Shown here: positions 1 through 64,000 of the stretch, piece by piece | How positions within the stretch are numbered: the stretch's first letter is position 1 | How the letters are laid out: each line of letters begins with the position of its first letter | DNA from: Streptomyces sp. NRRL WC-3742 | GTDB taxonomy: Bacteria; Actinomycetota; Actinomycetes; Streptomycetales; Streptomycetaceae | Length of the DNA: 64,000 nt | Direction of reading: 5' to 3' | NCBI RefSeq assembly: GCF_000720635.1 | Contig: NZ_JOCF01000018.1 | Span: 1-64,000, forward strand | Program-made: the position numbers and the translations under genes | Notes under the pieces: model-generated | The model's database searches: none | The model's input: the letters and a program-made list of their open reading frames with translations, nothing else | Told to the model about the DNA's origin: nothing

Positions 1-1912
1 GGGTGGGGAGGAGGGCGGCGAGGAGGGCGAGGGTGAGGCAGGTGGCGGCGGTGAGGGTGAGGGCGGGCCAGGGGAGGTGGAGGGGGATGGCGGCCTGGCC
101 GGTGAGGATGCGGTGGTTGAGGAGGGCGGTGGTGGCCCACTGGGTGAGGGTGGTGACGGCGAGGGCGAGCACGGCGGCGGTGGCGACGACGAGCGCGGAC
201 TCCAGGGCGACGGTGCCGAGCACCTGGCGGCGGACCGTCCCGGCGAGGCGCAGGACGTCGAAGTCGCGGCGGCGGTCGGCGACGCTCATGACCATGGTGT
301 TGACGATGGCGATGAGCGCGTACAGCAGCGCCGGGCCGAGGATGGTGCTGGTGGCGATCCAGGCGTAGTGGGCGCCGGGGTCGGGGCCGGGGGCGCGGGA
401 GTCGGTGAGGGTGCCGCCGAGGAGGTCGGCGGGCCGGTCGCCGAGGTGGACGGCGGTGGGGCGGGCGCCGGCGAGGTGGGGGGTGAGGGTGTCGCCGCCG
501 AGGAGGATCTCGTCGAGGCCGAGCTGGGTGCGGTAGACGAGGGCGAGGCGCAGGTGGGTGACGGTGCCGTCCGGGAGGCGGAGGTTGACCTGGTCGCCGA
601 GGTGCCAGTCGTGGCCGCGGACCTGGTCGGTGGAGGCGGCGAAGGCGGCGCCGTGCAGTTCGGCGGACGAGCCCTGGTCGGCGGGCAGGTGCCAGGCGCC
701 GGCGAGGTCGCCGTCGACGACGGTGGCGGCGGTGGGGACGGTGGCGGGCGAGTCCTCGCCGTGGTCGGCGAAGGCGGCGGTTTCGGCGCCGAGGCCCGTG
801 ACGACGGTGGGGGTGGTGGCGGTGGCGGCGAGGCCGGGCCGGGCGGCGGTGAGCCGGTGGAGGGCGTCGGCGGGCAGCGGCTGGTCCCCGGGGCGCAGCA
901 CGTACCGGGCGGCGGTGGTGGCGCGGTTCTGGGCGGTCATGGCGTCGGCGAAGGCGGCGGTGGAGCCGACGGCGGTGCCGGTGAGCGCGATGGCGAGGAA
1001 GGCGGGGGTGGCGGTGGAGACGGTGCGGCGTACGGCGGTGAGCGCGTTCTGCCGGGCGAGCAGGGGGGCGGCCGAGACGGCGCGGGTGAGCGGCGCGGTG
1101 AGCAGCCGGACGAGCGGGGGGACGAGGACGGGGGCGAGGAGGGCGAGGGCGGTGATGGTGAGCAGGTCGGCGCCCATGACCCACTGGGAGGCGAGTTGGG
1201 GGTCGCCGGCCTGGTCGCCGGGGGTGGCCGGCATGGTGGGCGCGGCGAGGTAGTAGCCGACGGCGCCGGCGAGGGCGATCAGGTGGCCGATGGCGGCGGC
1301 CCAGCGCAGCGGGGTCATGACGGTGCGGTCGGCGGCCGCGTCGGCGAGGGCTTCGGCGGCGCGCACGCGCCCGGCCCGTACGGCGGCGGTGACGGCGCCG
1401 AGGAGGGCGACGGCGAGTCCGGTGGCGGCGGCGAGCAGCATCGGGCCTGCGGCCGGGTGGGCGGTGAAGCCCGCGGGGGCGGCGCTGCGGTCGACGAGCC
1501 AGGCGGCGAGGGCGGGCGCTCCGGGCAGGGAGAGCAGGCAGCCGGTGAGGGCGGCGGCGAGGGCGACGACGGACGCCTCGCCGGTGATCAGCCAGACGAT
1601 CTGGCGCGGGGTGGCGCCGACGGCGCGCAGCATCGCGATCTCCTGGCGGCGCTGGGCGACGGCGAAGGCGAAGGTCCCGGCGACGACGAAGACGGCGACG
1701 AAGGCGGCCATCGCGGAGGTGAAGAGCAGCACCTTGTGCAGGGAGGGCGCGCCGAGCGGGGAGTCGTCGCCGGCGGTGTCGGCGAGGAGGCTGCCGGTGG
1801 TGGCGACGAGGGTGACGCCGAAGGTCAGGGCGACGTAGGAGCCGGCGAAGGCGGTCTTGCGGCGGCGCAGCCCGGCGGCGGCGACGGGCAGCAGGGTGGT
1901 GAAGGAGCTCAT
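1..1912 (-). CDS. FtsX-family ABC transporter permease (3' end cut by window)
   Basis: Membrane half of a MacB/FtsX-type ABC exporter. The reverse strand is open from the ATG at 1912 to the window edge, at least 637 codons. Two FtsX modules are visible: one with the cytoplasmic coupling loop QRRQEIAMLRAVGATPRQI at about residues 87-105, and a second with DRRRDFDVLRLAGTVRRQV near residue 550, each flanked by hydrophobic segments. A large extracytoplasmic region lies between them. The start overlaps the stop of the ATPase gene upstream (ATGA), so the two are translationally coupled. The sequence ends inside the last membrane segments, so probably only a few residues are missing. Substrate unknown; such pairs in actinomycetes often handle lipids or antimicrobial peptides (family knowledge, not seen here). 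Confidence 0.88.
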   Translation of the reverse strand, partial: MSSFTTLLPVAAAGLRRRKTAFAGSYVALTFGVTLVATTGSLLADTAGDDSPLGAPSLHKVLLFTSAMAAFVAVFVVAGTFAFAVAQRRQEIAMLRAVGATPRQIVWLITGEASVVALAAALTGCLLSLPGAPALAAWLVDRSAAPAGFTAHPAAGPMLLAAATGLAVALLGAVTAAVRAGRVRAAEALADAAADRTVMTPLRWAAAIGHLIALAGAVGYYLAAPTMPATPGDQAGDPQLASQWVMGADLLTITALALLAPVLVPPLVRLLTAPLTRAVSAAPLLARQNALTAVRRTVSTATPAFLAIALTGTAVGSTAAFADAMTAQNRATTAARYVLRPGDQPLPADALHRLTAARPGLAATATTPTVVTGLGAETAAFADHGEDSPATVPTAATVVDGDLAGAWHLPADQGSSAELHGAAFAASTDQVRGHDWHLGDQVNLRLPDGTVTHLRLALVYRTQLGLDEILLGGDTLTPHLAGARPTAVHLGDRPADLLGGTLTDSRAPGPDPGAHYAWIATSTILGPALLYALIAIVNTMVMSVADRRRDFDVLRLAGTVRRQVLGTVALESALVVATAAVLALAVTTLTQWATTALLNHRILTGQAAIPLHLPWPALTLTAATCLTLALLAALLPT

Positions 1913-2703
1913 GCCGCGCTCTCCGCCGTCGCCGCGGTCCCGGAGGTCTCCAGGGCGGTCATCCGCTCGGCGATCTGCTGGGCGCTGGGGCGTGCCAGGT
2001 CGCCGACGACGGTGCCGTCGGCGAGGAAGAGGACGCGGTCGGCGTAGGAGGCGGCGACGGGGTCGTGGGTGACCATGACGGTGCTCTGGCCGTCCCGGTC
2101 GACGAGGTCGCGCAGCAGGGTGAGCACCTCGCGGCTGCTGGTGCTGTCGAGGGCGCCGGTGGGTTCGTCGGCGAAGAGCATCTTCGGCCGGGTGATGAGG
2201 GCGCGGGCGATGGCGACGCGCTGCTGCTGGCCGCCGGAGAGCTGGGAGGGCAGGTGGGCGGCGCGGGCCTCGAGGCCGACGGCGGCGAGGGCGCGGCGGA
2301 CGTCGTCGCGGTCGGGTCTGCGTCCGGCCAGGCGCAGCGGCAGGCCGACGTTCTGTTCGGCGGTGAGCGAGCCGACGAGGTTGAACGCCTGGAAGACGAA
2401 GCCGAGTTTCTGCCGTCGCAGGACGGTCAGCGCGCTCTCGCCGAGCCCGGAGAGGTCGGTGCCGTCGAGGAGGACGCGCCCCCGGTCGGGCCGGTCGAGG
2501 CCGGCGGCGCACTGGAGCAGCGTGCTCTTCCCGGAGCCGGAGGGTCCCATCACGGCGGTGAAGCTCCCCCGGTCGAAGGTGACGTCCACCCCCCTGAGCG
2601 CCCGGACGGCCTCCGGGCCGGAGCCGTAGGTACGGTGCACGTCTTCGAGGCGCAGTGCGGCGCCGTCATCCCCCATGATCGTCACGGTGGGCATGTCTAC
2701 CAT
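1909..2703 (-). CDS. ABC transporter ATP-binding protein (MacB/LolD type)
   Basis: Energises the FtsX-type permease encoded immediately downstream. 264 aa. Walker A GPSGSGKST at about residues 53-61, Q-loop QAFNL, signature LSGGQQQRVAIARAL and Walker B MLFADEPTGALD, all in family order and spacing. The TGA stop overlaps the permease ATG by four bases. Start choice is uncertain: the ATG at 2703 has AAGGA about 20 bases upstream, and in-frame ATGs follow at codons 4 and 10; the last (MGDDGAALRLEDV) would match the usual family N-terminus best. Confidence 0.92.
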   Translation of the reverse strand: MVDMPTVTIMGDDGAALRLEDVHRTYGSGPEAVRALRGVDVTFDRGSFTAVMGPSGSGKSTLLQCAAGLDRPDRGRVLLDGTDLSGLGESALTVLRRQKLGFVFQAFNLVGSLTAEQNVGLPLRLAGRRPDRDDVRRALAAVGLEARAAHLPSQLSGGQQQRVAIARALITRPKMLFADEPTGALDSTSSREVLTLLRDLVDRDGQSTVMVTHDPVAASYADRVLFLADGTVVGDLARPSAQQIAERMTALETSGTAATAESAA

Positions 2704-2741
2704 CCGGGCGTCACTGCTGGCCAGTTTCCTTGGGGGAATCG

Positions 2742-3218
2742 TTACCGCAGGTCAGCCGGGGTGGCGGCGGGTACGGGGCGCAGGAGGTGGGCGTCGACGG
2801 CGTCCTCGTCGTCGAGGGCGAAGCCGTGGCGCTCGTAGAGGCGGCGGGCGGGGCTGCCCTGGAGGACGGTGAGGCGTACGGGTTCGCGGGCGGCGTCGGC
2901 CTCGGCGAGGACGTGGCGCAGGACGGCGGTGCCGACGCCCCGGCCGTGGTGGGCGGGGTCGAGGTAGAAGTGTTCGAGGAGCCGCCCGCCGGCCGCCGCG
3001 GGGCGGACGGTGACGGAGCCGGCGAAGGCCCCGTCGACGAGCAGGATCGAGGTGTGGCGCGTCGAGAAGCCCTCGCGCAGGCGGGTGCGGACGCGGTCCT
3101 CGTCGTAGCGGCCGAGCCGTTCCAGGTCGGGGCGCATGACGACGGCCCGCAGTTCGGCGACGGGCTCGATGTCGGCGGGGGTCGCGGGGCGCAGGCTCCA
3201 GGCGGGGTGGCTGTTCAC
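2742..3218 (-). CDS. GNAT family N-acetyltransferase
   Basis: Acetyl-CoA-dependent N-acetyltransferase, 158 aa, substrate unknown. The acetyl-CoA pyrophosphate loop is HHGRGVGTAVL (motif A, R/Q-x-x-G-x-G/A), preceded by the beta4 strand LLEHFYLDPA and followed by the C-terminal motif ARRLYERHGF. Translation starts at a GTG (VNSHPAW); no good ribosome binding site precedes it, so a leaderless message is possible. It stands alone between the ABC exporter genes and the SAV2148-type gene, both on the same strand. Confidence 0.8.
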   Translation of the reverse strand: MNSHPAWSLRPATPADIEPVAELRAVVMRPDLERLGRYDEDRVRTRLREGFSTRHTSILLVDGAFAGSVTVRPAAAGGRLLEHFYLDPAHHGRGVGTAVLRHVLAEADAAREPVRLTVLQGSPARRLYERHGFALDDEDAVDAHLLRPVPAATPADLR

Positions 3219-3262
3219 GGCCCGCAGTGTGCCAGGGGCGGGCCCGTGCCTGTCGGTGTGTT

Positions 3263-4537
3263 TCAGGAGACGGGACGGGAGTCGTCCCAGGCGCCCTCGA
3301 ACTCCTCGCGGTAGACCTCCAGCAGGCCCGGTTCGGTGCCGCCTGGCTGTTGGCCGGCGCCGCCGCGCAGGACGAGGGCGGGGGACTCCATGCCCCGGGC
3401 GCGGCGCAGGTAGGGCTGGATGACGCCGAGGTCGCGGCTCTGGCGGCGGCCGGCGACGGGGCCGGTGGGGCGGGGGCCCTCGACGAGGTAGGCGGTGAAG
3501 CGCGGGGTCTCGTCGAAGACGCGGATCTCGAAGCCGCCCTGGTCGCGCAGCCGGGCCCGTACGCGGCGCACGTGCATGATGTTCATCTCGATGGAGCGCG
3601 ACAACTCGCCGCGCCCGAGGCCGAGTTCGCGTTCGCGGCGGCGTACGGCGCTGCTGGCGGGGTTGAGGAAGAGCAGCCGGACGCGGCAGCCGTCGCCCGC
3701 GAGGCGGACGAGGCGCTTGCCGGTGTAGTTCTGGCAGAGCATGCCGAGGCCGATGCCGAGCGCGTCCAGGCGGCGGGCGCCGTCGAGGAGGTCCTCGACG
3801 GGCAGGTCGCGCTGGAGCCGTACGCGGTCGGCGTGGACGGCGACGACGTCGGCGTAGCGCCCGGCGACGAGGGACTCGACGACGTCGGCGGGCACTCCCC
3901 CGGCGCCGCCGTCGAGGACGGCGAGCAGGCGGGCGGCGGCGCGTTCGGTCTGGGCGAGGACGGTGCCGGTCAGGACGCGGTTGCGGGAGACGACGTGGCG
4001 GGCCACCTCCAGTTCGTCCAGGGCGAGTTCGATCTCGCGCCGGTCGGCGAGGAAGGGCTCGAAGCAGGGCCAGTGCTGGACCATCAGTTCGCGCAGCTGC
4101 GGCAGGGTGAGGAAGACCAGCGGGTCGTCGTCGGCCGGGTCGAGCAGGTAGCCCTTGCGGCGGCTGACCTCGCGGACGGCGCCGGCGCGGTGGGCCCACT
4201 CCTCGCCGGCGGGGCCGGCGGCGGCGGTGACCCAGTCCTCGCCGTGGGCGGGGGCGTAGATGGGGTGCAGCACCTCGTCGACGAGGGAGCGCAGCCGCTG
4301 TTCGACGAGGTTGAGCCAGACGTAGGCGCGGCCGGACAGGCGCACGCGCTGGTAGGCGTCCTCCCATTCGGCGGCGGACCAGGCGAGGGCGGGTATCTCG
4401 ACGGGGCCGCTCTGGGCGGGCACCAGTGGGCGGCCGGTCAGGGTGGGGCGCATGACCACCGTCGGGGCCTCGCTGCGGGCGCCGCCCCGGTCGGGGCCGC
4501 CCGGCCCGGAGCCACGGCCGCCGGCGGGGAACACCAT
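3263..4537 (-). CDS. SAV2148 family HEPN domain-containing protein
   Basis: 424 aa, conserved in Streptomyces and named after S. avermitilis SAV2148; biochemical role unproven, HEPN folds being commonly RNA-associated. Recognised from long near-identical stretches: AYVWLNLVEQRLRSLVDEVL, EVSRRKGYLLDPADDDPLVF, LPQLRELMVQHWPCFEPFL, LFLNPASSAVRRRERELGLG and the C-terminal EEFEGAWDDSRPVS. The ATG at 4537 is preferred because GAGG lies six bases upstream; a GTG four codons earlier (4549) is in frame but would bury that site. The C-terminal part has an unusual short insertion GPRPTGPVAGRRQSRD relative to the family as I remember it. No partner gene is adjacent. Confidence 0.85.
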   Translation of the reverse strand: MVFPAGGRGSGPGGPDRGGARSEAPTVVMRPTLTGRPLVPAQSGPVEIPALAWSAAEWEDAYQRVRLSGRAYVWLNLVEQRLRSLVDEVLHPIYAPAHGEDWVTAAAGPAGEEWAHRAGAVREVSRRKGYLLDPADDDPLVFLTLPQLRELMVQHWPCFEPFLADRREIELALDELEVARHVVSRNRVLTGTVLAQTERAAARLLAVLDGGAGGVPADVVESLVAGRYADVVAVHADRVRLQRDLPVEDLLDGARRLDALGIGLGMLCQNYTGKRLVRLAGDGCRVRLLFLNPASSAVRRRERELGLGRGELSRSIEMNIMHVRRVRARLRDQGGFEIRVFDETPRFTAYLVEGPRPTGPVAGRRQSRDLGVIQPYLRRARGMESPALVLRGGAGQQPGGTEPGLLEVYREEFEGAWDDSRPVS

Positions 4538-4925
4538 GCGCCACCTCACTGGTTTGCTGCTTCGTCGCTGGACCCGGCGGCGGGGAGGGGCCGTTGACGG
4601 ATCGCTGACGGATCGCCACCAGCCGGCACGGCCGGACGATCAAGGGTACTGCCCGGCGCGAGCGGCCCGCAGCCGGATGGGCGAGGGGGCTCGCGCGCAT
4701 CACCTGGGCTTCTCTTCGGAGGAATACCGGCCGGACACCCGTTCGGGCGAACCGGGGCCGTGTGTCCCGGCCGCCGGGGGAAGGCTCGGGGAGTATGCCG
4801 TCTGGTTCGTCTCCGCGTTCGCCTCCGCGTTCGTCCGCGTGTTCGTCCACGCGTTCGTCCGCGCGCGTTCGTCCGCGGAGGTCACCGGGAAGTCTCTGGG
4901 AAGTATCTGAGGAAGTCGAGGACTC
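4538..4925. other. Intergenic region between divergent SAV2148-type gene and treX
   Basis: About 390 bases without a convincing gene. It holds the ribosome binding sites of both divergent genes (GAGGAAGTCGAGG before treX). At 4594-4616 an 11-bp direct repeat TGACGGATCGC occurs twice. At 4808-4880 a run of degenerate GTTCGTCCGCG-type units (9-15 bp spacing, about seven copies) occupies the stretch just before treX. I could not identify a clear -35/-10 pair for either gene. Confidence 0.5.
4808..4880. repeat. Degenerate GTTCGTCCGCG tandem repeat upstream of treX
   Basis: Roughly seven copies of GTTCGYCYNCG at irregular spacing between 4808 and 4880, ending about 45 bases before the treX start. 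It could be a slippage product or a set of regulator sites; the sequence alone does not decide. Confidence 0.5.
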
Positions 4926-7136
<2,211 letters not shown>

Positions 7137-7137
7137 G

Positions 7138-7185
7138 GCTCCCGCGGTCACCTGTTCCCACGGTCAGCTGCTCCCGCGGTCACCT
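7138..7185. repeat. 16-bp tandem repeat x3 directly after the treX stop
   Basis: Three units, GCTCCCGCGGTCACCT (7138-7153), GTTCCCACGGTCAGCT (7154-7169) and GCTCCCGCGGTCACCT (7170-7185), starting one base after the TAG of treX. One of several 3'-end repeats in this window. Confidence 0.9.
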
Positions 7186-7239
7186 GTTCGGGTCATCAGC
7201 GGGTCTTGGCCGCGGGCCCGGACGGGTACCTATGGAGGC

Positions 7240-9783
7240 ATGACCTCCGACGCCGAGCCCGCCCAGGCCCGCCCGGACGATGTCCCCGCCGCCGCCACCG
7301 CACCCGCCGCCCCCGCCGTCCCCACCGCCAGCTACCGGCTCCAGCTCCAGCCCGGCTTCACCCTGCGCGACGCCACCGCCGCCGTGCCCTACCTGGCCGC
7401 CCTCGGCGTCTCCCACCTGCACCTGTCCCCGCTGCTGGAGGCTTCCCCCGGCTCCACCCACGGCTACGACACCGTCGACCACACCCGGATCAGCGGGCAG
7501 CTCGGCGGCGAGGCGGCCCTGCGCGCCCTGGCCGCCGAGGCGCACCGGCACGGCCTGCGGCTGATCGCCGACGTGGTGCCCAACCACATGGCCGTGCCCG
7601 TGCCCGAGCGGCTCAACCGGCCGCTGTGGGAGGTGCTGCGCGAGGGGCCCGACTCGCCGTACGCGCGCTGGTTCGACATCGACTGGACGGCGCAGAGCGG
7701 GCCCGCCGACGCCCCCGGGCGCGGGCGGGTGCTGCTGCCCGTGCTCGGCGACCGGCTCGGCGCGGTGCTCGACCAGCTGGTGGTCGACGGCGAGGTGCTG
7801 CGCTACCACGGGCACGAGCTGCCGCTGCGGCCCGGGACGGCGCATCTGCCGCTCGCGGAGCTGCTCGCCCGGCAGTGGTACCGGCTCGCCCACTGGCGCC
7901 TGGCCCGCACCGAGCTCAACTACCGGCGGTTCTTCACCGTCAACGAGCTGATCGCGGTGCGCGTCGAGGACCCGGAGGTGTTCGCCGCCACCCACGCCGT
8001 GCTGCTGCGGCTGCACCGCGAGGGCGTCCTGGACGGCTTCCGGATCGACCACCCGGACGGCCTCGCCGACCCGCGCGGGTACCTGCGGCAGCTCGCGGAG
8101 GCCACCGGCGGGGCGTACGTGGTGGTCGAGAAGATCCTCACCGGCGAGGAGCACCTGCCCGCCGACTGGCCGGTGGCCGGCACCACCGGGTACGACGCGC
8201 TGCGACGCATCGACGGGGTGCTGCTGGACGGGGAGGGCGCGCGGAGCCTGGCGGCCGCGTACCGGGAGTTCACGGGGCTGCCCCCGTCGGAGGGGGTGGG
8301 CGGCGACGCGGCAGCGGCCGCGCGGCTCGGGCGGGCGGAGATGACCGCGCCGCAGGGCGAGCTGGCCGCCGAGGTCGACCGGCTGGTGCGGATCGCCCTG
8401 CGGATCGGCGCCGCCGACCCCGCGTACGCCGACCACGCGCCCTGGCAGCTGCACGCGGCGCTGCGGGCGCTGCTCACCGCGTACCCGGTGTACCGGCCGT
8501 ACGTGCGGCCCGGGGAGGAGGGCCGGGACCGGTACCTGCAGTCCTGGCTGGACGCGGCCGAGGACCCGACCGAGCGGCTGGTGGCGGCCCTGGCGCTCGG
8601 GCTGCTGGGGCGCGGCCCCGACGAGGACGAGTTCTGCGTGCGCTTCGCGCAGACGGCGGCCGCCGTGGCCGCCAAGGGCGTGGAGGACACGGCCTTCTAC
8701 CGCTGGAACGCGCTGCCGGGCCTGAACGAGGTCGGCGGCGAGCCCGGGCGGCCCGGGGTCGCGCCGGAGGCGTTCCACGCGTGGTGCCGGTACCTGGAGG
8801 GGGCCTGGCCGGGCAGCATGACCGTGCTGTCCACGCACGACACCAAGCGCAGCGCCGACGCCCGGGCCCGGCTGGCGGTGCTGGCGGAGCAGCCGCGGGA
8901 GTGGGCCGCGGAGGTCGCCGGGTGGTCCGGTGCCGACGGGTGGTCCGGTGCCGACAGGTGGTCCGGTGCCGACCCCTGGGACCGGGAGGCGGACTGGATG
9001 CTCTGGCACACCCTCGTCGCTGCCTGGCCGATCGGGCCGGACCGGCTGGTCGCCGCGCTGCTCAAGGCGGCGCGCGAGGCCAAGGTGCACACCTCCTGGA
9101 CCTCGCCCCACGAGCCGTACGAGCGGGCGCTGGAGGAGCGGGCCCGCGCGGTGTACGACTCCCCCGCGCTGCTGGGCCGGATCGAGGAGCGGGTGCGCGC
9201 CCTCGCCCCGTACGCCCGGGCCAACACCCTGGGCGCCGCGCTGCTGCACCTGACCGTCCCGGGCGTGCCGGACCTCTACCAGGGCGGCGAGGAGCCGCTG
9301 TACACCCTCGTCGACCCCGACAACCGGGGCGTCGTGGACCTCGGCGCGCTCGCCGTGCGGCTCACCGACTCCGCCGCCGCGCGGCCCGGCGACCTCGCCC
9401 GGGAGAAGCTGCACCTGACCACCACGGCCCTGCACCTGCGCCGGTCCCGGGCGCTCGGGCCGTACCGGGCGCTGGCCGCGCGCGCTGCCCCTGCCGGCGC
9501 CGGTGCCGCGCCCGCGCCCGCTGCCGCTGCCGCTGCCGCTGCCGCTGAGCACCTTCTGGCGTTCGCCCGGGGCGAGGACGTGGTCGCCGCCGTCACCCGG
9601 CTCCCGTACGGGCTGGAGCGCTCCGGCGGCTGGGGCGACGCCGTACTCGACCTGCCCGGCGGTGGCGGGCCCTGGACGGAGGAGCTGACCCAGCGCGCCT
9701 TCCCGCCCGGGCCGGTACCGGTGGCGGACCTGCTGGCGGCGTACCCGGTGGCACTGCTGACCCGCGAGGGACGAAGGGGCTGA
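7240..9783 (+). CDS. treY: Malto-oligosyltrehalose synthase TreY
   Basis: Converts the reducing-end maltose unit of maltodextrin to an alpha,alpha-1,1 trehalose unit; TreZ then releases trehalose. 847 aa GH13 enzyme. Visible: Tyr-rich N-terminus SYRLQLQPGFTLRDA at ~31, DVVPNHMA (111-118), nucleophile motif GFRIDHPDGL (266-275), acid/base VVEKIL (~295-300), STHDTKRSAD (531-540) and the C-terminal PGVPDLYQGGE. Start ATG 7240 has GGAGG only one base upstream, so initiation spacing is tight. Two slippage inserts are in frame: GWSGAD repeated three times (561-579, 18-nt period) and an Ala/Gly-rich linker near residue 750. Two bases separate its stop from the treZ start. Confidence 0.95.
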   Translation: MTSDAEPAQARPDDVPAAATAPAAPAVPTASYRLQLQPGFTLRDATAAVPYLAALGVSHLHLSPLLEASPGSTHGYDTVDHTRISGQLGGEAALRALAAEAHRHGLRLIADVVPNHMAVPVPERLNRPLWEVLREGPDSPYARWFDIDWTAQSGPADAPGRGRVLLPVLGDRLGAVLDQLVVDGEVLRYHGHELPLRPGTAHLPLAELLARQWYRLAHWRLARTELNYRRFFTVNELIAVRVEDPEVFAATHAVLLRLHREGVLDGFRIDHPDGLADPRGYLRQLAEATGGAYVVVEKILTGEEHLPADWPVAGTTGYDALRRIDGVLLDGEGARSLAAAYREFTGLPPSEGVGGDAAAAARLGRAEMTAPQGELAAEVDRLVRIALRIGAADPAYADHAPWQLHAALRALLTAYPVYRPYVRPGEEGRDRYLQSWLDAAEDPTERLVAALALGLLGRGPDEDEFCVRFAQTAAAVAAKGVEDTAFYRWNALPGLNEVGGEPGRPGVAPEAFHAWCRYLEGAWPGSMTVLSTHDTKRSADARARLAVLAEQPREWAAEVAGWSGADGWSGADRWSGADPWDREADWMLWHTLVAAWPIGPDRLVAALLKAAREAKVHTSWTSPHEPYERALEERARAVYDSPALLGRIEERVRALAPYARANTLGAALLHLTVPGVPDLYQGGEEPLYTLVDPDNRGVVDLGALAVRLTDSAAARPGDLAREKLHLTTTALHLRRSRALGPYRALAARAAPAGAGAAPAPAAAAAAAAAEHLLAFARGEDVVAAVTRLPYGLERSGGWGDAVLDLPGGGGPWTEELTQRAFPPGPVPVADLLAAYPVALLTREGRRG

Positions 9784-9785
9784 GC

Positions 9786-11540
9786 ATGGCGGTCTACGAG
9801 GTGTGGGCGCCCGCGGCGGCCGACCGTGTGACGGTCGAAGTCGACGGCTTCGAGCACGAGTTGGCCCGCTGCCCGGACCGGGAGGGGTGGTGGTCCGGCG
9901 AGGCGCCCGAGGGCGACTACGCCTTCCGGCTCGACGGCGGCCCGCCCCTGCCCGACCCCCGCTCGCCCCGGCAGCCGCACGGGCCGGACGGGCCCAGCCG
10001 GGCCGTCGACCACGCCGCGCACCGCTGGACCGCCACCGGCCGGCACGGGCGGACACTGCCCGGCGCGGTGGTGTACGAGCTGCACGTCGGCACCTTCACC
10101 GCGCGCGGCACCTTCGACGCCGCCGCCGAACACCTGGACCACCTGGTCGAGTTGGGCGTCGACTTCGTCGAGCTGATGCCCGTCTGCCCCTTCCCCGGCA
10201 AGCACGGCTGGGGCTACGACGGGGTGTCGCTGTGGGCCGTGCACGAGCCCTACGGCGGGCCCGCCGGACTCAAGCGCTTCGTCGACGCGGCGCACGGGCG
10301 GGGGCTCGGCGTGATCCTCGACGTGGTACACAACCACCTCGGCCCGTCCGGGAACTACCTCCCCGCCTTCGGGCCGTACTTCACCGACCGGCACCACACC
10401 CCCTGGGGCGCGGCCGTCAACCTCGACGCCCCCGGCTCCGACGAGGTCCGCGCCTACCTGATCGGCAGCGCGCTGGCCTGGCTGCGCGACTACCGCCTCG
10501 ACGGGCTGCGCCTGGACGCCGTGCACGCCCTCGCCGACGACCGGGCCGTCCACTTCCTGGAGGAACTGTCCGGCGAGGTCGAGAAGTTGGCGGTGACGAC
10601 CAACCGGCCGCTGTTCCTGATCGCCGAATCCGACCTCAACACCCCGCGCACCACCGCCCCGCGCGAAGCCGGCGGCCAGGGCCTCACCGCCCAGTGGAGC
10701 GACGACTTCCACCACGCCCTGCACTGCGCGCTCACCGGCGAATCCCAGGGCTACTACGGCGACTTCGCGCGCGCCCCGCTCGCCGCCCTCGCCAAGACCC
10801 TGCGGCACGGGTACTTCCACGACGGCACCTGGTCCGGCTTCCGGGGCCGCAGCCACGGACGGCCCTTCACGCCGCTCGGCGAAGGACACCGGCTGCTCGG
10901 CTACCTCCAGACCCACGACCAGATCGGCAACCGGGCCCTCGGCGACCGCGTCTCCACCACCCTCGGCACCGGCCGACTCGCCTGCGGCGCCGCCCTGGTG
11001 CTCACCTCGCCGTTCACCCCGATGCTGTTCATGGGCGAGGAGTGGGGCGCGGCCACCCCCTGGCAGTACTTCACCGACCACACCGACCCCGGCCTGGCCG
11101 AAGCCGTCCGGCAGGGACGGCGGCGGGAGTTCGCCGAGCACGGGTGGACCGCCGAGGCCGTCCCCGACCCGCAGGAGCCCGCCACCCTGCTGCGCTCCGT
11201 CCTCGACTGGACCGAGCCGCACCGCGCCCCGCACACCGAACTGCTGGACTGGTACCGGACGTTGATCCGGCTGCGGCGGGAGCGTCCGGAGCTGGCCGAC
11301 CCGGACCTGGGGGCGGTGCGGGTCTCGTTCTCGGAGATCGGCCCGGGAGTGGGGTGGGTGGTGGTGCACCGGGGGCCCTACCGGGTGGCGGTCAACCTCG
11401 GGGCGGGCAAGGCGGCGCTGCCGCTGGGGGGCGCGGGACGGGAGGTGGTGGCGGCCTTCGGGACCTGTGAACTGGCGGGCTCCGCCGTGCGGTTGGGGGC
11501 GGACGCGGTGGCGATCGTCCTGGCCGACTACCAGAGGTAG
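9786..11540 (+). CDS. treZ: Malto-oligosyltrehalose trehalohydrolase TreZ
   Basis: Hydrolyses the alpha-1,4 bond next to the terminal trehalosyl unit made by TreY, freeing trehalose. 584 aa, normal length. N-terminal beta domain (1-90), then GH13: PGKHGWGYDGV (138-147), DVVHNH (179-184), nucleophile motif GLRLDAVHAL with Asp ~244, acid/base Glu in LIAESDLN (~281) and YLQTHDQIGNR for the third acid. AAGGGG lies just upstream of the ATG. It forms an operon with treY. Its last 13 bases overlap the convergent transketolase subunit gene. Confidence 0.95.
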   Translation: MAVYEVWAPAAADRVTVEVDGFEHELARCPDREGWWSGEAPEGDYAFRLDGGPPLPDPRSPRQPHGPDGPSRAVDHAAHRWTATGRHGRTLPGAVVYELHVGTFTARGTFDAAAEHLDHLVELGVDFVELMPVCPFPGKHGWGYDGVSLWAVHEPYGGPAGLKRFVDAAHGRGLGVILDVVHNHLGPSGNYLPAFGPYFTDRHHTPWGAAVNLDAPGSDEVRAYLIGSALAWLRDYRLDGLRLDAVHALADDRAVHFLEELSGEVEKLAVTTNRPLFLIAESDLNTPRTTAPREAGGQGLTAQWSDDFHHALHCALTGESQGYYGDFARAPLAALAKTLRHGYFHDGTWSGFRGRSHGRPFTPLGEGHRLLGYLQTHDQIGNRALGDRVSTTLGTGRLACGAALVLTSPFTPMLFMGEEWGAATPWQYFTDHTDPGLAEAVRQGRRREFAEHGWTAEAVPDPQEPATLLRSVLDWTEPHRAPHTELLDWYRTLIRLRRERPELADPDLGAVRVSFSEIGPGVGWVVVHRGPYRVAVNLGAGKAALPLGGAGREVVAAFGTCELAGSAVRLGADAVAIVLADYQR

Positions 11541-12424
11541 GTGCCGATCCGCTCGCGCAGGGACGGCGCGTCCAGGCCGTACGCGGCCAGGTGCTCCGCC
11601 ATCGAGCCGTAGTGGCGGTGCTCGGCGCGCGGCACGCCCAGCGCCAGCACCCGGTGCGCCCGGTCGGCCAGCGCCTCGTGCACGGCGTGCGCGGAGGTGC
11701 CCTCCAGGTACGGCTCCACCAGCACCACGTCCGTGCGCTCACCGACCGCCGCGCGCAGGGCCGCCGTGTCGAAGGGGCGCACCGTCGCCGCGTACAGCAC
11801 CGTCACGTCCAGGCCCTCGGTGGCGGCGAGCACCGCGTCCAGCATCGGGCCGACGGCGATCACCACGGCGCCCTTGCGGGAGGTGCGGACGGTGGTGAAG
11901 CGGCCGGGCTCGACCGCGAGCGGGGTGGCGTTCTGGTGGTTGGAGAGGCGGACGTAGACGTTGCGCTCGCCGTCCGCGTAGGCGTGGCGCAGCAGGCGCT
12001 CGGCCTCGTCCGGGTGGCCGGGGACGTGGACCGTCCAGTCCGGCAGGGTGTCCAACAGCGCCACGTCACCCGGGGACATGTGGGTGCGGCCGGCCGCCGG
12101 GTTGTCGTAGGAGCCGCCCGCGCTCACCAGGACGGCGCCGACACCCTGGTGGACCAGGCTCAACTTGACCTGCTCGAAGGGGCGTTCCACCAGGAAGCTG
12201 GCGAAGGTGTGGGCGATCGGGCGCATCCCCGCCAGGGCCAGCCCGCCGGCCGCGCCGATCAGCAGTTGCTCGCGGATGCCGACGTTGACCACCCGGTCGG
12301 GGTGGCGCTCCCGGGCCGGCTCGAAGGAGGCGGCGGAGATGTCGGCCAGCACGAGGGCCAGGCGGGGGTCCTCGTCGAGCAGATGGGTGGTGACGTCGAT
12401 GAAGCGTTCGCGCATGGTGTCCAC
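11528..12424 (-). CDS. Transketolase C-terminal subunit (split transketolase)
   Basis: Carries the pyrimidine-binding and C-terminal domains of a two-gene transketolase; with the N-terminal subunit encoded upstream it would move two-carbon units between ketose and aldose phosphates using thiamine diphosphate. 298 aa. The catalytic Glu motif VNVGIREQLLIGAAGGLALAG is at about residues 46-66, FASFLVERPFEQVKLSL follows, and the transketolase C domain ends in APSLRERIGTYLW. GTG at 12424 is chosen because AAAGG lies eight bases upstream; an ATG three codons on is possible. It follows its partner by 128 bases filled with tandem repeats. Split enzymes like this sometimes use specialised sugars; the substrate cannot be read from sequence. 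Confidence 0.88.
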   Translation of the reverse strand: MDTMRERFIDVTTHLLDEDPRLALVLADISAASFEPARERHPDRVVNVGIREQLLIGAAGGLALAGMRPIAHTFASFLVERPFEQVKLSLVHQGVGAVLVSAGGSYDNPAAGRTHMSPGDVALLDTLPDWTVHVPGHPDEAERLLRHAYADGERNVYVRLSNHQNATPLAVEPGRFTTVRTSRKGAVVIAVGPMLDAVLAATEGLDVTVLYAATVRPFDTAALRAAVGERTDVVLVEPYLEGTSAHAVHEALADRAHRVLALGVPRAEHRHYGSMAEHLAAYGLDAPSLRERIGTYLW

Positions 12425-12470
12425 GGGTGGGGCCTTTCGGGGGGGGTGTCTGGTGTGCGGGCTTCTGGGG

Positions 12471-12567
12471 CTCAGGAGGTTCTTGAGTTCAGGGGTTCTT
12501 GAGTTCAGGGGTTCTCGGGCTCAGGAGTTGTCGGGCTCAGGAGTTCTTGGGCTCAGGAGTTCTTGGA
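12471..12567. repeat. 16-bp tandem repeat x6 spanning the stop of the transketolase N subunit
   Basis: Six imperfect units of the form CTCAGGAGTTCTTGGG (plus strand), one of 17 bp and five of 16 bp. On the coding strand each reads approximately CCAAGAACTCCTGAG and contains TGA; the stop codon of the N-subunit gene (12553-12555) lies in the last unit. As 16 is not divisible by three, successive copies place TGA in all three frames. Confidence 0.95.
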
Positions 12568-13266
12568 CTCGACGCGGGCGACCACGACGTGCGGGCGGCC
12601 CGGGTGCTCGGCGGTGAAGGCGCGGTACAGGGCCTCGTGGTCGCGGCCGTCCACCGTCTCGGCCGACCAGCCCGCGGCGGCGAAGCGCTGAGCGATGCCG
12701 CCCTGCCAGCCGTGCGTGGCCGAGGAGTTGTCGATCACCACCGCGTGCAGCCGCTCCAGGCCGTAGGCGCCCGCGAAGGCGACCGCCTCGTGGTTGGAGC
12801 CCTCGTCGAACTCGGCGTCGCCGATCAGCACCCACACCGCCGGGTCCGCCAGCCCCTGCGCCCGCAGGCCCAGCGCCGTGCCGACCGCCAGCGGCAGGCC
12901 CTGGCCGAGCGAGCCGGAGGAGATCTCCACCCCGGGGAGCAGCATCCGGTCCGGGTGGTAGCCGAGCGGGGAGTCGTAGCCGCCGAAGCTCGGCAGCACC
13001 TCGGGGTCGAGGAAGCCCTTGGCCGTGAGCACGGCGTAGTAGGCCATCGGGCCGTGGCCCTTGGAGAGGAGGAACCGGTCGCGGTCCTGCGCCCCGGCCG
13101 TGGCCGGGGAGACCCGGAGCACCCGGTCGTACAGCACCCAGAGCGCGTCCAGGGTGGAGGTGGCGGCGGGGTCGTGCTTCTCGTCGCCGGTCATCAGGGC
13201 CATCAGCTTCGGGATGTCCCCGAAACGGGCCTTCGTTGCCGCGTTGGTCGCCGTGTGCGTCGTCAT
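12553..13266 (-). CDS. Transketolase N-terminal subunit (split transketolase)
   Basis: Thiamine-diphosphate-binding half of the split transketolase. 237 aa. Visible: RDRFLLSKGHGPMAYYAVL (substrate His and ThDP contacts), LPGVEISSGSLGQGLPLAVG, and the Mg/ThDP motif GDAEFDEGSNHEAVAFAG ending in a VIDNS strand. First gene after the SoxR-box promoter: the -10 CACGAT ends seven bases before the ATG, so the message is probably leaderless or nearly so. The C-terminus (ESKNS) lies within a 16-bp tandem repeat array. Divergent from soxR. Confidence 0.9.
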   Translation of the reverse strand: MTTHTATNAATKARFGDIPKLMALMTGDEKHDPAATSTLDALWVLYDRVLRVSPATAGAQDRDRFLLSKGHGPMAYYAVLTAKGFLDPEVLPSFGGYDSPLGYHPDRMLLPGVEISSGSLGQGLPLAVGTALGLRAQGLADPAVWVLIGDAEFDEGSNHEAVAFAGAYGLERLHAVVIDNSSATHGWQGGIAQRFAAAGWSAETVDGRDHEALYRAFTAEHPGRPHVVVARVESKNS

Positions 13267-13273
13267 GCCCCTG

Positions 13274-13304
13274 ATCGTGCAACCTCAAGCGAACTTGAGG
13301 TCAA
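13274..13304 (-). promoter_or_regulatory. SoxR box inside a 19-bp promoter spacer, driving the split transketolase
   Basis: The palindrome CCTCAAGCGAACTTGAGG at 13283-13300 (7-bp arms, 4-bp centre) matches the classical SoxR operator. Read on the reverse strand it lies between -35 TTGACC (13299-13304) and -10 CACGAT (13274-13279) with exactly 19 bases of spacer, the over-long spacing that MerR-family activators correct. The geometry points to the transketolase genes, not soxR, as the activated transcript; soxR may be repressed or read through the same site. Confidence 0.88.
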
Positions 13305-13323
13305 GCGGCTACAGTGCGTACCC

Positions 13324-13842
13324 ATGAGCGAGACCCCCGGCCCCCGGCACAGCGACCTGCTCACCATCGGGCAGCTCGGAAAGCGCAGCGGCCTCGCCGC
13401 CTCCGCGCTGCGCTACTACGAGAGCCTCGGGCTCATCGAGGCCACCCGCACCACCGGCGGCCAGCGCCGCTACACCCGCGCCACCCTGCGCCGCATCGCC
13501 TTCGTCCGCGCCGCCCAGCGCGTCGGCCTCTCCCTCGAGGAGGCCCGCACCGCCCTCGACCGCCTCCCCGAGCGGCCCGCCCCCAGCGGCGCCGAATGGG
13601 ACGAGGTCGCCGCCTCCTGGCAGAACCGCATCGACGAGCAGATCGCCGAACTCGAACGCCTCAAGACCAAGCTCACCGGCTGCATCGGCTGCGGCTGCCT
13701 CTCCCTCACCCGCTGCGCCCTCTACAACCTCGGCGACCGCGCCGCCGAGGCCGGCCCCGGCGCCCGCTACCTCCTCACCCGCGACCCAACCACCGGACCC
13801 GAACCGACCAGCGCCGACATCACCCCCTGCGGCGCCCGCTGA
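13324..13842 (+). CDS. soxR: Redox-sensitive transcriptional activator SoxR
   Basis: MerR-family sensor with a [2Fe-2S] cluster that activates transcription when oxidised, in streptomycetes typically by redox-active metabolites. 172 aa. HTH at the N-terminus (LTIGQLGKRSGLAASALRYYESLGLI, about residues 13-38, given here in part as RSGLAASALRYYES), a dimerisation helix, and the cluster motif C-x2-C-x-C-x5-C at Cys120, 123, 125 and 131 (CIGCGCLSLTRC). ATG at 13324. The SoxR box 24 bases upstream is shared with the divergent transketolase operon. It has the long C-terminal tail seen in actinobacterial members. Confidence 0.96.
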   Translation: MSETPGPRHSDLLTIGQLGKRSGLAASALRYYESLGLIEATRTTGGQRRYTRATLRRIAFVRAAQRVGLSLEEARTALDRLPERPAPSGAEWDEVAASWQNRIDEQIAELERLKTKLTGCIGCGCLSLTRCALYNLGDRAAEAGPGARYLLTRDPTTGPEPTSADITPCGAR

Positions 13843-15628
13843 CCGTGCCGCCTCCGCCCCTCCCGCTATGGGGCGGGAGGGGCGGACCTCGCGGGTGGTT
13901 CCTAGAGGCGGCGAGCTGGTCGGCCAGGTCGTCGAGCCCGAGTGAGCCCAGGGCGAGTGCCTTCATGTGCCAGCCCTTGAGGTCGAACGCGGCGCCCTGC
14001 CGGCTCCGGGCGGCCTCGCGCCCCTGCAGCCAGGCGCGTTCGCCGAGCTTGTAGCCGATGGCCTGGCCGGGCCAGCCGAGGTAGCGGACGATCTCGCTGT
14101 CGCGCAGTGCGGCGGGGCTGCCGTTGTACGCGGCCATGAACTCCGTGGCGAGCCCGGGGGTCCAGCGCTCGCCGGCGTGGCTGCTCCAACCGCTGCCGGC
14201 CGCCTCGGCGGGGACGGACAGGCCCAGGTGCATGCCGATGTCGACGATCACCCGGATGGTGCGCAGCATCTGCTGGTCGAGGAAGCCGAGGCGGTGGGCG
14301 GGCTCGGTGAGGAAGCCCAGGTCGTCCATGAGGCGCTCGGCGTACAGGGCCCAGCCCTCGATGGTGGCGCTGACCGTGCCGAGCGTGGTCTGGTAGCGGC
14401 TGAGCCGGTCGGCGAGGGCCACCCACTGGGCGAGCTGCAGGTGGTGGCCGGGGACTCCCTCGTGGTACCAGGTGGTGACGAGCTGCCAGGTCGGGAAGGT
14501 CTCGCGGCCGAGGGCGGGCAGGTAGGTACGGCCCAGCCGGCTGAAGTCCAGGCTGGGGCTGGAGTAGTACGGCGCCCCGGCGCTGCCGGCCGGCGCGATC
14601 CTGGACTCCACCCGGCGCAGGGGCCCGGCGATGTCGAAGTGGGTGCCGTCGAGGGCGGTGATCGCCTCCTCCATGAGCTGCTGCAGCCAGTCGCGGACCG
14701 CCTCCTCGCCCTGGACGGCGTGGCCGCGCCGCTCCAGGTGGTGCATGGCCTCGCGGACCCCGGCCCCGGGCAGCACGCGTTCGGCCTCGGTGCGCATGTC
14801 GGCGGCGAGGCGGTGGAACTCGCTCCAGGCCCAGGCGTACGCCTCCTCGAGGTCGAGGTCCGCGCCGCTGTTGTAGCGCACGGCGAGCCGGTAGCGCTCG
14901 CGCCCGACGGCGTCCGGGGTGCCGAGGGTGGCGGGCGCGTACGTGTCGCGCAGCCAGTCGCGGAACCCGGCGACGGCGGCGGTGGCCCGGCGGGCGGCGC
15001 CGTCCAGTTCCCCGCGCAGCGGCTCGGGGCCGGGGGCGACGAACTCGGCGAACCAGCCTGCGCCGCCGGTGCCTTGGCCGGTGCCTTCGCCGGTGCTTAG
15101 GCCGGCGCCTTCGCCGGTCCAGGCGGTGAGCTGGTCGACGACCGTGGCCGCCTGGCGCGGCGCGGCGAACAGCTGCCGGGACATCCCCTCGGTGAGCGTC
15201 GCCCGGTACCCGTCGAGTGCGGCGGGCAGGTTGCGCAGCCGCCCGGCCACCGCCGCCCAGTCGTCGTCGGTGGCGGTCGGCATGTAGGTGAAGATGTCCC
15301 GCACGTGGTGGACGTGGGCGCCGATGTTGCGCAGCCGGCGGAAGTTCTCGCCGGAGTCGTGCACGGCCAGTTCGGCGGCGAGGCGCTCGCGGAGCAGCCG
15401 CGCGCAGGACCGGTCGGCGGGATCTGCTCCGACGGGGGCGGTGTCCAGTGCGGCCAGGGTGCCTCGGGCGATGTCGGCGAGCGCCTCGAGCCCCTCCGGG
15501 GAGAGGTCCGGCTGCCGGTCGTCGCCCGGGTGCAGGCCCAACCGGGCGGCGGCCAGCGGATCGTGCGCGGCCACCTGGTCGAGGTGACGGTCGGCGATGG
15601 TGCGTGCAGTGATCGTTTCATCCGTCAT
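13820..15628 (-). CDS. DUF885 family protein (putative metallopeptidase-like)
   Basis: 602 aa. DUF885 proteins resemble zinc carboxypeptidases; their motif HE-x4-GHH is present as WYHEGVPGHHLQL at about residues 387-399 (His389, Glu390, His395, His396), followed by ATIEGWALYAERL that would supply a third ligand. No signal peptide, so cytoplasmic. A short Gly/Thr/Glu-rich insert (about 172-190) looks like slippage. The last ~25 residues (Pro/Gly/Arg-rich) are encoded by the soxR terminator hairpin and overlap soxR by 23 bases, so the true C-terminus may have been extended by loss of an earlier stop. ATG at 15628. Physiological role unknown. Confidence 0.85.
   Translation of the reverse strand: MTDETITARTIADRHLDQVAAHDPLAAARLGLHPGDDRQPDLSPEGLEALADIARGTLAALDTAPVGADPADRSCARLLRERLAAELAVHDSGENFRRLRNIGAHVHHVRDIFTYMPTATDDDWAAVAGRLRNLPAALDGYRATLTEGMSRQLFAAPRQAATVVDQLTAWTGEGAGLSTGEGTGQGTGGAGWFAEFVAPGPEPLRGELDGAARRATAAVAGFRDWLRDTYAPATLGTPDAVGRERYRLAVRYNSGADLDLEEAYAWAWSEFHRLAADMRTEAERVLPGAGVREAMHHLERRGHAVQGEEAVRDWLQQLMEEAITALDGTHFDIAGPLRRVESRIAPAGSAGAPYYSSPSLDFSRLGRTYLPALGRETFPTWQLVTTWYHEGVPGHHLQLAQWVALADRLSRYQTTLGTVSATIEGWALYAERLMDDLGFLTEPAHRLGFLDQQMLRTIRVIVDIGMHLGLSVPAEAAGSGWSSHAGERWTPGLATEFMAAYNGSPAALRDSEIVRYLGWPGQAIGYKLGERAWLQGREAARSRQGAAFDLKGWHMKALALGSLGLDDLADQLAASRNHPRGPPLPPHSGRGGGGTVSGRRRG
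13854..13885. terminator. Bidirectional hairpin terminator after soxR
   Basis: Perfect 13-bp stem CCGCCCCTCCCGC / GCGGGAGGGGCGG with the 6-base loop TATGGG. It sits 11 bases after the soxR stop and lies inside the last codons of the convergent DUF885 gene, so it may serve soxR mainly. Confidence 0.8.
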
Positions 15629-15674
15629 ACCGCCATCCTGGTGCAGTCGCTGCCCCGGGAGCGGGAAAACCCTT

Positions 15675-15704
15675 TTGCCGGGCGGGGGTTGCCGTGCTTA
15701 CGGT
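15675..15704 (+). promoter_or_regulatory. Putative leaderless promoter of the phosphotransferase gene
   Basis: TTGCCG (15675-15680), 18-base spacer, TACGGT (15699-15704). The expected start point, seven bases on, coincides with the ATG at 15711, which has no ribosome binding site, so the transcript is probably leaderless. Confidence 0.55.
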
Positions 15705-15710
15705 GCTGGG

Positions 15711-16634
15711 ATGTTGCCGGTGGTGGAGACGGAAGAGCAGTGGGACGCCCTCGCGGACGACGAGGCGGTGCTGCGGGCCGGGGCCGAGGACCTGTGCGGT
15801 CGGCTGGGGCTCGGCGGGGCGCCGTTGGAGCGGTTCGCCGAGGGCTCGGTGCCGGTGTACGCGGTCGGCGGGGCGCAGGTGTTGAAGCTGTTCCCGCCGA
15901 CGAGCGCGCGGGACGGGGTCGTCGAGGAGCGGGTGCTCGGCCACCTGCGGGGCGCCCTGCCGATCCCGACCCCCGAGGTGCACGCCGCCGGGGAGTACGT
16001 GAACGGGTGGCGCTACGTGCTGATGTCCCGCCTGGCCGGCGAGAGCCTGGCCACGGCGTGGCCGCGCGTCCCGGAGGGCGAGCGGGTGCGGATCGCCCGG
16101 GAGTGCGGGCAGGCGCTGGCCGTCCTGCACGGGCTCGATCCGCGGCCGCTCGCGGACGTGCTCGGGCCCGGAGACTGGTCCGCGTTCCTGGAGCGGCAGC
16201 GCGCCGGTGCGGTGCGGCGGCAGCGCGAGCGCGGGCTGTCGGAGGCGTGGCTGGAGCAGATCCCGGACTTCCTGGCGGCGGCGCCGCTCCCCCGAGCCCC
16301 GGGCCTCGCCGTGCTGCACACCGAGTTCATGCGCGAGCACCTGCTGACCGACCCGGCCGACGGCTGGCGCCTGACCGGACTGTTCGACTTCGAGCCCGCC
16401 ATGATCGGCGACCCGGCGTACGACCTGGTCGCCGTCGGCCTGTTCACCACCCGCGCCGACCCGGCCCTGTTCGGGCAGCTGCTCCACGGCTACGGGCGCG
16501 GAGTCGACCCACGGCTGGTGATGGCGTACACCCTGCTCCACGTGTACAGCCACCTGCCCTGGTACCTGCGGGAGTTGAAGCCCTCGGCGACCACGCTGGA
16601 CGGCCTGGCGCAGGAGTGGTTCGGCACCGCCTGA
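15711..16634 (+). CDS. Aminoglycoside phosphotransferase-like kinase (APH fold)
   Basis: 307 aa, small-molecule kinase of the APH/choline-kinase superfamily. N-lobe Lys in GAQVLKLFPP, hinge-region YVLMSRLAGESL, helix QALAVLHGL, the catalytic Brenner loop reading VLHTEFMREHLL (the usual HGDxxxxN is altered to HTEFMREH), and the Mg-binding DFE of GLFDFEPAMIGDPAYDLVAV. Because the catalytic Asp and Asn positions are not canonical, activity as a kinase is uncertain, although this variant occurs in other streptomycete APH-like proteins as I recall. Substrate unknown; resistance should not be assumed. Stands alone. Confidence 0.82.
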   Translation: MLPVVETEEQWDALADDEAVLRAGAEDLCGRLGLGGAPLERFAEGSVPVYAVGGAQVLKLFPPTSARDGVVEERVLGHLRGALPIPTPEVHAAGEYVNGWRYVLMSRLAGESLATAWPRVPEGERVRIARECGQALAVLHGLDPRPLADVLGPGDWSAFLERQRAGAVRRQRERGLSEAWLEQIPDFLAAAPLPRAPGLAVLHTEFMREHLLTDPADGWRLTGLFDFEPAMIGDPAYDLVAVGLFTTRADPALFGQLLHGYGRGVDPRLVMAYTLLHVYSHLPWYLRELKPSATTLDGLAQEWFGTA

Positions 16635-16854
16635 GCGGCACCGGGCCGGACACGGCACTGCTGCGCACAGCACGACGGACGCGGCCGGGCCCCACCACGC
16701 CAGGAACCACTGCCGAAACGACCGAACGAGACGCTGCATGACGGAGACCCCCCTCCCGCGAAGGCCCCGATGGCCTCCGCTCAAGTGCCTCCAAGACTGA
16801 CGGCTCGAGCCCATCCGCACATGTCCCGATCGGCCCATCCTGAGCTGCGAAAAC

Positions 16855-16890
16855 GCCTCGGCCCCCTGCCGATCGGCAGGGGGCCGAGGC
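16855..16890. terminator. Perfect 36-base palindrome, bidirectional terminator
   Basis: The 36 bases read identically on both strands: 18-bp arms beginning GCCTCGGCCCCCTGCC and centred on GATC. It lies between the phosphotransferase gene and the convergent GNAT gene, 10 bases after the latter's stop. No U-tract, as is usual in Streptomyces. The preceding 16635-16854 holds nothing else I can support. Confidence 0.85.
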
Positions 16891-16900
16891 AAGGGCACGC

Positions 16901-17458
16901 TCAGAGCCCGGGCCGAGGGTCCGTACGCAGCAGCCCGTAGCGGACGACGTCGCGCCACTCGCCCGCCCGGAACACCGCGGCCCGCTGTACGCCCTCCCGG
17001 AGGAAGCCGCACTTCTCCAGGGCCCGCTGCTCGGCGAGGTTGCCCGTCTCGGTGTCCGCTTCCAACCGCATCACCGGCGAATGGGCGAACAGGTACTCCA
17101 CCAGCAGCTGTTGAGCCCGCGTCCCGACCCCCCGCCCGCGCGCCCGGGGCAGCAGTTGCACCCCGATGTTCCAGTGGCGCGAGACCACCCGCGCGCCGGC
17201 GCGCCGGGCGGCGACGAACCCGACGAACTCCCCGTCGACACCGGGACCGACACCGGAATCAGCACCGGAACCGGCGCGCACCGCCAGCATGAGCCGTTCC
17301 TCGCCGAGCAGCCCGTCCTCCGCCCACTCCCGCCGGAACGGCTCCGCGCTCCTCCAGCCGAACCACTGGAACTCCCCCAGCGCCTCCGGGTCCTCCATCA
17401 ACCCGGCCAGCTGCGCGAGGTCGTCCTCGGCCATCGGGCTCAACCTGATCTCGTCCAT
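16901..17458 (-). CDS. GNAT family N-acetyltransferase (RimJ/RimL type)
   Basis: 185 aa acetyltransferase. Starts MDEIRLSPMAEDDLAQLAGLM, with the RimJ-like pairing FQWFGW, the acetyl-CoA loop RARGRGVGTRAQQLLVEYLF and the classic late strand MRLEADTETGNLAEQRALEKCGFLREGV (quoted in part: NLAEQRALEKCGF). ATG at 17458 chosen; the frame is open further upstream through a Val-rich stretch without a better start. A Gly/Ser/Asp-rich insert near residues 68-78 is built from ACCGGNNCC-type units and looks like slippage. Substrate unknown. Confidence 0.85.
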   Translation of the reverse strand: MDEIRLSPMAEDDLAQLAGLMEDPEALGEFQWFGWRSAEPFRREWAEDGLLGEERLMLAVRAGSGADSGVGPGVDGEFVGFVAARRAGARVVSRHWNIGVQLLPRARGRGVGTRAQQLLVEYLFAHSPVMRLEADTETGNLAEQRALEKCGFLREGVQRAAVFRAGEWRDVVRYGLLRTDPRPGL

Positions 17459-17523
17459 GCACGCGCCAACGTCGACGACGACCCGACGGTTCCACCGCAC
17501 CGAACCGGCACCGGCACCGGCGT

Positions 17524-18378
17524 TCAGAACGCGGGCGGAACGTACGGCGCCACGGCCAGGACGGCCGTCGCCCGGACCTGCGCGAAGTAGGCGGCGCAGT
17601 TGCCCTCCCCGATCAGCGGCACGACCGTGTCGAGGTCGGCGATGCAGCGCCACAGGTGGGCCACGTGGTCGTCGTCGAGGCCGCCGTTCAGGGCCCGGTG
17701 GACCAGCCCGGCGACGTTCAGGTCCAGCATGACCAGATCCACGCCCGCGATCTCCGCCCCGGCGAAGCCCGGGGGGAAGGGCCTGCTGCGCAACTCGTCC
17801 CAGCGGTCCTGGAGTTGCTCCACGCGTGTCGGCTTCTTCGCCTCCTCGGGCGGCCCGAGCACCAGTGCGACGGCCTCGAAGACGGAGCGGAGCAGGCCGA
17901 GCGCGCCGCCCGCGGGGAGGGTGGCACTCGTCGCCGCGCCGCTCGCGATCTGGTCACGTACCCGTCGGCCGCGGTCGAGTGCACCGGCGAGCTCCGCCGT
18001 GACGAGCCCCGCCTCGAGGGCCCGCGCGATGAGGCCCTCCAGCGGCTCCTCTTCGCCCAACTCCTCGACGCCCAGGCCCTCGACACCCAGGCCCTCGACG
18101 AGTGCGCGCTCCAGGCCGTACAGGGAGTGCACGACGGCGACGGTGGCGAACTCGTACCGGTAGAAGGAGTGCACCATCAGTTCACGGGCGGTCTCCAGCG
18201 CGCTGCGCACGGCCCCGGACACGTCCGGAGGCGGAACCAGGTCGGCGACCAGTGCCCGCATGCCCGAGTAGTCGAACGCGAGGGAGTCGGAGCGCGGGTC
18301 CGGCGGCGGCGAGGGCGGGGACGGGGGCGAAACAAGCGTCACCCGTTCAGTCTTCTCGCCCGCGCCCGTCGGCGCCAC
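17524..18378 (-). CDS. Hypothetical protein, helical, no recognised domain
   Basis: 284 aa. I do not recognise the family. The N-terminus is Pro/Ser-rich (PPSPPSPPPDP), the middle is strongly helical (AVRSALETARELMVHSFYRY, HSLYGLERALVEGL), and a short repeat GLGVEGLGVEELGEEE occupies about residues 94-110. The C-terminal half contains RVEQLQDRWDELRSRPFPPG and an Asp-rich DLVMLDLNVAGLVHRAL. No signal peptide or membrane segment. Starts GTG at 18378. Same strand as the SUMF1-type gene upstream (49-bp gap), so possibly one transcript. Confidence 0.6.
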   Translation of the reverse strand: MAPTGAGEKTERVTLVSPPSPPSPPPDPRSDSLAFDYSGMRALVADLVPPPDVSGAVRSALETARELMVHSFYRYEFATVAVVHSLYGLERALVEGLGVEGLGVEELGEEEPLEGLIARALEAGLVTAELAGALDRGRRVRDQIASGAATSATLPAGGALGLLRSVFEAVALVLGPPEEAKKPTRVEQLQDRWDELRSRPFPPGFAGAEIAGVDLVMLDLNVAGLVHRALNGGLDDDHVAHLWRCIADLDTVVPLIGEGNCAAYFAQVRATAVLAVAPYVPPAF

Positions 18379-18426
18379 CGGTTTCTTCGGACCCCAACCA
18401 GAGCCGCCCAGCCCGGGCAGAGCCGC

Positions 18427-19062
18427 CTAGAGCACCGAACGGGCGAGCCGGAACCCCACGTCGTCGATCCGCAGCGTCGGGTGGCTGCGGCGGCGGACGG
18501 AGGCTCGGCAGCTCCAGTGCTCGTCGAACCAGCCGCCGCCGCGCAGCACGCGGTAACTGCCGTACACCTCGGCGTCGTAGACGTCCCAGCACCACTCCCA
18601 CACATTGCCGAGCAGGTCGTGGAAGCCGAACCCGTTGGGCGCCAACTCGCCGACCTCGTGCGGACGTTCGCCCGAGTTGCCCCGGTGCCAGGCGATCTCG
18701 TCCAGCGGCCCGTAGCGCGGCCCGTCGGTACCGGCGCGGCAGGCGTGCTCCCATTCGGCCTCGGTGGGCAGCCGGTACCCGTCGGCGGAGCGCTCCCACT
18801 CCACGTCCTCGCCGTCCACCCGGTACGCGGGCACGAGGCCCTCCCGGAGGGAGAGTTGGTTGCAGTACCGCACCGCGTCGTGCCAGGAGACGCTGTCGGC
18901 GGGCCGCCTGTCGCCCGCGACGCCCTGGTACCGCTCACGGGTGACGGGACAGGACGCCAGCTCGTACGGCGCGACCTCGACGGTCCAACTGCGTTGCGTA
19001 CGGCGGTCCGACAGCGTCACACGGCCGGACGGCACGGCGATCAGGCGGGTGCTCACGTCCAT
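18427..19062 (-). CDS. SUMF1/EgtB/PvdO (FGE-sulfatase domain) family protein
   Basis: 211 aa single-domain member of the formylglycine-generating-enzyme fold. Family signatures: PVTRERYQGVAG near the N-terminus, PADSVSWHDAVRYCNQLS, GYRLPTEAEWEHACRAG, NGFGFHDLLGNVWEWCWD, VLRGGGWFDEHWSCRASVRR and the end motif DDVGFRLARS. Only one Cys is present in the C-terminal region, so the copper-binding Cys pair of true FGE is missing and sulfatase activation is unlikely. It is shorter than usual (250-300 aa). Related short proteins often sit near signalling or modification systems; here the neighbour is an unknown helical protein. Confidence 0.85.
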   Translation of the reverse strand: MDVSTRLIAVPSGRVTLSDRRTQRSWTVEVAPYELASCPVTRERYQGVAGDRRPADSVSWHDAVRYCNQLSLREGLVPAYRVDGEDVEWERSADGYRLPTEAEWEHACRAGTDGPRYGPLDEIAWHRGNSGERPHEVGELAPNGFGFHDLLGNVWEWCWDVYDAEVYGSYRVLRGGGWFDEHWSCRASVRRRSHPTLRIDDVGFRLARSVL

Positions 19063-19265
19063 GACCGACGATCCTAGGCGGCCCCTCCACCCTCAGCCTC
19101 ACCCCGGTCACCGCGCCCACGCCGGTCGGGAGTGCTTCCGGAACCGAGCGCTTCTCCCTCCATTTCCAAGCTATAGCGCACCCCCGGGCTTGCGGCAAGG
19201 CCCCTACCCTGCCGCAAAATGGCCGACCTGAGCCGGAACCTGCTGAGTTGGGGTGATCTGAGAGC

Positions 19266-20495
19266 ATGCGTGTGCTTTTGTCGACCTGGGGGTCGCGCGG
19301 GGACGTCGAACCGCTGGCGGGCCTCGCGGTGCGCCTGCGGGAGCTGGGCGCGGAGGCGCTGGTGGCGGCCCCGCCGGACGAGGAGTTCGCGGCGCTGCTG
19401 GCGCGCGTCGGCGTGCCGATGGTGCCGTGCGGCCCGTCGGTGCGTTCCGTCGTGACGGGTACGGGGACGCCCGACCCGTTCCGCCTCGCGGCCGAGCTGG
19501 TGGCCGCGCGCTTCGGCGTGCTCGCCGAGGCGGCCGAGGGGTGCGACGCCGTCCTGGCGACGGGCCTGATGCCCGCCGGGGTGCGCTCGGTGGCGGAGAA
19601 GCGGGGCATTCCGTACGTGTTCGCCTGCTTCCACCCCTTCGGGCTGCCCTCGCCGCGCTTCCTCCCGCAGCGGCGGCCGGGAAAGCCCTCGCCGGCGGAC
19701 GAGACGGACAACCGGGTGCTGTGGCGCCACGACGCCGAGCGCGTGGACGCCCTGTACGGGGAGGTCCTCAACACCCACCGGGCGGCGATCGGCCTGCCGC
19801 CCGTGCCGAGCGTGCGCGACCACGTGTACACCGAGCGGCCGTGGCTGGCCGCCGACCCCGTCCTGGGCCCGTGGCAGGACGCGACGGACTTCGACCTCGT
19901 CCAGACGGGCGCCTGGTTCCTGCCCGACGACCGCCCGCTCCCGCCGGAGCTGGAGGCGTTCCTGGCCGCCGGCGAGCCGCCGGTGTACGTGGGCTTCGGC
20001 AGCATGGCGATGCGCACCGCGCCCGACCTCGCCCGGACGACCGTCGAGGCCGTACGGGCCCGGGGCCGTCGCGTGCTCCTCGGCAGCGGCTGGGCGGGCC
20101 TGGCGGCGGTCGACGAGCAGGACGACTGCTTCGTCGTCGGCGAGGTCAACCACCAGGCCCTGTTCGCCCGCGTGGCCGCCGTCGTGCACCACGGCGGCGC
20201 GGGCACCACCGCGAAGGCGGCCCTCGCGGGCGCGCCGCAGGTGATCGTGCCGCAGATCGTCGACCAGCCCCACTGGGCCGCCCGCGTCGCCGAACTCGGC
20301 ATCGGCGCCGCCCACCAGGGCCCCACCCCCACCACCGCCTCCCTCTCCACCGCCCTCGCCGCCGCCCTCACCCCCGGCACCGCGCAGCGGGCCCACGAGG
20401 TGGCGGCCACGATCCGTACGGACGGCACGACGGTGGCGGCGAAGCTGCTGACGAAGCTGCTGACCGAGCTCACCGAAGGGCGCCGGATCGGGTAG
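19266..20495 (+). CDS. GT1-family glycosyltransferase (MGT/GtfB type)
   Basis: 409 aa nucleotide-sugar-dependent glycosyltransferase of the kind acting on macrolides, glycopeptides and sterols. N-terminal Rossmann MRVLLSTWGSRGDVEPLAGLA, then C-terminal nucleotide-binding signature VHHGGAGTTAKAALAGAPQVIVPQIVDQPHWA (quoted in part: HHGGAGTTAKAALAG), with VYVGFGSM opening the second domain. The acceptor cannot be read. No biosynthetic cluster surrounds it, so it may act in housekeeping or detoxification by glycosylation of foreign compounds. ATG at 19266. Confidence 0.92.
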   Translation: MRVLLSTWGSRGDVEPLAGLAVRLRELGAEALVAAPPDEEFAALLARVGVPMVPCGPSVRSVVTGTGTPDPFRLAAELVAARFGVLAEAAEGCDAVLATGLMPAGVRSVAEKRGIPYVFACFHPFGLPSPRFLPQRRPGKPSPADETDNRVLWRHDAERVDALYGEVLNTHRAAIGLPPVPSVRDHVYTERPWLAADPVLGPWQDATDFDLVQTGAWFLPDDRPLPPELEAFLAAGEPPVYVGFGSMAMRTAPDLARTTVEAVRARGRRVLLGSGWAGLAAVDEQDDCFVVGEVNHQALFARVAAVVHHGGAGTTAKAALAGAPQVIVPQIVDQPHWAARVAELGIGAAHQGPTPTTASLSTALAAALTPGTAQRAHEVAATIRTDGTTVAAKLLTKLLTELTEGRRIG

Positions 20496-20568
20496 GCCCC
20501 TGGAGCGGGAGGGCCCAACAATCCACCAACGGTGGCCTGTTGGGGGCGGGGCGGTGATACTGGACCGC

Positions 20569-20886
20569 ATGGGGATGGTCGTCTTCGTCACGCTGCCCGG
20601 GCTGGTCCTGCTGCTCACCGCGCTCGCGGTGGTGGACCAGGTGCTGCTGCGCGCCGGACGGGCCGGGCTGCTGCCGTGGCGGACGGGCGCGCGGCAGGGG
20701 CAGGTCTCGGCGACGGGCTTCGAGCAGTTGCACGCGAACTTCTCGGCGGGCAAGCAGCACGAGCTCAAGGAGCGGCAGGCGGTGCTGATGCTGCGCGACG
20801 AGGAGGGGGACGGCGCCCCGCCGCGTCACTCCGAGGTGGACCTGGCGCGCGGCAGGGCGGTCATCCGGCTGCCGAAGGCGCCCTGA
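20569..20886 (+). CDS. DUF6191 domain-containing small membrane protein
   Basis: 105 aa. One N-terminal membrane helix (MGMVVFVTLPGLVLLLTALA), then a cytoplasmic tail with the family block FEQLHANFSAGKQHELKERQ and the basic/acidic end GAPPRHSEVDLARGRAVIRLP. ATG at 20569 is preferred because a GATACT -10-like hexamer (20556-20561) lies at leaderless distance; a GTG at 20554 is also in frame. Function unknown. Confidence 0.8.
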   Translation: MGMVVFVTLPGLVLLLTALAVVDQVLLRAGRAGLLPWRTGARQGQVSATGFEQLHANFSAGKQHELKERQAVLMLRDEEGDGAPPRHSEVDLARGRAVIRLPKAP

Positions 20887-20931
20887 GCGGGCGAGCCCTG
20901 CGGCTTCGGTTCCGGCGGGTTCCCGGCCGGA

Positions 20932-21369
20932 TCAGTCGAGGCAGAACTCGTTGCCCTCGATGTCCTGCATGTTCTGGCAGGACTCGTTGACGCCGTCGGC
21001 GAGCAGCAGCTGCCCGCGCACCGCGCCCAGGGCGATCAGCCGGGTGGCCTCGGCCTCGAGCACGGCCAGGCGCTCCTCGCCGACCAGCCCGACGCCGACG
21101 CGCACGTCCAGGTGCACCCGGTTCTTGACGACCTTGCCCTCGGGAACGCGCTGGAAGTACAGCCGCGGGCCCTCCCCCGTCGGGTCGGCGCACGCGCCCC
21201 ACGCCGGGCCGCGGAAGTCGGCGGGCCTGGCCCCGTCGAACTCCTCCCAGCTGGCGAACCCCTCCGGCGGCTCCGGGACGACGTAACCCAGCGCCTCGGC
21301 CCAGAAACGGGCGACCAGCAGGGGCTCTTCGCAGTCGAAGGTGATCTGGACCTTCTTGATCGAGGACAT
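20932..21369 (-). CDS. VOC (glyoxalase/bleomycin-resistance fold) family protein
   Basis: 145 aa. Streptomycete single-unit VOC protein: starts MSSIKKVQITFDCEEPLLVARFWAEALGYVV (in part VQITFDCEEPLLVARFW), middle block PRLYFQRVPEGKVVKNRVHLDVRV supplying a metal-site His, and C-terminal NMQDIEGNEFCLD with a Glu ligand. Members are usually annotated as glyoxalase-like of unknown substrate. Same strand and just downstream of the SUKH-type gene (60-bp gap). Confidence 0.85.
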   Translation of the reverse strand: MSSIKKVQITFDCEEPLLVARFWAEALGYVVPEPPEGFASWEEFDGARPADFRGPAWGACADPTGEGPRLYFQRVPEGKVVKNRVHLDVRVGVGLVGEERLAVLEAEATRLIALGAVRGQLLLADGVNESCQNMQDIEGNEFCLD

Positions 21370-21429
21370 GCGGGCCACCGTAGCGGGCCCGTTGATCGCC
21401 GTCACCCCGATGTGCTCACCGCCATTCAC

Positions 21430-22002
21430 TCACCACCGCGACGCCTCCGGGCGCAGCCTGGGCAGGCCCCAGGGTTCCACCGCGCCCGAGGCCAGGTCGG
21501 CGAGGAACTGGACGATCCCGCCGGTGTAGTGCCACCACACGGAGCTGCGCGAGGCGACGGTGACGGTCCACGCCTGCGGCCCGTCCGCACTGGTGGACCA
21601 GAGGAACAGGTCCCCCTCATACGTGCCCGCCCACGGCAGGAGCCCGCCGGGGGCCGGGTACGGGCGCAGCGGCACCGCCAGGTTCGCCTCGGCGCACCAC
21701 TCCTCGACGGTCTCCAGGGTGTCGTCCATCTCGCGCGCCCAGGCGCGCTCGCCGCCGGGGAGCGGGCCCGAGAGGCTGAGGAAGTCGCCGAGGACGACGC
21801 GCGGGTAGAGCGCGCACAGCAGCTTGTAGTCCTGCGGGAGGCCGGTGCCCAGCTCGCTCTCGACGGCTTGCCAGTCGATGCGCTCCGGCTCGGGCAGGCG
21901 CAGCTCGGCGAGGCTCGGCACGGCGGCCTCCAGCGCGGCGACCGCCTCGGCGGGGTCGGTGAGGCGACGGGCGGGGGCCTGGGTTCCGGCGAGGTCGTCC
22001 AT
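21430..22002 (-). CDS. SMI1/KNR4 (SUKH) family protein
   Basis: 190 aa. The pattern IDWQAVESELGTGLPQDYKLL and the later aromatic/acidic LFLWSTSADGPQAWTVTVAS, GIVQFLADLASGAVEPWGLP are typical of SUKH-1 proteins, many of which are immunity proteins for polymorphic toxins. No toxin gene is adjacent, so this is either a solitary immunity gene or a housekeeping SUKH member. ATG at 22002. Confidence 0.78.
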   Translation of the reverse strand: MDDLAGTQAPARRLTDPAEAVAALEAAVPSLAELRLPEPERIDWQAVESELGTGLPQDYKLLCALYPRVVLGDFLSLSGPLPGGERAWAREMDDTLETVEEWCAEANLAVPLRPYPAPGGLLPWAGTYEGDLFLWSTSADGPQAWTVTVASRSSVWWHYTGGIVQFLADLASGAVEPWGLPRLRPEASRW

Positions 22003-22048
22003 GGCGGCATGCTGCCAGACCGCTCTGACGAGCCTGATGGTTCGGGGT

Positions 22049-22750
22049 TCAGCGGGGTGTACGGGAGCGGAAGCTGTGGCCCAGTTCGGGGCCGAGCCCG
22101 TGGTAGTGGCGGAAGTTGTAGATCAGCGGGCTCCACACCCCCGGGTCGACGTGCTGCGTCCCGGGCACGACGATGCGCGGATCGGCGTGGACCCCGAGTA
22201 CCTGCGCCTCGACGACGAGGAACTCGCCGGTGCTGTCGGGCCGGACCGCCGCCGCACGCGCCTCCAGCTGCAGGGGGCACTCGGCGACCCGGGGCGGCCG
22301 TACCAGTTCGGACGCCTCGGGTCGCAGGCCCGCCGCGCCGAACTTGTCCCGCTCGAACCGGAAGCCGTCCTGCTTGGCCGGGGGTACGGGGCTGCGCCCG
22401 GTGAGCGGCGCGAGTCGCTCCACGGCCTGCCACTGGCCGGGCCCGGGCAGGTTGATCACGAGCTCGGGCCGGGTGCGGAGGTTGTGCGCGGTCTGCCCGT
22501 CGACGCCCAGGCCGAGGACGACCGTGCGGTCCAGCGCCCAGGCGGAGGACATCGGCGCGAGGTTGAAGGAGCCGTCCTCGTTCTCGGTGGAGAGCAGGAC
22601 GACGGGCGTGCCGAAGTACAGGATGCTCGGCGTGATGGCCACGTGCTCTGCGGTGGTGTCGGCGGTGTCGGCGGTGTCGGCGGTGTCGGTGGTGTCGGCG
22701 GTGAAGGTGGTGAAGGTGGTGAAGGTGGTGTCGGGTGTCACGGTGTTCAT
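22049..22750 (-). CDS. Flavin reductase family (FMN-binding split barrel) protein
   Basis: 233 aa. Recognised from ITPSILYFGTPVVLLSTENE, SFNLAPMSSAWALDRTVVLG, TAHNLRTRPELVINLPG and the C-terminal GVWSPLIYNFRHYHGLG. Likely reduces or uses flavin nucleotide for an oxidoreduction; the substrate is unknown. Residues 8-33 are Thr/Asp repeats (TADTTDTADTADTADTT) encoded by GGTGTCGGC-type 9-nt units, an in-frame slippage insert. Divergent from an ArsR-type regulator with a shared palindrome. Confidence 0.85.
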   Translation of the reverse strand: MNTVTPDTTFTTFTTFTADTTDTADTADTADTTAEHVAITPSILYFGTPVVLLSTENEDGSFNLAPMSSAWALDRTVVLGLGVDGQTAHNLRTRPELVINLPGPGQWQAVERLAPLTGRSPVPPAKQDGFRFERDKFGAAGLRPEASELVRPPRVAECPLQLEARAAAVRPDSTGEFLVVEAQVLGVHADPRIVVPGTQHVDPGVWSPLIYNFRHYHGLGPELGHSFRSRTPR

Positions 22751-22775
22751 GGGACGCGACGCTAGGACGGTGAGG

Positions 22776-22793
22776 CTTCGGTGGGCACCGAAG
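22776..22793. promoter_or_regulatory. 18-bp palindromic operator between flavin reductase and ArsR-type gene
   Basis: CTTCGGTGGGCACCGAAG, 8-bp perfect arms around GG, in the 68-bp divergent intergenic space. Probably the binding site of the regulator encoded at 22819 (inference from position). Confidence 0.7.
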
Positions 22794-22818
22794 GGTCGTC
22801 GGGGGAGGATGGGCGGCG

Positions 22819-23535
22819 ATGAACAGCCGTGACGCACACACCGAGGGCCCCGACCTGGCCGCCCTCGCCGCACTCCTGGCCGACAGCACCCGGGCGGGCT
22901 TCTGTCTCGCGCTGCTGGACGGCCGGGCGTGGACGGCGAGCGAACTGGCCCGCCATGTCGGGGTGGCCCCCTCCACCGCGACGGAGCACCTGAACCTGCT
23001 CGTCGCCGGCGGGCTGCTCGCGGACGAACGCCAGGGCCGCCACCGCTACGTCCGCCTCGCCGGACCGGCGGCGGCGGAACTGATCGAGAACCTCGCCGCC
23101 ATGGCCCCCCGCCGCGCCACGCCACCCCGCTCCCTGTCCTCCGCCACCCGCAACCGTGCCCTGGCCCGCGCCCGCACCTGCTACGACCACCTCGCGGGCA
23201 CGCTCGGCGTCGCGATCACCACGGCCATGACCGACCGGGGGCTGCTCGACTGGGAACACGGCCTGACGCTCACCGGCGCCGGGGCCGCCTGGCTGAGCGG
23301 GCTCGGCATCCCGGCGGTGGGCGGTGGGACGCGGCGCCCGCCGGTCCGCTCCTGCCTGGACTGGACGGAACGCCGTCCGCATCTGGCGGGGTCGGTGGGA
23401 GCGGCGCTGTGCCGCCACGCGTTCGAGGCCGAGTGGATCACCCGGATCGGCACCGACCGGGCCGTCGCGATCACGGAGACCGGCCGACGGGCGTTCCGGC
23501 AGCACCTCGGGCTGCCGGACGAGGTGCTCGCCTGA
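22819..23535 (+). CDS. ArsR-family winged-helix transcriptional regulator
   Basis: 238 aa, long for ArsR because of a C-terminal ligand domain. HTH at about residues 13-80: ALAALLADSTRAGFCLALLDGRAWTASELARHVGVAPSTATEHLNLLVAGGLL (quoted in part: TASELARHVGVAPSTATEHL). The C-terminal half has RSCLDWTERRPHLAGSVGAAL. Likely represses the divergent flavin reductase and itself. No metal-binding Cys cluster is visible. ATG 22819. Confidence 0.88.
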   Translation: MNSRDAHTEGPDLAALAALLADSTRAGFCLALLDGRAWTASELARHVGVAPSTATEHLNLLVAGGLLADERQGRHRYVRLAGPAAAELIENLAAMAPRRATPPRSLSSATRNRALARARTCYDHLAGTLGVAITTAMTDRGLLDWEHGLTLTGAGAAWLSGLGIPAVGGGTRRPPVRSCLDWTERRPHLAGSVGAALCRHAFEAEWITRIGTDRAVAITETGRRAFRQHLGLPDEVLA

Positions 23536-23541
23536 GAGCGC

Positions 23542-23700
23542 GAGTATCCGTCGGACCTGACGGATGAGCAGTGGGCCTTGGTGGAGCCGCCTCGACCACC
23601 CCGGCGTCAAGAACATCTGGGCCGACCAGGGCTCTGCCGGACAGCCCCTGGTCGACTGGACCGCCCAGATCCTCGCCCGGAACTACGAGACCTTCTCCGC
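23542..23700 (+). pseudogene. IS5-family transposase remnant (head joined to tail)
   Basis: The stretch from 23542 reads EYPSDLTDEQWALVEPPRPP, the standard N-terminus of IS5-type transposases. From about 23606, in another frame, it reads VKNIWADQGSAGQPLVDWT, the C-terminal region that carries the catalytic Glu neighbourhood. About two-thirds of the enzyme between is missing and the frames differ, so this is a scar. No terminal inverted repeats were found. Confidence 0.8.
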
Positions 23701-23769
23701 TCACCTCATGAACGCAATCACCAGCGGGTCCGACTCTGACGCGATGTAGTCGTATGTCGAGGACTCGAT

Positions 23770-24333
23770 GTGGCGGTGATCGCTTGCGTCCGCCTCGGAC
23801 GCGAAGTCCTCGATGTTGTCGGCAAGGAGGTCACGCGGGCGCTCGGCGAGGCCGCCGCCGACATCACCCCACGTGAGCTGACCATCCTGCTCGAGGGCGG
23901 GTGGCGCGAGCGCAAGACTGCGGCCTGGCTCATCGCCGTCGGCCGCAGAACCGAGTTCCGCGACCGCCTCGGCGAACTGCTGCTCGCCAGCGAGGTCTGC
24001 TTCGCAGGCTCGGCCTACTGCGTCGCCCTCGCCACCTTCGGCACCCCTGCCGACGCAGACCTGTTGGCCGCCTACCTCGATCGCTGCCTGCGACGCCCCG
24101 ACCTCTACTACGACCAGACAGCCGCCATCGGCGCACTCCTGCACCTCGACACCAAGCTCGGTGCCAATCGAGCAGACCGGTTCCTGGCCCCAGGCAGCCT
24201 CTGGCACCAGTGGATTGACGGACCACCCCACAAGCAGCACCACCACACGCCGGACAGCTACCGGGAGAGCATCAGCCAGTTCTGCGTCGTCGTCGATGAG
24301 AGCACCGAACACTGCACGGCAAGGCACCGATGA
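23770..24333 (+). CDS. DUF6000 family protein, probably N-terminally truncated
   Basis: 187 aa from a GTG. The DUF6000 core is clear: ALGEAAADITPRELTILLEGGW, RERKTAAWLIAVGRRTEFRD, RLGELLLASEVCFAGSAYCV, and LDRCLRRPDLYYDQTAAIGALLHLDTKLG (in part YYDQTAAIGALLHLD), then FLAPGSLWHQW. The first ~25 residues (MAVIACVRLGREVLDVVGK) do not match the family start as I remember it, and an overlapping frame reads YVEDSMWR before a stop. It lies 70 bases after the transposase scar, so the original 5' end may have been lost or shifted. Function unknown. Confidence 0.7.
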   Translation: MAVIACVRLGREVLDVVGKEVTRALGEAAADITPRELTILLEGGWRERKTAAWLIAVGRRTEFRDRLGELLLASEVCFAGSAYCVALATFGTPADADLLAAYLDRCLRRPDLYYDQTAAIGALLHLDTKLGANRADRFLAPGSLWHQWIDGPPHKQHHHTPDSYRESISQFCVVVDESTEHCTARHR

Positions 24334-24484
24334 GGCCGTCCTCGAAGGCTCGGGAGTGAGAGTCCGCTCCGCCGAGCACCTCCGGGAGACACCGAACGAA
24401 GCTCGGCCGACCCTCCGTCACATCACAAGGCGGTCGGGTTTCTCCCCGTTTGCGTTGTCGAACGGCGAAAGTGTCGGAACGGCC

Positions 24485-24985
24485 TCACGCCATCGGGAAG
24501 GCGCCGACCTCAACCGGCTCGGGTGGCGTGGTCGGGCGGTTGCGCGAAGAGCGCCAAGTGCGCCAGGTGCGCCAGAGGAACACCGGCCAGGCGATCGCCG
24601 CCGCCACACCGCCGATGGCGAAGGCCGTCACGAGCAGGTAGGACGAGCCGCCCTTCGTGGAGTAGACCCCGCCGCCGGCACCGGCGTCCCGTGCCTCGGC
24701 GGTCGCGCCGATACGCATGGGGTCCGGACCGTCGTAGAGGAGGACGTCCGTGCGCGTGGACGTGCCGTCCGCCGACTTCCAGTTGCCGTAGTAGTCGCAG
24801 GAGCCGTGACTGCAGGATTCCTGGAGCGCGGTGAACGTCCCGACCACTCCGCTGCCGCTCTGCGCCTGCCAGGCCGGCACGAGATCAGGCGCGGCCTTGA
24901 CGAGGCCGACGACGGCGAAGAAGGGCAGGCCGACCCAGAGGAACAGCGACACGCGCCAGTGACGCTTTGCGGGGGAATCGCTCAT
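24485..24985 (-). CDS. Hypothetical membrane protein with two transmembrane helices
   Basis: 166 aa. Membrane segments at about 11-30 (VSLFLWVGLPFFAVVGLVKA) and 112-137 (SYLLVTAFAIGGVAAAIAWPVF), with an extracytoplasmic loop containing two Cys (ESCSHGSCDYYGNW) likely disulfide-bonded, and a basic then acidic cytoplasmic tail (RTWRTWRSSRNR). Similar two-helix proteins with an exported loop occur in streptomycetes; no function assigned. ATG 24985. The preceding 24334-24484 shows nothing I can support. Confidence 0.65.
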   Translation of the reverse strand: MSDSPAKRHWRVSLFLWVGLPFFAVVGLVKAAPDLVPAWQAQSGSGVVGTFTALQESCSHGSCDYYGNWKSADGTSTRTDVLLYDGPDPMRIGATAEARDAGAGGGVYSTKGGSSYLLVTAFAIGGVAAAIAWPVFLWRTWRTWRSSRNRPTTPPEPVEVGAFPMA

Positions 24986-25112
24986 GATCGCGGAGCGTAG
25001 GGCTTGAGCTGGCTTTTCGTAAAATCATTTCAGCGGTTCAAATCCCCCTGAAATCGGATATTGCCCTGCATATTTCATGGCGATAGAGCCGGCCCCGCTC
25101 GACCGCGCCTCG

Positions 25113-25170
25113 CCGGCACTACTTGCGTAGTGGCACTACGGCAGTAGTGCCACTACGCAAGTAGTGCCGG
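25113..25170. repeat. GTAGTGSCACTAC palindrome array A (perfect 27-bp arms)
   Basis: 58 bases with perfect 27-bp inverted arms around GGCA. Internally it is modular: CCGGCACTAC - TTGC - GTAGTGGCACTAC - GGCA - GTAGTGCCACTAC - GCAA - GTAGTGCCGG, i.e. 13-bp palindromes separated by 4-bp variable spacers (17-bp period). Each CACTAC-N4-GTAGTG could form a small tetraloop hairpin. The stop codon of the membrane-protein gene ending at 25153 lies inside. A related array is at 35481-35606. Confidence 0.95.
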
Positions 25171-25611
25171 TCCGGCGACGTACAGCCAGTCGGCGACGGC
25201 GAGCGCGGCGGCGGTCCAGCCGACGACGACGGCCGGGCGGCCGACTCCGGGGCCCTTGGCGCGCTGGAAGGCGCCGATGAGCGCGGCGACGGCGGCGAGG
25301 ACGATGGCGAGGTAGGCGCCCACCCACGGCAGGACGCCGGAGATCGCGGTGGCCGCAAATCCGATGATCAGCAGGGGCGTCCACAGGCACGCGATGATCG
25401 CACCTGCGGCGGCGCAGGCGACGCGGAAGCGGTCGTGACTCGGGAAGAAGAGCGGGGCCGCACAGGCGGCGGCGCTGAGGAACTGGACCGCCAGGATGAC
25501 GTCCCACAGGACGGCGCCGCCGAACCCGGCGAGGAGGACGAGCGACGGCAGCACGAAGAGCGCGGCGGCGGCCGCGGCAAGCCGGCGGGCGCTTGGCGGC
25601 ACGACTGGCAC
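25153..25611 (-). CDS. Hypothetical integral membrane protein (about five helices)
   Basis: 152 aa, nearly all hydrophobic: helices near LAAAAAALFVLPSLVLLAGF, GAVLWDVILAVQFLSAAACA, VACAAAGAIIACLWTPLLII, WVGAYLAIVLAAVAALIGAF and VVVGWTAAALAVADWLYVAG. GTG at 25611 chosen because GGGGG lies four bases upstream; no other start has a site. The reverse frame is open much further upstream but that part is antisense to the DUF397 gene. Its last codons (GPALLA) are encoded by palindrome array A. Function unknown. Confidence 0.65.
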   Translation of the reverse strand: MPVVPPSARRLAAAAAALFVLPSLVLLAGFGGAVLWDVILAVQFLSAAACAAPLFFPSHDRFRVACAAAGAIIACLWTPLLIIGFAATAISGVLPWVGAYLAIVLAAVAALIGAFQRAKGPGVGRPAVVVGWTAAALAVADWLYVAGPALLA

Positions 25612-25730
25612 GATTCCCCCTGCGGACGCAATTCTGAACACGTTCAAGCTAGCACGCGGGGAGGGTGACCAATCTCCCGGGTCGATCATGCCCAATGCCC
25701 TTCCGGGCCGGCCTCCGACGCACGACGATG

Positions 25731-25765
25731 GTTCGGCGGCCCACGCACCGCATGGGCCGCCGAAC
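25731..25765 (+). terminator. 13-bp hairpin upstream of the DUF397 gene
   Basis: GTTCGGCGGCCCA (25731-25743) pairs with TGGGCCGCCGAAC (25753-25765) over a 9-base loop. It ends 30 bases before the DUF397 start, just ahead of its AAGGAGG, so it could be the terminator of a lost upstream gene or a leader structure. Confidence 0.55.
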
Positions 25766-25794
25766 CACAGCGGCAGCCGAAGGAGGCCACGAAC

Positions 25795-25998
25795 GTGTCG
25801 GTCGATCTGCAATGGCGAAAGAGCAGCTACAGCAATGCCGCCGGCGAGGAATGTGTCGAGGTCTCGACAAGCATCCCAAACGATCTCCTCGTCAGGGACA
25901 GCAAGGACCCCGACGGGCCCGTCCTCACCTACACCACTGACGCCTGGCGATCCTTCGTCTCCGCCCTCCAGGGCGGCGACTTCCCGGCCAGCTTCTGA
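25795..25998 (+). CDS. DUF397 domain-containing protein
   Basis: 67 aa small regulator-associated protein of actinomycetes. Typical sequence: WRKSSYSNAAGEECVEVS, LLVRDSKDPDGPVLTYT, AWRSFVSALQGGDF. GTG start with AAGGAGG eight bases upstream. Such genes normally follow an XRE/DUF5753 regulator (as in the whiJ-type systems), but none is present upstream here, so this is an orphan copy. Confidence 0.9.
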   Translation: MSVDLQWRKSSYSNAAGEECVEVSTSIPNDLLVRDSKDPDGPVLTYTTDAWRSFVSALQGGDFPASF

Positions 25999-26175
25999 AC
26001 CAGCTCTCCCGGGCGTCCCCGTGTGCCGCACGGGGACGCATCGCGGAGGCCGGGGACCTCGTCGATGCCGCCAACGACAAGGGAGTGGACGCCTGTCAGC
26101 GTCCTCCCAGGAACTCATCAGCTTCCGCTCAGCCCTTCACCGCCCTCTCATCTCCCGCCCCTACCGTCCCACCGC

Positions 26176-27438
26176 ATGAACGTCTCCCTGCTCGACGGCT
26201 GGTTCCCCTGGACCGTCCAGGCCGCCGCCCTGGCCCTGCTCCTGGCCACCGTCGCGCGCCGGGACCGCGCCTGGCGCCTCAGGTGGGGACCGATCGCCCT
26301 GGGTGCGGCCGTGGTGCTGACCGCCGCGCTGGCCCTCGGTGTGCTCGCCTTCGCCGGGATCACCGACCCGATCCCGTTCGGCGTCTGGCTCTGGACGGGC
26401 GCGGCGATCGCCGCCTTCACCGTGCTCGGTTTCGGCTGGCGCGGCGCCCGCTGGTGGCGCCGCGCGCTGGCGCCGCCGGCCGCGCTGCTGGCGCTCTTCT
26501 GCGCGGCGAACAGTGTGAACCTGGCCACCGGCTACTACCCGACCCTGGACGACGCGGTCGGCGAGCTGACCGGCCAGCCGCTGCCGGACCAGGTCACCGT
26601 GGCGCAGGTCGCCTCCATCCACGGCCGGACGAAGACGGGCCGCATCGTCCAGGTCGACATCCCCGACACGGCCAGCGGCTTCGCCCACCGCCAGGAGCTG
26701 GTCTACCTGCCCCCGGCCTGGTTCCGCAGTCTGAACAGGCCCAAGCTGCCCGTCCTGGAGATGATCGGCGGCGAGTTCGCGGCGCCCGACAACTGGGTCC
26801 GCTCCGGCGACGCCGTCCGGACGGCCGACGCGTACGCCGCCGCGCACAACGGGTTCGCCCCGATCCTGGTGTTCGTGGACGCGACGGGCGGGTTCAAGGT
26901 GGACACCGAGTGCGTGGACGGCCCGCACGGAAACTCCGAGAGCCACCTCGTCAAGGACGTGCCGCCGTACATCGAGAAGACCTTCAACGCCGCCACCGAC
27001 CCGCACAAGTGGGGCGTGGCCGGCTGGTCCATGGGCGGCACCTGCGCCTTCGACCTCGCCGTCGAACACCCCGCCGTCTTCGCGCACTTCGGCGACTTCT
27101 CCGGTGACAAGGGCCCGTACATCGGCGACAGGGAGCGCACGGTCCAGGAGCTGTACGGGGGCGACGCGAACGCCTGGGCGGCGCACGACCCGCTCACCGT
27201 CCTGGCCCACCACCCCAAGTACCAGGGCGTGTCCGGCTACTTCGGGCAGGGCGACGAGGAGCACGGCCAGATCGATGCCGCGAAGGCGCTGGACGCGGCA
27301 GCACGCAGGGACGGCATCCGCACCACCACCGGCAGCGTCGCGGGCGGCAGGCACACCTGGCAAACGGGCTCGGCGCTGTTCGCCCAGGCCCTTCCCTGGC
27401 TCGCGCAGCAGCTCGCGGTGCCGGGCGCCCGTACGTAA
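26176..27438 (+). CDS. Membrane-anchored putative esterase (alpha/beta hydrolase, esterase D family)
   Basis: 420 aa. Four N-terminal membrane helices (about residues 13-28, 40-60, 68-86, 98-113) followed by an extracytoplasmic esterase domain: substrate loop LEMIGGEFAAPDNW, nucleophile elbow GVAGWSMGGTCAFDLAV, and a candidate His in AGGRHTWQTG. Organisation matches actinobacterial mycolyltransferase-like/esterase proteins with a membrane N-domain; mycolate chemistry is not expected in a streptomycete. ATG 26176 lies nine bases after TACCGT, hinting at a leaderless transcript. The frame is open upstream to 26023 but that extension has no protein-like composition. Confidence 0.85.
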   Translation: MNVSLLDGWFPWTVQAAALALLLATVARRDRAWRLRWGPIALGAAVVLTAALALGVLAFAGITDPIPFGVWLWTGAAIAAFTVLGFGWRGARWWRRALAPPAALLALFCAANSVNLATGYYPTLDDAVGELTGQPLPDQVTVAQVASIHGRTKTGRIVQVDIPDTASGFAHRQELVYLPPAWFRSLNRPKLPVLEMIGGEFAAPDNWVRSGDAVRTADAYAAAHNGFAPILVFVDATGGFKVDTECVDGPHGNSESHLVKDVPPYIEKTFNAATDPHKWGVAGWSMGGTCAFDLAVEHPAVFAHFGDFSGDKGPYIGDRERTVQELYGGDANAWAAHDPLTVLAHHPKYQGVSGYFGQGDEEHGQIDAAKALDAAARRDGIRTTTGSVAGGRHTWQTGSALFAQALPWLAQQLAVPGART

Positions 27439-27952
27439 CGGCTCGGGCCTGGCGAATCCTTGGCGTCGGGGACGGTCCGTACCCGACCGGTGACCGCACC
27501 CGCCCGACCGCACCGGGCACGAACGGCCGCCAGCCTCCGCGTCCTTGCCTGCGGTGCGCCGTCACCGCCGGCACCACCGGTCACTCCCGCCCCTGACGTC
27601 TCGCACACACCTTCGACACCAAGCCCCTGCAACTGCATATGCCGATCCGCCGACCAGCGGAAATCCCGCTTTGCTCCCAGCCGCCGGGTGACATAGGTTT
27701 TCGACCGCCGTCGAACAGGACGTCCCCGGCCGGCCCGCACCGCAGGCCCCGGACGCCCCGCCGACGCGCACACCCGGGGGAAGGAACAGCCATGCCCAGC
27801 TTGAGGCGCCGTCAACCGACGGCCCGCCTCGCCGAGGCCACGGCCCAGGGCTCCCCCGCACAGACGGCCGGTCGGCCCGTCCGGCACAGGGGACCGGACG
27901 GACCGACCGGCTCAGCACGCGGAGGTGCTCACAGCGGTGCCCGGAAGGTCGC
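27439..27952. other. 514-base intergenic region with a promoter-like signal and an uncertain small ORF
   Basis: A -35/-10-like pair TTGCTC (27671-27676) - 17 bases - TAGGTT (27694-27699) points rightward. At 27779-27792 GGGAAGGAACAGCC precedes an ATG at 27792 whose frame stays open to 28097 (101 codons, starting MPSLRRRQPTARLAEA). Its composition is Arg/Pro-rich and its second half is antisense to the secreted DHxxP gene, so I do not call it a gene. It may be the start of a decayed gene. Confidence 0.4.
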
Positions 27953-28513
27953 TCACAGCCCCAGGCGGCTGAGCGCCGTGGTCCAGTCGCTCGCGATGGC
28001 ATTGCGCGCGGAGTTCAGGCTGACCTTGCCGCTGCACACGGCCTTCTTGAGCTTGTTCTCGACGGAGTCCTTGCTCTGCGCCGGCTCGTTGCCGTAGCGC
28101 GGCTCGGGCCACAGGTTGCGCGGGTCGCGCGGGTCGCCGCCGAGCTCCAGCGGGACGAGGTGGTCCTCCTCGTAGTCCGAGGGGTTGGTGTCGGAGTAGC
28201 CGTACTCCGCGATCTGCTGCGCCTTCAGCTTGTTGGTGTAGCTCACCGGCGGGCGCACGGTGGCCGTCCAGCCCGAGACGCAGATGGTCCTGCCGATGGT
28301 CGCCTGGGTGACGTCCGGGTTGTACGCACCGGGCGTGCAGCGCGAGTCGGGCAGCGGGAGGCGCGCACGCGAACAACTCGCCGCGACCGTCGAGCCCTTG
28401 GCGGGCTTGCTCTTGGCGGGGGCGGCCTGCGCGGTGCCTCCGGCGAGCCCGGCGAGGGCCAGGCCGAGGACGGTCGCCGAGGCGACGACGGTGAAGCGCT
28501 GACGGTTCATCAT
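27953..28513 (-). CDS. Secreted HNH-like (DHxxP) putative nuclease
   Basis: 186 aa. Sec signal peptide at the N-terminus (FTVVASATVLGLALAGLAGG, cleavage after AQA near residue 30). The mature part contains CTPGAYNPDVTQATIGRTIC, then YEEDHLVPLELGGDPRDPRN and LWPEPRYGNEPAQSKD, a DH-x2-P...GG...NLW arrangement like HNH/beta-beta-alpha-metal nucleases, and VENKLKKAVCSG. This small exported family is widespread in actinomycetes and phages; nuclease activity is inferred from the motif only. Start at the first of two adjacent ATGs (28513), with GGGAG upstream. Confidence 0.75.
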   Translation of the reverse strand: MMNRQRFTVVASATVLGLALAGLAGGTAQAAPAKSKPAKGSTVAASCSRARLPLPDSRCTPGAYNPDVTQATIGRTICVSGWTATVRPPVSYTNKLKAQQIAEYGYSDTNPSDYEEDHLVPLELGGDPRDPRNLWPEPRYGNEPAQSKDSVENKLKKAVCSGKVSLNSARNAIASDWTTALSRLGL

Positions 28514-28677
28514 GGTGGCGGCTCTCCCGGACCGGCCCGGCCGGGGTGCCGGGCGACTGCGCTCCATCACAGCACCGACGGGGCGGCGTCCGTCAGGCTC
28601 GGGACGTGAACGCCTCATGTCCACGTGTACACAACAGCAGGCTTCGCCCGCCCGCCAGTTGGGTCCGCCGGTCGGCC

Positions 28678-28710
28678 GTCAGCTGCCCGTCAGCTGCCCG
28701 TCAGCTGAGC
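28678..28710. repeat. 11-bp tandem repeat x3 across the LysR gene stop
   Basis: GTCAGCTGCCC at 28678-28688 and 28689-28699, GTCAGCTGAGC at 28700-28710. The TGA stop of the LysR gene (reverse of 28690-28692) is in the middle copy; the outermost copy also contains TGA. Confidence 0.9.
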
Positions 28711-29595
28711 GGCCAGGTGGACCGCCAGCACCGCCGCCGGGCCCTCCGGGAGGCTGCCGTGCACGAGTTCCGTGCGGTGCACCAGGCGCGGCGCCGTCAC
28801 CGGCACGCCGACCACGCCGGACGCCTCCTCCAGGACGGGCCGCGGCAGCAGCGCCAGCCCGTGCCCGGCGGCGACGAGTGCGAGCAGCCCGCGCACGTCG
28901 GTGCCCCGGTAGCGGGTGGCGGCCCGGAAGCCGTCCACGCCGGTGACGGCCCTCAGCCGGGCGCCCGTGGGGGCCAGTTCGGGGGCGTCCAGCCAGCGGG
29001 CGGTGGACAGGTCGGCGAGGGCGAGGCCCGGCCGCCCGGCCAGCGGGTGCCCGGCGGGCAGGGCGACGGCCACCGGCTGCTCCTCGACGGCGACGGTGGT
29101 GAGCGGGCCGACCTCGGGCAGCGGCAGCGGGTCGCTGGGCGCGGCGAGGCCGTCGATCAGCGCGAGGTCGACCTCCCCGGTGGCGACCTGGGCGGGCAGC
29201 ACGTCCTGGCCGAGCACCCGTACGTCCGGTTCCGTCCTCGGGTACGCACGGCGCACTTCGCCGAGCGCGCGCCCCAGGGACGCCCCGACCGCCAGCGGGG
29301 TCGCGCCGACCACCAGGCGGGCGCCCGAGGCGCCGGCCAGGCGTGCGATGTCGGCGCGCGCCGCCGCCAGCCGGACGAGCAGCGGCGCGGCGTGCTCCAG
29401 CAGCCGCTGCCCGGCCGGGGTCGGGCCGACGGGGCGACGCACCAGCAGGGGCGCGCCGAGGTCCGCCTCCAGGGAGGCGATCTGCTGGGAGACGGCGGAC
29501 TGGGTGTAGCCGAGCTCCCGGGCGGCCTCGGAGAAGGAGGCGAGGCGGGCGACGGTGACGAAGGTGCGCAGCTGCTGCGGGTCCACGGCGGTCAT
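28690..29595 (-). CDS. LysR-family transcriptional regulator
   Basis: 301 aa. N-terminal winged HTH QQLRTFVTVARLASFSEAARELGYTQSAVSQQIASLEADLGAPLLVRR (in part SFSEAARELGYTQSAVSQQI), then a type-2 periplasmic-binding-protein-like effector domain. ATG 29595. Divergent from the CTP-synthase-like gene; the 70-bp space contains TGATCCC-N6-GGGGTCA (29637-29656), a near-palindrome that may be its site. Effector unknown. The C-terminus QLTGS is encoded by the first copies of an 11-bp repeat. Confidence 0.92.
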   Translation of the reverse strand: MTAVDPQQLRTFVTVARLASFSEAARELGYTQSAVSQQIASLEADLGAPLLVRRPVGPTPAGQRLLEHAAPLLVRLAAARADIARLAGASGARLVVGATPLAVGASLGRALGEVRRAYPRTEPDVRVLGQDVLPAQVATGEVDLALIDGLAAPSDPLPLPEVGPLTTVAVEEQPVAVALPAGHPLAGRPGLALADLSTARWLDAPELAPTGARLRAVTGVDGFRAATRYRGTDVRGLLALVAAGHGLALLPRPVLEEASGVVGVPVTAPRLVHRTELVHGSLPEGPAAVLAVHLAAQLTGS

Positions 29596-29665
29596 CAACC
29601 GATCTGATCGAAGCGTAAGAAATCATCGTTGGCGCTGATCCCTGGTGCGGGGTCAGGATAGCCGC

Positions 29666-30391
29666 ATGACCTACACCACCCCTCGCCTCGCCCTGGTCGG
29701 CGACCGCTCCCCGGCCGTCCGCTCCCACGCCCGCATCCCCGGACTGCTCGGCGCCCTCGCCGAGCAGGAGCAGCTCGTCCTGGACGCCTACTGGATCCCC
29801 ACCCCGGACGCCGAGGCACCCGGCGCGCTCGACGGCTTCGACGCCATCTGGCTGCTGCCCGGCAGCCCGTACGCCAGCGAGGCCGGCGCCCTGGCCGCCA
29901 TCCGCACGGCCCGCGAGCGCGGCATCCCCTTCCTCGGCACCTGCGCCGGGTTCCAGCACGCGCTGCTGGAGTACGCCCGCAACGTGTGCGGCTTGACCGG
30001 GGCCGTCCACGCCGAGCAGGAGCCCGACCGCGAGGAGCGGCTGATCGCCCCGCTGGCCTGCTCCCTGGTCGGCCACGAGGGCGCCGTCGAGATCGCCCCC
30101 GACAGCCTCGCCTCGCGGGCCTTCGGCGCCACCCGCTCCCAGGAGCGCTACCACTGCGCGTACGGGCTGAACGCCGAGTACCTGGACGTGCTGCGCGCGG
30201 GCGGGCTGCGGATCACCGGCACCGACGAGGCGGGCGAGGTCCGCATCGTGGAGCTGCCGGAGCACCCGTTCTTCCTCGCGACGCTGTTCCAGCCGGAACT
30301 GGCGGGCGACGGAACGAGGGCGCACGCGGCGATCCGCGCGCTGGCGGGTGCCGCGGTGGCCCAGGCGGCGGCGAAGGCCGCCGCCGCCTGA
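29666..30391 (+). CDS. CTP synthase C-terminal region-related protein (class I glutamine amidotransferase fold)
   Basis: 241 aa, a stand-alone glutaminase-like domain related to the C-terminus of CTP synthase. The nucleophile elbow is LGTCAGFQHALLEYARNV with Cys93; PLACSLVGHEG follows. The catalytic His-x-Glu of glutaminases is changed: the end reads FLATLFQPEL, with Gln where CTP synthase has His, so ammonia release from glutamine is doubtful. This substitution is typical of the small family. Starts ATG 29666 without a ribosome binding site. Divergent LysR gene probably regulates it. Confidence 0.85.
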   Translation: MTYTTPRLALVGDRSPAVRSHARIPGLLGALAEQEQLVLDAYWIPTPDAEAPGALDGFDAIWLLPGSPYASEAGALAAIRTARERGIPFLGTCAGFQHALLEYARNVCGLTGAVHAEQEPDREERLIAPLACSLVGHEGAVEIAPDSLASRAFGATRSQERYHCAYGLNAEYLDVLRAGGLRITGTDEAGEVRIVELPEHPFFLATLFQPELAGDGTRAHAAIRALAGAAVAQAAAKAAAA

Positions 30392-30420
30392 AGCCCCTTG
30401 GCACATCAGCCGATCAGGTC

Positions 30421-30450
30421 GGCTCAGAACGGCTCAGAACGGCTCAGAAC
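30421..30450. repeat. 10-bp tandem repeat x3 across the GNAT gene stop
   Basis: GGCTCAGAAC three times without mismatch. On the coding strand the unit is GTTCTGAGCC; the gene's TGA (reverse of 30444-30446) is in the copy nearest the gene, and each further copy supplies TGA in another frame. Confidence 0.95.
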
Positions 30451-31022
30451 GGCAGCGACCGCAGCCGCACCGGCCCCTCCGGCCAGACGGCCCCCTGTGC
30501 CAGCGGCGCCCACATGGTGCGCAGCGGCATCTCCACCAGCCGCCCCTCGGGCTGCTCCACGGTGACGGCCTCCGCCACCTCGCGGAAGCCCAGGCCCCGG
30601 TAGAGGGCGGCCTTCTGCGGGCGGCAGAACAGCAGCGCGTAGCGGACGCCGAGCCCGCGCGCGTGGTCGAGCGCGGCGGTGACGACCGTTCCGGCGAGGC
30701 CCTGGCCACGCCTCGCCGGGGCGACGCACACCCCGCCGACGCCCATCGCCTCCAGGTCGGCGCCGCCCACGGTGAGCGTCACCGGCCGCAGCCCGGTGTG
30801 GGCGACGAGCCGGCCGTCCTCGGCCCGGATGCCGAAGTGGATCTCCTTGGGCAGGAAGGACATCCCGAGGTGGGCGACGCCGTACGCGTCCGAGTCCTGG
30901 CCGAGGATCTCCTCCTGCTCGGGGTTGCCGTAGTGCGCCAGCCGCTCGACCTCGGCTGCGGGAGCGGAACCTGCGCCGGCCCCGGCTCCCGTTCCGGCGA
31001 TGGCAGAGTCATGATCGTTCAT
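30444..31022 (-). CDS. GNAT family N-acetyltransferase
   Basis: 192 aa. N-terminal low-complexity Gly/Ala stretch (GTGAGAGAGSAPAAE), then the GNAT fold with GVGGVCVAPARRGQGLAGTVVTAAL (acetyl-CoA loop ARRGQGLAG) and LFCRPQKAALYRGLGFREV. ATG 31022. Ends in a 10-bp repeat array that contains its stop. Substrate unknown. Confidence 0.82.
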   Translation of the reverse strand: MNDHDSAIAGTGAGAGAGSAPAAEVERLAHYGNPEQEEILGQDSDAYGVAHLGMSFLPKEIHFGIRAEDGRLVAHTGLRPVTLTVGGADLEAMGVGGVCVAPARRGQGLAGTVVTAALDHARGLGVRYALLFCRPQKAALYRGLGFREVAEAVTVEQPEGRLVEMPLRTMWAPLAQGAVWPEGPVRLRSLPF

Positions 31023-31111
31023 GGAGCCATGTTCTCCTCTCCCCCGGCCCGGTGACCACCCCTTTCCCGGCCACCGGCGCCCCCGTCGGGGGCCTGTGCA
31101 ACCATGCCCCC

Positions 31112-32314
31112 ATGCGCCGGCCCTTCGCTCCGTCCACCGACGATCCCGCCCTCCCTACACCGCCCGCGCTGCCGCGCCAACTGCCGCGCCCGGTCACCGT
31201 TCTGGCGCCCACCGTGATGGTGCTGCTGATGCTGGTCCCGCTCGCCACGCACGATCCGGAGGTCGGGCCGACCACCTCGCGGCCGCTCAACGCCGCCCTG
31301 ATGGCGGCCGGCGCGCTGGTGCTCGTCCTGCGGCGGCGGTGGCCGGAGGCCGTCGCGCTGTTCACCCTGGTCGGCGGCCAACTCCCGCTCGCCTTCGCGC
31401 TCTACGCCCTCACCGCCCTGCGCGGCCGCAGCCCGGTGGCGTCCGGCCTGGCGGCCCTCGCCGTGGCGCGGCTGCTCGGGCCCTTCGACCTCGACGACCT
31501 GGCCGGAATCTCCCAGCTCGCCAACCTGATCGAGGACCCGCTGGTCTTCGGCGTCGTCCCGATCGCCCTGGGCCTCACCGCGCACCAGCGGGCCCGCACC
31601 GTCTCCGTGCTCGCCGAGCACAACCGGCTGCTGGCCGAACGCAACCGGCTCCTGGAGGAGCGCAACCAGCTGCTGGAGGAGGCCCGGCTGCACGCCGAGG
31701 AGCGGGCGGCGGCGGCCGAACGGGCCAGGCTCGCCCGGGAGATGCACGATGTGGTGTCCAACCGGGTGTCACTGATCACCCTGCACGCGGGCGGCGCCCG
31801 GCTCGCGCAGACGGGGGACCCGGAGGCCGTCGGGGAGACCCTCGGGCTGATCCGTACCCTCGGGCTGCAGGCGCTCACCGAACTGCGGGGCCTGCTCGGC
31901 GTGTTGACCCCGTCCTCGGACGACGGACCCTCGCTGCGCGGGCTGCCCGCCCTGGTGCAGGAGTCCCGACAGGCGGGCCTGGCCGTCGAGTTGAGCATCA
32001 CCGGCACGGCCGAGGCCGGGCCGGCCGCGCAGTACGCGGCGTACCGGATCGTCCAGGAGGCGCTGACCAACGCCCACAAGCACGCGTCGACCGCCGAGGT
32101 CGCCGTCACCCTGGCGGCCACGGCGGACGGGCTGCGCCTGGCGGTGGTCAACTCGCCTGCCTCCGAAGGCACTTCGGACGCCGCCGCGCTGCCCTCGGGC
32201 GGGCACGGACTGGACGGCATGCGCACCCGCGCCACCGACCTCGGCGGCACCCTGGAGGCCGGGCCGACCCCGGACGGCGGGTTCGCCGTCCGGGCCCGGC
32301 TGCCGCTCTCCTGA
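31112..32314 (+). CDS. Sensor histidine kinase (NarL/DesK type), no adjacent response regulator
   Basis: 400 aa. Five hydrophobic segments in residues 25-170, a coiled coil built on repeats of NRLLAERNRLLEERNQLLEE, then the HisKA_3 motif ARLAREMHDVVSNRVSLITL with the phospho-His, and HATPase motifs ALTNAHKHAS (N box) and GGHGLDGMRTRATDLGGTLE (G boxes). Such kinases almost always precede a LuxR-type response regulator; here the next gene is coaE on the opposite strand and no receiver protein is near. ATG 31112 fits the usual N-terminal length. Signal unknown. Confidence 0.92.
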   Translation: MRRPFAPSTDDPALPTPPALPRQLPRPVTVLAPTVMVLLMLVPLATHDPEVGPTTSRPLNAALMAAGALVLVLRRRWPEAVALFTLVGGQLPLAFALYALTALRGRSPVASGLAALAVARLLGPFDLDDLAGISQLANLIEDPLVFGVVPIALGLTAHQRARTVSVLAEHNRLLAERNRLLEERNQLLEEARLHAEERAAAAERARLAREMHDVVSNRVSLITLHAGGARLAQTGDPEAVGETLGLIRTLGLQALTELRGLLGVLTPSSDDGPSLRGLPALVQESRQAGLAVELSITGTAEAGPAAQYAAYRIVQEALTNAHKHASTAEVAVTLAATADGLRLAVVNSPASEGTSDAAALPSGGHGLDGMRTRATDLGGTLEAGPTPDGGFAVRARLPLS

Positions 32315-32346
32315 CCGGCCGCTCTCCCAACCGGCCGCTCTGCCAA
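32296..32346. repeat. 16-bp tandem repeat at the histidine kinase stop
   Basis: The gene end (CCGGCTGCCGCTCTCCTGA, 32296-32314, stop TGA) is followed by CCGGCCGCTCTCCCAA (32315-32330) and CCGGCCGCTCTGCCAA (32331-32346). The stop-codon segment appears as CCAA in the copies. Confidence 0.8.
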
Positions 32347-32358
32347 CCAGCTAACCGG

Positions 32359-32967
32359 CTAGCCGGCCGCGCGCTGCGCCCGCTGCGCCAGTTGCGCCCA
32401 CACCTCGTCGACCCGGGCCGGGAGCCCCTCCAGCGGGCCGCTGTTGTCGATCACCAGGTCCGCGATGGCCAGCCGGTCGGCCCGGGTGGCCTGCGCGGCC
32501 ATCCGGGCCCGGGCCTCCTCCTCGGTCATGCCGCGCAGCCGCACCAGCCGGTCGATCCGCACCTCGTCCTCGGCGTCGACCACCACGACCAGGTCGTACA
32601 GCGGCGCGAGCCCGTTCTCCGCGAGCAACGGCACGTCGTGCACGACGACGGCGTCCGGCGCGGCGGAAGCCTCCAACTCGGCAGAGCGGGCCCGTACCAG
32701 CGGGTGGACGATCGCGTTGAGCGCCTTGAGCCGCTCGGAGTCGGCGAAGACGATCGCCCCGAGCGCCGGGCGGTCGAGGGCGCCGTCCTCCCGCAGCACC
32801 TGCGGGCCGAACTCGGCGACCACGGCCGCCAGGCCGTCCGTCCCCGGCTCGACCACCTCGCGGGCGATGACGTCGGAGTCGACGATCACGGCGCCCCGGG
32901 CGGCGAACAGCCGGGACACCTCACTCTTGCCCGCGCCGATGCCACCCGTCAGTCCGATCTTCAGCAT
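32359..32967 (-). CDS. coaE: Dephospho-CoA kinase
   Basis: Last step of coenzyme A synthesis: phosphorylates the ribose 3'-hydroxyl of dephospho-CoA with ATP. 202 aa, normal length. P-loop [17 protein letters not shown] at 5-21, [49 protein letters not shown] and [20 protein letters not shown] all match the family. In Streptomyces it lies near rpsA and polA, as here. Convergent with the histidine kinase gene; 44 bases separate them. Confidence 0.96.
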
Positions 32968-33043
32968 GGCGCCAGGCTACCGGCGGCCCGGGGCGGCGGT
33001 GCGGCGGTCCCTCCCGGACCGGGTCCAGGCCGAAAGGCACGGC

Positions 33044-33685
33044 CTAACCCAGCTCCAGGCTCTCCCCCTCCCCCAGCACCGTCAGCTCCGCCCCCGTCCC
33101 CGGGCCCTCCGGCCCGACCAGCCGGGTCTGCACCGCGAAGCCCAGCGGGCTGAGCACCGCCTCGTGCACCGGCACCGCCCGGCGGGGGCCAGCCTCCCGG
33201 ACGTAGTCGACGACCTCGGCCGCCTTGCTCCACGGCGCCGCGATCGGCAGCAGCAGGGTGTCGACGGCGTGCGGCGGCAGAGTGAAGGAGTCGCCGGGGT
33301 GGAAGAGCCGGCCGTCGAAGAGGAAGCCGGTGTTGCGCACCCGGGGGATGTCGGGGTGGATCTCGGCGTGCCACTCGCCGTGCACGGAGACGCCGAGGGC
33401 CCCGAGCTCGAAGGCGTCGCCCTCGCCGACGACGGTGACGCGCTGCGCCACGCCGTCCAGCTGCGCGGCGACGGCGGTGTTGGTCCACACCCGCAGCTCC
33501 GGGTCAGCCTCCAGGGCGGCGCGCAGCCGGGACTCCTCGAAGTGGTCGAAGTGCTCGTGGGTGATGAGGACGGCGTCGGCGCCCGCGAATGCGGACGAGT
33601 CGCTGAACGCGCCGGGGTCGACGACGACGGTGGTGCCGGCGTGCTCGATGCGGACGCACGCGTGTCCGAACTTGGTGATTCGCAT
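33044..33685 (-). CDS. MBL fold metallo-hydrolase
   Basis: 213 aa. Metal ligands in ITKFGHACVRIEHAGTTVVVDPG (His and the first Asp) and the signature THEHFDHFE, plus GRLFHPGDSFTLP supplying later ligands. Belongs to the UlaG/YycJ-like branch of MBL hydrolases of unknown substrate. The ATG at 33685 follows a TATGGT -10-like hexamer by seven bases and has no ribosome binding site, suggesting a leaderless transcript. Divergent from a MarR gene sharing a perfect palindrome. Confidence 0.88.
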   Translation of the reverse strand: MRITKFGHACVRIEHAGTTVVVDPGAFSDSSAFAGADAVLITHEHFDHFEESRLRAALEADPELRVWTNTAVAAQLDGVAQRVTVVGEGDAFELGALGVSVHGEWHAEIHPDIPRVRNTGFLFDGRLFHPGDSFTLPPHAVDTLLLPIAAPWSKAAEVVDYVREAGPRRAVPVHEAVLSPLGFAVQTRLVGPEGPGTGAELTVLGEGESLELG

Positions 33686-33696
33686 GCTCCAAACCA

Positions 33697-33711
33697 TACA
33701 GCAATGCTGTA
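33697..33711. promoter_or_regulatory. MarR operator and divergent leaderless promoters
   Basis: TACAGCAATGCTGTA, a perfect inverted repeat (6-bp arms, 3-bp centre), overlaps the -10-like TATGGT of the MBL gene (reverse of 33693-33698). A weaker half-repeat ACAGCTTCGCTGCA follows. For the MarR gene the -10 is TAGACT (33736-33741), placing the start point at the ATG itself. Confidence 0.75.
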
Positions 33712-33747
33712 CAGCTTCGCTGCATATCTATTGGCTAGACTGGGGCC

Positions 33748-34182
33748 ATGCCCGACGACGCGACCCCCCACCCGGACACCCTGGACCTCGCCGCCGACCT
33801 CCGCGCCTGCCTCGGCACCCTGGTCCGCTCCCTGCGCGACAGCGACGAGCTGCCGCAGAACCAGGCCGCCGTCCTCGGCCGGCTGGTCCGCGACGAGCGC
33901 CCGTACACCGTCGCCGAACTCGCCGACCGCCAGCGGGTGCGCCACCAGTCGATGGCCCGCACCGTCGCCCTGATGACCGAGGCCGGACTCGTCGTCCAGC
34001 AGCCCCACCCCACCGACGGCCGCAAGCAGCTGATCGCCGCCACCGAGGCCGGGCACACCGCCCTCCTCGACCAGCGCTCCCGCCGCGAGCACCAGCTCGC
34101 CACCGCCATCGAGGCCCGCCTCAGCCCCGCCGACCAGGAGCGCCTGCGCGAGATGATCACCCTCCTCGGCCGCCTGTCCTGA
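33748..34182 (+). CDS. MarR-family transcriptional regulator
   Basis: 144 aa. Winged HTH: LPQNQAAVLGRLVRDERPYT, VAELADRQRVRHQSMARTVA (recognition region), LMTEAGLVVQQPHPTDGRKQ (wing). Probably represses itself and the divergent MBL hydrolase through the palindrome between them. Ligand unknown. The stop region is duplicated downstream: CCGCCTGTCCTGAG (34170-34183) is followed by CCGCCCGTCCGAG and CCGCCTGCC. Confidence 0.92.
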   Translation: MPDDATPHPDTLDLAADLRACLGTLVRSLRDSDELPQNQAAVLGRLVRDERPYTVAELADRQRVRHQSMARTVALMTEAGLVVQQPHPTDGRKQLIAATEAGHTALLDQRSRREHQLATAIEARLSPADQERLREMITLLGRLS

Positions 34183-34268
34183 GCCGCCCGTCCGAGCCGC
34201 CTGCCCCCTCACTCAAGATCAACACCCGGCGGAACCGGCGCTTCCACCCCCTGCTAAGGTCCAGCGAC

Positions 34269-35360
34269 GTGACGGACCGGGCAGAACAGCAGCACCAGGC
34301 CATGCGCGAGCACTTCCGCCGCGCCGCCGAGCGGCGCGGGTTCACCCTCGCCCCGGCCCAGCAGGCCGCCGCCGAGCGGCTCGCCCGCCTCGCCGGTGAA
34401 CTGGCCCGCCCCGCCTGGCGCCCGCGCCGCCCGCCGCGCCACCTCTACCTGTGGGGGCCGGTCGGCCGCGGCAAGAGCTGGCTCGTCGACACCTTCCTCG
34501 AGGGCCTGCCCACCCCGCGCAAGCGCCGGCTGCACTTCCACGACTTCTTCCGCCGCCTGCACGAAGGCGTCGCCCACCACGGCTCCCCCGCCCCGGACGT
34601 CGCCGCCGTCGACCGCGCCGCCGTCGACCGCGCCGTGGACGACCTGCTCGGCGACTGCCGGCTCCTGGTCTTCGACGAGTTCCACGCCCACGACGCCGGC
34701 GACGCGATGCTCATGGCCCGCCTGCTGCGCACCCTGCTGGAACGCCGGATCACCCTGATCACCACGTCCAACTACCCGCCCGCCGGGCTGCTGCCCGACC
34801 CGATCCACCACCACCTCTTCGAGCCGACCATCAAGCTCATCGAGGAGCGGATGGACGTCCTCGACGTCGCCGGCCCCGTCGACTTCCGCCGCCTCGCCCC
34901 GGCCGGGCCCCGCTCCGAGGCGCCCGCCCCGCGCTTCACCACGGGCGCCGTCCTGCGCCCCGGCCAGGAACCGGCCGCCGGGCTGACCCCGCCCGCCCCC
35001 GAGGAGGCCGCCCCCGTACGGGCCCACCTGCGCGAGCTGCCCGCGCGGGCCGTACGCGAGGGCCTGGTCTGGTTCTCCTTCGAGGCGCTGTGCGAGGGCC
35101 GCACCTCCGTCCCCGACTACCTGGCGCTCGCTGACCGCTTCCCCACCCTCGTCCTGGACGGTGTCCCGCCGCTCGCCGAGGCCGGTCCGGACGGCCGCCA
35201 GCGCTTCGCCAACCTGGTGGACGTCTGCTGCGACCGCCACCTCCGACTCGTCCTGATCGGCGCCGACCCGATGACGGGCCTGGACCCCGACTCCCCGCTC
35301 CAGCGCGACCTGGACCGCACCGCCAGCCGCCTCGCCCTGCTCCGGGCGCCCCGCCCCTAA
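34269..35360 (+). CDS. zapE: AFG1-family ATPase / cell division protein ZapE
   Basis: 363 aa P-loop ATPase. Walker A LWGPVGRGKSW at about 61-71, HFHDFFRRLHEGV, Walker B CRLLVFDEFHAHDAGDAM, sensor-1 TLITTSNYPP, sensor region PTIKLIEERMDVLDVAGPVD, and the C-terminal LFRFEALC-like WFSFEALCEGRTSVPDYLAL. ZapE in proteobacteria modulates FtsZ; the role in actinomycetes is not established. GTG start at 34269, eight bases after TAAGGT, so a leaderless message is plausible. No partner gene nearby. Confidence 0.93.
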   Translation: MTDRAEQQHQAMREHFRRAAERRGFTLAPAQQAAAERLARLAGELARPAWRPRRPPRHLYLWGPVGRGKSWLVDTFLEGLPTPRKRRLHFHDFFRRLHEGVAHHGSPAPDVAAVDRAAVDRAVDDLLGDCRLLVFDEFHAHDAGDAMLMARLLRTLLERRITLITTSNYPPAGLLPDPIHHHLFEPTIKLIEERMDVLDVAGPVDFRRLAPAGPRSEAPAPRFTTGAVLRPGQEPAAGLTPPAPEEAAPVRAHLRELPARAVREGLVWFSFEALCEGRTSVPDYLALADRFPTLVLDGVPPLAEAGPDGRQRFANLVDVCCDRHLRLVLIGADPMTGLDPDSPLQRDLDRTASRLALLRAPRP

Positions 35361-35385
35361 CCACCCGCCCGCAACCGCCCGTCCG

Positions 35386-35496
35386 TACGAGCCCTGGGAC
35401 CGCGACCACCTCGTCCTCGACACCGCCCACCGCTCGATCGAGGACCGCGCGGCCGACCTGCTCGCCGCCGCGCCGACGCCGGAACTACCGCAGTAG
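35386..35496 (+). pseudogene. C-terminal remnant of a TmrB-like P-loop kinase
   Basis: Reads YEPWDRDHLVLDTAHRSIED then RAADLLAAAPTPELPQ and a TAG. The pattern 'PWDRxHLVLDTA...' followed by a helix is the C-terminal end of small P-loop kinases. No N-terminal part or start exists upstream; zapE ends 25 bases before. The stop codon lies in the first palindrome unit of array B. Confidence 0.55.
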
Positions 35497-35606
35497 TGCC
35501 ACTACTCGCGTAGTGGCACTACGCACGTAGTGCACCCGCACGGGTGACGGCGGCACCTCGCGAGCAGTGGAACTACTCCAGTAGTGGCACTACGTGCGTA
35601 GTGCCC
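35481..35606. repeat. GTAGTGSCACTAC palindrome array B (two blocks)
   Basis: Block 1: GGAACTAC - CGCA - GTAGTGCCACTAC (35493-35505) - TCGC - GTAGTGGCACTAC (35510-35522) - GCAC - GTAGTGCAC. Block 2: GCAGTGGAACTAC (35564-35576) - TCCA - GTAGTGGCACTAC (35581-35593) - GTGC - GTAGTGCCC. Same 13-bp palindrome and 4-bp spacers (17-bp period) as array A at 25113, but with different spacers and therefore not a recent copy. It lies between the convergent zapE and MMPL genes. Confidence 0.93.
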
Positions 35607-35620
35607 GCCGCCTCCTCGAC

Positions 35621-35640
35621 CCCCTCAGACCCCCTCAGAC
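35621..35640. repeat. 10-bp repeat x2 at the MMPL gene stop
   Basis: CCCCTCAGAC twice, preceded by the degenerate CCTCCTCGAC (35611-35620). The MMPL stop (reverse of 35635-35637) is in the inner copy. Confidence 0.85.
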
Positions 35641-37857
35641 CTCCACCAGGTCCTTCGCCGGACGCTGCGCCGGAATCGCCGCCGCCCCGCCCTCGCCCCC
35701 CAGCTCCGGCAGTTCCACGTGCTCGCTCAGGCCGAAGCGCCGGTGCAGCCGCCGCAGCGGGGCCGGGGCCCACCAGTTGAACTCGCCGAAGAACGTCATC
35801 GCCGCCGGGACCAGCAGGGAGCGCACCAGTGTGGCGTCCACCGCCACGGCGACGGCCAGGGCGATGCCCATCTGTTTGACCATCAGCATGTCCCCGGCCG
35901 CGAAGCCCGCGAAGACGATCACCATCAGCAGGGCCGCCGAGGTGATGATCCGACCGCTGCGCTGCAGCCCCAGCTCCACCGCGCGCCGGCAGCCGTAGCC
36001 GCGCGCGTGCAGTTCCTTGATCCGGGCGAGCAGGAACACCTCGTAGTCCATCGAAAGCCCGAACGCGAAGGCGAACACCAGCACCGGGATGAACGTCTCC
36101 AGCCCGCCCGTCGGGCTGAACCCGAGCAGCCCGCTGAACCAGCCGTCCTGGAACACCAGTGTCAGCGCGCCGAGCGAGGCCCCCAGCGAGAGCAGGTTCA
36201 TCAGCAGCGCCTTGACGGGCATCACCACCGAGCCCGTCATCAGGAAGAGCAACACCAGGGTCCCGGCCGCGACCAGCCCCAGCGCCCAGGGGCCGCGCGA
36301 GGACAGCTCGTCCTGGAAGTCCACCACCGAGGCCGCGCCGCCGGTGACGTACGTGGTCAGCCCGCCCCGGTGTTCCCGCAGCTCGTCCACCACCTGCTTG
36401 GCGCCGCCGCCCTGCGGGTCCCCGGGCACCAGCACGTCCACGGTCGACACCGAGTCGCTCACGGGCGTCACCGCCCGTACCCCGCTGACCCCGGGCAGCT
36501 TGGCGACCACGTCGTCCGCGTACGCCTGGGCCGCCTGGGCCCCGCCCTCGACGACCACGGTGATCGGCGCGGCGGCCACCTGCGGGAAGCGCTGGTCGAT
36601 GGTCTCGGCGACCTGCCGCCCCGCCGAGGAGGCGGGCAGCACCGCGGCGCCGGAGCTGCGCATCTGCGCGTGGAAGAACGGCGCCCCGGCCGCCATCAGC
36701 AGCGCGACGCAGGCCAGCGAGACGGGCACGGCCCGTTTGCTCACCCGCCGCACCGTTCGGCTGAAGAAGCCCTCGTCCGAGACCGGCTTGGTCGGGGCCT
36801 TGATCCTGGAGCCGGCGAAGCCGAGCAGCGCGGGGATGAGGGTCAGCGCGGCGGCCACGGCGATCACGACGACGCTGACGCCCGCCGCGGCGACGGCGCC
36901 GAGCACCGGGCTGGTGAAGACGAACAGGCCGGAGAGCGCCACGGCCACGGTCAGTCCGGAGAAGGCGACGGTCCGTCCGGCGGTCGCGGCGGTCCGCTCG
37001 ACGGCGGCGGCGATGCCCGCGCCGTGGCCTCGTTCCTCGCGGAAACGATTCACCATGAGAAGCGCGTAGTCGATGGAGAGCCCGAGCCCGAGCACGGTGG
37101 CGATCGGCAGCACGCTGGTGTCGATGTCCATGATCCGGCTGAACCCGAACATCGCCAGCAGGGCCCCGCCCACCGAGGCGACCGCCCCGATCACCGGCAG
37201 CGAGGCCGCCGCCAGCCCGCCGAAGACCAGCACCATCACGACCAGGGTGAGCGGCAGGGTCACCATCTCGCCGAAGCGGGTGTCCCGCTCGGTCTGCTTC
37301 TTGACCTCCTGCTGGAGCACCAGGTCCCCGCCGACGGTCACGTGCGCCCCGCCAGCGCCGTCCAGCGCCGCCAGCCGCGAGGCGACCGCGTCGGTCTGCG
37401 CGGTGGTCGCGCCGTCCGCCATCCGTACGGTCAGCAGGCTGGCCGTGCCGTCCGCGGCGCGCAGGGCGGCGGGGGCCGGCCCGTGCCCGTACGCGTCCAG
37501 CGCGGAGGAGACCCCGGGCAGGCCCGTGATCTCGGCGGTCGCCTTCTCCACGGCCGCCCGTACGACGGGGTCGGTCACGGGCTTGCCGTCCACGACCGCG
37601 GTGACGGTGCCCTCGGACGGGTCGACCGCGGCGGTGACGGCGGCGCCCCGGTCGGCCTCGGCACTGGCGGAGGAGGCTCCGGCCACCGACCCCTCGAACA
37701 CCCGGCCGCCGATCAGCACGCCGACGACCAGGACGACGGCCCAGAAGCCGAGCACCCAGCGGCGGTGGCGGAAGCAGAACCGGCCGATCGCCGCGAGGCG
37801 GCCGCCGACCACGGCGCCGACCACAGCGGCGGGGGCGGCGGAGGAGGGGTTGCGCAT
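35635..37857 (-). CDS. MMPL/RND-family transporter
   Basis: 740 aa membrane exporter with two halves: helices near WVLGFWAVVLVVGVLIGG, then an extracytoplasmic domain, the GLSIDYALLMVNRFREER motif (Asp-Tyr proton relay) and a second half with the matching FGLSMDYEVFLLARIKELHA. AAAGG lies eight bases before the ATG at 37857. Substrate unknown; streptomycete MMPLs export lipids or polyketide-like products. Palindromes upstream suggest control by an unlinked regulator. The stop lies in a 10-bp repeat. Confidence 0.94.
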   Translation of the reverse strand: MRNPSSAAPAAVVGAVVGGRLAAIGRFCFRHRRWVLGFWAVVLVVGVLIGGRVFEGSVAGASSASAEADRGAAVTAAVDPSEGTVTAVVDGKPVTDPVVRAAVEKATAEITGLPGVSSALDAYGHGPAPAALRAADGTASLLTVRMADGATTAQTDAVASRLAALDGAGGAHVTVGGDLVLQQEVKKQTERDTRFGEMVTLPLTLVVMVLVFGGLAAASLPVIGAVASVGGALLAMFGFSRIMDIDTSVLPIATVLGLGLSIDYALLMVNRFREERGHGAGIAAAVERTAATAGRTVAFSGLTVAVALSGLFVFTSPVLGAVAAAGVSVVVIAVAAALTLIPALLGFAGSRIKAPTKPVSDEGFFSRTVRRVSKRAVPVSLACVALLMAAGAPFFHAQMRSSGAAVLPASSAGRQVAETIDQRFPQVAAAPITVVVEGGAQAAQAYADDVVAKLPGVSGVRAVTPVSDSVSTVDVLVPGDPQGGGAKQVVDELREHRGGLTTYVTGGAASVVDFQDELSSRGPWALGLVAAGTLVLLFLMTGSVVMPVKALLMNLLSLGASLGALTLVFQDGWFSGLLGFSPTGGLETFIPVLVFAFAFGLSMDYEVFLLARIKELHARGYGCRRAVELGLQRSGRIITSAALLMVIVFAGFAAGDMLMVKQMGIALAVAVAVDATLVRSLLVPAAMTFFGEFNWWAPAPLRRLHRRFGLSEHVELPELGGEGGAAAIPAQRPAKDLVEV

Positions 37858-37874
37858 GAGGAGCCTTTCGGGCA

Positions 37875-37934
37875 GTTCACCTCAATGTAGGTGGAACCCG
37901 AACTCCGGCCTATAGCAGGCGGATGAGCCTCATC
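37875..37934 (-). promoter_or_regulatory. Two palindromes upstream of the MMPL gene
   Basis: GTTCACCTCAATGTAGGTG continuing GAAC (37875-37897) is an inverted repeat with one extra base; GATGAGCCTCATC (37922-37934) is a perfect 13-bp palindrome. Either could be an operator. No regulator gene is adjacent. Confidence 0.4.
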
Positions 37935-38006
37935 TCACACTTCCCTTCACATAAACGACACATCAGTACGCGGCGCATAAATGAAGGCGGACAACGAAAA
38001 ACGAAA

Positions 38007-38044
38007 AGGGGCCCCACCCGGACCGAAGTCCGAATGGGGCCCCT
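38007..38044 (-). terminator. Rho-independent terminator of rpsA
   Basis: On the reverse strand AGGGGCCCCA pairs with TGGGGCCCCT, with an inner GGAC/GTCC helix, followed by TTTTCGTTTTTCG. One of the few terminators here with a real U-tract; it lies about 75 bases after the rpsA stop. Confidence 0.9.
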
Positions 38045-38050
38045 CCCCTA

Positions 38051-38108
38051 GCTATCAGCACACCGGCTGTCAGCGCACCGGCTGTCAGCAGACGCTGTCA
38101 GCGGGCGG
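38051..38108. repeat. 15-bp degenerate repeat x4 downstream of rpsA
   Basis: GCTATCAGCACACCG, GCTGTCAGCGCACCG, GCTGTCAGCAGAC and GCTGTCAGCGGGCGG (38051-38108). It lies between the rpsA stop and its terminator and does not include the stop codon. Confidence 0.85.
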
Positions 38109-38120
38109 GAAGCGAGAGCC

Positions 38121-39611
38121 TCAGCTCTGGCCGCCGGCCAGCTTCTCGCGCAGGGCGGCCAGGGCCTCGTCGGAGGCCAGGGCGCCGGCACCCTCGTCGC
38201 TGGAGGACGAGTACGAGCCACCCGCGGCGGCGGCGACGGCGTCGCCACCCTCCTCGGCGGCCTGGGCGTCGGCCTCGCGGCTCTTGATGACCTGGGCCTG
38301 GTGCTGCTCGAAGCGGGTCTGCGCCTCGGCGTACTGGCGCTCCCACTCCTCACGCTGCTTCTCGAAGCCGGGCAGCCAGTCGTTCGCCTCGGGGTCGAAG
38401 CCCTCCGGGTAGATGTAGTTGCCCTGGTCGTCGTACGAGGCGGCCATGCCGTACAGGGTCGGGTCGAACTCGACCTCGGCCGGGTTGGCACCCAGGGCCT
38501 CGTTGGCCTGCTTGAGCGACAGGCTGATGCGACGACGCTCGAGGTCGATGTCGATGACCTTGACGAAGATCTCGTCGCCGACCTGGACGACCTGCTCCGG
38601 GATCTCGACGTGGCGCTCGGCCAGCTCGGAGATGTGGACCAGACCCTCGATGCCCTCGTCCACGCGGACGAACGCACCGAACGGAACCAGCTTGGTGACC
38701 TTACCCGGAACGACCTGGCCGATCTGGTGGGTACGGGCGAACTGCTGCCACGGGTCCTCCTGGGTCGCCTTCAGCGACAGGGAGACGCGCTCGCGGTCCA
38801 TGTCAACGTCGAGAACCTCGACGGTGACCTCCTGGCCGACCTCGACAACCTCGGACGGGTGGTCGATGTGCTTCCAGGACAGCTCGGAGACGTGCACGAG
38901 GCCGTCGACGCCACCCAGGTCCACGAAGGCACCGAAGTTGACGATCGAGGAGACGACGCCGGAGCGCACCTGGCCCTTCTGCAGGGTGGTGAGGAAGGTC
39001 TGGCGGACCTCGCTCTGGGTCTGCTCCAGCCAGGCACGGCGGGACAGGACCACGTTGTTGCGGTTCTTGTCCAGCTCGATGATCTTGGCCTCGAGCTCCT
39101 TGCCCACGTAGGGCTGGAGGTCGCGGACGCGGCGCATCTCGACGAGCGAGGCCGGCAGGAAGCCACGGAGGCCGATGTCGAGGATGAGACCACCCTTGAC
39201 GACCTCGATGACGGTACCGGTGACGATGCCGTCCTCTTCCTTGATCTTCTCGATCGTGCCCCAGGCACGCTCGTACTGAGCGCGCTTCTTGGACAGGATG
39301 AGACGACCCTCCTTGTCCTCCTTCTGGAGAACCAGGGCCTCGATGTTGTCACCGACGGCGACGACCTCGTGCGGGTCAACGTCGTGCTTGATCGAGAGCT
39401 CGCGGGACGGGATGACGCCCTCGGTCTTGTAACCGATGTCGAGGAGGACCTCGTCACGGTCGACCTTCACGATGACGCCCTCGACGATGTCGCCATCGTT
39501 GAAGTACTTGATGGTCTCGTCGATGGCGGCGAGGAACGCCTCCGCGTCGCCGATGTCGTTGACCGCGACCTGCGGGGTGGTGCTGAGGGAGGAGTCGGTG
39601 GGGCTCGTCAT
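38121..39611 (-). CDS. rpsA: 30S ribosomal protein S1
   Basis: 496 aa, actinobacterial S1 with four S1/OB repeats: GDIVEGVIVKVDRDEVLLDI (~36), GIVTGTVIEVVKGGLILDIG (~121), GQVRSGVVSSIVNFGAFVDL (~206) and GQVVPGKVTKLVPFGAFVRV (~291). The acidic, Ser-rich tail (EGGDAVAAAAGGSYSSSSDE) is typical of Streptomyces. Guides mRNA to the 30S subunit. Codon choice is more strongly biased than in neighbours, as expected for high expression. Upstream is a strong promoter with a ~208-base leader, and it ends with a U-tract terminator. GGAG is 11 bases before the ATG. Confidence 0.98.
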   Translation of the reverse strand: MTSPTDSSLSTTPQVAVNDIGDAEAFLAAIDETIKYFNDGDIVEGVIVKVDRDEVLLDIGYKTEGVIPSRELSIKHDVDPHEVVAVGDNIEALVLQKEDKEGRLILSKKRAQYERAWGTIEKIKEEDGIVTGTVIEVVKGGLILDIGLRGFLPASLVEMRRVRDLQPYVGKELEAKIIELDKNRNNVVLSRRAWLEQTQSEVRQTFLTTLQKGQVRSGVVSSIVNFGAFVDLGGVDGLVHVSELSWKHIDHPSEVVEVGQEVTVEVLDVDMDRERVSLSLKATQEDPWQQFARTHQIGQVVPGKVTKLVPFGAFVRVDEGIEGLVHISELAERHVEIPEQVVQVGDEIFVKVIDIDLERRRISLSLKQANEALGANPAEVEFDPTLYGMAASYDDQGNYIYPEGFDPEANDWLPGFEKQREEWERQYAEAQTRFEQHQAQVIKSREADAQAAEEGGDAVAAAAGGSYSSSSDEGAGALASDEALAALREKLAGGQS

Positions 39612-39825
39612 TAGGAAAAGGGCTCCGGTACGGACATGAAGTCGTAGGTAATGCCACGCGGAGGGCCCGTATCGCTCCCACCGAAAGCCGGACAGCCAAG
39701 AAAACGGCGCACCGGGGTCTTCGCCATAGCGATAACCGGCGTCCGTCTTGCGACCGTGGGGTCTTCGACAGAATGCGAGCGCGACCTGCTCCGTCCGAGG
39801 CGCGCAGGCCCGCAGCGCAACTTGT

Positions 39826-39854
39826 AGCATACGGGGACGGCCGGGCACGGTCAA
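39826..39854 (-). promoter_or_regulatory. rpsA promoter
   Basis: Reverse strand TTGACC (39849-39854), 17-base spacer, TATGCT (39826-39831): a near-consensus HrdB-type promoter. Its start point near 39819 gives a leader of about 208 bases before the ATG. The rest of the 39612-40025 gap holds no gene; TTATCC at ~39900 may belong to the divergent methyltransferase. Confidence 0.85.
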
Positions 39855-40025
39855 TGCCGAAGGTCGGCAAGACGGTGGAGCCCGGTACGGATCAGGTCTT
39901 ATCCTCCGATGGCGCACCTCGCGGCGACGCCCTGGAGGGACCCTTCCCCGGATGCCACCACCAGGACTCCGGCCCTCACGGGCCGGGTCGCGGCAGCGGC
40001 GCTTCCGCAGACCACACCCTACGCG

Positions 40026-40904
40026 ATGGGCATTATCACCGTGGCCACCACCCCCCAGTCCGAACTCCCGTCCGAACTCCCGTCCGAGCTCCGCGATCTT
40101 GACGACGACGGCGACGACGCGGTAAGGCGGCAGGCCGGAACCGGTGAGAGCAGCCGCGCGAGCCGGCACTGGTGGGACCGCAACGCCGACGAATACCAGG
40201 ACGAGCACGGGGAGTTCCTCGGCGACGACCGCTTCACCTGGTGCCCCGAGGGCCTCGACGAATCCTCCGTGCACCTGCTGGGTCCCGTCGAGGGCAGGGA
40301 CGTCCTGGAGATCGGCGCCGGCGCCGCCCAGTGCTCGCGGTGGCTGCGCGCCCAGGGAGCGCGGCCCGTCGCCCTCGACATCTCCCACCGGCAGCTCCAG
40401 CACTCCCTGCGCATCGACCTCGCGCGGGGCGCCACGCCCGTCGCGGTCGTCCAGGCCGACGCGGCGGTGCTGCCCTTCGCCGCCTCCTCGTTCGACATCG
40501 CCTGCTCCGCGTACGGGGCCGTGCCGTTCAGCGCCGACACCGCCGCCCTGATGCGCGAGGTGCACCGGGTGCTGCGGCCCGGCGGGCGGTGGGTGTTCTC
40601 CGTGACCCACCCGATCCGGTGGGCGTTCCCCGACGAGCCGGGGGTCGAGGGGCTCACGGCGCTCTCCTCCTACTTCGACCGCACCCCGTACGTGGAGGAG
40701 GACGAGCAGGGGCGCGCCAGCTACGTCGAGCACCACCGCACCGTCGGGGACCGGGTACGGGAGCTGGTCGGCGCCGGGTTCCGGCTGGTCGACCTGGTCG
40801 AGCCGGAGTGGCCGGAGGGGCTGGAGCAGGAGTGGGGCGGCTGGTCGCCGCTGCGCGGGCGGCTGATCCCGGGGACGGCGATCTTCGTGGCGGAGCGTCC
40901 GTGA
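40026..40904 (+). CDS. Class I SAM-dependent methyltransferase
   Basis: 292 aa. Motif I VLEIGAGAAQCSRWL at about 107, motif II PVALDISHRQLQHSL, post-motif AVVQADAAVLPFAASSFDIA and the RVLRPGGRWVFSVTHPIRW strand place it with the UbiE-like methyltransferases. The N-terminus carries a repeated SELPSELPSEL. The stop overlaps the GTG of hrpB, so it is co-translated with the helicase. In Streptomyces this gene always accompanies rpsA; substrate unknown. ATG 40026. Confidence 0.9.
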   Translation: MGIITVATTPQSELPSELPSELRDLDDDGDDAVRRQAGTGESSRASRHWWDRNADEYQDEHGEFLGDDRFTWCPEGLDESSVHLLGPVEGRDVLEIGAGAAQCSRWLRAQGARPVALDISHRQLQHSLRIDLARGATPVAVVQADAAVLPFAASSFDIACSAYGAVPFSADTAALMREVHRVLRPGGRWVFSVTHPIRWAFPDEPGVEGLTALSSYFDRTPYVEEDEQGRASYVEHHRTVGDRVRELVGAGFRLVDLVEPEWPEGLEQEWGGWSPLRGRLIPGTAIFVAERP

Positions 40905-43408
40905 ACCCTGCGTGGCGCTCACTGCCCGTCCGCGACGCCCTGCCCGCGCTGCACGAGGCGCTGGACTCGCGCGGCGTCGCCGTACTCGCGGCGCCGCCGG
41001 GGACGGGGAAGACCACGCTGGTGCCGCTGGCCCTGGCGGGGCTGCTCCCGTCCGGGGTCGTACGGCGCGTGCTCGTCGCCGAACCGCGCCGCCTCGCCGT
41101 CCGGGCCGCCGCCCGGCGGATGGCCTGGCTGCTCGGCTCCTCCGTCGGGCGCGAGGTCGGGTACACCGTGCGCGGGGACCGTAAGGTCGGACCCTCGACC
41201 GTCATCGAGGTGGTCACGACGGGCGTCCTGCTGCAACGGCTGCAGCGGGACCAGGAGTTGCCGGGCGTCGACGTCGTCGTCCTCGACGAGTGCCACGAAC
41301 GCCACCTCGACGCCGACACCGCGCTCGCCTTCCTCCTCGACGTACGGGCGGCGCTGCGGCCCGAACTGCGGCTGGTCTGCGCCTCGGCGACCTCCGACAC
41401 CGCCGCCTGGGCCGAACTGCTCGGCGGGGCACCGGTGGTGGAGGCGCACGGGGTGTCCCACCCGGTGGACGTGGTGTGGGCACCGCCGCCGCGTGCGGTG
41501 CGGCCCGCGCACGGGACGCGGGTGGACTTCGCGCTGCTCGACCACGTCGCCTCGGTGGTGCGGCGGGCGCTGGGCGAACGCGACGGCGACGTCCTCTGCT
41601 TCCTCCCCGGCGTCGGCGAGATCGCCCGCGTCGCCGGGCAGCTGTCCGACCTGCCCGTCGACGTCCTCCAACTCCACGGCCGAGCACCCCAGTCCGTCCA
41701 GGACGCCGCCCTCGCCCCCTCGCCCTCCCGACGGGTCGTCCTGTCCACCGCCGTTGCCGAGTCCTCCCTCACCGTCCCGGGCGTGAGGGTCGTCGTCGAC
41801 GCCGGACTCGCCCGCGAGCCGCGCACCGACCACGCGCGCGGCCTCTCCGCCCTCGTCACCGTCCGCGCCTCCCTCGCCGCCGCCCGCCAACGCGCGGGCC
41901 GCGCCGGACGCGAGGCCCCCGGCACGGTCTACCGCTGCTGGCACGAGGCCGAGGACGCCCGCGCCGCCCGCTTCCCCACACCCGAGATCGCCCTCGCCGA
42001 CCTCACCTCCTTCGCCCTCCAGGCCGCCTGCTGGGGCGACCCCGACGCCACGGGCCTCGCCCTGCCCGACGCCCCGCCCGCCGGAGCCATGGCCGCCGCC
42101 CGGCAAACCCTCATCGCCCTCGGCGCCGTCTCCCCCGACGGGCGGGCCACCGCACGCGGCACCCGCCTCGCCCGTACGGGGCTGCACCCCCGCCTCGCCC
42201 GTGCCCTGCTCGACGGAGCCCCCGCCGTCGGTTCCCGCCGCGCCGCCGAAGTCGTCGCGCTCCTCTCCGAGGAACCCCCGCGCGCCCTCGGCGACGACCT
42301 CGGGGCGGTCTGGCGTACGGTCCGCTCCTCCAACGACCCCTATGCGGGCCGCTGGCGCGACGAAGTCCGCCGCCTCGAGCGCGCCACCGACTCCTCGCCT
42401 GCCACTTCTCTCCCCGACCCCACCGCCGCCGGCCTGGTCGTAGCCCTCGCCTTCCCCGAACGCATCGCCCGCGCCCGCGTCGACAAGCCCGCCCCCGGCG
42501 AGCGCAGCCCGTACCTCATGGCCTCCGGCACCGCCGCCGAACTCCCCCCGGACACCCGCCTCGGCGCCCTCCCCTGGCTCGCCGTAGCCGTCGCCGACCG
42601 CCCGGCAGGATCCCCGTCCGCCCGCATCCGCCACGCGGCAGCCCTCGACGAGGACACCGCCCGCCTCGCGGGGGCGCCGCTGCTCACCACCCGCGAGGAA
42701 GTCCACTGGGACACCCGGCGCGGGGACGTCGTCTCACGGCAGGTCGACTCCCTGGGCGCCGTCGAACTCTCCGCGTCCCCGCTGGGCCGCCCCGCCCCCA
42801 CCCTCATCCGCGCCGCGTTGCTCGACGGCCTCACCCGCGAAGGCGTCAGCACCCTCCTCACCTTCCCCACCAACCTCCGCGAGCGCCTGGCGTTCCTCCA
42901 CACCGCCCTCGGCGACCCGTGGCCCGACGTCTCCGACGCTTCGCTGCTGGCCCGCGCCGACGAGTGGCTCGAACCCGAGCTATCGCGCGCCCGCCGCCGC
43001 TCCGACCTCACCCGCATAGACACCACGTCCGCCCTCCAACGCCTCCTCCCCTGGGCCACCGGAGAAGCAGGCCGCCTGGACGAGTTGGCCCCGGAACGCA
43101 TCACCGTCCCCACCGGCTCCAAGATCCGCATCGACTACACCACCAACCCCCCGGTCCTGGCAGTGAAGCTGCAAGAACTCTTCGGCTGGACCACCACCCC
43201 GGCCTTGGCAGGCGGACGAGTCCCCCTCACCATCCACCTCCTCTCCCCCGCCGGCCGCCCCACAGCCGTGACCAGCGACCTCGCCTCCTTCTGGCACACC
43301 GGCTACAAAGCCGTCCGCGCAGACCTGCGAGGCCGCTACCCCCGCCACCCCTGGCCCGAAGACCCCACCACGGCAGAACCCACCCGCCGCACCAACGCGA
43401 GGAAGTAG
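40901..43408 (+). CDS. hrpB: ATP-dependent helicase HrpB (DEAH/RHA type)
   Basis: 835 aa, RNA-helicase-like enzyme of uncertain target. Walker A AAPPGTGKTTLVPLAL at ~32, motif Ib EVVTTGVLLQRLQ, DEAH-box variant VLDECHERHLDAD, SAT motif VCASATSDT, motif V STAVAESSLTVPGVRVVVDA, motif VI QRAGRAGREAPGTVYR, and the HrpB-specific C-terminal domain with TNLRERLAFL and PWPEDP. GTG overlaps the methyltransferase stop (GTGA). Codon use toward the 3' end becomes more C-rich but stays in frame. Confidence 0.95.
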   Translation: MNPAWRSLPVRDALPALHEALDSRGVAVLAAPPGTGKTTLVPLALAGLLPSGVVRRVLVAEPRRLAVRAAARRMAWLLGSSVGREVGYTVRGDRKVGPSTVIEVVTTGVLLQRLQRDQELPGVDVVVLDECHERHLDADTALAFLLDVRAALRPELRLVCASATSDTAAWAELLGGAPVVEAHGVSHPVDVVWAPPPRAVRPAHGTRVDFALLDHVASVVRRALGERDGDVLCFLPGVGEIARVAGQLSDLPVDVLQLHGRAPQSVQDAALAPSPSRRVVLSTAVAESSLTVPGVRVVVDAGLAREPRTDHARGLSALVTVRASLAAARQRAGRAGREAPGTVYRCWHEAEDARAARFPTPEIALADLTSFALQAACWGDPDATGLALPDAPPAGAMAAARQTLIALGAVSPDGRATARGTRLARTGLHPRLARALLDGAPAVGSRRAAEVVALLSEEPPRALGDDLGAVWRTVRSSNDPYAGRWRDEVRRLERATDSSPATSLPDPTAAGLVVALAFPERIARARVDKPAPGERSPYLMASGTAAELPPDTRLGALPWLAVAVADRPAGSPSARIRHAAALDEDTARLAGAPLLTTREEVHWDTRRGDVVSRQVDSLGAVELSASPLGRPAPTLIRAALLDGLTREGVSTLLTFPTNLRERLAFLHTALGDPWPDVSDASLLARADEWLEPELSRARRRSDLTRIDTTSALQRLLPWATGEAGRLDELAPERITVPTGSKIRIDYTTNPPVLAVKLQELFGWTTTPALAGGRVPLTIHLLSPAGRPTAVTSDLASFWHTGYKAVRADLRGRYPRHPWPEDPTTAEPTRRTNARK

Positions 43409-43427
43409 CAACGAAGAGGCCCCGCCG

Positions 43428-43877
43428 TTACAGCAGGTGCCGGCCGTCATGCGTCCGCACACTCGGTGCGGCGTCATCCCGCAGCCCGTCCAGGACACGT
43501 ACCGCATAGACCTCGGCCATGCGATCGGAGACCTCCTCCGGCGTGAGCCAGGCGACCTCGACCGACTCCGTCGAGAGGCGCATCGCCTCGTTCTCCGGTC
43601 GGCAACGAAAGACGAGGGCGACGATCCCCCGACTCACGTTCTTGTAGACGCCGGTCAGCCGCTCGACGCCGACCTTGATCCCGGTCTCCTCGTAGACCTC
43701 GCGGCACACCCCGTCCTCGACGGACTCATCCAGCTCCAGGACGCCACCCGGCGGCTCCCAAGTCCCGTTGTCAGCCCGCCGAATCGCCAACACACGGCCG
43801 TCCTCCCGCACCACCACCCCGGCGACGGACACCGAGTGGAGCGGCGTTGACCGGGAGTTCTCCGCGCTGTTACTCAT
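43428..43877 (-). CDS. NUDIX hydrolase
   Basis: 149 aa. Nudix box GGVLELDESVEDGVCREVYEETGIKVG (in part REVYEETGI with the G-x5-E spacing) about residue 44. Starts MSNSAENSRSTPLHSVSVAG. Streptomycete proteins of this kind are often linked to XRE/DUF397 genes; none is present here. Substrate, some nucleoside diphosphate derivative, unknown. ATG 43877. Confidence 0.9.
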   Translation of the reverse strand: MSNSAENSRSTPLHSVSVAGVVVREDGRVLAIRRADNGTWEPPGGVLELDESVEDGVCREVYEETGIKVGVERLTGVYKNVSRGIVALVFRCRPENEAMRLSTESVEVAWLTPEEVSDRMAEVYAVRVLDGLRDDAAPSVRTHDGRHLL

Positions 43878-43954
43878 GCGCAGGAGGATAGGAGCTCGAA
43901 GTTGGACGACGAGCTCGGCGACGTTCGTCTGAGGATGTAGCAGCGCAGAAGGCC

Positions 43955-43995
43955 CGTTGCGTGGGAAGTCGGCCACACCGACTTCCCACGCAACG
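43955..43995. repeat. 18-bp-arm hairpin, GGGAAGTCGG type (left)
   Basis: CGTTGCGTGGGAAGTCGG (43955-43972), loop CCACA, CCGACTTCCCACGCAACG (43978-43995). Shares the core GGGAAGTCGG/CCGACTTCCC with the hairpin at 45133; the pair brackets the decayed methyltransferase. Probably terminator-like. Confidence 0.85.
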
Positions 43996-44114
43996 GCCCT
44001 GCCCTGCACGGGCCGACCGTGATACCAACGCCAGGAGGTAAGGGAAGCCCAACGGGTACGGTCACAGGCAGGCCACTCCACCGCAGGCTCGGGTGACGAC
44101 GGAGGACACCGCAA

Positions 44115-45124
44115 GTGACGCTCGCGCCGCCCGAGCAGCCGGGGCGGCCCTTCCCCGTCGCCGACGCATGGGCCCCGGCCTTCGATGCCGTTCCACGCGC
44201 CCTCTTCCTTCCGGACCTGGTCTGGGCGCACGACATGACCACCGGGACCAGCCGGGCCGTCGACCGGACCGAGGACGAGCGGGGCTGGCTCACTGCGGCC
44301 GCTGCGGACATTCCGATCGTCACCCAATGGGACGACGGCGAGCGCCAGGGCACCGAGCCCGGCTCGGTACCGACCAGTTCGGCCTCGATGCCCTCGCTGG
44401 TCGCCTCGATGCTGGACGACCTGCGGGCCGAGCCGGGAATGCGGGTACTGGAGCTGGGCACCGGCACCGGCACCGGGTGGAACGCCGCGCTACTCGGCCA
44501 CCGGCTCGGCGACGCGAACGTGACCACGGTCGAGATCGACCCGCGGATCTCCGCCCGGGCCCGGGCCGCCCTGCACGCGGCCGGTCACCGGCCGACCGTC
44601 GTGTGCGCGGACGGCGCGCTCGGCTGGAAGGCCGGCGCGCCGTACGACCGGATCACCGCCACCTTCGGGCTGCGCGCCGTTCGGCACCCACTACTCCAAC
44701 GCCGACGCCGTGGTCCGCCTCACCGTCCGCGGCGACGGCACCGCCACCGGCCCGTTCCTCCAGCCGGTGGAGTTCATGAAGATGCGCGCCCAACGCCTGC
44801 GGTGGCCGCAGAACCCCGCCGCCGGCGGCACCGTCGCCGGGCACACCACCACCGCCGTCCTGCCGCCCCATGGCAGGTTCGACCCGTTCCCGTTCCCGTT
44901 CGCGGCCGGCCTGCGCCTGCGCGACGTCACCCACGCCGTCCAGCCGCGGACGGCGCCCGCACCCTGTGGCTCTACTCCCTCACCACCCCCGCCTGTGGGA
45001 CGACTTCGAGCGGACCCTCACCTGGTGGCACGGGACGGGCGAACCCGGGATCGAGCGCCTCGGGCTGACCGTCACGCCGGACGGCTGGCACGCCTGGCTC
45101 GACGACCCGGCCCGGGCGATCTGA
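44115..45124 (+). pseudogene. Decayed protein-L-isoaspartate O-methyltransferase-like gene
   Basis: From GTG 44115 the frame encodes a PCMT-like start (FLPDLVWAHDMTTGTSRAVD, TSSASMPSLVASMLDDL, MRVLELGTGTGTGWNAALLG) to about 44685. The region for the next strand is missing; the +1 frame resumes with GTHYSNADAVVRLTVRGDGT and VEFMKMRAQRLRWPQN until about 44940, and a third frame gives LTWWHGTGEPGIERLGLTVT and PDGWHAWLDDP to the stop at 45124. At least three lesions: one deletion and two shifts. Same strand throughout, so it was one gene. Confidence 0.85.
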
Positions 45125-45132
45125 TGGCCTCG

Positions 45133-45165
45133 GCGCGGGAAGTCGGCCGGGCCGACTTCCCGCGC
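45133..45165. repeat. 15-bp-arm hairpin, GGGAAGTCGG type (right)
   Basis: GCGCGGGAAGTCGGC (45133-45147), loop CGG, GCCGACTTCCCGCGC (45151-45165). Lies between the decayed methyltransferase and the convergent GNAT gene. Same core as the hairpin at 43955. Confidence 0.85.
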
Positions 45166-45171
45166 ACACGG

Positions 45172-45942
45172 TCACGCATCGCGCAGGGAGGCCCACCAGG
45201 TGGAGGGGGAGGCGAGTTCGTAGCCCAGGGACTCGTAGAGGGGGCGGCCCAGCTTGGAGGCGGTGAGGGTGGCGGGGTGGTCCGCCATGTGGGCGAGGGC
45301 GCCGAGCATGACGGCGCGGCCCGCGCCGCGGGAGCGGAAGGCGGAGGAGGTGCCGACCCAGTAGTGGCTGCCGATGCCGTCGGCGACGACGCTGATGCAG
45401 GCGCCTGCCGGGGCGCCGTCGATCGAGGCGAGGAAGACGTCGACGCCGGGCTGTTCGACGAGCGCCCGCGGGAAGAGCTCGCCGCCGCGGTGGGGCTGGA
45501 AGCCGTCCAGGTCGAAGCTGTCGATCACGACCCGTTCGGCGGCCTCGAGGTCCTCGGGCTTCCGGGCGCGGACGACGTCCAGGGCGGGGGCGGCGACGGG
45601 CGCGGGGAGGCGCAGCATGATCGGCATCTGCCAGTTGCGCATCGGCAGGTGGTTGAGGTCGGTGGAGCTGTACGGGTCCTCGGCGGTGACCGGGCCGGCC
45701 GCGCGGCGGACCAGGTCGGTCAGCTCGGCGAGTTCGTCGGGGGTCAGGTCGGGTTCCTGGACGAGGATGCGGGTGCCGGCGCGCTCATCGCCCTCGACCG
45801 CGAGGAATCCTCGGCGCCGGATGACCTGGTGTCCCCGGCTGAGGCCCGTGGCGGCCCAGAAGGCGGCGGAGTTGCGGGCCTGGCGCGTGGGGGCGTCGGC
45901 GAGGGTCACGGCCTGGTCGGGGGCGGTGGATCTTGTTGTCAT
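45172..45942 (-). CDS. GNAT family N-acetyltransferase
   Basis: 256 aa. The N-terminal half is a degenerate GNAT-like region (TRQARNSAAFWAATGLSRGH); the C-terminal half is a normal GNAT domain with VFLASIDGAPAGACISVVAD, VGTSSAFRSRGAGRAVMLGA (acetyl-CoA loop) and LTASKLGRPLYESLGYE. ATG 45942. Substrate unknown. Confidence 0.82.
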   Translation of the reverse strand: MTTRSTAPDQAVTLADAPTRQARNSAAFWAATGLSRGHQVIRRRGFLAVEGDERAGTRILVQEPDLTPDELAELTDLVRRAAGPVTAEDPYSSTDLNHLPMRNWQMPIMLRLPAPVAAPALDVVRARKPEDLEAAERVVIDSFDLDGFQPHRGGELFPRALVEQPGVDVFLASIDGAPAGACISVVADGIGSHYWVGTSSAFRSRGAGRAVMLGALAHMADHPATLTASKLGRPLYESLGYELASPSTWWASLRDA

Positions 45943-45962
45943 TGTGCCTACGGTAGTGGGAG

Positions 45963-45986
45963 ATTGGCCCGGTTTCACGGGCCAAT
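45963..45986. terminator. Short hairpin upstream of the GNAT gene
   Basis: ATTGGCCCG (45963-45971), loop GTTTCA, CGGGCCAAT (45978-45986), followed by TTTCCC on the plus strand. It lies 5' of the GNAT gene and 3' of the decayed gene at 46019, and could terminate transcription of the latter. Confidence 0.5.
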
Positions 45987-46018
45987 TTCCCATGAGGTGA
46001 CTGGGCCACCGCCCGGCT

Positions 46019-46455
46019 TCAGCCGTAGTAGTCGGTGATGTAGTAGATGATGTCGTTCCGGTAGTGGTTGCCCTGGATGTCGTAGAAGTTGCCGCCTCGG
46101 ATGGTGAGGCCGACGCCGTCGGGATCGGAGTCGACGCGCGGGGCGGACGGGCTGATGACGTTGTTGCCGCGGGGCACGCCCTGGGGGGCGGTGGACTCGG
46201 CGGCGTAGGTCAGGCGGTTGTCGGGCGGACGGCCGAGCCGGAGCCGCCGATGTTCTGCGTGCGGAACGGGATGGCCGAACTCCAGCGCCAGCGATGGTGG
46301 TTGGGCTCGCCGGGGTCGGCGAGGGTCTGGCCCCGGATGTCGCCGTTCTGTCCGGTGTGCCAGGTCCAGAGCCGGCCGCGGAACGAGGTGAACGTGGGTG
46401 CGGCGTAGGTGACGCCGCCGATGCGGTGGAACGGGCGACCGTTCCGATCACGCAT
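46019..46455 (-). pseudogene. Frameshifted gene of unknown function
   Basis: From ATG 46455 the frame encodes MRDRNGRPFHRIGGVTYAAP, WTWHTGQNGDIRGQTLADPG and ends at 46210 (VRPTTA). The next frame continues sensibly: DNRLTYAAESTAPQGVPRGN, DGVGLTIRGGNFYDIQGNHY, RNDIIYYITDYYG to the stop at 46019. A single-base shift around 46214-46230 joins them into a protein of about 144 aa. Tyr/Asn/Asp-rich composition differs from neighbours. I do not recognise the family. Confidence 0.6.
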
Positions 46456-46496
46456 TCCGGTCGACAGGGCGTGGCCGGGTGGCGGAGAGTCGGATC

Positions 46497-47441
46497 ATGG
46501 CTGATCCGTCCTCCCCGTCGTCCCCGGCCGCCCCGTCGTTCCCGGCCTCCTACCGCTCGCGGGCGGCGACCGTCGCCGACGCCCGCGCGATCCACGACCT
46601 GGTGGCCGCCTGCGAGCGTGCGGCCCTGGGGCGTCCCGAGACCGAGCCCGACCGCATCGCCGCCGACCTCGCCCTACCCGGGCTGGACCCGGCCGTCGAC
46701 ACGCTGCTGGTGTACGACGCGGCCGAGCGCCTCGCGGGGCGGGCCTGGGTGCACGGCGGGCGGCGCAGCGAGGTGGACGTGCACCCGGGCCACCGGGGGA
46801 AGGGGCTGGGCGCTGCCCTCCTCGACTGGGCGGAGGCGCGGGCGCGCCGGGCGGGCGGCGAGCGGCTCAGCCAGACGGTGTCGGACGGCGACCGGGCGGC
46901 GGTGGAACTGCTGCGCTCGCGCGGGTACGAGCCGTTCGTCGCCCAGTGGCTGCTGGAGATCGCGATGCCCGAGGAGCCGGTGGTGCCGGGCCCGCCGCCC
47001 GGGATCACCCTGCGCAGCTTCCGGCCCGGCGACGAGCGGGCCGCGTACCGGCTCACCGAGGACGCGTTCGGCGAGTGGCAGAAGCGGCGCAAGCCGTACG
47101 AGGAGTGGGCCCGGCACACGGTCGAACTCGACACGTTCGCCCCGGAGTTCTCCCCGGTGGCGTTCGCCGGGGACGAGATGGTCGGCGCGGTGCTGTCCCT
47201 GGACGTTCCGGGCACCGACGAGGGCTACGTCGAGCGGGTCGCGGTCCGCAGGGACCACCGCAACCGCGGCATCGCCCGCATGCTCCTCCAGGAGTCCTTC
47301 CGCGCCTTCTACCGCCGGGGCCACCGCACCTGCACCCTGTGGACGCACTCGGAGACCGGCGCGCTCTCCCTCTACCAGCGGGTGGGCATGACGGTCCGCC
47401 GCACCTCGGCGGTCTACGGCAAGGCGCTGGGCGCCGGGTGA
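46497..47441 (+). CDS. Tandem-GNAT acetyltransferase (two GNAT domains)
   Basis: 314 aa with two GNAT domains, the arrangement of MshD-type proteins. First: VDVHPGHRGKGLGAALLDWA and ELLRSRGYEPF; second: VERVAVRRDHRNRGIARMLL and YQRVGMTVRRTSAVYGK. GGAGAG lies seven bases before ATG 46497; a GTG at 46479 is in frame but less likely. Sequence is closer to generic two-domain GNATs than to mycothiol synthase, so the mycothiol role is not claimed. Confidence 0.85.
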   Translation: MADPSSPSSPAAPSFPASYRSRAATVADARAIHDLVAACERAALGRPETEPDRIAADLALPGLDPAVDTLLVYDAAERLAGRAWVHGGRRSEVDVHPGHRGKGLGAALLDWAEARARRAGGERLSQTVSDGDRAAVELLRSRGYEPFVAQWLLEIAMPEEPVVPGPPPGITLRSFRPGDERAAYRLTEDAFGEWQKRRKPYEEWARHTVELDTFAPEFSPVAFAGDEMVGAVLSLDVPGTDEGYVERVAVRRDHRNRGIARMLLQESFRAFYRRGHRTCTLWTHSETGALSLYQRVGMTVRRTSAVYGKALGAG

Positions 47442-47488
47442 GCACCGGCCGCCGTCCCGTCGTCGGAGCCCCGCGCCGAACGTCACAC

Positions 47489-47523
47489 CTCACGCCTCAC
47501 ATCTCACGCCTCACGCCTCACGC
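47489..47523. repeat. 7-bp tandem repeat x5 across the cutA stop
   Basis: CTCACGC, CTCACAT, CTCACGC, CTCACGC, CTCACGC. On the coding strand the unit is GCGTGAG; the cutA TGA (reverse of 47511-47513) is one of five TGA occurrences spaced by seven. Confidence 0.92.
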
Positions 47524-47834
47524 GTCTCGGCGGCGATCCAGGCCAGGTAGGCGGCGGAGCCGGTGGTGACCGGGAGGGCGAGGACCTCGGGGGTGTCGTA
47601 GGTGTGCAACTCGGCGATGCGGGCGGTGAGTCGGTCGGCGAGGTCGGCGCGGGTCTTGAGGTCCAGGCGCCATTCGGCGGTGTCCTGGACCTCGCCGTCC
47701 CACCAGTAGACGGAGCGGACGGGGTACACCTGCGCGCAGGCCGCGAGGCGCTCGCGCACGAGCGCGGCGGCGAGGTCGCGGGCCTTGGCCTCGTCGTCGT
47801 GGGTGGTGGTCACCACGAGGAAGTCACCGGTCAT
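47511..47834 (-). CDS. cutA: Divalent-cation tolerance protein CutA
   Basis: 107 aa, normal length. CutA1 signature: FLVVTTTHDDEAKARDLAAA, LVRERLAACAQVYPVRSVYW with the conserved ACAQ, WDGEVQDTAEWRLDLKTRAD, and YDTPEVLALPVTTGSAAYLA. Forms stable trimers; role in copper tolerance in E. coli is debated. ATG 47834. Convergent with the tandem-GNAT gene. Confidence 0.95.
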   Translation of the reverse strand: MTGDFLVVTTTHDDEAKARDLAAALVRERLAACAQVYPVRSVYWWDGEVQDTAEWRLDLKTRADLADRLTARIAELHTYDTPEVLALPVTTGSAAYLAWIAAETREA

Positions 47835-47926
47835 GTACGAACGGTACCGGCCCTGCGGGCCCGGGGAGGTGATCCGGAGTCTGGTACCGTGCCCAGCCGT
47901 TGATCATTCACAGGGGTGGGGGACCC

Positions 47927-49159
47927 ATGCGCAGGCATGCTCGAAACTTCGGCGGGGCCGCGGTCGCGGCCGTGCTCGCACTGACGGTCGCCGGTTGCGG
48001 CGGCGGTGACACCAAGGGGTCGCAGGACGCCGGCGCGTCCTCGACGGGTGCCCCGGCGGGGACGGCGCCCGCCGCGGCGAAGGCCCTCGGCTCGCCGGGC
48101 ACGGTCACCGTGTCCTGGTGCGACCTGCAGCCCGGCAGGAGCGGTGCGCCCAACTCCCAGCAGCTGACGCTCGCCTCGTACTCCGTGACGGACGGCCAGG
48201 AGGTGGCGCGCACGGTGTCGGTGCTGCCGCCGGGGGCGGACGCCCGCGTCCTGTGCGACTCCACGCCGTCCGGCCGCACCACCGTCCCGGGCGCGGTGCG
48301 GCAGGCGTTCGACAAGGACTTCACGCTGGTGGCCGGCACGCTGCCGCCGGCGCAGCAGTCGGCGCAGCAGTCCGCGGGGAGCCTGGACGGTTCGGCGGTC
48401 GCGTTCTCGCTCAAGCCGCCGGCCCTGCCGGTCGGCGCCCCGTCGGCCGACGCGTTCACGACCGCGCCCAAGGACCGTGCGCCCGCCTTCCGGAGCGGCA
48501 CGTCGACGCTCTGGTACGAGACCCGCGACCGGCACATGATGAGCCGCGACCTCGGGCAGCCGGGTGCCGCCGCCACCGACCGTGGGGCCTCGCACAGTTG
48601 GGGGTTCGTGCTCGCCGGGGAGCAGCCGTGGTCGCGGCTGCCGCTGGGGGCCGACTTCAAGGACGTGACGATCAACCCGTCCGGCACGGCCGCGGCCGTC
48701 GGGGGCAGTTCCGTCACCGGGATCTGGCTCAAGGACGCCGGCCCGTACGACGGCAACGACGAGTACGTCGAGCCCTCGCTCTTCGGCCCGCACGGCTCCG
48801 GCATCGGCAAGAAGTCACTGGCCGGGGGTGACAAGGTGCCCGAGTGCGTCCCGAAGTTCTGGATCGACGACCACAGCCTCCTCTGCGTCGGCAGGGGCAT
48901 CTCGCGGGTGGTGCTCTCGGACTCGTTCGACGCCGTGCAGCAGGTCGAGCCGCTGGTGCCCGAGAGCGACCGCGACAACACCGCGGTCGTTCCCTCCCCG
49001 GACCGGAAGTCGCTGGCCTTCGTGTCCCTCCAGGGCCGGGACGTCGCCGAGCTCTACCGCCTGGACCTCACCCCCGGCGCCACGCCCAGGAAGATCGCCG
49101 CCGTCCCGGCGCACAGCCCCAAGGTGATGAGTGAACTGCGGCTGGTCGCCTGGCAGTAG
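47927..49159 (+). CDS. Lipoprotein of unknown function, TolB-like C-terminus
   Basis: 410 aa. Lipobox LTVAGC with Cys24 after a short signal, then a Gly/Ser/Ala linker. The body has repeats of beta-propeller character (DNTAVVPSPDRKSLAFVSLQ, AELYRLDLTPGATPRKIAAV) and paired Cys (VSWCDLQPG, ARVLCDST, KVPECVPKFW, LLCVGRG) likely forming disulfides. Anchored outside the cytoplasmic membrane. ATG 47927 preceded by GGGGTGGGGG; a TTG nine codons earlier is in frame. Function not recognised. Confidence 0.8.
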   Translation: MRRHARNFGGAAVAAVLALTVAGCGGGDTKGSQDAGASSTGAPAGTAPAAAKALGSPGTVTVSWCDLQPGRSGAPNSQQLTLASYSVTDGQEVARTVSVLPPGADARVLCDSTPSGRTTVPGAVRQAFDKDFTLVAGTLPPAQQSAQQSAGSLDGSAVAFSLKPPALPVGAPSADAFTTAPKDRAPAFRSGTSTLWYETRDRHMMSRDLGQPGAAATDRGASHSWGFVLAGEQPWSRLPLGADFKDVTINPSGTAAAVGGSSVTGIWLKDAGPYDGNDEYVEPSLFGPHGSGIGKKSLAGGDKVPECVPKFWIDDHSLLCVGRGISRVVLSDSFDAVQQVEPLVPESDRDNTAVVPSPDRKSLAFVSLQGRDVAELYRLDLTPGATPRKIAAVPAHSPKVMSELRLVAWQ

Positions 49160-49189
49160 GTCAGCCGTGCGGGACGACAGGCCCAGGGC

Positions 49190-50041
49190 CTAACGGCCGA
49201 CCGCCAGGAAGGCGGCCACCCGCTCGTTGACCTCCGCCGCCGCGGCCATCGGCAGGTTGTGGTGCGCCGCACCGGGGACGACGGCGACGGTGGCCTCCGG
49301 CAGGGCGGTGCGGGCCGCGGCGGCGACGCGGTGGGAGTCGTGGGTGCGGCTGTGTTCGGCGAACAGGGCGAGCGCGGGGGCGCCGAGGCGGGCCGCGGCC
49401 GGTCGGGGGCCGGTGACGACGCGGGAGGCGGGGAAGTCGGCGTACCCGAGGGCGTACAGCTCGCGCCAGTCGGGGTCGAGGCGGTCGCCGCCGCCGGACT
49501 CCCAGTCCAGGTAGGTGCGGGCCCGGGCGGGGGTGCGGCCGGGGAGGAAGAGCGGCAGGGCGTGCAGCAGGTAGCCGGGGCGGAAGCCGGCGAAGCACTG
49601 GGTGGGGTCGAGCAGGGCGAGCCGCCGGACGCGGGCGGGCGCGTGCAGGGCGTAGGTGAGGGCGATCCAGGCGCCGTAGGAGTGGGCGCAGAAGTCGGCT
49701 TCGGGGACGCCGAGTTGATCGAGGACGGCGTCGAGCCAGCCGAGCAGCCCGGGGACGCCGGCGAGCCGGTCGCCGTCGTGGAGGCTGCGCCCGGGGTCGC
49801 CGATGAGGTCGACGGCGAGGACGCGGTGGCCGGCCCGGGCCCAGGCGCCGGCGTTGGCGAACCACATCGCGGAGGTGGCGCCGCCGCCGTGGAGGAGCAC
49901 GAGCGGGCGGCCGTCGCCGGGGCCGCAGGCGTTGATCCGGGTGGTGCCGTGGGCGGTGCGGACGTCGATCGCCTCGACCGGGAGGGGCCAGCGGGCGAGC
50001 AGGGCGTCGTAGGCGGCGAGGAAGGAGGATGGGGCCGGCAT
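49190..50041 (-). CDS. Alpha/beta hydrolase
   Basis: 283 aa. Oxyanion-hole segment PLVLLHGGGATSAMWFANAG, nucleophile elbow ADFCAHSYGAWIALTYALHA (Ser in HSYG), Asp candidate in ALALFAEHSRTHDSHR and catalytic His in VVPGAAHHNLPMAA. GGAGG lies seven bases before ATG 50041. Divergent from a MarR gene that probably controls it. Substrate unknown. Confidence 0.9.
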   Translation of the reverse strand: MPAPSSFLAAYDALLARWPLPVEAIDVRTAHGTTRINACGPGDGRPLVLLHGGGATSAMWFANAGAWARAGHRVLAVDLIGDPGRSLHDGDRLAGVPGLLGWLDAVLDQLGVPEADFCAHSYGAWIALTYALHAPARVRRLALLDPTQCFAGFRPGYLLHALPLFLPGRTPARARTYLDWESGGGDRLDPDWRELYALGYADFPASRVVTGPRPAAARLGAPALALFAEHSRTHDSHRVAAAARTALPEATVAVVPGAAHHNLPMAAAAEVNERVAAFLAVGR

Positions 50042-50114
50042 GGGTGGACCTCCACAGCGAAGCATCAGGGCATGATGGGATCACTCGCGGAACAAGTATC
50101 TCGTGAAACACGTA

Positions 50115-50129
50115 TCTCGCTCAGCGAGA
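50115..50129. promoter_or_regulatory. Palindromic MarR operator
   Basis: TCTCGCTCAGCGAGA, perfect 6-bp arms around TCA. The octamer GTATCTCG occurs twice just before (50096-50103, 50112-50119). It lies between the divergent hydrolase and MarR genes. Confidence 0.65.
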
Positions 50130-50167
50130 GAATAGTGGCACACGCATGCCCGGAGACGGAGTAGAGG

Positions 50168-50653
50168 ATGCCCGAAGCCCCACCACGGCCCGAGCCGACG
50201 GACCCGATGCGGCTGGTCCACCTGATGCGCGCACTCACCGTCGAACTCGACCTGTTCGGCGCCGAGTTCGCCTCCCGCAACGCCCTCCACCCCACCGACC
50301 TGCGCGCCCTGATCCACCTCCTGGACGCCGCCCGCGCGGGCCGGGTCGTCACCCCCGGGCGCCTCGGCGAAGCCCTGCACCTCAACTCCGCCGGCACCAC
50401 GGCCCTGGTCGACCGCCTGGAACGCCTCGCCCTCGTCCGCCGCGACCGCGACCCCGAGGACCGCCGCCGCGTACGCCTCACCGTCGAACAGCGGGCGATG
50501 GACCTCGGCCAGGGCTTCTTCGGTGGACTGATCGCCGAACTGGTCGCCGCCATGGGCGAGTTCGACGCGTCCGAGCTGGAGACGGTCCGCCGCTTCCTGG
50601 AGACGATGACCGCCGTCGTCGCCAACGCCGAGCGGGAGGCCCTCAGCCCCTGA
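50168..50653 (+). CDS. MarR-family transcriptional regulator
   Basis: 161 aa. HTH: ALHPTDLRALIHLLDAARAG, VVTPGRLGEALHLNSAGTTA, LVDRLERLALVRRDRDPEDR and RRRVRLTVEQ (wing). Probably regulates the divergent hydrolase through TCTCGCTCAGCGAGA. ATG 50168. Its last 11 bases overlap the convergent TmrB-like gene. Confidence 0.9.
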   Translation: MPEAPPRPEPTDPMRLVHLMRALTVELDLFGAEFASRNALHPTDLRALIHLLDAARAGRVVTPGRLGEALHLNSAGTTALVDRLERLALVRRDRDPEDRRRVRLTVEQRAMDLGQGFFGGLIAELVAAMGEFDASELETVRRFLETMTAVVANAEREALSP

Positions 50654-51167
50654 GGGCCTGCGCGATCCGCTGCGCCACCTCGGCGGGCGCCAGGTGCGTG
50701 GTGTCCACGACCTCGGCCTCGGCGTGCAGCCAGGTGCGCGCCGCCTCCGCGTACGGCTCCAGGTGGCGGAGCCTGAACGGGGAGTCGGGGCCGACCACGA
50801 CGTCCCCCGCGATGCGCCCGCGCAAGGTCGCCCGGTCCGCGTGGAGGACGAAGTGCCGTACGGGGATGGCGTGTTGCGCCAGGCCGTCGCTGATCTCGCG
50901 CCAGTACTCCTCGACCAGGACGGTCATGGGGACGACCAGCGTGCCGCCGGTGTAGTCCAGCACCCGGCGCGCGGTCTCGACCACGAGCGGGCGCCACGGC
51001 GGCCAGTGCTGGAAGTTGTCCGTCTCGGGCAGGCCCGGCGTGATGTCCATGAGCGTCTCGCCGACCTTCTCGGCGTCGAACACCCGTGAGTCCGGGATCA
51101 GTTGCTGCACGAGTGCGCTGGTCGTCGTCTTGCCCGCGCCATGGGTACCGTTGAGCCAGATGATCAC
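50643..51167 (-). CDS. TmrB-like P-loop ATP-binding protein
   Basis: 174 aa. Walker A IIWLNGTHGAGKTTTSALVQ at 2-21, FDAEKVGETLMD, the WRPLVVETARRVLD block and FVLHADRATLRGRI, the layout of tunicamycin-resistance TmrB and related small P-loop kinases. Such proteins bind or modify small molecules; the resistance role is not established here. ATG 51167. A TmrB-like C-terminal fragment survives at 35386. Confidence 0.85.
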   Translation of the reverse strand: MIIWLNGTHGAGKTTTSALVQQLIPDSRVFDAEKVGETLMDITPGLPETDNFQHWPPWRPLVVETARRVLDYTGGTLVVPMTVLVEEYWREISDGLAQHAIPVRHFVLHADRATLRGRIAGDVVVGPDSPFRLRHLEPYAEAARTWLHAEAEVVDTTHLAPAEVAQRIAQALRG

Positions 51168-51190
51168 CCGCCGATGCTAAGCCCTGCGTT

Positions 51191-51240
51191 TCGGACCGCG
51201 CCCCTGTCCCGCCCATCGGAACGCGCCCCCTATCCCGCCC
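51191..51240. repeat. 25-bp direct repeat across the CGNR gene stop
   Basis: 51191-51215 begins TCGGACCGCGCCCC and 51216-51240 begins TCGGAACGCGCCCC; both end TCCCGCCC. The gene's TAG (reverse of 51230-51232) is in the inner copy; in the outer copy it has become CAG. Confidence 0.8.
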
Positions 51241-51790
51241 GGCGGGCGCGGAAGGCGGCGGCCTTGACGCGGTTCTGGCAGGCCGTGGAGCAGAACTGGC
51301 GGCCGGCGTTGCGGGAGGTGTCCACGTAGACGCGGTCGCAGCGCGGGGCCGCGCAGACGCCGAGGCGGCCGGCGTAGTCGCCGCCGATGGCCATGGCCAG
51401 GCCCGTGGCGCAGCCGGCGCGCCACCCGACGGCGTACGAGTCGTCGGCGCCGTGGAAGTGGACCTGCCAGGGTTCGCCCGGCGCCCGGTCCAACTGGGGG
51501 CGGGCGCCGCTGTCCTGGAGGATCGCATTGAGGGCGTGGACGGCCTCGTCGAGGCGGTCCTCGGCGACGGCTTCGAAGATGGTGCGCAGGGCGCGGGCGG
51601 TCGCGGCCAGGTGGTCGGCGGCGTCGGCGTCGAGGTCGGCTCCGGCGTTGAGGACGGCCCGGACGGCGCCCACGCGTTCGGCGCCCTCGGGCGCGACGTA
51701 GGCGCGGCCGCGCGCCTCGCCGTCGGTGAGTCCGTTGACGAGGGCGATGGAGGCGTCGAGAAGCGCCCGCATGTGACTGTCGAACAACAC
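51230..51790 (-). CDS. CGNR zinc finger / ABATE domain protein
   Basis: 186 aa. N-terminal ABATE-like region (LLDASIALVNGLTDGEARGR) and a C-terminal CGNR zinc finger: CAAPRCDRVYVDTSRNAGRQ then FCSTACQNRVKAAAFRARRA, with the C-x4-C and C-x3-C ligands. Actinobacterial, probable transcription regulator. GTG at 51790, second codon TTG; either could start. Divergent from an MFS exporter it may regulate. Confidence 0.9.
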   Translation of the reverse strand: MLFDSHMRALLDASIALVNGLTDGEARGRAYVAPEGAERVGAVRAVLNAGADLDADAADHLAATARALRTIFEAVAEDRLDEAVHALNAILQDSGARPQLDRAPGEPWQVHFHGADDSYAVGWRAGCATGLAMAIGGDYAGRLGVCAAPRCDRVYVDTSRNAGRQFCSTACQNRVKAAAFRARRAG

Positions 51791-51820
51791 TTGACCAGTT
51801 ACCCCTCACTCGCCTACGGT
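51791..51820 (+). promoter_or_regulatory. Promoter of the MFS gene
   Basis: TTGACC (51791-51796), 18-base spacer, TACGGT (51815-51820), giving a leader of about 60 bases before the GTG at 51886. TCACTGACA/CAGTGACG half-sites at 51839-51876 could bind the CGNR protein (inference). Confidence 0.7.
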
Positions 51821-51885
51821 GCTCATCACCGCAGTCCATCACTGACATTATCCGATTCACCAGTGACGCGAGAGAGTGGCCGCCC

Positions 51886-53103
51886 GTGCCCCGCCCCGAG
51901 GCATTGCCCCGCACCGTCCGCCTGCTCCTCCTCGCCCGGGTCGTGAACCGGCTCGGAGCCTTCTCCCTGCCCTTCCTCACCGCGCTGATCCGCACCGACC
52001 ACGGCGCGAGCCTCACCACCGCCGGACTGGTCACGGCCGCCTTCGGCCTGGCCACCATCCCCTCCCGGCTGGCCGGCGGACGCCTCGCCGACCGGATCGG
52101 CCGCCGCTCCACGATCGTGCTCGGCCTCTGCGGCTGCGCCCTCGCCCAGACGGCGATCGCCGCCTCCCGCTCACTCCCCTCGGCGGTCGCGGGCGCGGTG
52201 CTGCTCGGGCTCGCCTTCGAGCTGTACGAGCCGCCGAGCCAGGCCCTCGTCAGCGAAGCCGTACCGCCGCAGCACCGCGTGCGCGCGTTCAGCCTGTTCA
52301 GCGCGGCCATCGCCGCCGGGGCCATGGGCGCCGGACTGCTCGCCGCGCTGCTCGGCCGCTGGGACCTGCGGCTGCTCTTCCTCGCCGACGCCGCCACCTG
52401 CCTGGCCTGCGCCCTGCTGATCCGGCTCGCCCTCCCCCGGGACCGCCCCGCCTCCCGGCCCGCCGAAACGGCGCCGCCCATCCGGCCGCTGCGCGACCCG
52501 CGGTTGGTCAGCGTCCTGGCCACCGGCACCGCCTACGCCCTGATCAACCAGCAGACGGTGATGTCCCTGCCCCTGGCGCTCGCCCGCGAGGGGCGCCCCG
52601 CCGCCGACGCCGGGCTCCTGTTCACCGCCGCCGCGGCCACCACCGTCCTCGCCCAGCCCCTGACCCGGCTGCCCGCGATCGAGAGGCTGTCGACGCCCGC
52701 CGCCCTCGCCCTGGCCCACCTGCTCCTCGCGGCCGGGCTCACCGGCTACGCGCTCGCGCACTCCCTGCCCGCGCTGATCGCCGCCACCGCCGTGATGAGC
52801 CTCGGCGACCTGCTGGTCATCGGCCGCGCCTATGCCCTGGTCGCCGACCTCGCCCCCCCCGGCGCCGCCGGCCGCTACCTGGCCGTCTTCGGCACCAGCT
52901 GGGGCATCGCCGCCACCCTCGCCCCCGTCCTCGGCACCCAACTCCTCGCCCACGCCGGCACGACGGCGCTCTGGTCGACGTCGGCCGCGCTGTGCCTGCT
53001 GCTCGCCGCCGCCCACCTGAGAGTGACGCCCCGATCCCCCAACGAGCTTCCGGCACCGGGCCGTCGCCTTCCTTCCCCCCGGCCCACCGCGCACGACGGC
53101 TGA
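51886..53103 (+). CDS. MFS transporter
   Basis: 405 aa, 12 hydrophobic segments. MFS loop 2-3 motif GGRLADRIGRRSTIVLGLCG at about 65-84, and PPSQALVSEAVPPQHRVRAF between helices 4 and 5. Likely a proton-driven small-molecule exporter. Starts at GTG 51886. Divergent from the CGNR regulator. The C-terminus is Pro/Arg-rich and ends HDG within a 13-bp tandem repeat. Confidence 0.92.
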   Translation: MPRPEALPRTVRLLLLARVVNRLGAFSLPFLTALIRTDHGASLTTAGLVTAAFGLATIPSRLAGGRLADRIGRRSTIVLGLCGCALAQTAIAASRSLPSAVAGAVLLGLAFELYEPPSQALVSEAVPPQHRVRAFSLFSAAIAAGAMGAGLLAALLGRWDLRLLFLADAATCLACALLIRLALPRDRPASRPAETAPPIRPLRDPRLVSVLATGTAYALINQQTVMSLPLALAREGRPAADAGLLFTAAAATTVLAQPLTRLPAIERLSTPAALALAHLLLAAGLTGYALAHSLPALIAATAVMSLGDLLVIGRAYALVADLAPPGAAGRYLAVFGTSWGIAATLAPVLGTQLLAHAGTTALWSTSAALCLLLAAAHLRVTPRSPNELPAPGRRLPSPRPTAHDG

Positions 53104-53177
53104 GCACGACGGCTGAGCACGACGGCTGAGCACGACGGCTGAGCACGACGGCTGAGCACGACGGCTGAGCACGACGG
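53091..53177. repeat. 13-bp tandem repeat, six full copies, starting at the MFS stop
   Basis: GCACGACGGCTGA six times without mismatch (53091-53168) plus a partial copy to 53177. The first copy encodes the last codons and TGA of the MFS gene; the others repeat the stop in successive frames. Confidence 0.97.
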
Positions 53178-53218
53178 CGGCGGGCCCGGGCACCGAAGCG
53201 CCCGGGCCCGCCGCCGTC
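53173..53218. terminator. 19-bp hairpin between the convergent MFS and polA genes
   Basis: GACGGCGGCGGGCCCGGGC (53173-53191), loop ACCGAAGC, GCCCGGGCCCGCCGCCGTC (53200-53218). Perfect 19-bp stem, serving both genes. Confidence 0.9.
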
Positions 53219-53229
53219 ACACGGGCACG

Positions 53230-56007
53230 TCAGTGCGCGGCGACCTCCCAGTTCGCCCCCACGCCCACCGACACGTCCAGCGGCGCCCGCAGCGGGTACG
53301 CCCCCGCCATCTGCGCGCGCACGATCGCCTCGACGCCCTCGCGCTCGCCCGGGGCCAGTTCCAGCACGATTTCGTCGTGCACCTGCAGCAGCATCCGCGA
53401 CCTGAGCCCGGCGGCCCGCAGCGCCTCGTCCACCCGCAGCATCGCGATCTTGACGATGTCGGCGGCCGAGCCCTGGATGGGCGCGTTGAGCGCCATCCGC
53501 TCGGCCATCTCGCGGCGCTGGCGGTTGTCGCTGTTGAGGTCCGGCAGGTAGCGGCGGCGCCCGAGCAGGGTCTCGGTGTAGCCCGTCGCCCGGGCCTCCT
53601 CGACCACCCGGTGCAGGTACTCGCGCACGCCGCCGAAGCGCTCGAAGTAGGTGTCCATCAGGCCCTGCGCCTCGGCCGGCTTGATGCCGAGCTGCTGCGA
53701 GAGCCCGTACGCGGAGAGCCCGTACGCGAGGCCGTACGACATGGCCTTGATCTTGCGGCGCATCTCGGCGTCCACGGCCGCCCCGGGCACCTCGAAGACC
53801 TGGGAGGCGACGGTGGTGTGCAGGTCCTCGCCGGAGGCGAAGGCTTCGATGAGCGCCTCGTCCTCGGACAGGTGCGCCATGATGCGCAGTTCGATCTGCG
53901 AGTAGTCGGCGGTGAGCAGCGACTCGTAGCCCTCGCCGACGATGAAGGCGCGCCGGATGGCGCGGCCCTCCTCGGTGCGCACCGGGATGTTCTGCAGGTT
54001 CGGGTCCTGCGAGGAGAGGCGGCCGGTGGCGGCGACCATCTGGTTGAAGGTGGTGTGGATGCGCCCCTGCGGCGAGACGGTCTTGAGCAGGCCCTCGACG
54101 GTGGTGCGCAGCTTGGCCTGGTCGCGGTGGCGCAGCAGGATGACCGGCAGTTCGTTGTCGGTCTGGGTGGCGAGCCAGGTCAGGGCGTCGGCGTCGGTGG
54201 TGTAGCCGGTCTTGATCTTCTTGGTCTTGGGGAGGGCGAGTTCGCCGAAGAGGATCTCCTGGAGCTGCTTGGGCGAGCCGAGGTTGAACTCGTGGCCGGC
54301 GGCGGCGTGGGCCTCCTCGACGCAGCGCTGGATCTCGGCGGCGAACTGCGCCTCGATCGTGGTGAGCCAGTCGCGGTCGGCGGCGATGCCGTAGCGCTCC
54401 ATGCGGGCGAGCAGGGCGGCGATGGGCAGTTCCATGTCGCGCAGCAGCTCGGTGGCGCCGACCTCGGCGAGGCGGGTGTCGAACATCGCGGCGAGGTCGA
54501 GGACGGCGCGGGCCTGGAGCATGAGGGCCTGGGCGGCGGCCGTCCCGTCCTCCTCGGGGGCGTCGAAGGTGAGCTGGCCGCTCTCGGCGGCGGGGGCCGG
54601 GGCGAGGGAGCGGGCGAGGTACTCCTCGGCGAGCGCCTCCAGGGTGAAGGTGCGCCGGCCGGGCTTCTCCAGGTACGCGGCCAGCGCCGTGTCGGCGACG
54701 ACGCCCTCGATCGTCCAGCCGCGCTCGGCGAAGGCGCGCATGACCTGCTTGGCGATGTGCAGGGCCTTGGGGGCGGCCGGGTCGGCGAGCCAGGCGGCGA
54801 AGGCCCGCTCGTCCTCCTCGGCGAGCTGCGCCGGGTCGAACCAGGCGGCGGACTCCCCTGCGGCGAGGGCGACTTCGGTGACCTCGCCGCTGCCGAGGGC
54901 CCACGCGTAGACGGCGGCGAGGGCGACGGTGGTCTTGCCGTCGGTGCCGTGCTCGCGCAGCCAGGAGGCCAGGGTGCCGGGGTCGGTGAGGAGTTCGCCG
55001 TCGACCTCGACACCGGGGGCGAGCTCGACCTCCTCCTCGGCCGCGCCGGTCGGGTCGACGCCGAAGACGCGGTCGCGGAAGTTGGCGTTGCGGAACTCCA
55101 GGGACTCCATCAGCGTGCCGACGGCGCCCTTGTCGAACGCCTTGCGCTCCAGGTCGTCGACGCCGAGGGGGAGTTCGACGTCGCGGACGAGCTCGGTGAG
55201 CATCCGGTTGCGCTTGACGGAGTCGAGGTTGTCGCGCAGCTTCTCGCCGATCTTGCCCTTCACCTCGTCGGCGCGGGCGACGAGTTCCTCGAAGGAGCCG
55301 AACTGGTTGACCCACTTGGCGGCGGTCTTCTCGCCGACGCCGGGGATGCCGGGCAGGTTGTCGGACGGGTCGCCGCGCAGGGCGGCGAGGTCCGGGTACT
55401 GGTTCGGGGTGACGCCGTACTTCTCGGCGACCTTCTCCGGGGTGTAGCGGGTGAGCTCGGAGACGCCCTTGGTCGGATAGAGGACGGTGACGTGGTCGGT
55501 GACCAGCTGGAGCGAGTCCCGGTCGCCGGTGACGATCTGGACCTCGAAGCCGGACGCCTCGGCGGCGGTGGCGAGGGTGGCGATGATGTCGTCGGCCTCG
55601 AAGCCCTCGACGGTGAGCCGGGGGATGTGCATGGCGTCGAGCAGTTCGCCGATCAGGCCGATCTGGCTGCGGAACTCGTCCGGCGTCTTGGCGCGGTTGG
55701 CCTTGTAGTCGGGGAACTCGGCGGAGCGGAACGTCTGCCGGGAGAGGTCGAAGGCGACCGCGAGGTGGGTGGGCTGCTCGTCGCGGACGGTGTTGGCGAG
55801 CATCGAGGCGAAGCCGTAGACCGCGTTGGTCGGCTGGCCGGTGGAGGTGTTGAAGTTCTCCACGGGCAGTGCGTAGAAGGCCCGGTAGGCCATCGAGTGC
55901 CCGTCGAGCAGCATCAGCCGGGGCCGCCGGCCGGCCTCGCCGCCACCCGCCGCGCCCTTGTCCGTACTCTGCGTAGCCACGTCAACGTCCGTTCCTGCCG
56001 ATTCCAC
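53230..56007 (-). CDS. polA: DNA polymerase I
   Basis: 925 aa. 5' nuclease domain (1-330) with GFEADDIIATLATAAEASGF and GDPSDNLPGIPGVGEKTAAK; polymerase motifs A LLTADYSQIELRIMAHLS, B RRKIKAMSYGLAYGLSAYGL and C LLQVHDEIVLELA. In the middle domain the 3'-5' exonuclease acid pair is absent (the strand reads TTVALAAVYAWALG instead of a D-x-E), so it lacks proofreading, as in other actinomycetes. Excision repair and Okazaki fragment processing. GTG at 56007; the first ~30 residues are poorly conserved and a later start is possible. Confidence 0.96.
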   Translation of the reverse strand: MESAGTDVDVATQSTDKGAAGGGEAGRRPRLMLLDGHSMAYRAFYALPVENFNTSTGQPTNAVYGFASMLANTVRDEQPTHLAVAFDLSRQTFRSAEFPDYKANRAKTPDEFRSQIGLIGELLDAMHIPRLTVEGFEADDIIATLATAAEASGFEVQIVTGDRDSLQLVTDHVTVLYPTKGVSELTRYTPEKVAEKYGVTPNQYPDLAALRGDPSDNLPGIPGVGEKTAAKWVNQFGSFEELVARADEVKGKIGEKLRDNLDSVKRNRMLTELVRDVELPLGVDDLERKAFDKGAVGTLMESLEFRNANFRDRVFGVDPTGAAEEEVELAPGVEVDGELLTDPGTLASWLREHGTDGKTTVALAAVYAWALGSGEVTEVALAAGESAAWFDPAQLAEEDERAFAAWLADPAAPKALHIAKQVMRAFAERGWTIEGVVADTALAAYLEKPGRRTFTLEALAEEYLARSLAPAPAAESGQLTFDAPEEDGTAAAQALMLQARAVLDLAAMFDTRLAEVGATELLRDMELPIAALLARMERYGIAADRDWLTTIEAQFAAEIQRCVEEAHAAAGHEFNLGSPKQLQEILFGELALPKTKKIKTGYTTDADALTWLATQTDNELPVILLRHRDQAKLRTTVEGLLKTVSPQGRIHTTFNQMVAATGRLSSQDPNLQNIPVRTEEGRAIRRAFIVGEGYESLLTADYSQIELRIMAHLSEDEALIEAFASGEDLHTTVASQVFEVPGAAVDAEMRRKIKAMSYGLAYGLSAYGLSQQLGIKPAEAQGLMDTYFERFGGVREYLHRVVEEARATGYTETLLGRRRYLPDLNSDNRQRREMAERMALNAPIQGSAADIVKIAMLRVDEALRAAGLRSRMLLQVHDEIVLELAPGEREGVEAIVRAQMAGAYPLRAPLDVSVGVGANWEVAAH

Positions 56008-56191
56008 TACCGGCCACCGATCCTATGGCCCGGCACCGACAAAAGGGGCGCCGCGTCAACGGCCCGCGCCGCCGCCCCAGCAGGGCGCGAGCGGCACGCC
56101 AGCCGCGCGGGACGGCCGCTACCGCCCAGTAGGCCGGTCGTACGATCACAGGCAGCACGATGATGTGACCCCCCAGCGGCAGGAGTTCCCC

Positions 56192-56668
56192 ATGACCGAC
56201 GCGACCCGCGACACCGCACCCGACACCGCGCCCGTCCTGAACGTCCCGCAGGACGTCCTCGACCACTTCGCCAAGCTCGGCGTGAGCCCGGAGACGTTCT
56301 CCGGCGGCCACCTCGGCGAGAAGCTCGGCATCCGGATCGTCGAGGCGTCCGGCGACCGCGTGGTCGGCACCATGCCGGTGGAGGGCAACCAGCAGCCGTA
56401 CGGGCTGCTGCACGGCGGCGCCTCGGCCGCGCTGGCCGAGACGCTGGGCTCGATCGGCGCGATGCTGCACGCCGGGCCGGGCCGGTACGCGGTGGGCGTG
56501 GACCTCAACGCCACCCACCACCGCTCGGCCACCTCCGGGCTGGTCACCGGCGTCGCCACGGCGGTGTTCAAGGGCCGCACGGCGGCGACGTACGAGATCG
56601 CGATCACGGACGACACCGGCAAGCGGATCACCAGCTGCCGGCTGACCTGCATGCTGCGCGACCTGTAG
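56192..56668 (+). CDS. PaaI-type hotdog-fold thioesterase
   Basis: 158 aa acyl-CoA thioesterase. GGHLGEKLGIRIVEASGDRVVGTMPVEGNQQPYGLLHGGASAALAETLGSIGA in parts: NQQPYGLLHGGASAALAETL is the catalytic segment with the Asn/Asp and Glu positions, and VDLNATHHRSATSG follows. AGGAG lies six bases before ATG 56192. Conserved next to polA in Streptomyces. Substrate unknown (phenylacetyl-CoA in the PaaI prototype). Confidence 0.9.
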   Translation: MTDATRDTAPDTAPVLNVPQDVLDHFAKLGVSPETFSGGHLGEKLGIRIVEASGDRVVGTMPVEGNQQPYGLLHGGASAALAETLGSIGAMLHAGPGRYAVGVDLNATHHRSATSGLVTGVATAVFKGRTAATYEIAITDDTGKRITSCRLTCMLRDL

Positions 56669-56740
56669 GACCGGCCGGGTCAACGCGACCCGCCGGATCA
56701 ACGCGACCGGCCGGATCAACGCGACCGGCCGAACCGACGA
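56669..56740. repeat. 18-bp tandem repeat x4 directly after the thioesterase stop
   Basis: GACCGGCCGGGTCAACGC, GACCCGCCGGATCAACGC, GACCGGCCGGATCAACGC and GACCGGCCGAACCGACGA, starting immediately after the TAG. Here the unit is a multiple of three but excludes the stop codon. Confidence 0.92.
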
Positions 56741-57351
56741 GACCGACGGGACCCCGTAGGACGCACCCCTTCCGCACACAACGTCCCCACGGCTGACGCG
56801 AGTTCAGCCAAGACGAAGTCAAATCCCTTGACCGCCCCCTTGTTTGACCACACCCACCCCTGGGCAGGCGTTGGTCTGGACGAGGGGGCGCTGTCGCGTC
56901 CGGGCCGATTCACGCGACCGTAACGCTATGTAACAAGTAGGACGTCCACGTAACCCGCAGTTCCGAGGCCGGAAAGCGACCCGGAACTCCCCGTCCGCAC
57001 TCCCACCGTCCGGAATACGGATGTGCACGGTCGAAACCAGCACACCGGACACCGGCGTCCGATTATCGGCGCTGCCAGCTGCACCCCATGTTTACGGGCC
57101 TTACATCGCTTTACCAGCGCGGAAACACCCGGCTGTTCCGGATCGATCAAGCCGCATTGTCCACATGCTGAGAAAAATGCTCCGTGTGCTCATAACAAGA
57201 GAATCACAGCATTCCCGCAGCACTGCCCGAGTCGCCTGACGCCATCTAGAGTCACGGCCAGTCACCGCGCCAATCGATCTGGGCTCTGCCCTCCGCGCAT
57301 CCCGGCACCCGCCAGTCAGGCGCGGCGCCTCCCGAACCGAAGGGGACCCTC
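56741..57351. other. Leader region upstream of the liv operon, no gene seen
   Basis: About 610 bases with somewhat lower GC than neighbours. It holds several TTGAC-like elements (56839, 56855), a TATGTA near 56927 and, closest to livJ, CTGCCC - 18 bases - TAGAGT (57246-57251), which would give a ~95-base leader. ORFs here lack codon bias. Conserved RNA structure cannot be judged from one sequence. Confidence 0.5.
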
Positions 57352-58587
57352 GTGCGTCATCGTGCAGCAGTTGTCGTGAGCATTGCCGTCATCGGCGCCC
57401 TCAGCCTCAGCGCGTGCGGCTCCCGTGGCGAGAAGAAGGACAGCGCCGGCGGCAAGGACAACAACGCCGCCACCACCACCGTCGTCATCGGCGTCGACGC
57501 CCCCCTCAGCGGTGACCTCTCCGCCCTCGGCCTCGGCATCAGGAACTCCGTCGAGCTCGCCGTCAAGAAGGCCAACTCCACCAACGAGGTCCCCGGCGTC
57601 AAGTTCGAGATCAAGGCCCTCGACGACACGGGCAAGCCCGCCCCCGGCCAGCAGAACGCCACCCAGCTCACCGCCGACGACAAGGTCCTCGGCGTCGTCG
57701 GCCCCCTCAACTCCAGCGTCGCCCAGTCGATGCAGCAGATCTTCGACGACAAGAACCTCGTCGAGATCTCCCCCGCCAACACCGGCGTCGCCCTCAGCCA
57801 GGGCGAGAAGTGGGCCAGCGGCGACAAGAAGCGCCCCTTCAAGTCCTACTTCCGCACCGCCACCACCGACGCCGTCCAGGGCCCCTTCGCCGCCCAGTAC
57901 CTCTACACCGACGCCAAGAAGACCAAGGTCTTCCTCATCGACGACCAGAAGACCTACGGCGCCGGCCTCGCCGCCACCTTCAAGAGCGAGTTCACCAAGC
58001 TCGGCGGCACCATCGTCGGCGCGCAGCACGTCAACCCCGACGACCGCGACTTCGCCGCCATCGTCACCCAGGTCAAGAGCTCCGGCGCCGACGCCGTCTA
58101 CTACGGCGGCGAGTACCCCGCCGCCGGCCCGCTCTCCCTCCAGCTCAAGGACGCCGGCGTCGCCATCCCCGTCATGGGCGGCGACGGCATGCAGAGCGGC
58201 GACTACATCAAGCTCAACCCCAAGTCCCAGGGCGACCTCGCCACCGCCGTCGGCCTGCCCGTCGAATCCCTGCCCACCGCCAAGCAGTTCATCGACGACT
58301 ACAAGGCGGCCGGCTACAAGGACGCCTACGAGACCTACGGCGGCTACTCCTACGACAGCGCCTGGGCCATCATCCAGGGCGTCAAGAAGGTCAAGGCCGA
58401 CGGCAAGCTCGGCGACAGCAAGGCCCGCGAGCTCGTCCGCGACGCCGTCCAGGGCGTCTCCTTCGACGGCGTCACCGGCAAGGTCTCCTTCGACGAGTTC
58501 GGCGACACCACCAACAAGCAGCTGACCGTCTACACGGTCAAGGACAGCAAGTGGGCCGTCGAGAAGTCCGGCACCTTCAAGGGCTGA
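57352..58587 (+). CDS. livJ: Branched-chain amino acid ABC transporter substrate-binding lipoprotein
   Basis: 411 aa. Lipobox LSLSAC with Cys22, linker, then a Leu/Ile/Val-binding-type fold: VVIGVDAPLSGDLSALGLGI, VKFEIKALDDTGKPAPGQQN, GVVGPLNSSVAQSMQQIF, SPANTGVALSQG, DAVYYGGEYPAAGPLSLQLK, and YETYGGYSYDSAWAIIQGVK. Captures branched-chain amino acids outside the cell for LivHMGF. GTG with AAGGGGA upstream. First gene of the operon; 189 bases to livH. Confidence 0.95.
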   Translation: MRHRAAVVVSIAVIGALSLSACGSRGEKKDSAGGKDNNAATTTVVIGVDAPLSGDLSALGLGIRNSVELAVKKANSTNEVPGVKFEIKALDDTGKPAPGQQNATQLTADDKVLGVVGPLNSSVAQSMQQIFDDKNLVEISPANTGVALSQGEKWASGDKKRPFKSYFRTATTDAVQGPFAAQYLYTDAKKTKVFLIDDQKTYGAGLAATFKSEFTKLGGTIVGAQHVNPDDRDFAAIVTQVKSSGADAVYYGGEYPAAGPLSLQLKDAGVAIPVMGGDGMQSGDYIKLNPKSQGDLATAVGLPVESLPTAKQFIDDYKAAGYKDAYETYGGYSYDSAWAIIQGVKKVKADGKLGDSKARELVRDAVQGVSFDGVTGKVSFDEFGDTTNKQLTVYTVKDSKWAVEKSGTFKG

Positions 58588-58776
58588 CCCACCGCCCCGG
58601 GCCGAACGCCCGCCGGAACCCGGAACGGAACACCCGGCACCCGGCACCCGAACCAGCCGGCCCGAACCACCCAGCACCTGAAGCACCGAGCGCGCGGGGG
58701 CCCCACGAGTGCCCCCGCGCGCCCCCACATCCACCACCCACGCGGACACCCCCGAACGCACTACGGAGGCCCAGCG

Positions 58777-59706
58777 GTGCACGACCTACCGCAGCAGCTG
58801 GCCAACGGCCTGATCCTCGGCGCCCTCTACGGACTCGTCGCGATCGGCTACACGATGGTCTACGGCATCGTCCAGCTCATCAACTTCGCCCACGGCGAGA
58901 TCGTCATGGTCGGCGGCTTCGGCGCCCTGACCGCCTACCTCTCCCTCCCCGGCGGCACCACCCTCTGGCTGGCCATCCCGCTGATGCTCATCGCCGGCAT
59001 CCTGGTCTCCACCCTCACCGCCGTCGCCGCCGAGCGCTTCGCCTACCGGCCCCTGCGCAGCGCCCCCCGGCTGGCCCCCCTCATCACCGCCATCGGGCTG
59101 TCCATCTTCCTGCAGCAACTCGTCTTCTCCTTCTACCCGGACGCCAAGAAGGCCCGCGTCTTCCCCAAGATCCCCGGCGACCCCTTCACCCTCGGCTCCG
59201 TCACCATCCAGCGCAGCGACCTCTTCCTCATCATCGCCGCGCCCCTGTGCATGCTCGCCCTCGGCTGGTTCGTCAACCGCACCCGCTCCGGCCGCGCCAT
59301 GCAGGCCACCAGCCAGGACCCCGACACCGCCAAGCTCATGGGCATCGACACCGACCGCATCATCGTCATGGCCTTCGCCATCGGCGCCGCGTTCGCCGCC
59401 GTCGCCGCCGTCGCCTACGGCCTGCGCACCGGCCAGGTCGACTTCCGCATGGGCTTCATCCTCGGACTCAAAGCCTTCACCGCCGCCGTCCTCGGCGGCA
59501 TCGGCAACATCTACGGAGCCATGCTCGGCGGCCTCACCCTCGGCGTCGCCGAAGCCCTCGCCTCCGGCTACGTCCAGGACATCCCCGGCATGCACCTCTT
59601 CGGCGGCGGCGTCTGGAAGGACGTGTGGGCCTTCGTACTCCTCATCGTCGTCCTCCTCGTCCGGCCCCAGGGCCTGCTCGGCGAGCGCGTCGCGGACAGG
59701 GCGTGA
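58777..59706 (+). CDS. livH: Branched-chain amino acid ABC transporter permease LivH
   Basis: 309 aa, LivH type: N-terminal LPQQLANGLILGALYGLVAI, GYTMVYGIVQLINFAHGEIV, then helices and the coupling loop TSQDPDTAKLMGIDTDRIIV and GFILGLKAFTAAVLGGIGNI. GTG start after CGGAGG. The stop overlaps the GTG of livM (GTGA). Confidence 0.96.
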   Translation: MHDLPQQLANGLILGALYGLVAIGYTMVYGIVQLINFAHGEIVMVGGFGALTAYLSLPGGTTLWLAIPLMLIAGILVSTLTAVAAERFAYRPLRSAPRLAPLITAIGLSIFLQQLVFSFYPDAKKARVFPKIPGDPFTLGSVTIQRSDLFLIIAAPLCMLALGWFVNRTRSGRAMQATSQDPDTAKLMGIDTDRIIVMAFAIGAAFAAVAAVAYGLRTGQVDFRMGFILGLKAFTAAVLGGIGNIYGAMLGGLTLGVAEALASGYVQDIPGMHLFGGGVWKDVWAFVLLIVVLLVRPQGLLGERVADRA

Positions 59707-61640
59707 TCAACGTGACCACCACCGAGACCAGCCGGATCATCCCCCTGCCGGCCAACGCCGCCACCGCCCTCACGGGCCTCGGCGCCCTCCTCACCGCCGC
59801 GTCCGCCGCCCTCTCCTGGACCTGGACCAGCGAATACCCCGGCGACCTCACCTACACCGGCTCCCCCGCCGGCCTCCAGTGGCTCGCCCTCGCCGCCGGC
59901 CTCCTCACCCTCGTCCTCCTCCTCGGCACCCGGGGCCTGCCCGGACTGCGCTGGGCCGCACCCATCCGCAGCCACAACGCCGTCCTCCTCGCCGCCGCCG
60001 GCGCCCTCGCCGTCAGCGTCTACTCCGTCGCCTCCATCTCCGCCGAACTCGGGGGCCTCGCCAACCTCGAACCCGGCGGCTGGGTCCTCGCCGCCGGCGG
60101 CCTCACCACCATCGTCGGCGCCCTCGGCCTCCCCCTCGACCGGCGCACCCACGTCCCACTGCGCATCATCGACAAGCGGCTCTTCCTGCTCGTCCCCGCA
60201 GCCCCCCTCGTCTGGGTCGCCACCCACGCCATCCCCGAGGACAAGCCCGTCGCGCCCGTCATGACCGCCCTCGCCGGCGGCATCGCCATCGCCACCGGCG
60301 CCGTCCTCCTCCTCCAACTCGGCCACCTCGCCAACTCCTGGCTGCGCCTGGGCACCGTCGAACGGCCCCTGCCCACCGCCAGGGAACTGCCCTCCTGGGC
60401 CGAGATCCTGCTCATCGTCGTCGCCTTCGGCCTGGGCCTGTTCGCCATCACCTTCGGCATCGACACCGAGTACGGCGAACTCTTCATCGGCTACCTGCTG
60501 CTCGCCCCGGCCTTCGTCGCCGCGCTCGGCAAGTCCGGCCTCCTCGCCCGGCTGCGCGCCCTGACGGTCAAGCACCGCCCCGTCACCACCGGCGCCGCCT
60601 TCGCCGCCGCCGCGAGCTTCCCGTTCACCCAGAGCAGCGACCAGTACACCTCCGTCGCCACCAACATCCTGATCTTCGCCACCGTCGCCCTCGGCCTCAA
60701 CATCGTCGTCGGCCTCGCGGGCCTGCTCGACCTCGGCTACGTCGCCTTCCTCGGCGTCGGCGCCTACGCGGCCGCCCTGGTCTCCGGCTCCCCCGCCTCG
60801 CCGATCCACGTCCAGTTCCCCTTCTGGGGAGCGATGCTCACCGGCGCCGCCGCGTCCATGGTCTTCGGCGTCCTCATCGGCGCCCCCACCCTGCGACTGC
60901 GCGGCGACTACCTCGCCATCGTCACCCTCGGCTTCGGCGAGATCTTCCGCATCACCATGCAGAGCCTCAACGGGACCACCGGCCCCAACGTCACCAACGG
61001 CTCCAACGGCATCCCGCGCATCCCCGACCTGGAGATCTTCGGGTTCAACCTCGGCAAGACCCACGAGGTCGCCGGAATCGAACTCGGCCGCTTCTCCAAC
61101 TACTACCTGCTGATGCTCCTCGTCACCGCCCTCGTCGTGCTCGTCTTCGCCCGGGTCGGCGACTCCCGCATCGGCCGCGCCTGGGTCGCCATCCGCGAGG
61201 ACGAGACCGCCGCCGAGGCCATGGGCATCAACGGCTTCCGCCTCAAGCTCCTCGCCTTCGCCCTCGGCGCCTGCCTCGCCGGCGTCGCCGGCACCGTCCA
61301 GGCCCACGTCAGCTACACCGTCACCCCCGACCAGTACACCTTCGCCGAGGCCCTCCCGCCCAACTCCGCCTTCCTCCTCGCCGCCGTCATCCTCGGCGGC
61401 ATGGGCACCATCAGCGGACCCCTCGTCGGCGCCACCCTCCTCTTCCTCATCCCCAAGAAGCTGGAATTCCTCTCCGACTACCAGCTCCTCGCCTTCGGCG
61501 CCGCCCTCATCGTCCTCATGCGCGTCCGCCCCGAAGGACTCATCCCCAACCGGCGACGGCAGCTCGAGTTCCACGAAGCCGCCGCCATCCCCGCCCAACC
61601 CACCGGCGACGACACCGCACTCACCAAGGCAGGGGCGTGA
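59703..61640 (+). CDS. livM: Branched-chain amino acid ABC transporter permease LivM, N-terminally extended
   Basis: 645 aa. The C-terminal ~330 residues are a canonical LivM: NILIFATVALGLNIVVGLAG, LLDLGYVAFLGVGAYAAALV, GDYLAIVTLGFGEIFRITMQ, WVAIREDETAAEAMGINGFR and GGMGTISGPLVGATLLFLIP. The N-terminal ~310 residues add about seven or eight hydrophobic segments with no motif I recognise, a known feature of Streptomyces LivM. GTG overlaps the livH stop; a second GTG three codons on is possible. Confidence 0.95.
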   Translation: MINVTTTETSRIIPLPANAATALTGLGALLTAASAALSWTWTSEYPGDLTYTGSPAGLQWLALAAGLLTLVLLLGTRGLPGLRWAAPIRSHNAVLLAAAGALAVSVYSVASISAELGGLANLEPGGWVLAAGGLTTIVGALGLPLDRRTHVPLRIIDKRLFLLVPAAPLVWVATHAIPEDKPVAPVMTALAGGIAIATGAVLLLQLGHLANSWLRLGTVERPLPTARELPSWAEILLIVVAFGLGLFAITFGIDTEYGELFIGYLLLAPAFVAALGKSGLLARLRALTVKHRPVTTGAAFAAAASFPFTQSSDQYTSVATNILIFATVALGLNIVVGLAGLLDLGYVAFLGVGAYAAALVSGSPASPIHVQFPFWGAMLTGAAASMVFGVLIGAPTLRLRGDYLAIVTLGFGEIFRITMQSLNGTTGPNVTNGSNGIPRIPDLEIFGFNLGKTHEVAGIELGRFSNYYLLMLLVTALVVLVFARVGDSRIGRAWVAIREDETAAEAMGINGFRLKLLAFALGACLAGVAGTVQAHVSYTVTPDQYTFAEALPPNSAFLLAAVILGGMGTISGPLVGATLLFLIPKKLEFLSDYQLLAFGAALIVLMRVRPEGLIPNRRRQLEFHEAAAIPAQPTGDDTALTKAGA

Positions 61641-61648
61641 CCCACCCC

Positions 61649-63186
<1,538 letters not shown>

Positions 63187-63200
63187 CCCCTTCCGCACGC

Positions 63201-63246
63201 ATGACGAAGGGCCCGGCGGATTCGAATCTGCCGGGCCCTTCGTCAT
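63201..63246. terminator. Bidirectional terminator between livF and pdtaR
   Basis: 17-bp perfect stem ATGACGAAGGGCCCGGC (63201-63217) / GCCGGGCCCTTCGTCAT (63230-63246), with an inner GATTCGAATC that extends pairing. Serves the convergent liv operon and ANTAR gene. Confidence 0.92.
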
Positions 63247-63251
63247 GGCGA

Positions 63252-63911
63252 CTACTCGCCCTTCTCAGCCTCTTCGACCTTCTTACGGTCCTGGGCCTCG
63301 CCCTCCTCGATGACCGCCTCGGCCACCGCCGCCATCGTCATCCGCCGGTCCATCGAGGTCTTCTGGATCCACCGGAACGCGGCGGGCTCGTTCAGCCCGA
63401 ACTTCGTCTGCAGCACACCCTTCGCCCGGTCCACCAGCTTCCGGGTCTCCAGCCGCTGGGTGAGATCCCCGATCTCCTTCTCCAGCGCCCGCATCTCGGT
63501 GTACCGCGACACCGCCATCTCGATCGCCGGCACCAGGTCCGACTTGGAGAACGGCTTCACGATGTACGCCATCGCCCCGGCGTCCCGCGCCCGGTCCACC
63601 AGCTCCCGCTGCGAGAACGCCGTCAGCATCAGCACCGGCGCCAGGTGCTTGTCGTGGATCTGCTCGGCCGCCGACAACCCGTCCAGCACCGGCATCTTCA
63701 CATCGAAGATCGCCAGATCCGGCCGCAACTCCTCGACCAGCTTCACCGCCGTCTCCCCGTCGCCCGCTTCCCCGACGACCGTGTACCCCTCCTCCTCGAG
63801 CATCTCCTTGAGGTCGAGACGGATCAACGCCTCATCCTCGGCGATCACGATCCGGGTGATCTGGGGCGATTCGGTCTCAAGCGGCTGTGCCTGCTCGTCG
63901 GCGGTGCTCAC
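63252..63911 (-). CDS. pdtaR: ANTAR-domain response regulator (PdtaR type)
   Basis: 219 aa. Receiver domain with the acidic pair IVIAEDEALIRLDLKEML, phospho-Asp in DLAIFDVKMPVLDGLSAA, Thr in MLTAFSQRE and Lys in YIVKPFSKSDL; a coiled-coil linker EMRALEKEIGDLTQRLETRK; then the ANTAR domain KLVDRAKGVLQTKFGLNEPA and AFRWIQKTSMDRRMTMAAVA. Acts after phosphorylation by a distant PdtaS-type kinase, binding dual-hairpin RNA to prevent termination. GTG at 63911 follows AGGAG; an upstream ATG at 63941 lacks a site. Family position next to liv and pyk in Streptomyces is conserved. Confidence 0.95.
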   Translation of the reverse strand: MSTADEQAQPLETESPQITRIVIAEDEALIRLDLKEMLEEEGYTVVGEAGDGETAVKLVEELRPDLAIFDVKMPVLDGLSAAEQIHDKHLAPVLMLTAFSQRELVDRARDAGAMAYIVKPFSKSDLVPAIEMAVSRYTEMRALEKEIGDLTQRLETRKLVDRAKGVLQTKFGLNEPAAFRWIQKTSMDRRMTMAAVAEAVIEEGEAQDRKKVEEAEKGE

Positions 63912-64000
63912 GGGGCTCCTAGTTCCGGCGGGGTACTGCATGCACGAGGGTACCTAGACACGGTATGTTTGAGACCAGCGGGTCCGAAGTTCAACCTTCG

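Follow-up and report, generated by a model that had tools for sequence, protein, structure and literature searches.

Stop-spanning tandem arrays in a Kitasatospora genome: probable survivors of short duplication, beside a dispersed palindrome family

Most of the short tandem arrays that span stop codons in this Kitasatospora genome are very probably survivors of ordinary short tandem duplication, and a minority belong to dispersed sequence families. Short duplications, with units mostly of 7–21 bp, would arise all along the chromosome, presumably by replication slippage; inside genes almost only units divisible by three survive, few duplications remain at starts and promoters, and survival is highest past the stop. 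A duplicated segment bearing the stop would keep the first stop and leave the protein unaltered at any unit length, which would explain why such duplications survive and why, the first stop being unchanged, an array seems to begin in the last codons and to repeat the stop in its copies. The impression that arrays are anchored on the stop would thus reflect where duplications are tolerated. In place of the tempting story of tandem back-up stops this leaves a simple rule: since stop-containing duplications do no harm, arrays look as if they began at stops. Slippage as the molecular step, and neutrality, are what we infer.

Bacterial VNTRs consist of short head-to-tail units, vary among lineages, lie in unconstrained DNA and have units divisible by three inside genes, owing to replication slippage. 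The arrays described here share these features, and nothing essential distinguishes them from bacterial intergenic short tandem duplications. Mycobacterial interspersed repetitive units, also found in an actinobacterium, are likewise tandem and overlap stops and starts between genes, but they are longer (about 50–100 bp) and sequence-related across loci, whereas the present arrays are mostly unrelated to each other.

Distribution of arrays around stop codons

The window, a 64-kb stretch of DNA (Table 1), was analysed together with stretches of contigs C1–C14 in a sample of 1.66 Mb that was not a random draw and in which genes were called by a custom script rather than a standard program. Position, unit lengths, conservation, dependence on gap type and lineage differences of the arrays were observed directly. 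The repeats at the nine named gene ends, and those that begin past the treX-like and thioesterase stops, are real and lie where the preliminary description placed them. Markov-resampled intergenic DNA gave 0–2 arrays against 161 observed, far above chance, which rules out a chance origin.

Table 1. Repeats at gene ends and palindrome clusters in the 64-kb window
Feature	Unit	Position	Strand	Remarks
isoamylase-type (treX-like) gene repeat	16 bp	7140..7189	+	3 bp past stop of gene 4926-7136
transketolase N array	16 bp	12478..12566	-	spans stop of gene 12553-13266; TRF: 12463-12570
palindrome cluster		25117..25166	.	array scan 25127-25168; three units, 17-bp pitch, one long hairpin
LysR array	11 bp	28676..28707	-	spans stop of gene 28690-29595
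GNAT array	10 bp	30420..30453	-	spans stop of gene 30444-31022
histidine kinase array	16 bp	32302..32348	+	spans stop of gene 31052-32314; later copies without stop
MarR repeat, imperfect	14 bp	34169..34203	+	at stop of gene 33748-34182; later copies without stop
palindrome cluster		35483..35603	.	five units (three + two), convergent gap downstream of MMPL
MMPL array	10 bp	35618..35641	-	spans stop of gene 35635-37857
cutA array	7 bp (14 bp)	47483..47523	-	spans stop of gene 47511-47834
CGNR duplication	25/26 bp	51191..51240	-	at stop of gene 51230-51790; second copy without stop
MFS array	13 bp	53091..53178	+	spans stop of gene 51886-53103
thioesterase array	18 bp	56669..56731	+	starts directly past stop of gene 56165-56668

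Stops were favoured over 5' ends: 51 arrays (period at least 7) span a stop and 5 span a start and, of the 14 noncoding arrays that the tandem-repeat scan gave in the window, 8 extend across a stop and none across a start. At its threshold the array scan does not pick up the CGNR and MarR repeats. The MFS array (6.8 copies with a 100% match in TRF) sits in the convergent gap ahead of the DNA polymerase I gene. With its 8 stop-spanning arrays the window is extreme, as 111 other windows, overlapping and of 60–64 kb each, average 1.7 and never exceed 5; array density varies by contig from 0.12 to 2.31 per kb.

Arrays are most frequent per kb of collapsed gap between convergent genes (2.36), followed by codirectional (1.07) and divergent genes (0.47). 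Measured by unit end, duplication density was 2.79/kb at 0–15 bp and 2.76/kb at 15–30 bp past the stop (p 1.0), falling to 1.9/kb at 30–60 bp and 1.4/kb at 60–120 bp, with arrays in convergent gaps counted once from each side. The drop past about 30 bp is also present in convergent gaps, so that proximity to the 3' end counts beyond noncoding status; this effect probably reflects constraint from neighbours and terminators.

The preliminary description noted that units of lengths not divisible by three place stops in successive frames and offered back-up termination for shifted ribosomes as one of two readings; under it, selection would keep the copies as a catch for ribosomes that have shifted frame or read through. 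In keeping with this, none of the six clear units of the window (7, 10, 10, 11, 13 and 16 bp) is a multiple of three (chance 0.088). Later copies keep the stop in the transketolase N, MFS, GNAT, LysR, cutA and MMPL repeats; they lack the stop triplet in those of CGNR and MarR, also described as stop-bearing, and of the histidine kinase, described as a looser fit. The rule of lengths did not extend beyond the window, outside which 13 of 44 stop-spanning arrays have units divisible by three (13/52 with the window included). The periods of all 52, by remainder modulo 3, number 13/17/22, with no significant departure from one third, and the share of multiples is lower than among other noncoding arrays (52/144) but not significantly so (Fisher p 0.17). 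Fully coding arrays comprise 245 periods that are multiples of three and 3 that are not; the two patterns tested for neutral duplication, no unit-length bias in noncoding arrays and multiples of three in coding ones, were thus both seen.

In 50 of 52 arrays it is the first copy that holds the stop, and in later copies the stop triplet is no better conserved than its neighbours (identical in 81/103, 78.6%, versus 902/1173, 76.9%, of other triplets; Wilcoxon p 0.68). Downstream of 865 array-free gene ends, a stop occurs within the first 33 nt at frequencies of 0.131, 0.128 and 0.147 in frames 0, +1 and +2, against 0.137, 0.125 and 0.130 in shuffle controls, with no excess either in or off frame, and the densities given above form no duplication peak at the stop. 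Fail-safe stops, as treated by Ho and Hurst (2019, PMC6764699), also lie downstream of the primary stop; in eubacteria, that work describes in-frame additional stops as scarce rather than enriched, without compelling evidence of selection for them, and here we found no surplus of such stops, no added conservation and no significant bias in frame. Selection for back-up termination is therefore very improbable, and was rejected on the frame, conservation, density and downstream-stop tests. Support goes to the other suggestion of the preliminary description, that slippage products survive past the stop, but this leaves the palindrome family, which includes one stop-spanning array, unexplained.

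Arrays in relatives

Arrays at orthologous places vary by lineage, gain and loss being taken together. In the transketolase-N spacer of 51 Kitasatospora genomes, arrays occur in 14 and span the stop in 4, with units of 9–24 bp that vary from species to species. A similar 16-bp unit is common to four of these ends (G000, G079, G017 and G011), which may mean that part of the arrays were inherited and did not arise afresh. Among the best-matching orthologs, the ends of 4/4 MFS, 27/29 cutA, 9/10 LysR and 23/29 MMPL genes have no array within 110–130 bp, and none of the 29 MMPL orthologs (from 69 other genomes) has a stop-spanning array. The genus search gave no second strain of this species; its nearest genomes share 92–94% identity at the polA-end query.

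An artefact of assembly might be suspected in a draft of 233 contigs, but stop-spanning arrays in the window reach no more than about 108 bp, and like arrays occur at orthologous places and in relatives assembled into few contigs (G072, 1; G079, 3; G017, 5; G004, 6), making this explanation scarcely credible. An array excess specific to this genome was considered after low densities in G011 (0.32 per kb noncoding) and at 24 Kitasatospora PolA loci (0.37), but was abandoned when values of 0.54–1.62 were obtained in five other Kitasatospora samples.

The bias of arrays to 3' ends and their enrichment in convergent gaps would also be consistent with functional 3' UTR elements, such as terminators or mRNA stabilisers, maintained by selection. 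The palindrome family described below, mostly at gene ends and folding far more stably than shuffles, fits such a role, and two more families are inverted repeats by sequence. For the bulk of the arrays, however, this reading is unlikely: most ortholog ends examined lack an array, units are species-variable, and the palindrome or heptad family is matched (by regular expression) in 13 of 195 noncoding arrays. No known RNA family was found in the window at the gathering threshold.

A dispersed palindrome family

The minority of gene-end repeats that fall into dispersed families defined by sequence belong chiefly to CACTAC-N4-GTAGTG, the units of which can join into long hairpins, mostly at gene ends. 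This palindrome has 119 exact copies in this genome (0 for the reversed-pattern control) and 0–2 per genome in 393 others of the same taxonomic family, and is thus abundant only here among the 394 genomes examined. In the 1.66-Mb sample, 22 exact copies are noncoding and none coding. Word searches of open PMC text found no report of the family. Neither a pattern search of viral_contigs nor a blastn search of plasmids with one cluster, whose low-complexity filter may hide repeats, gave a match, and a phage or plasmid source was set aside.

We examined 29 clusters, 11 from the sample and 18 around the matches listed, the latter with genes called on pieces of about 1.4–1.5 kb. Among these, 23 of 29 lie at most 31 bp downstream of a stop or overlap it, such proximity being found for 16.6% of random 50-bp placements, and 14 of 29 lie in convergent and 3 in divergent gaps. 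Perfect dyad symmetry and a conserved 6-bp half-site might indicate a transcription factor operator array, but this location, together with complementarity of the outer N4s that an operator does not need, renders such a function decidedly improbable. Among the matches listed, the outer N4s are complementary in 12 of 21 triplets (permutation mean 1.3, maximum 7) and in 3 of 6 isolated doublets.

Folding gave RNA z scores of -13.4, -5.1, -11.1 and -12.7 for four clusters, the second not folding as one hairpin. Alignment A1 holds 20 of the 21 triplets, the omitted one overlapping another. Under the imposed stem, three of five measures exceeded all 500 shuffles (covariation 0.146 versus 0.054), with no excess over shuffles in pairs changed on both sides (5 versus 5.3) or in further pair types (12 versus 11.9).

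GTAG-tagged REPs (PMC3733652) and REPINs (PMC3116915) are described as many-copy dispersed extragenic palindromes, mostly between convergent and codirectional genes near 3' ends, in which paired units form one hairpin and a TAG stop can come from the GTAG end. The present family is likewise high-copy, dispersed and extragenic, with clusters close to 3' ends in convergent and codirectional gaps and with inverted pairs forming one hairpin in about half of the cases. In contrast to the GTAG REP, a hairpin with GTAG at one end, its units are symmetric, with CTAC and GTAG both set within the arms at a distance of 2 nt from their ends; unlike REPs and REPINs, they stand in tandem at a 17-bp pitch. 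Neither "Streptomyces" nor "actinobacteria" occurs in the main text of PMC3733652. A PF01797 search of G000 for a RAYT (Y1 HUH transposase) gave 0 matches at E≤0.001, the positive control matching in 5 of 14 genomes, and strictly RAYT-driven REPs were rejected as no Y1_Tnp was found in this genome; a RAYT may possibly have been lost in the past.

Our tentative reading is of a dispersed hairpin element in a class of its own, with a triplet-palindrome unit and outer N4s kept complementary, which would have multiplied within a single Kitasatospora lineage with no detectable RAYT. The tandem triplet could fold into a single 23-bp stem or into three small hairpins, and either selection or a hairpin-copying (template-switch) step might keep the outer N4s complementary. 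With this covarying, genome-specific palindrome family at actinobacterial gene ends, in a genome where no REP-type Y1 transposase was found, a new lineage becomes available for testing by what route REP-like elements spread and at which level, RNA or DNA, the hairpins work. Such an element would settle at gene ends and could donate a TAG stop. The cluster at 25117..25166, with N4 of TTGC, GGCA and GCAA, provides the TAG stop of the minus-strand gene 25153-25602; this stop-spanning 17-bp array was absent from the list in the preliminary description.

Tandem arrays at gene ends

The source assembly is an 8.74-Mb draft of 233 contigs, of which contig C18 begins with the window. Judged by its DNA polymerase I, identified through a Pfam match, its closest named relatives are records of Kitasatospora and of Kitasatospora-like 'Streptomyces', and on the strength of this sequence comparison the source genus was taken as Kitasatospora, family Streptomycetaceae. 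Genes were called with a self-trained script (62 within the window), and tandem arrays were scanned at lags 5-45 in 1,662,571 bases of the source genome, taken as 20-kb stretches with the window included, and in 400 kb of the relative G011.

The tandem arrays reported at gene ends in the preliminary description were confirmed by TRF and by sequence, and the names of the nine genes bearing them were backed by Pfam. The stop was repeated in later copies at six of these ends (transketolase-N, MFS, GNAT, LysR, cutA and MMPL), not at those of CGNR, MarR and the histidine kinase. Eight of the 14 noncoding arrays in the window span a stop, compared with at most five stop-spanning arrays in each of 111 other overlapping windows of the sample; the choice of window was itself presumably owed to this richness. 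Intergenic DNA of the source genome contained 161 arrays, versus 0-2 after first-order Markov resampling. Density in this genome (1.00 per kb noncoding) is not exceptional, since five 80-kb samples taken from other Kitasatospora span 0.54-1.62; the value for G011 was 0.32. Individual source contigs (C1-C14 and C18) had as few as 0.12 and as many as 2.31 arrays per kb noncoding.

Back-up termination versus tolerated slippage

Unit lengths had been proposed to avoid multiples of three, a frame pattern first noticed in the window, the richest stretch of the sample. This rule fails outside the window, where the periods of stop-spanning arrays leave remainders 0, 1 and 2 in 13, 12 and 19 cases (13, 17 and 22 among all 52 array-stop pairs). 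The share of multiples of three showed no significant departure either from one third (p = 0.13; window excluded, 0.36) or from that of other noncoding arrays (Fisher p = 0.17; window excluded, 0.47). Periods of fully coding arrays in the sample scan were distributed 245/1/2 over remainders 0, 1 and 2, which suggests sound gene calls and purging of frame-breaking duplications.

If the repeats provided back-up termination, one of the two readings in the preliminary description, the stop might be preserved among copies. The stop triplet was unchanged in 81 of 103 later copies (78.6%), compared with 902 of 1173 (76.9%) for other triplets of the same units; the window's eight arrays alone gave 16/18 versus 226/285, numbers too small to weigh. 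Among 865 array-free gene ends, the fraction followed by an extra stop within 33 nt was 0.131, 0.128 and 0.147 in frames 0, +1 and +2, versus 0.137, 0.125 and 0.130 in shuffles, a null that matches the result given by Ho and Hurst (2019) for additional in-frame stops in eubacteria.

The other reading, slippage surviving past the stop, was upheld for most gene-end repeats, which we regard as mostly slippage tolerated there. A duplicated segment that includes the stop would be harmless, and arrays would hence appear anchored at stops. On that premise, arrays are properly placed by where the duplicated unit ends, and this point can fall at any distance beyond the stop. Counted by unit end, the first 15 bp past the stop held 2.79 arrays per kb and the next 15 bp 2.76, thus without a peak at the stop; density then dropped to 1.9 at 30-60 bp and 1.4 at 60-120 bp. 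Arrays per kb of collapsed gap numbered 2.36 in convergent, 1.07 in codirectional and 0.47 in divergent gaps, a gradient that is a prediction of tolerance. Among 106 arrays in codirectional gaps, 32 spanned the upstream stop and three overran the downstream start; in divergent gaps, 5 of 29 extended past a start. The drop in density with distance from the stop, convergent gaps included, is not fully explained. The value of the result lies in this rule behind the apparent stop anchoring, together with a palindrome family met along the way.

Orthologous gene ends indicated how the arrays vary among relatives. At the transketolase-N end, read in 51 Kitasatospora genomes (the source among them) out of 70 searched, arrays were called in 14 and spanned the stop in four, with units of 9 to 24 bp. 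A similar 16-bp unit is common to the source and to G079, G017 and G011, so part of this pattern may be inherited. The stop in the relative G070 is TAG, and near-copies downstream, identified by eye, also carry TAG, suggesting that the copies arose or were homogenised after the stop changed. Arrays within 110-130 bp of orthologous ends were found in none of four relatives for MFS, 1/10 for LysR, 2/29 for cutA (one stop-spanning) and 6/29 for MMPL (none stop-spanning).

A palindrome family near stops

The stop-spanning window array at 25127-25168 is not a random duplication; it belongs to a palindrome family, CACTAC-N4-GTAGTG, whose ACTAC at 17 bp stood out in a spaced-word count of intergenic DNA. 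The exact palindrome occurs 119 times in the source genome (reversed control, 0), and a slightly relaxed pattern gave 115 tandem doublets at 17-bp pitch (control, 0). Each of 69 other Kitasatospora genomes holds 0-2 copies (any copy in 11), as does every one of the 393 Streptomycetaceae genomes searched besides the source, these 69 included (any in 48), where the reversed control likewise gave 0-2. All 22 exact copies in the 1.66 Mb are noncoding. We read 29 clusters, 11 from this sample and 18 fetched separately; 14 lie in convergent, 12 in codirectional and three in divergent settings. Twenty-three of the 29, and 9 of the sample's own 11, overlap a stop or lie within 31 bp of one, versus 16.6% of random 50-bp placements.

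Repeat families and their locations in the source genome (G000)
Feature	Contig	Location
Palindrome cluster	C18 (window)	25117-25166
Palindrome cluster, five units	C18 (window)	35483-35603
Heptad arrays TGAC(A/G)GN	C4, C9	loci L040, L072-L080, L099-L100
Hairpin CAGGAAGTCG...CGACTTCCTG	C1, C2, C5, C6, C14	within L002-L111

Twelve of 21 tandem triplets have a first and a third N4 that are exact reverse complements of each other (permutation mean 1.3, maximum 7 in 20,000); the outer N4s are not complementary in the other nine, nor in 3/6 isolated doublets. When a 23-bp stem was imposed on 20 triplets, both-side changes (33 cells versus 14.2), covariation score (0.146 versus 0.054) and pairing cells (90.4% versus 84.8%) exceeded shuffles, with 0/500 as high in each case; pairs changed on both sides (5 versus 5.3) and further pair types (12 versus 11.9) showed no excess. 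Linker bases in these triplets covary (G-C 10, C-G 5, unpaired 5). Clusters may be copies of each other, so the triplet and covariation counts are not independent events, and selection or a copying mechanism could equally underlie the N4 complementarity. Predicted RNA folds of four clusters were each lower than all 200 shuffles; among them, that of the five-unit window cluster is not one simple hairpin.

According to PMC3733652, GTAG REPs are located on the downstream side of genes, frequently no more than 20 bp from both 3' ends where the gap is convergent, and they often supply a TAG stop; in PMC3116915, REPINs are paired REPs forming hairpins. The palindrome family behaves similarly: at 25153 its GTAG provides the stop codon for a gene of 149 codons, which had no Pfam match. 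It departs from GTAG REPs on two defining points, since the unit is symmetric and a search of the source genome found no Y1 transposase match; we therefore call the family REPIN-like rather than REP.

Other inverted repeats and a gene junction

Heptad arrays numbered 18 on C4 and three on C9, with none on the other source contigs read; 14 of the 21 lie in convergent gaps, and many form inverted arms flanking a central sequence such as GACAGATTTCACCATCTGTC (nine centres found). One was present in a relative, G079 (locus L246). Heptads match 7 of 195 arrays of the whole sample, a small part only of the C4 excess, and the palindrome and heptad families do not account for most arrays: 13 of 195 noncoding arrays match either by regular expression. 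The dispersed, intergenic hairpin occurs ten times in the 1.66 Mb and three times in 2.0 Mb from relatives, made up of 80 PolA loci plus the five Kitasatospora samples, a lower density, with no exact copy in G011.

The MFS gene adjoins the DNA polymerase I gene at window positions 51886-55980. These genes lie ~1.08 Mb apart on one contig in G011 and on separate contigs in the drafts G013, G008 and G001, an arrangement that makes a rearrangement or insertion in the source genome possible.
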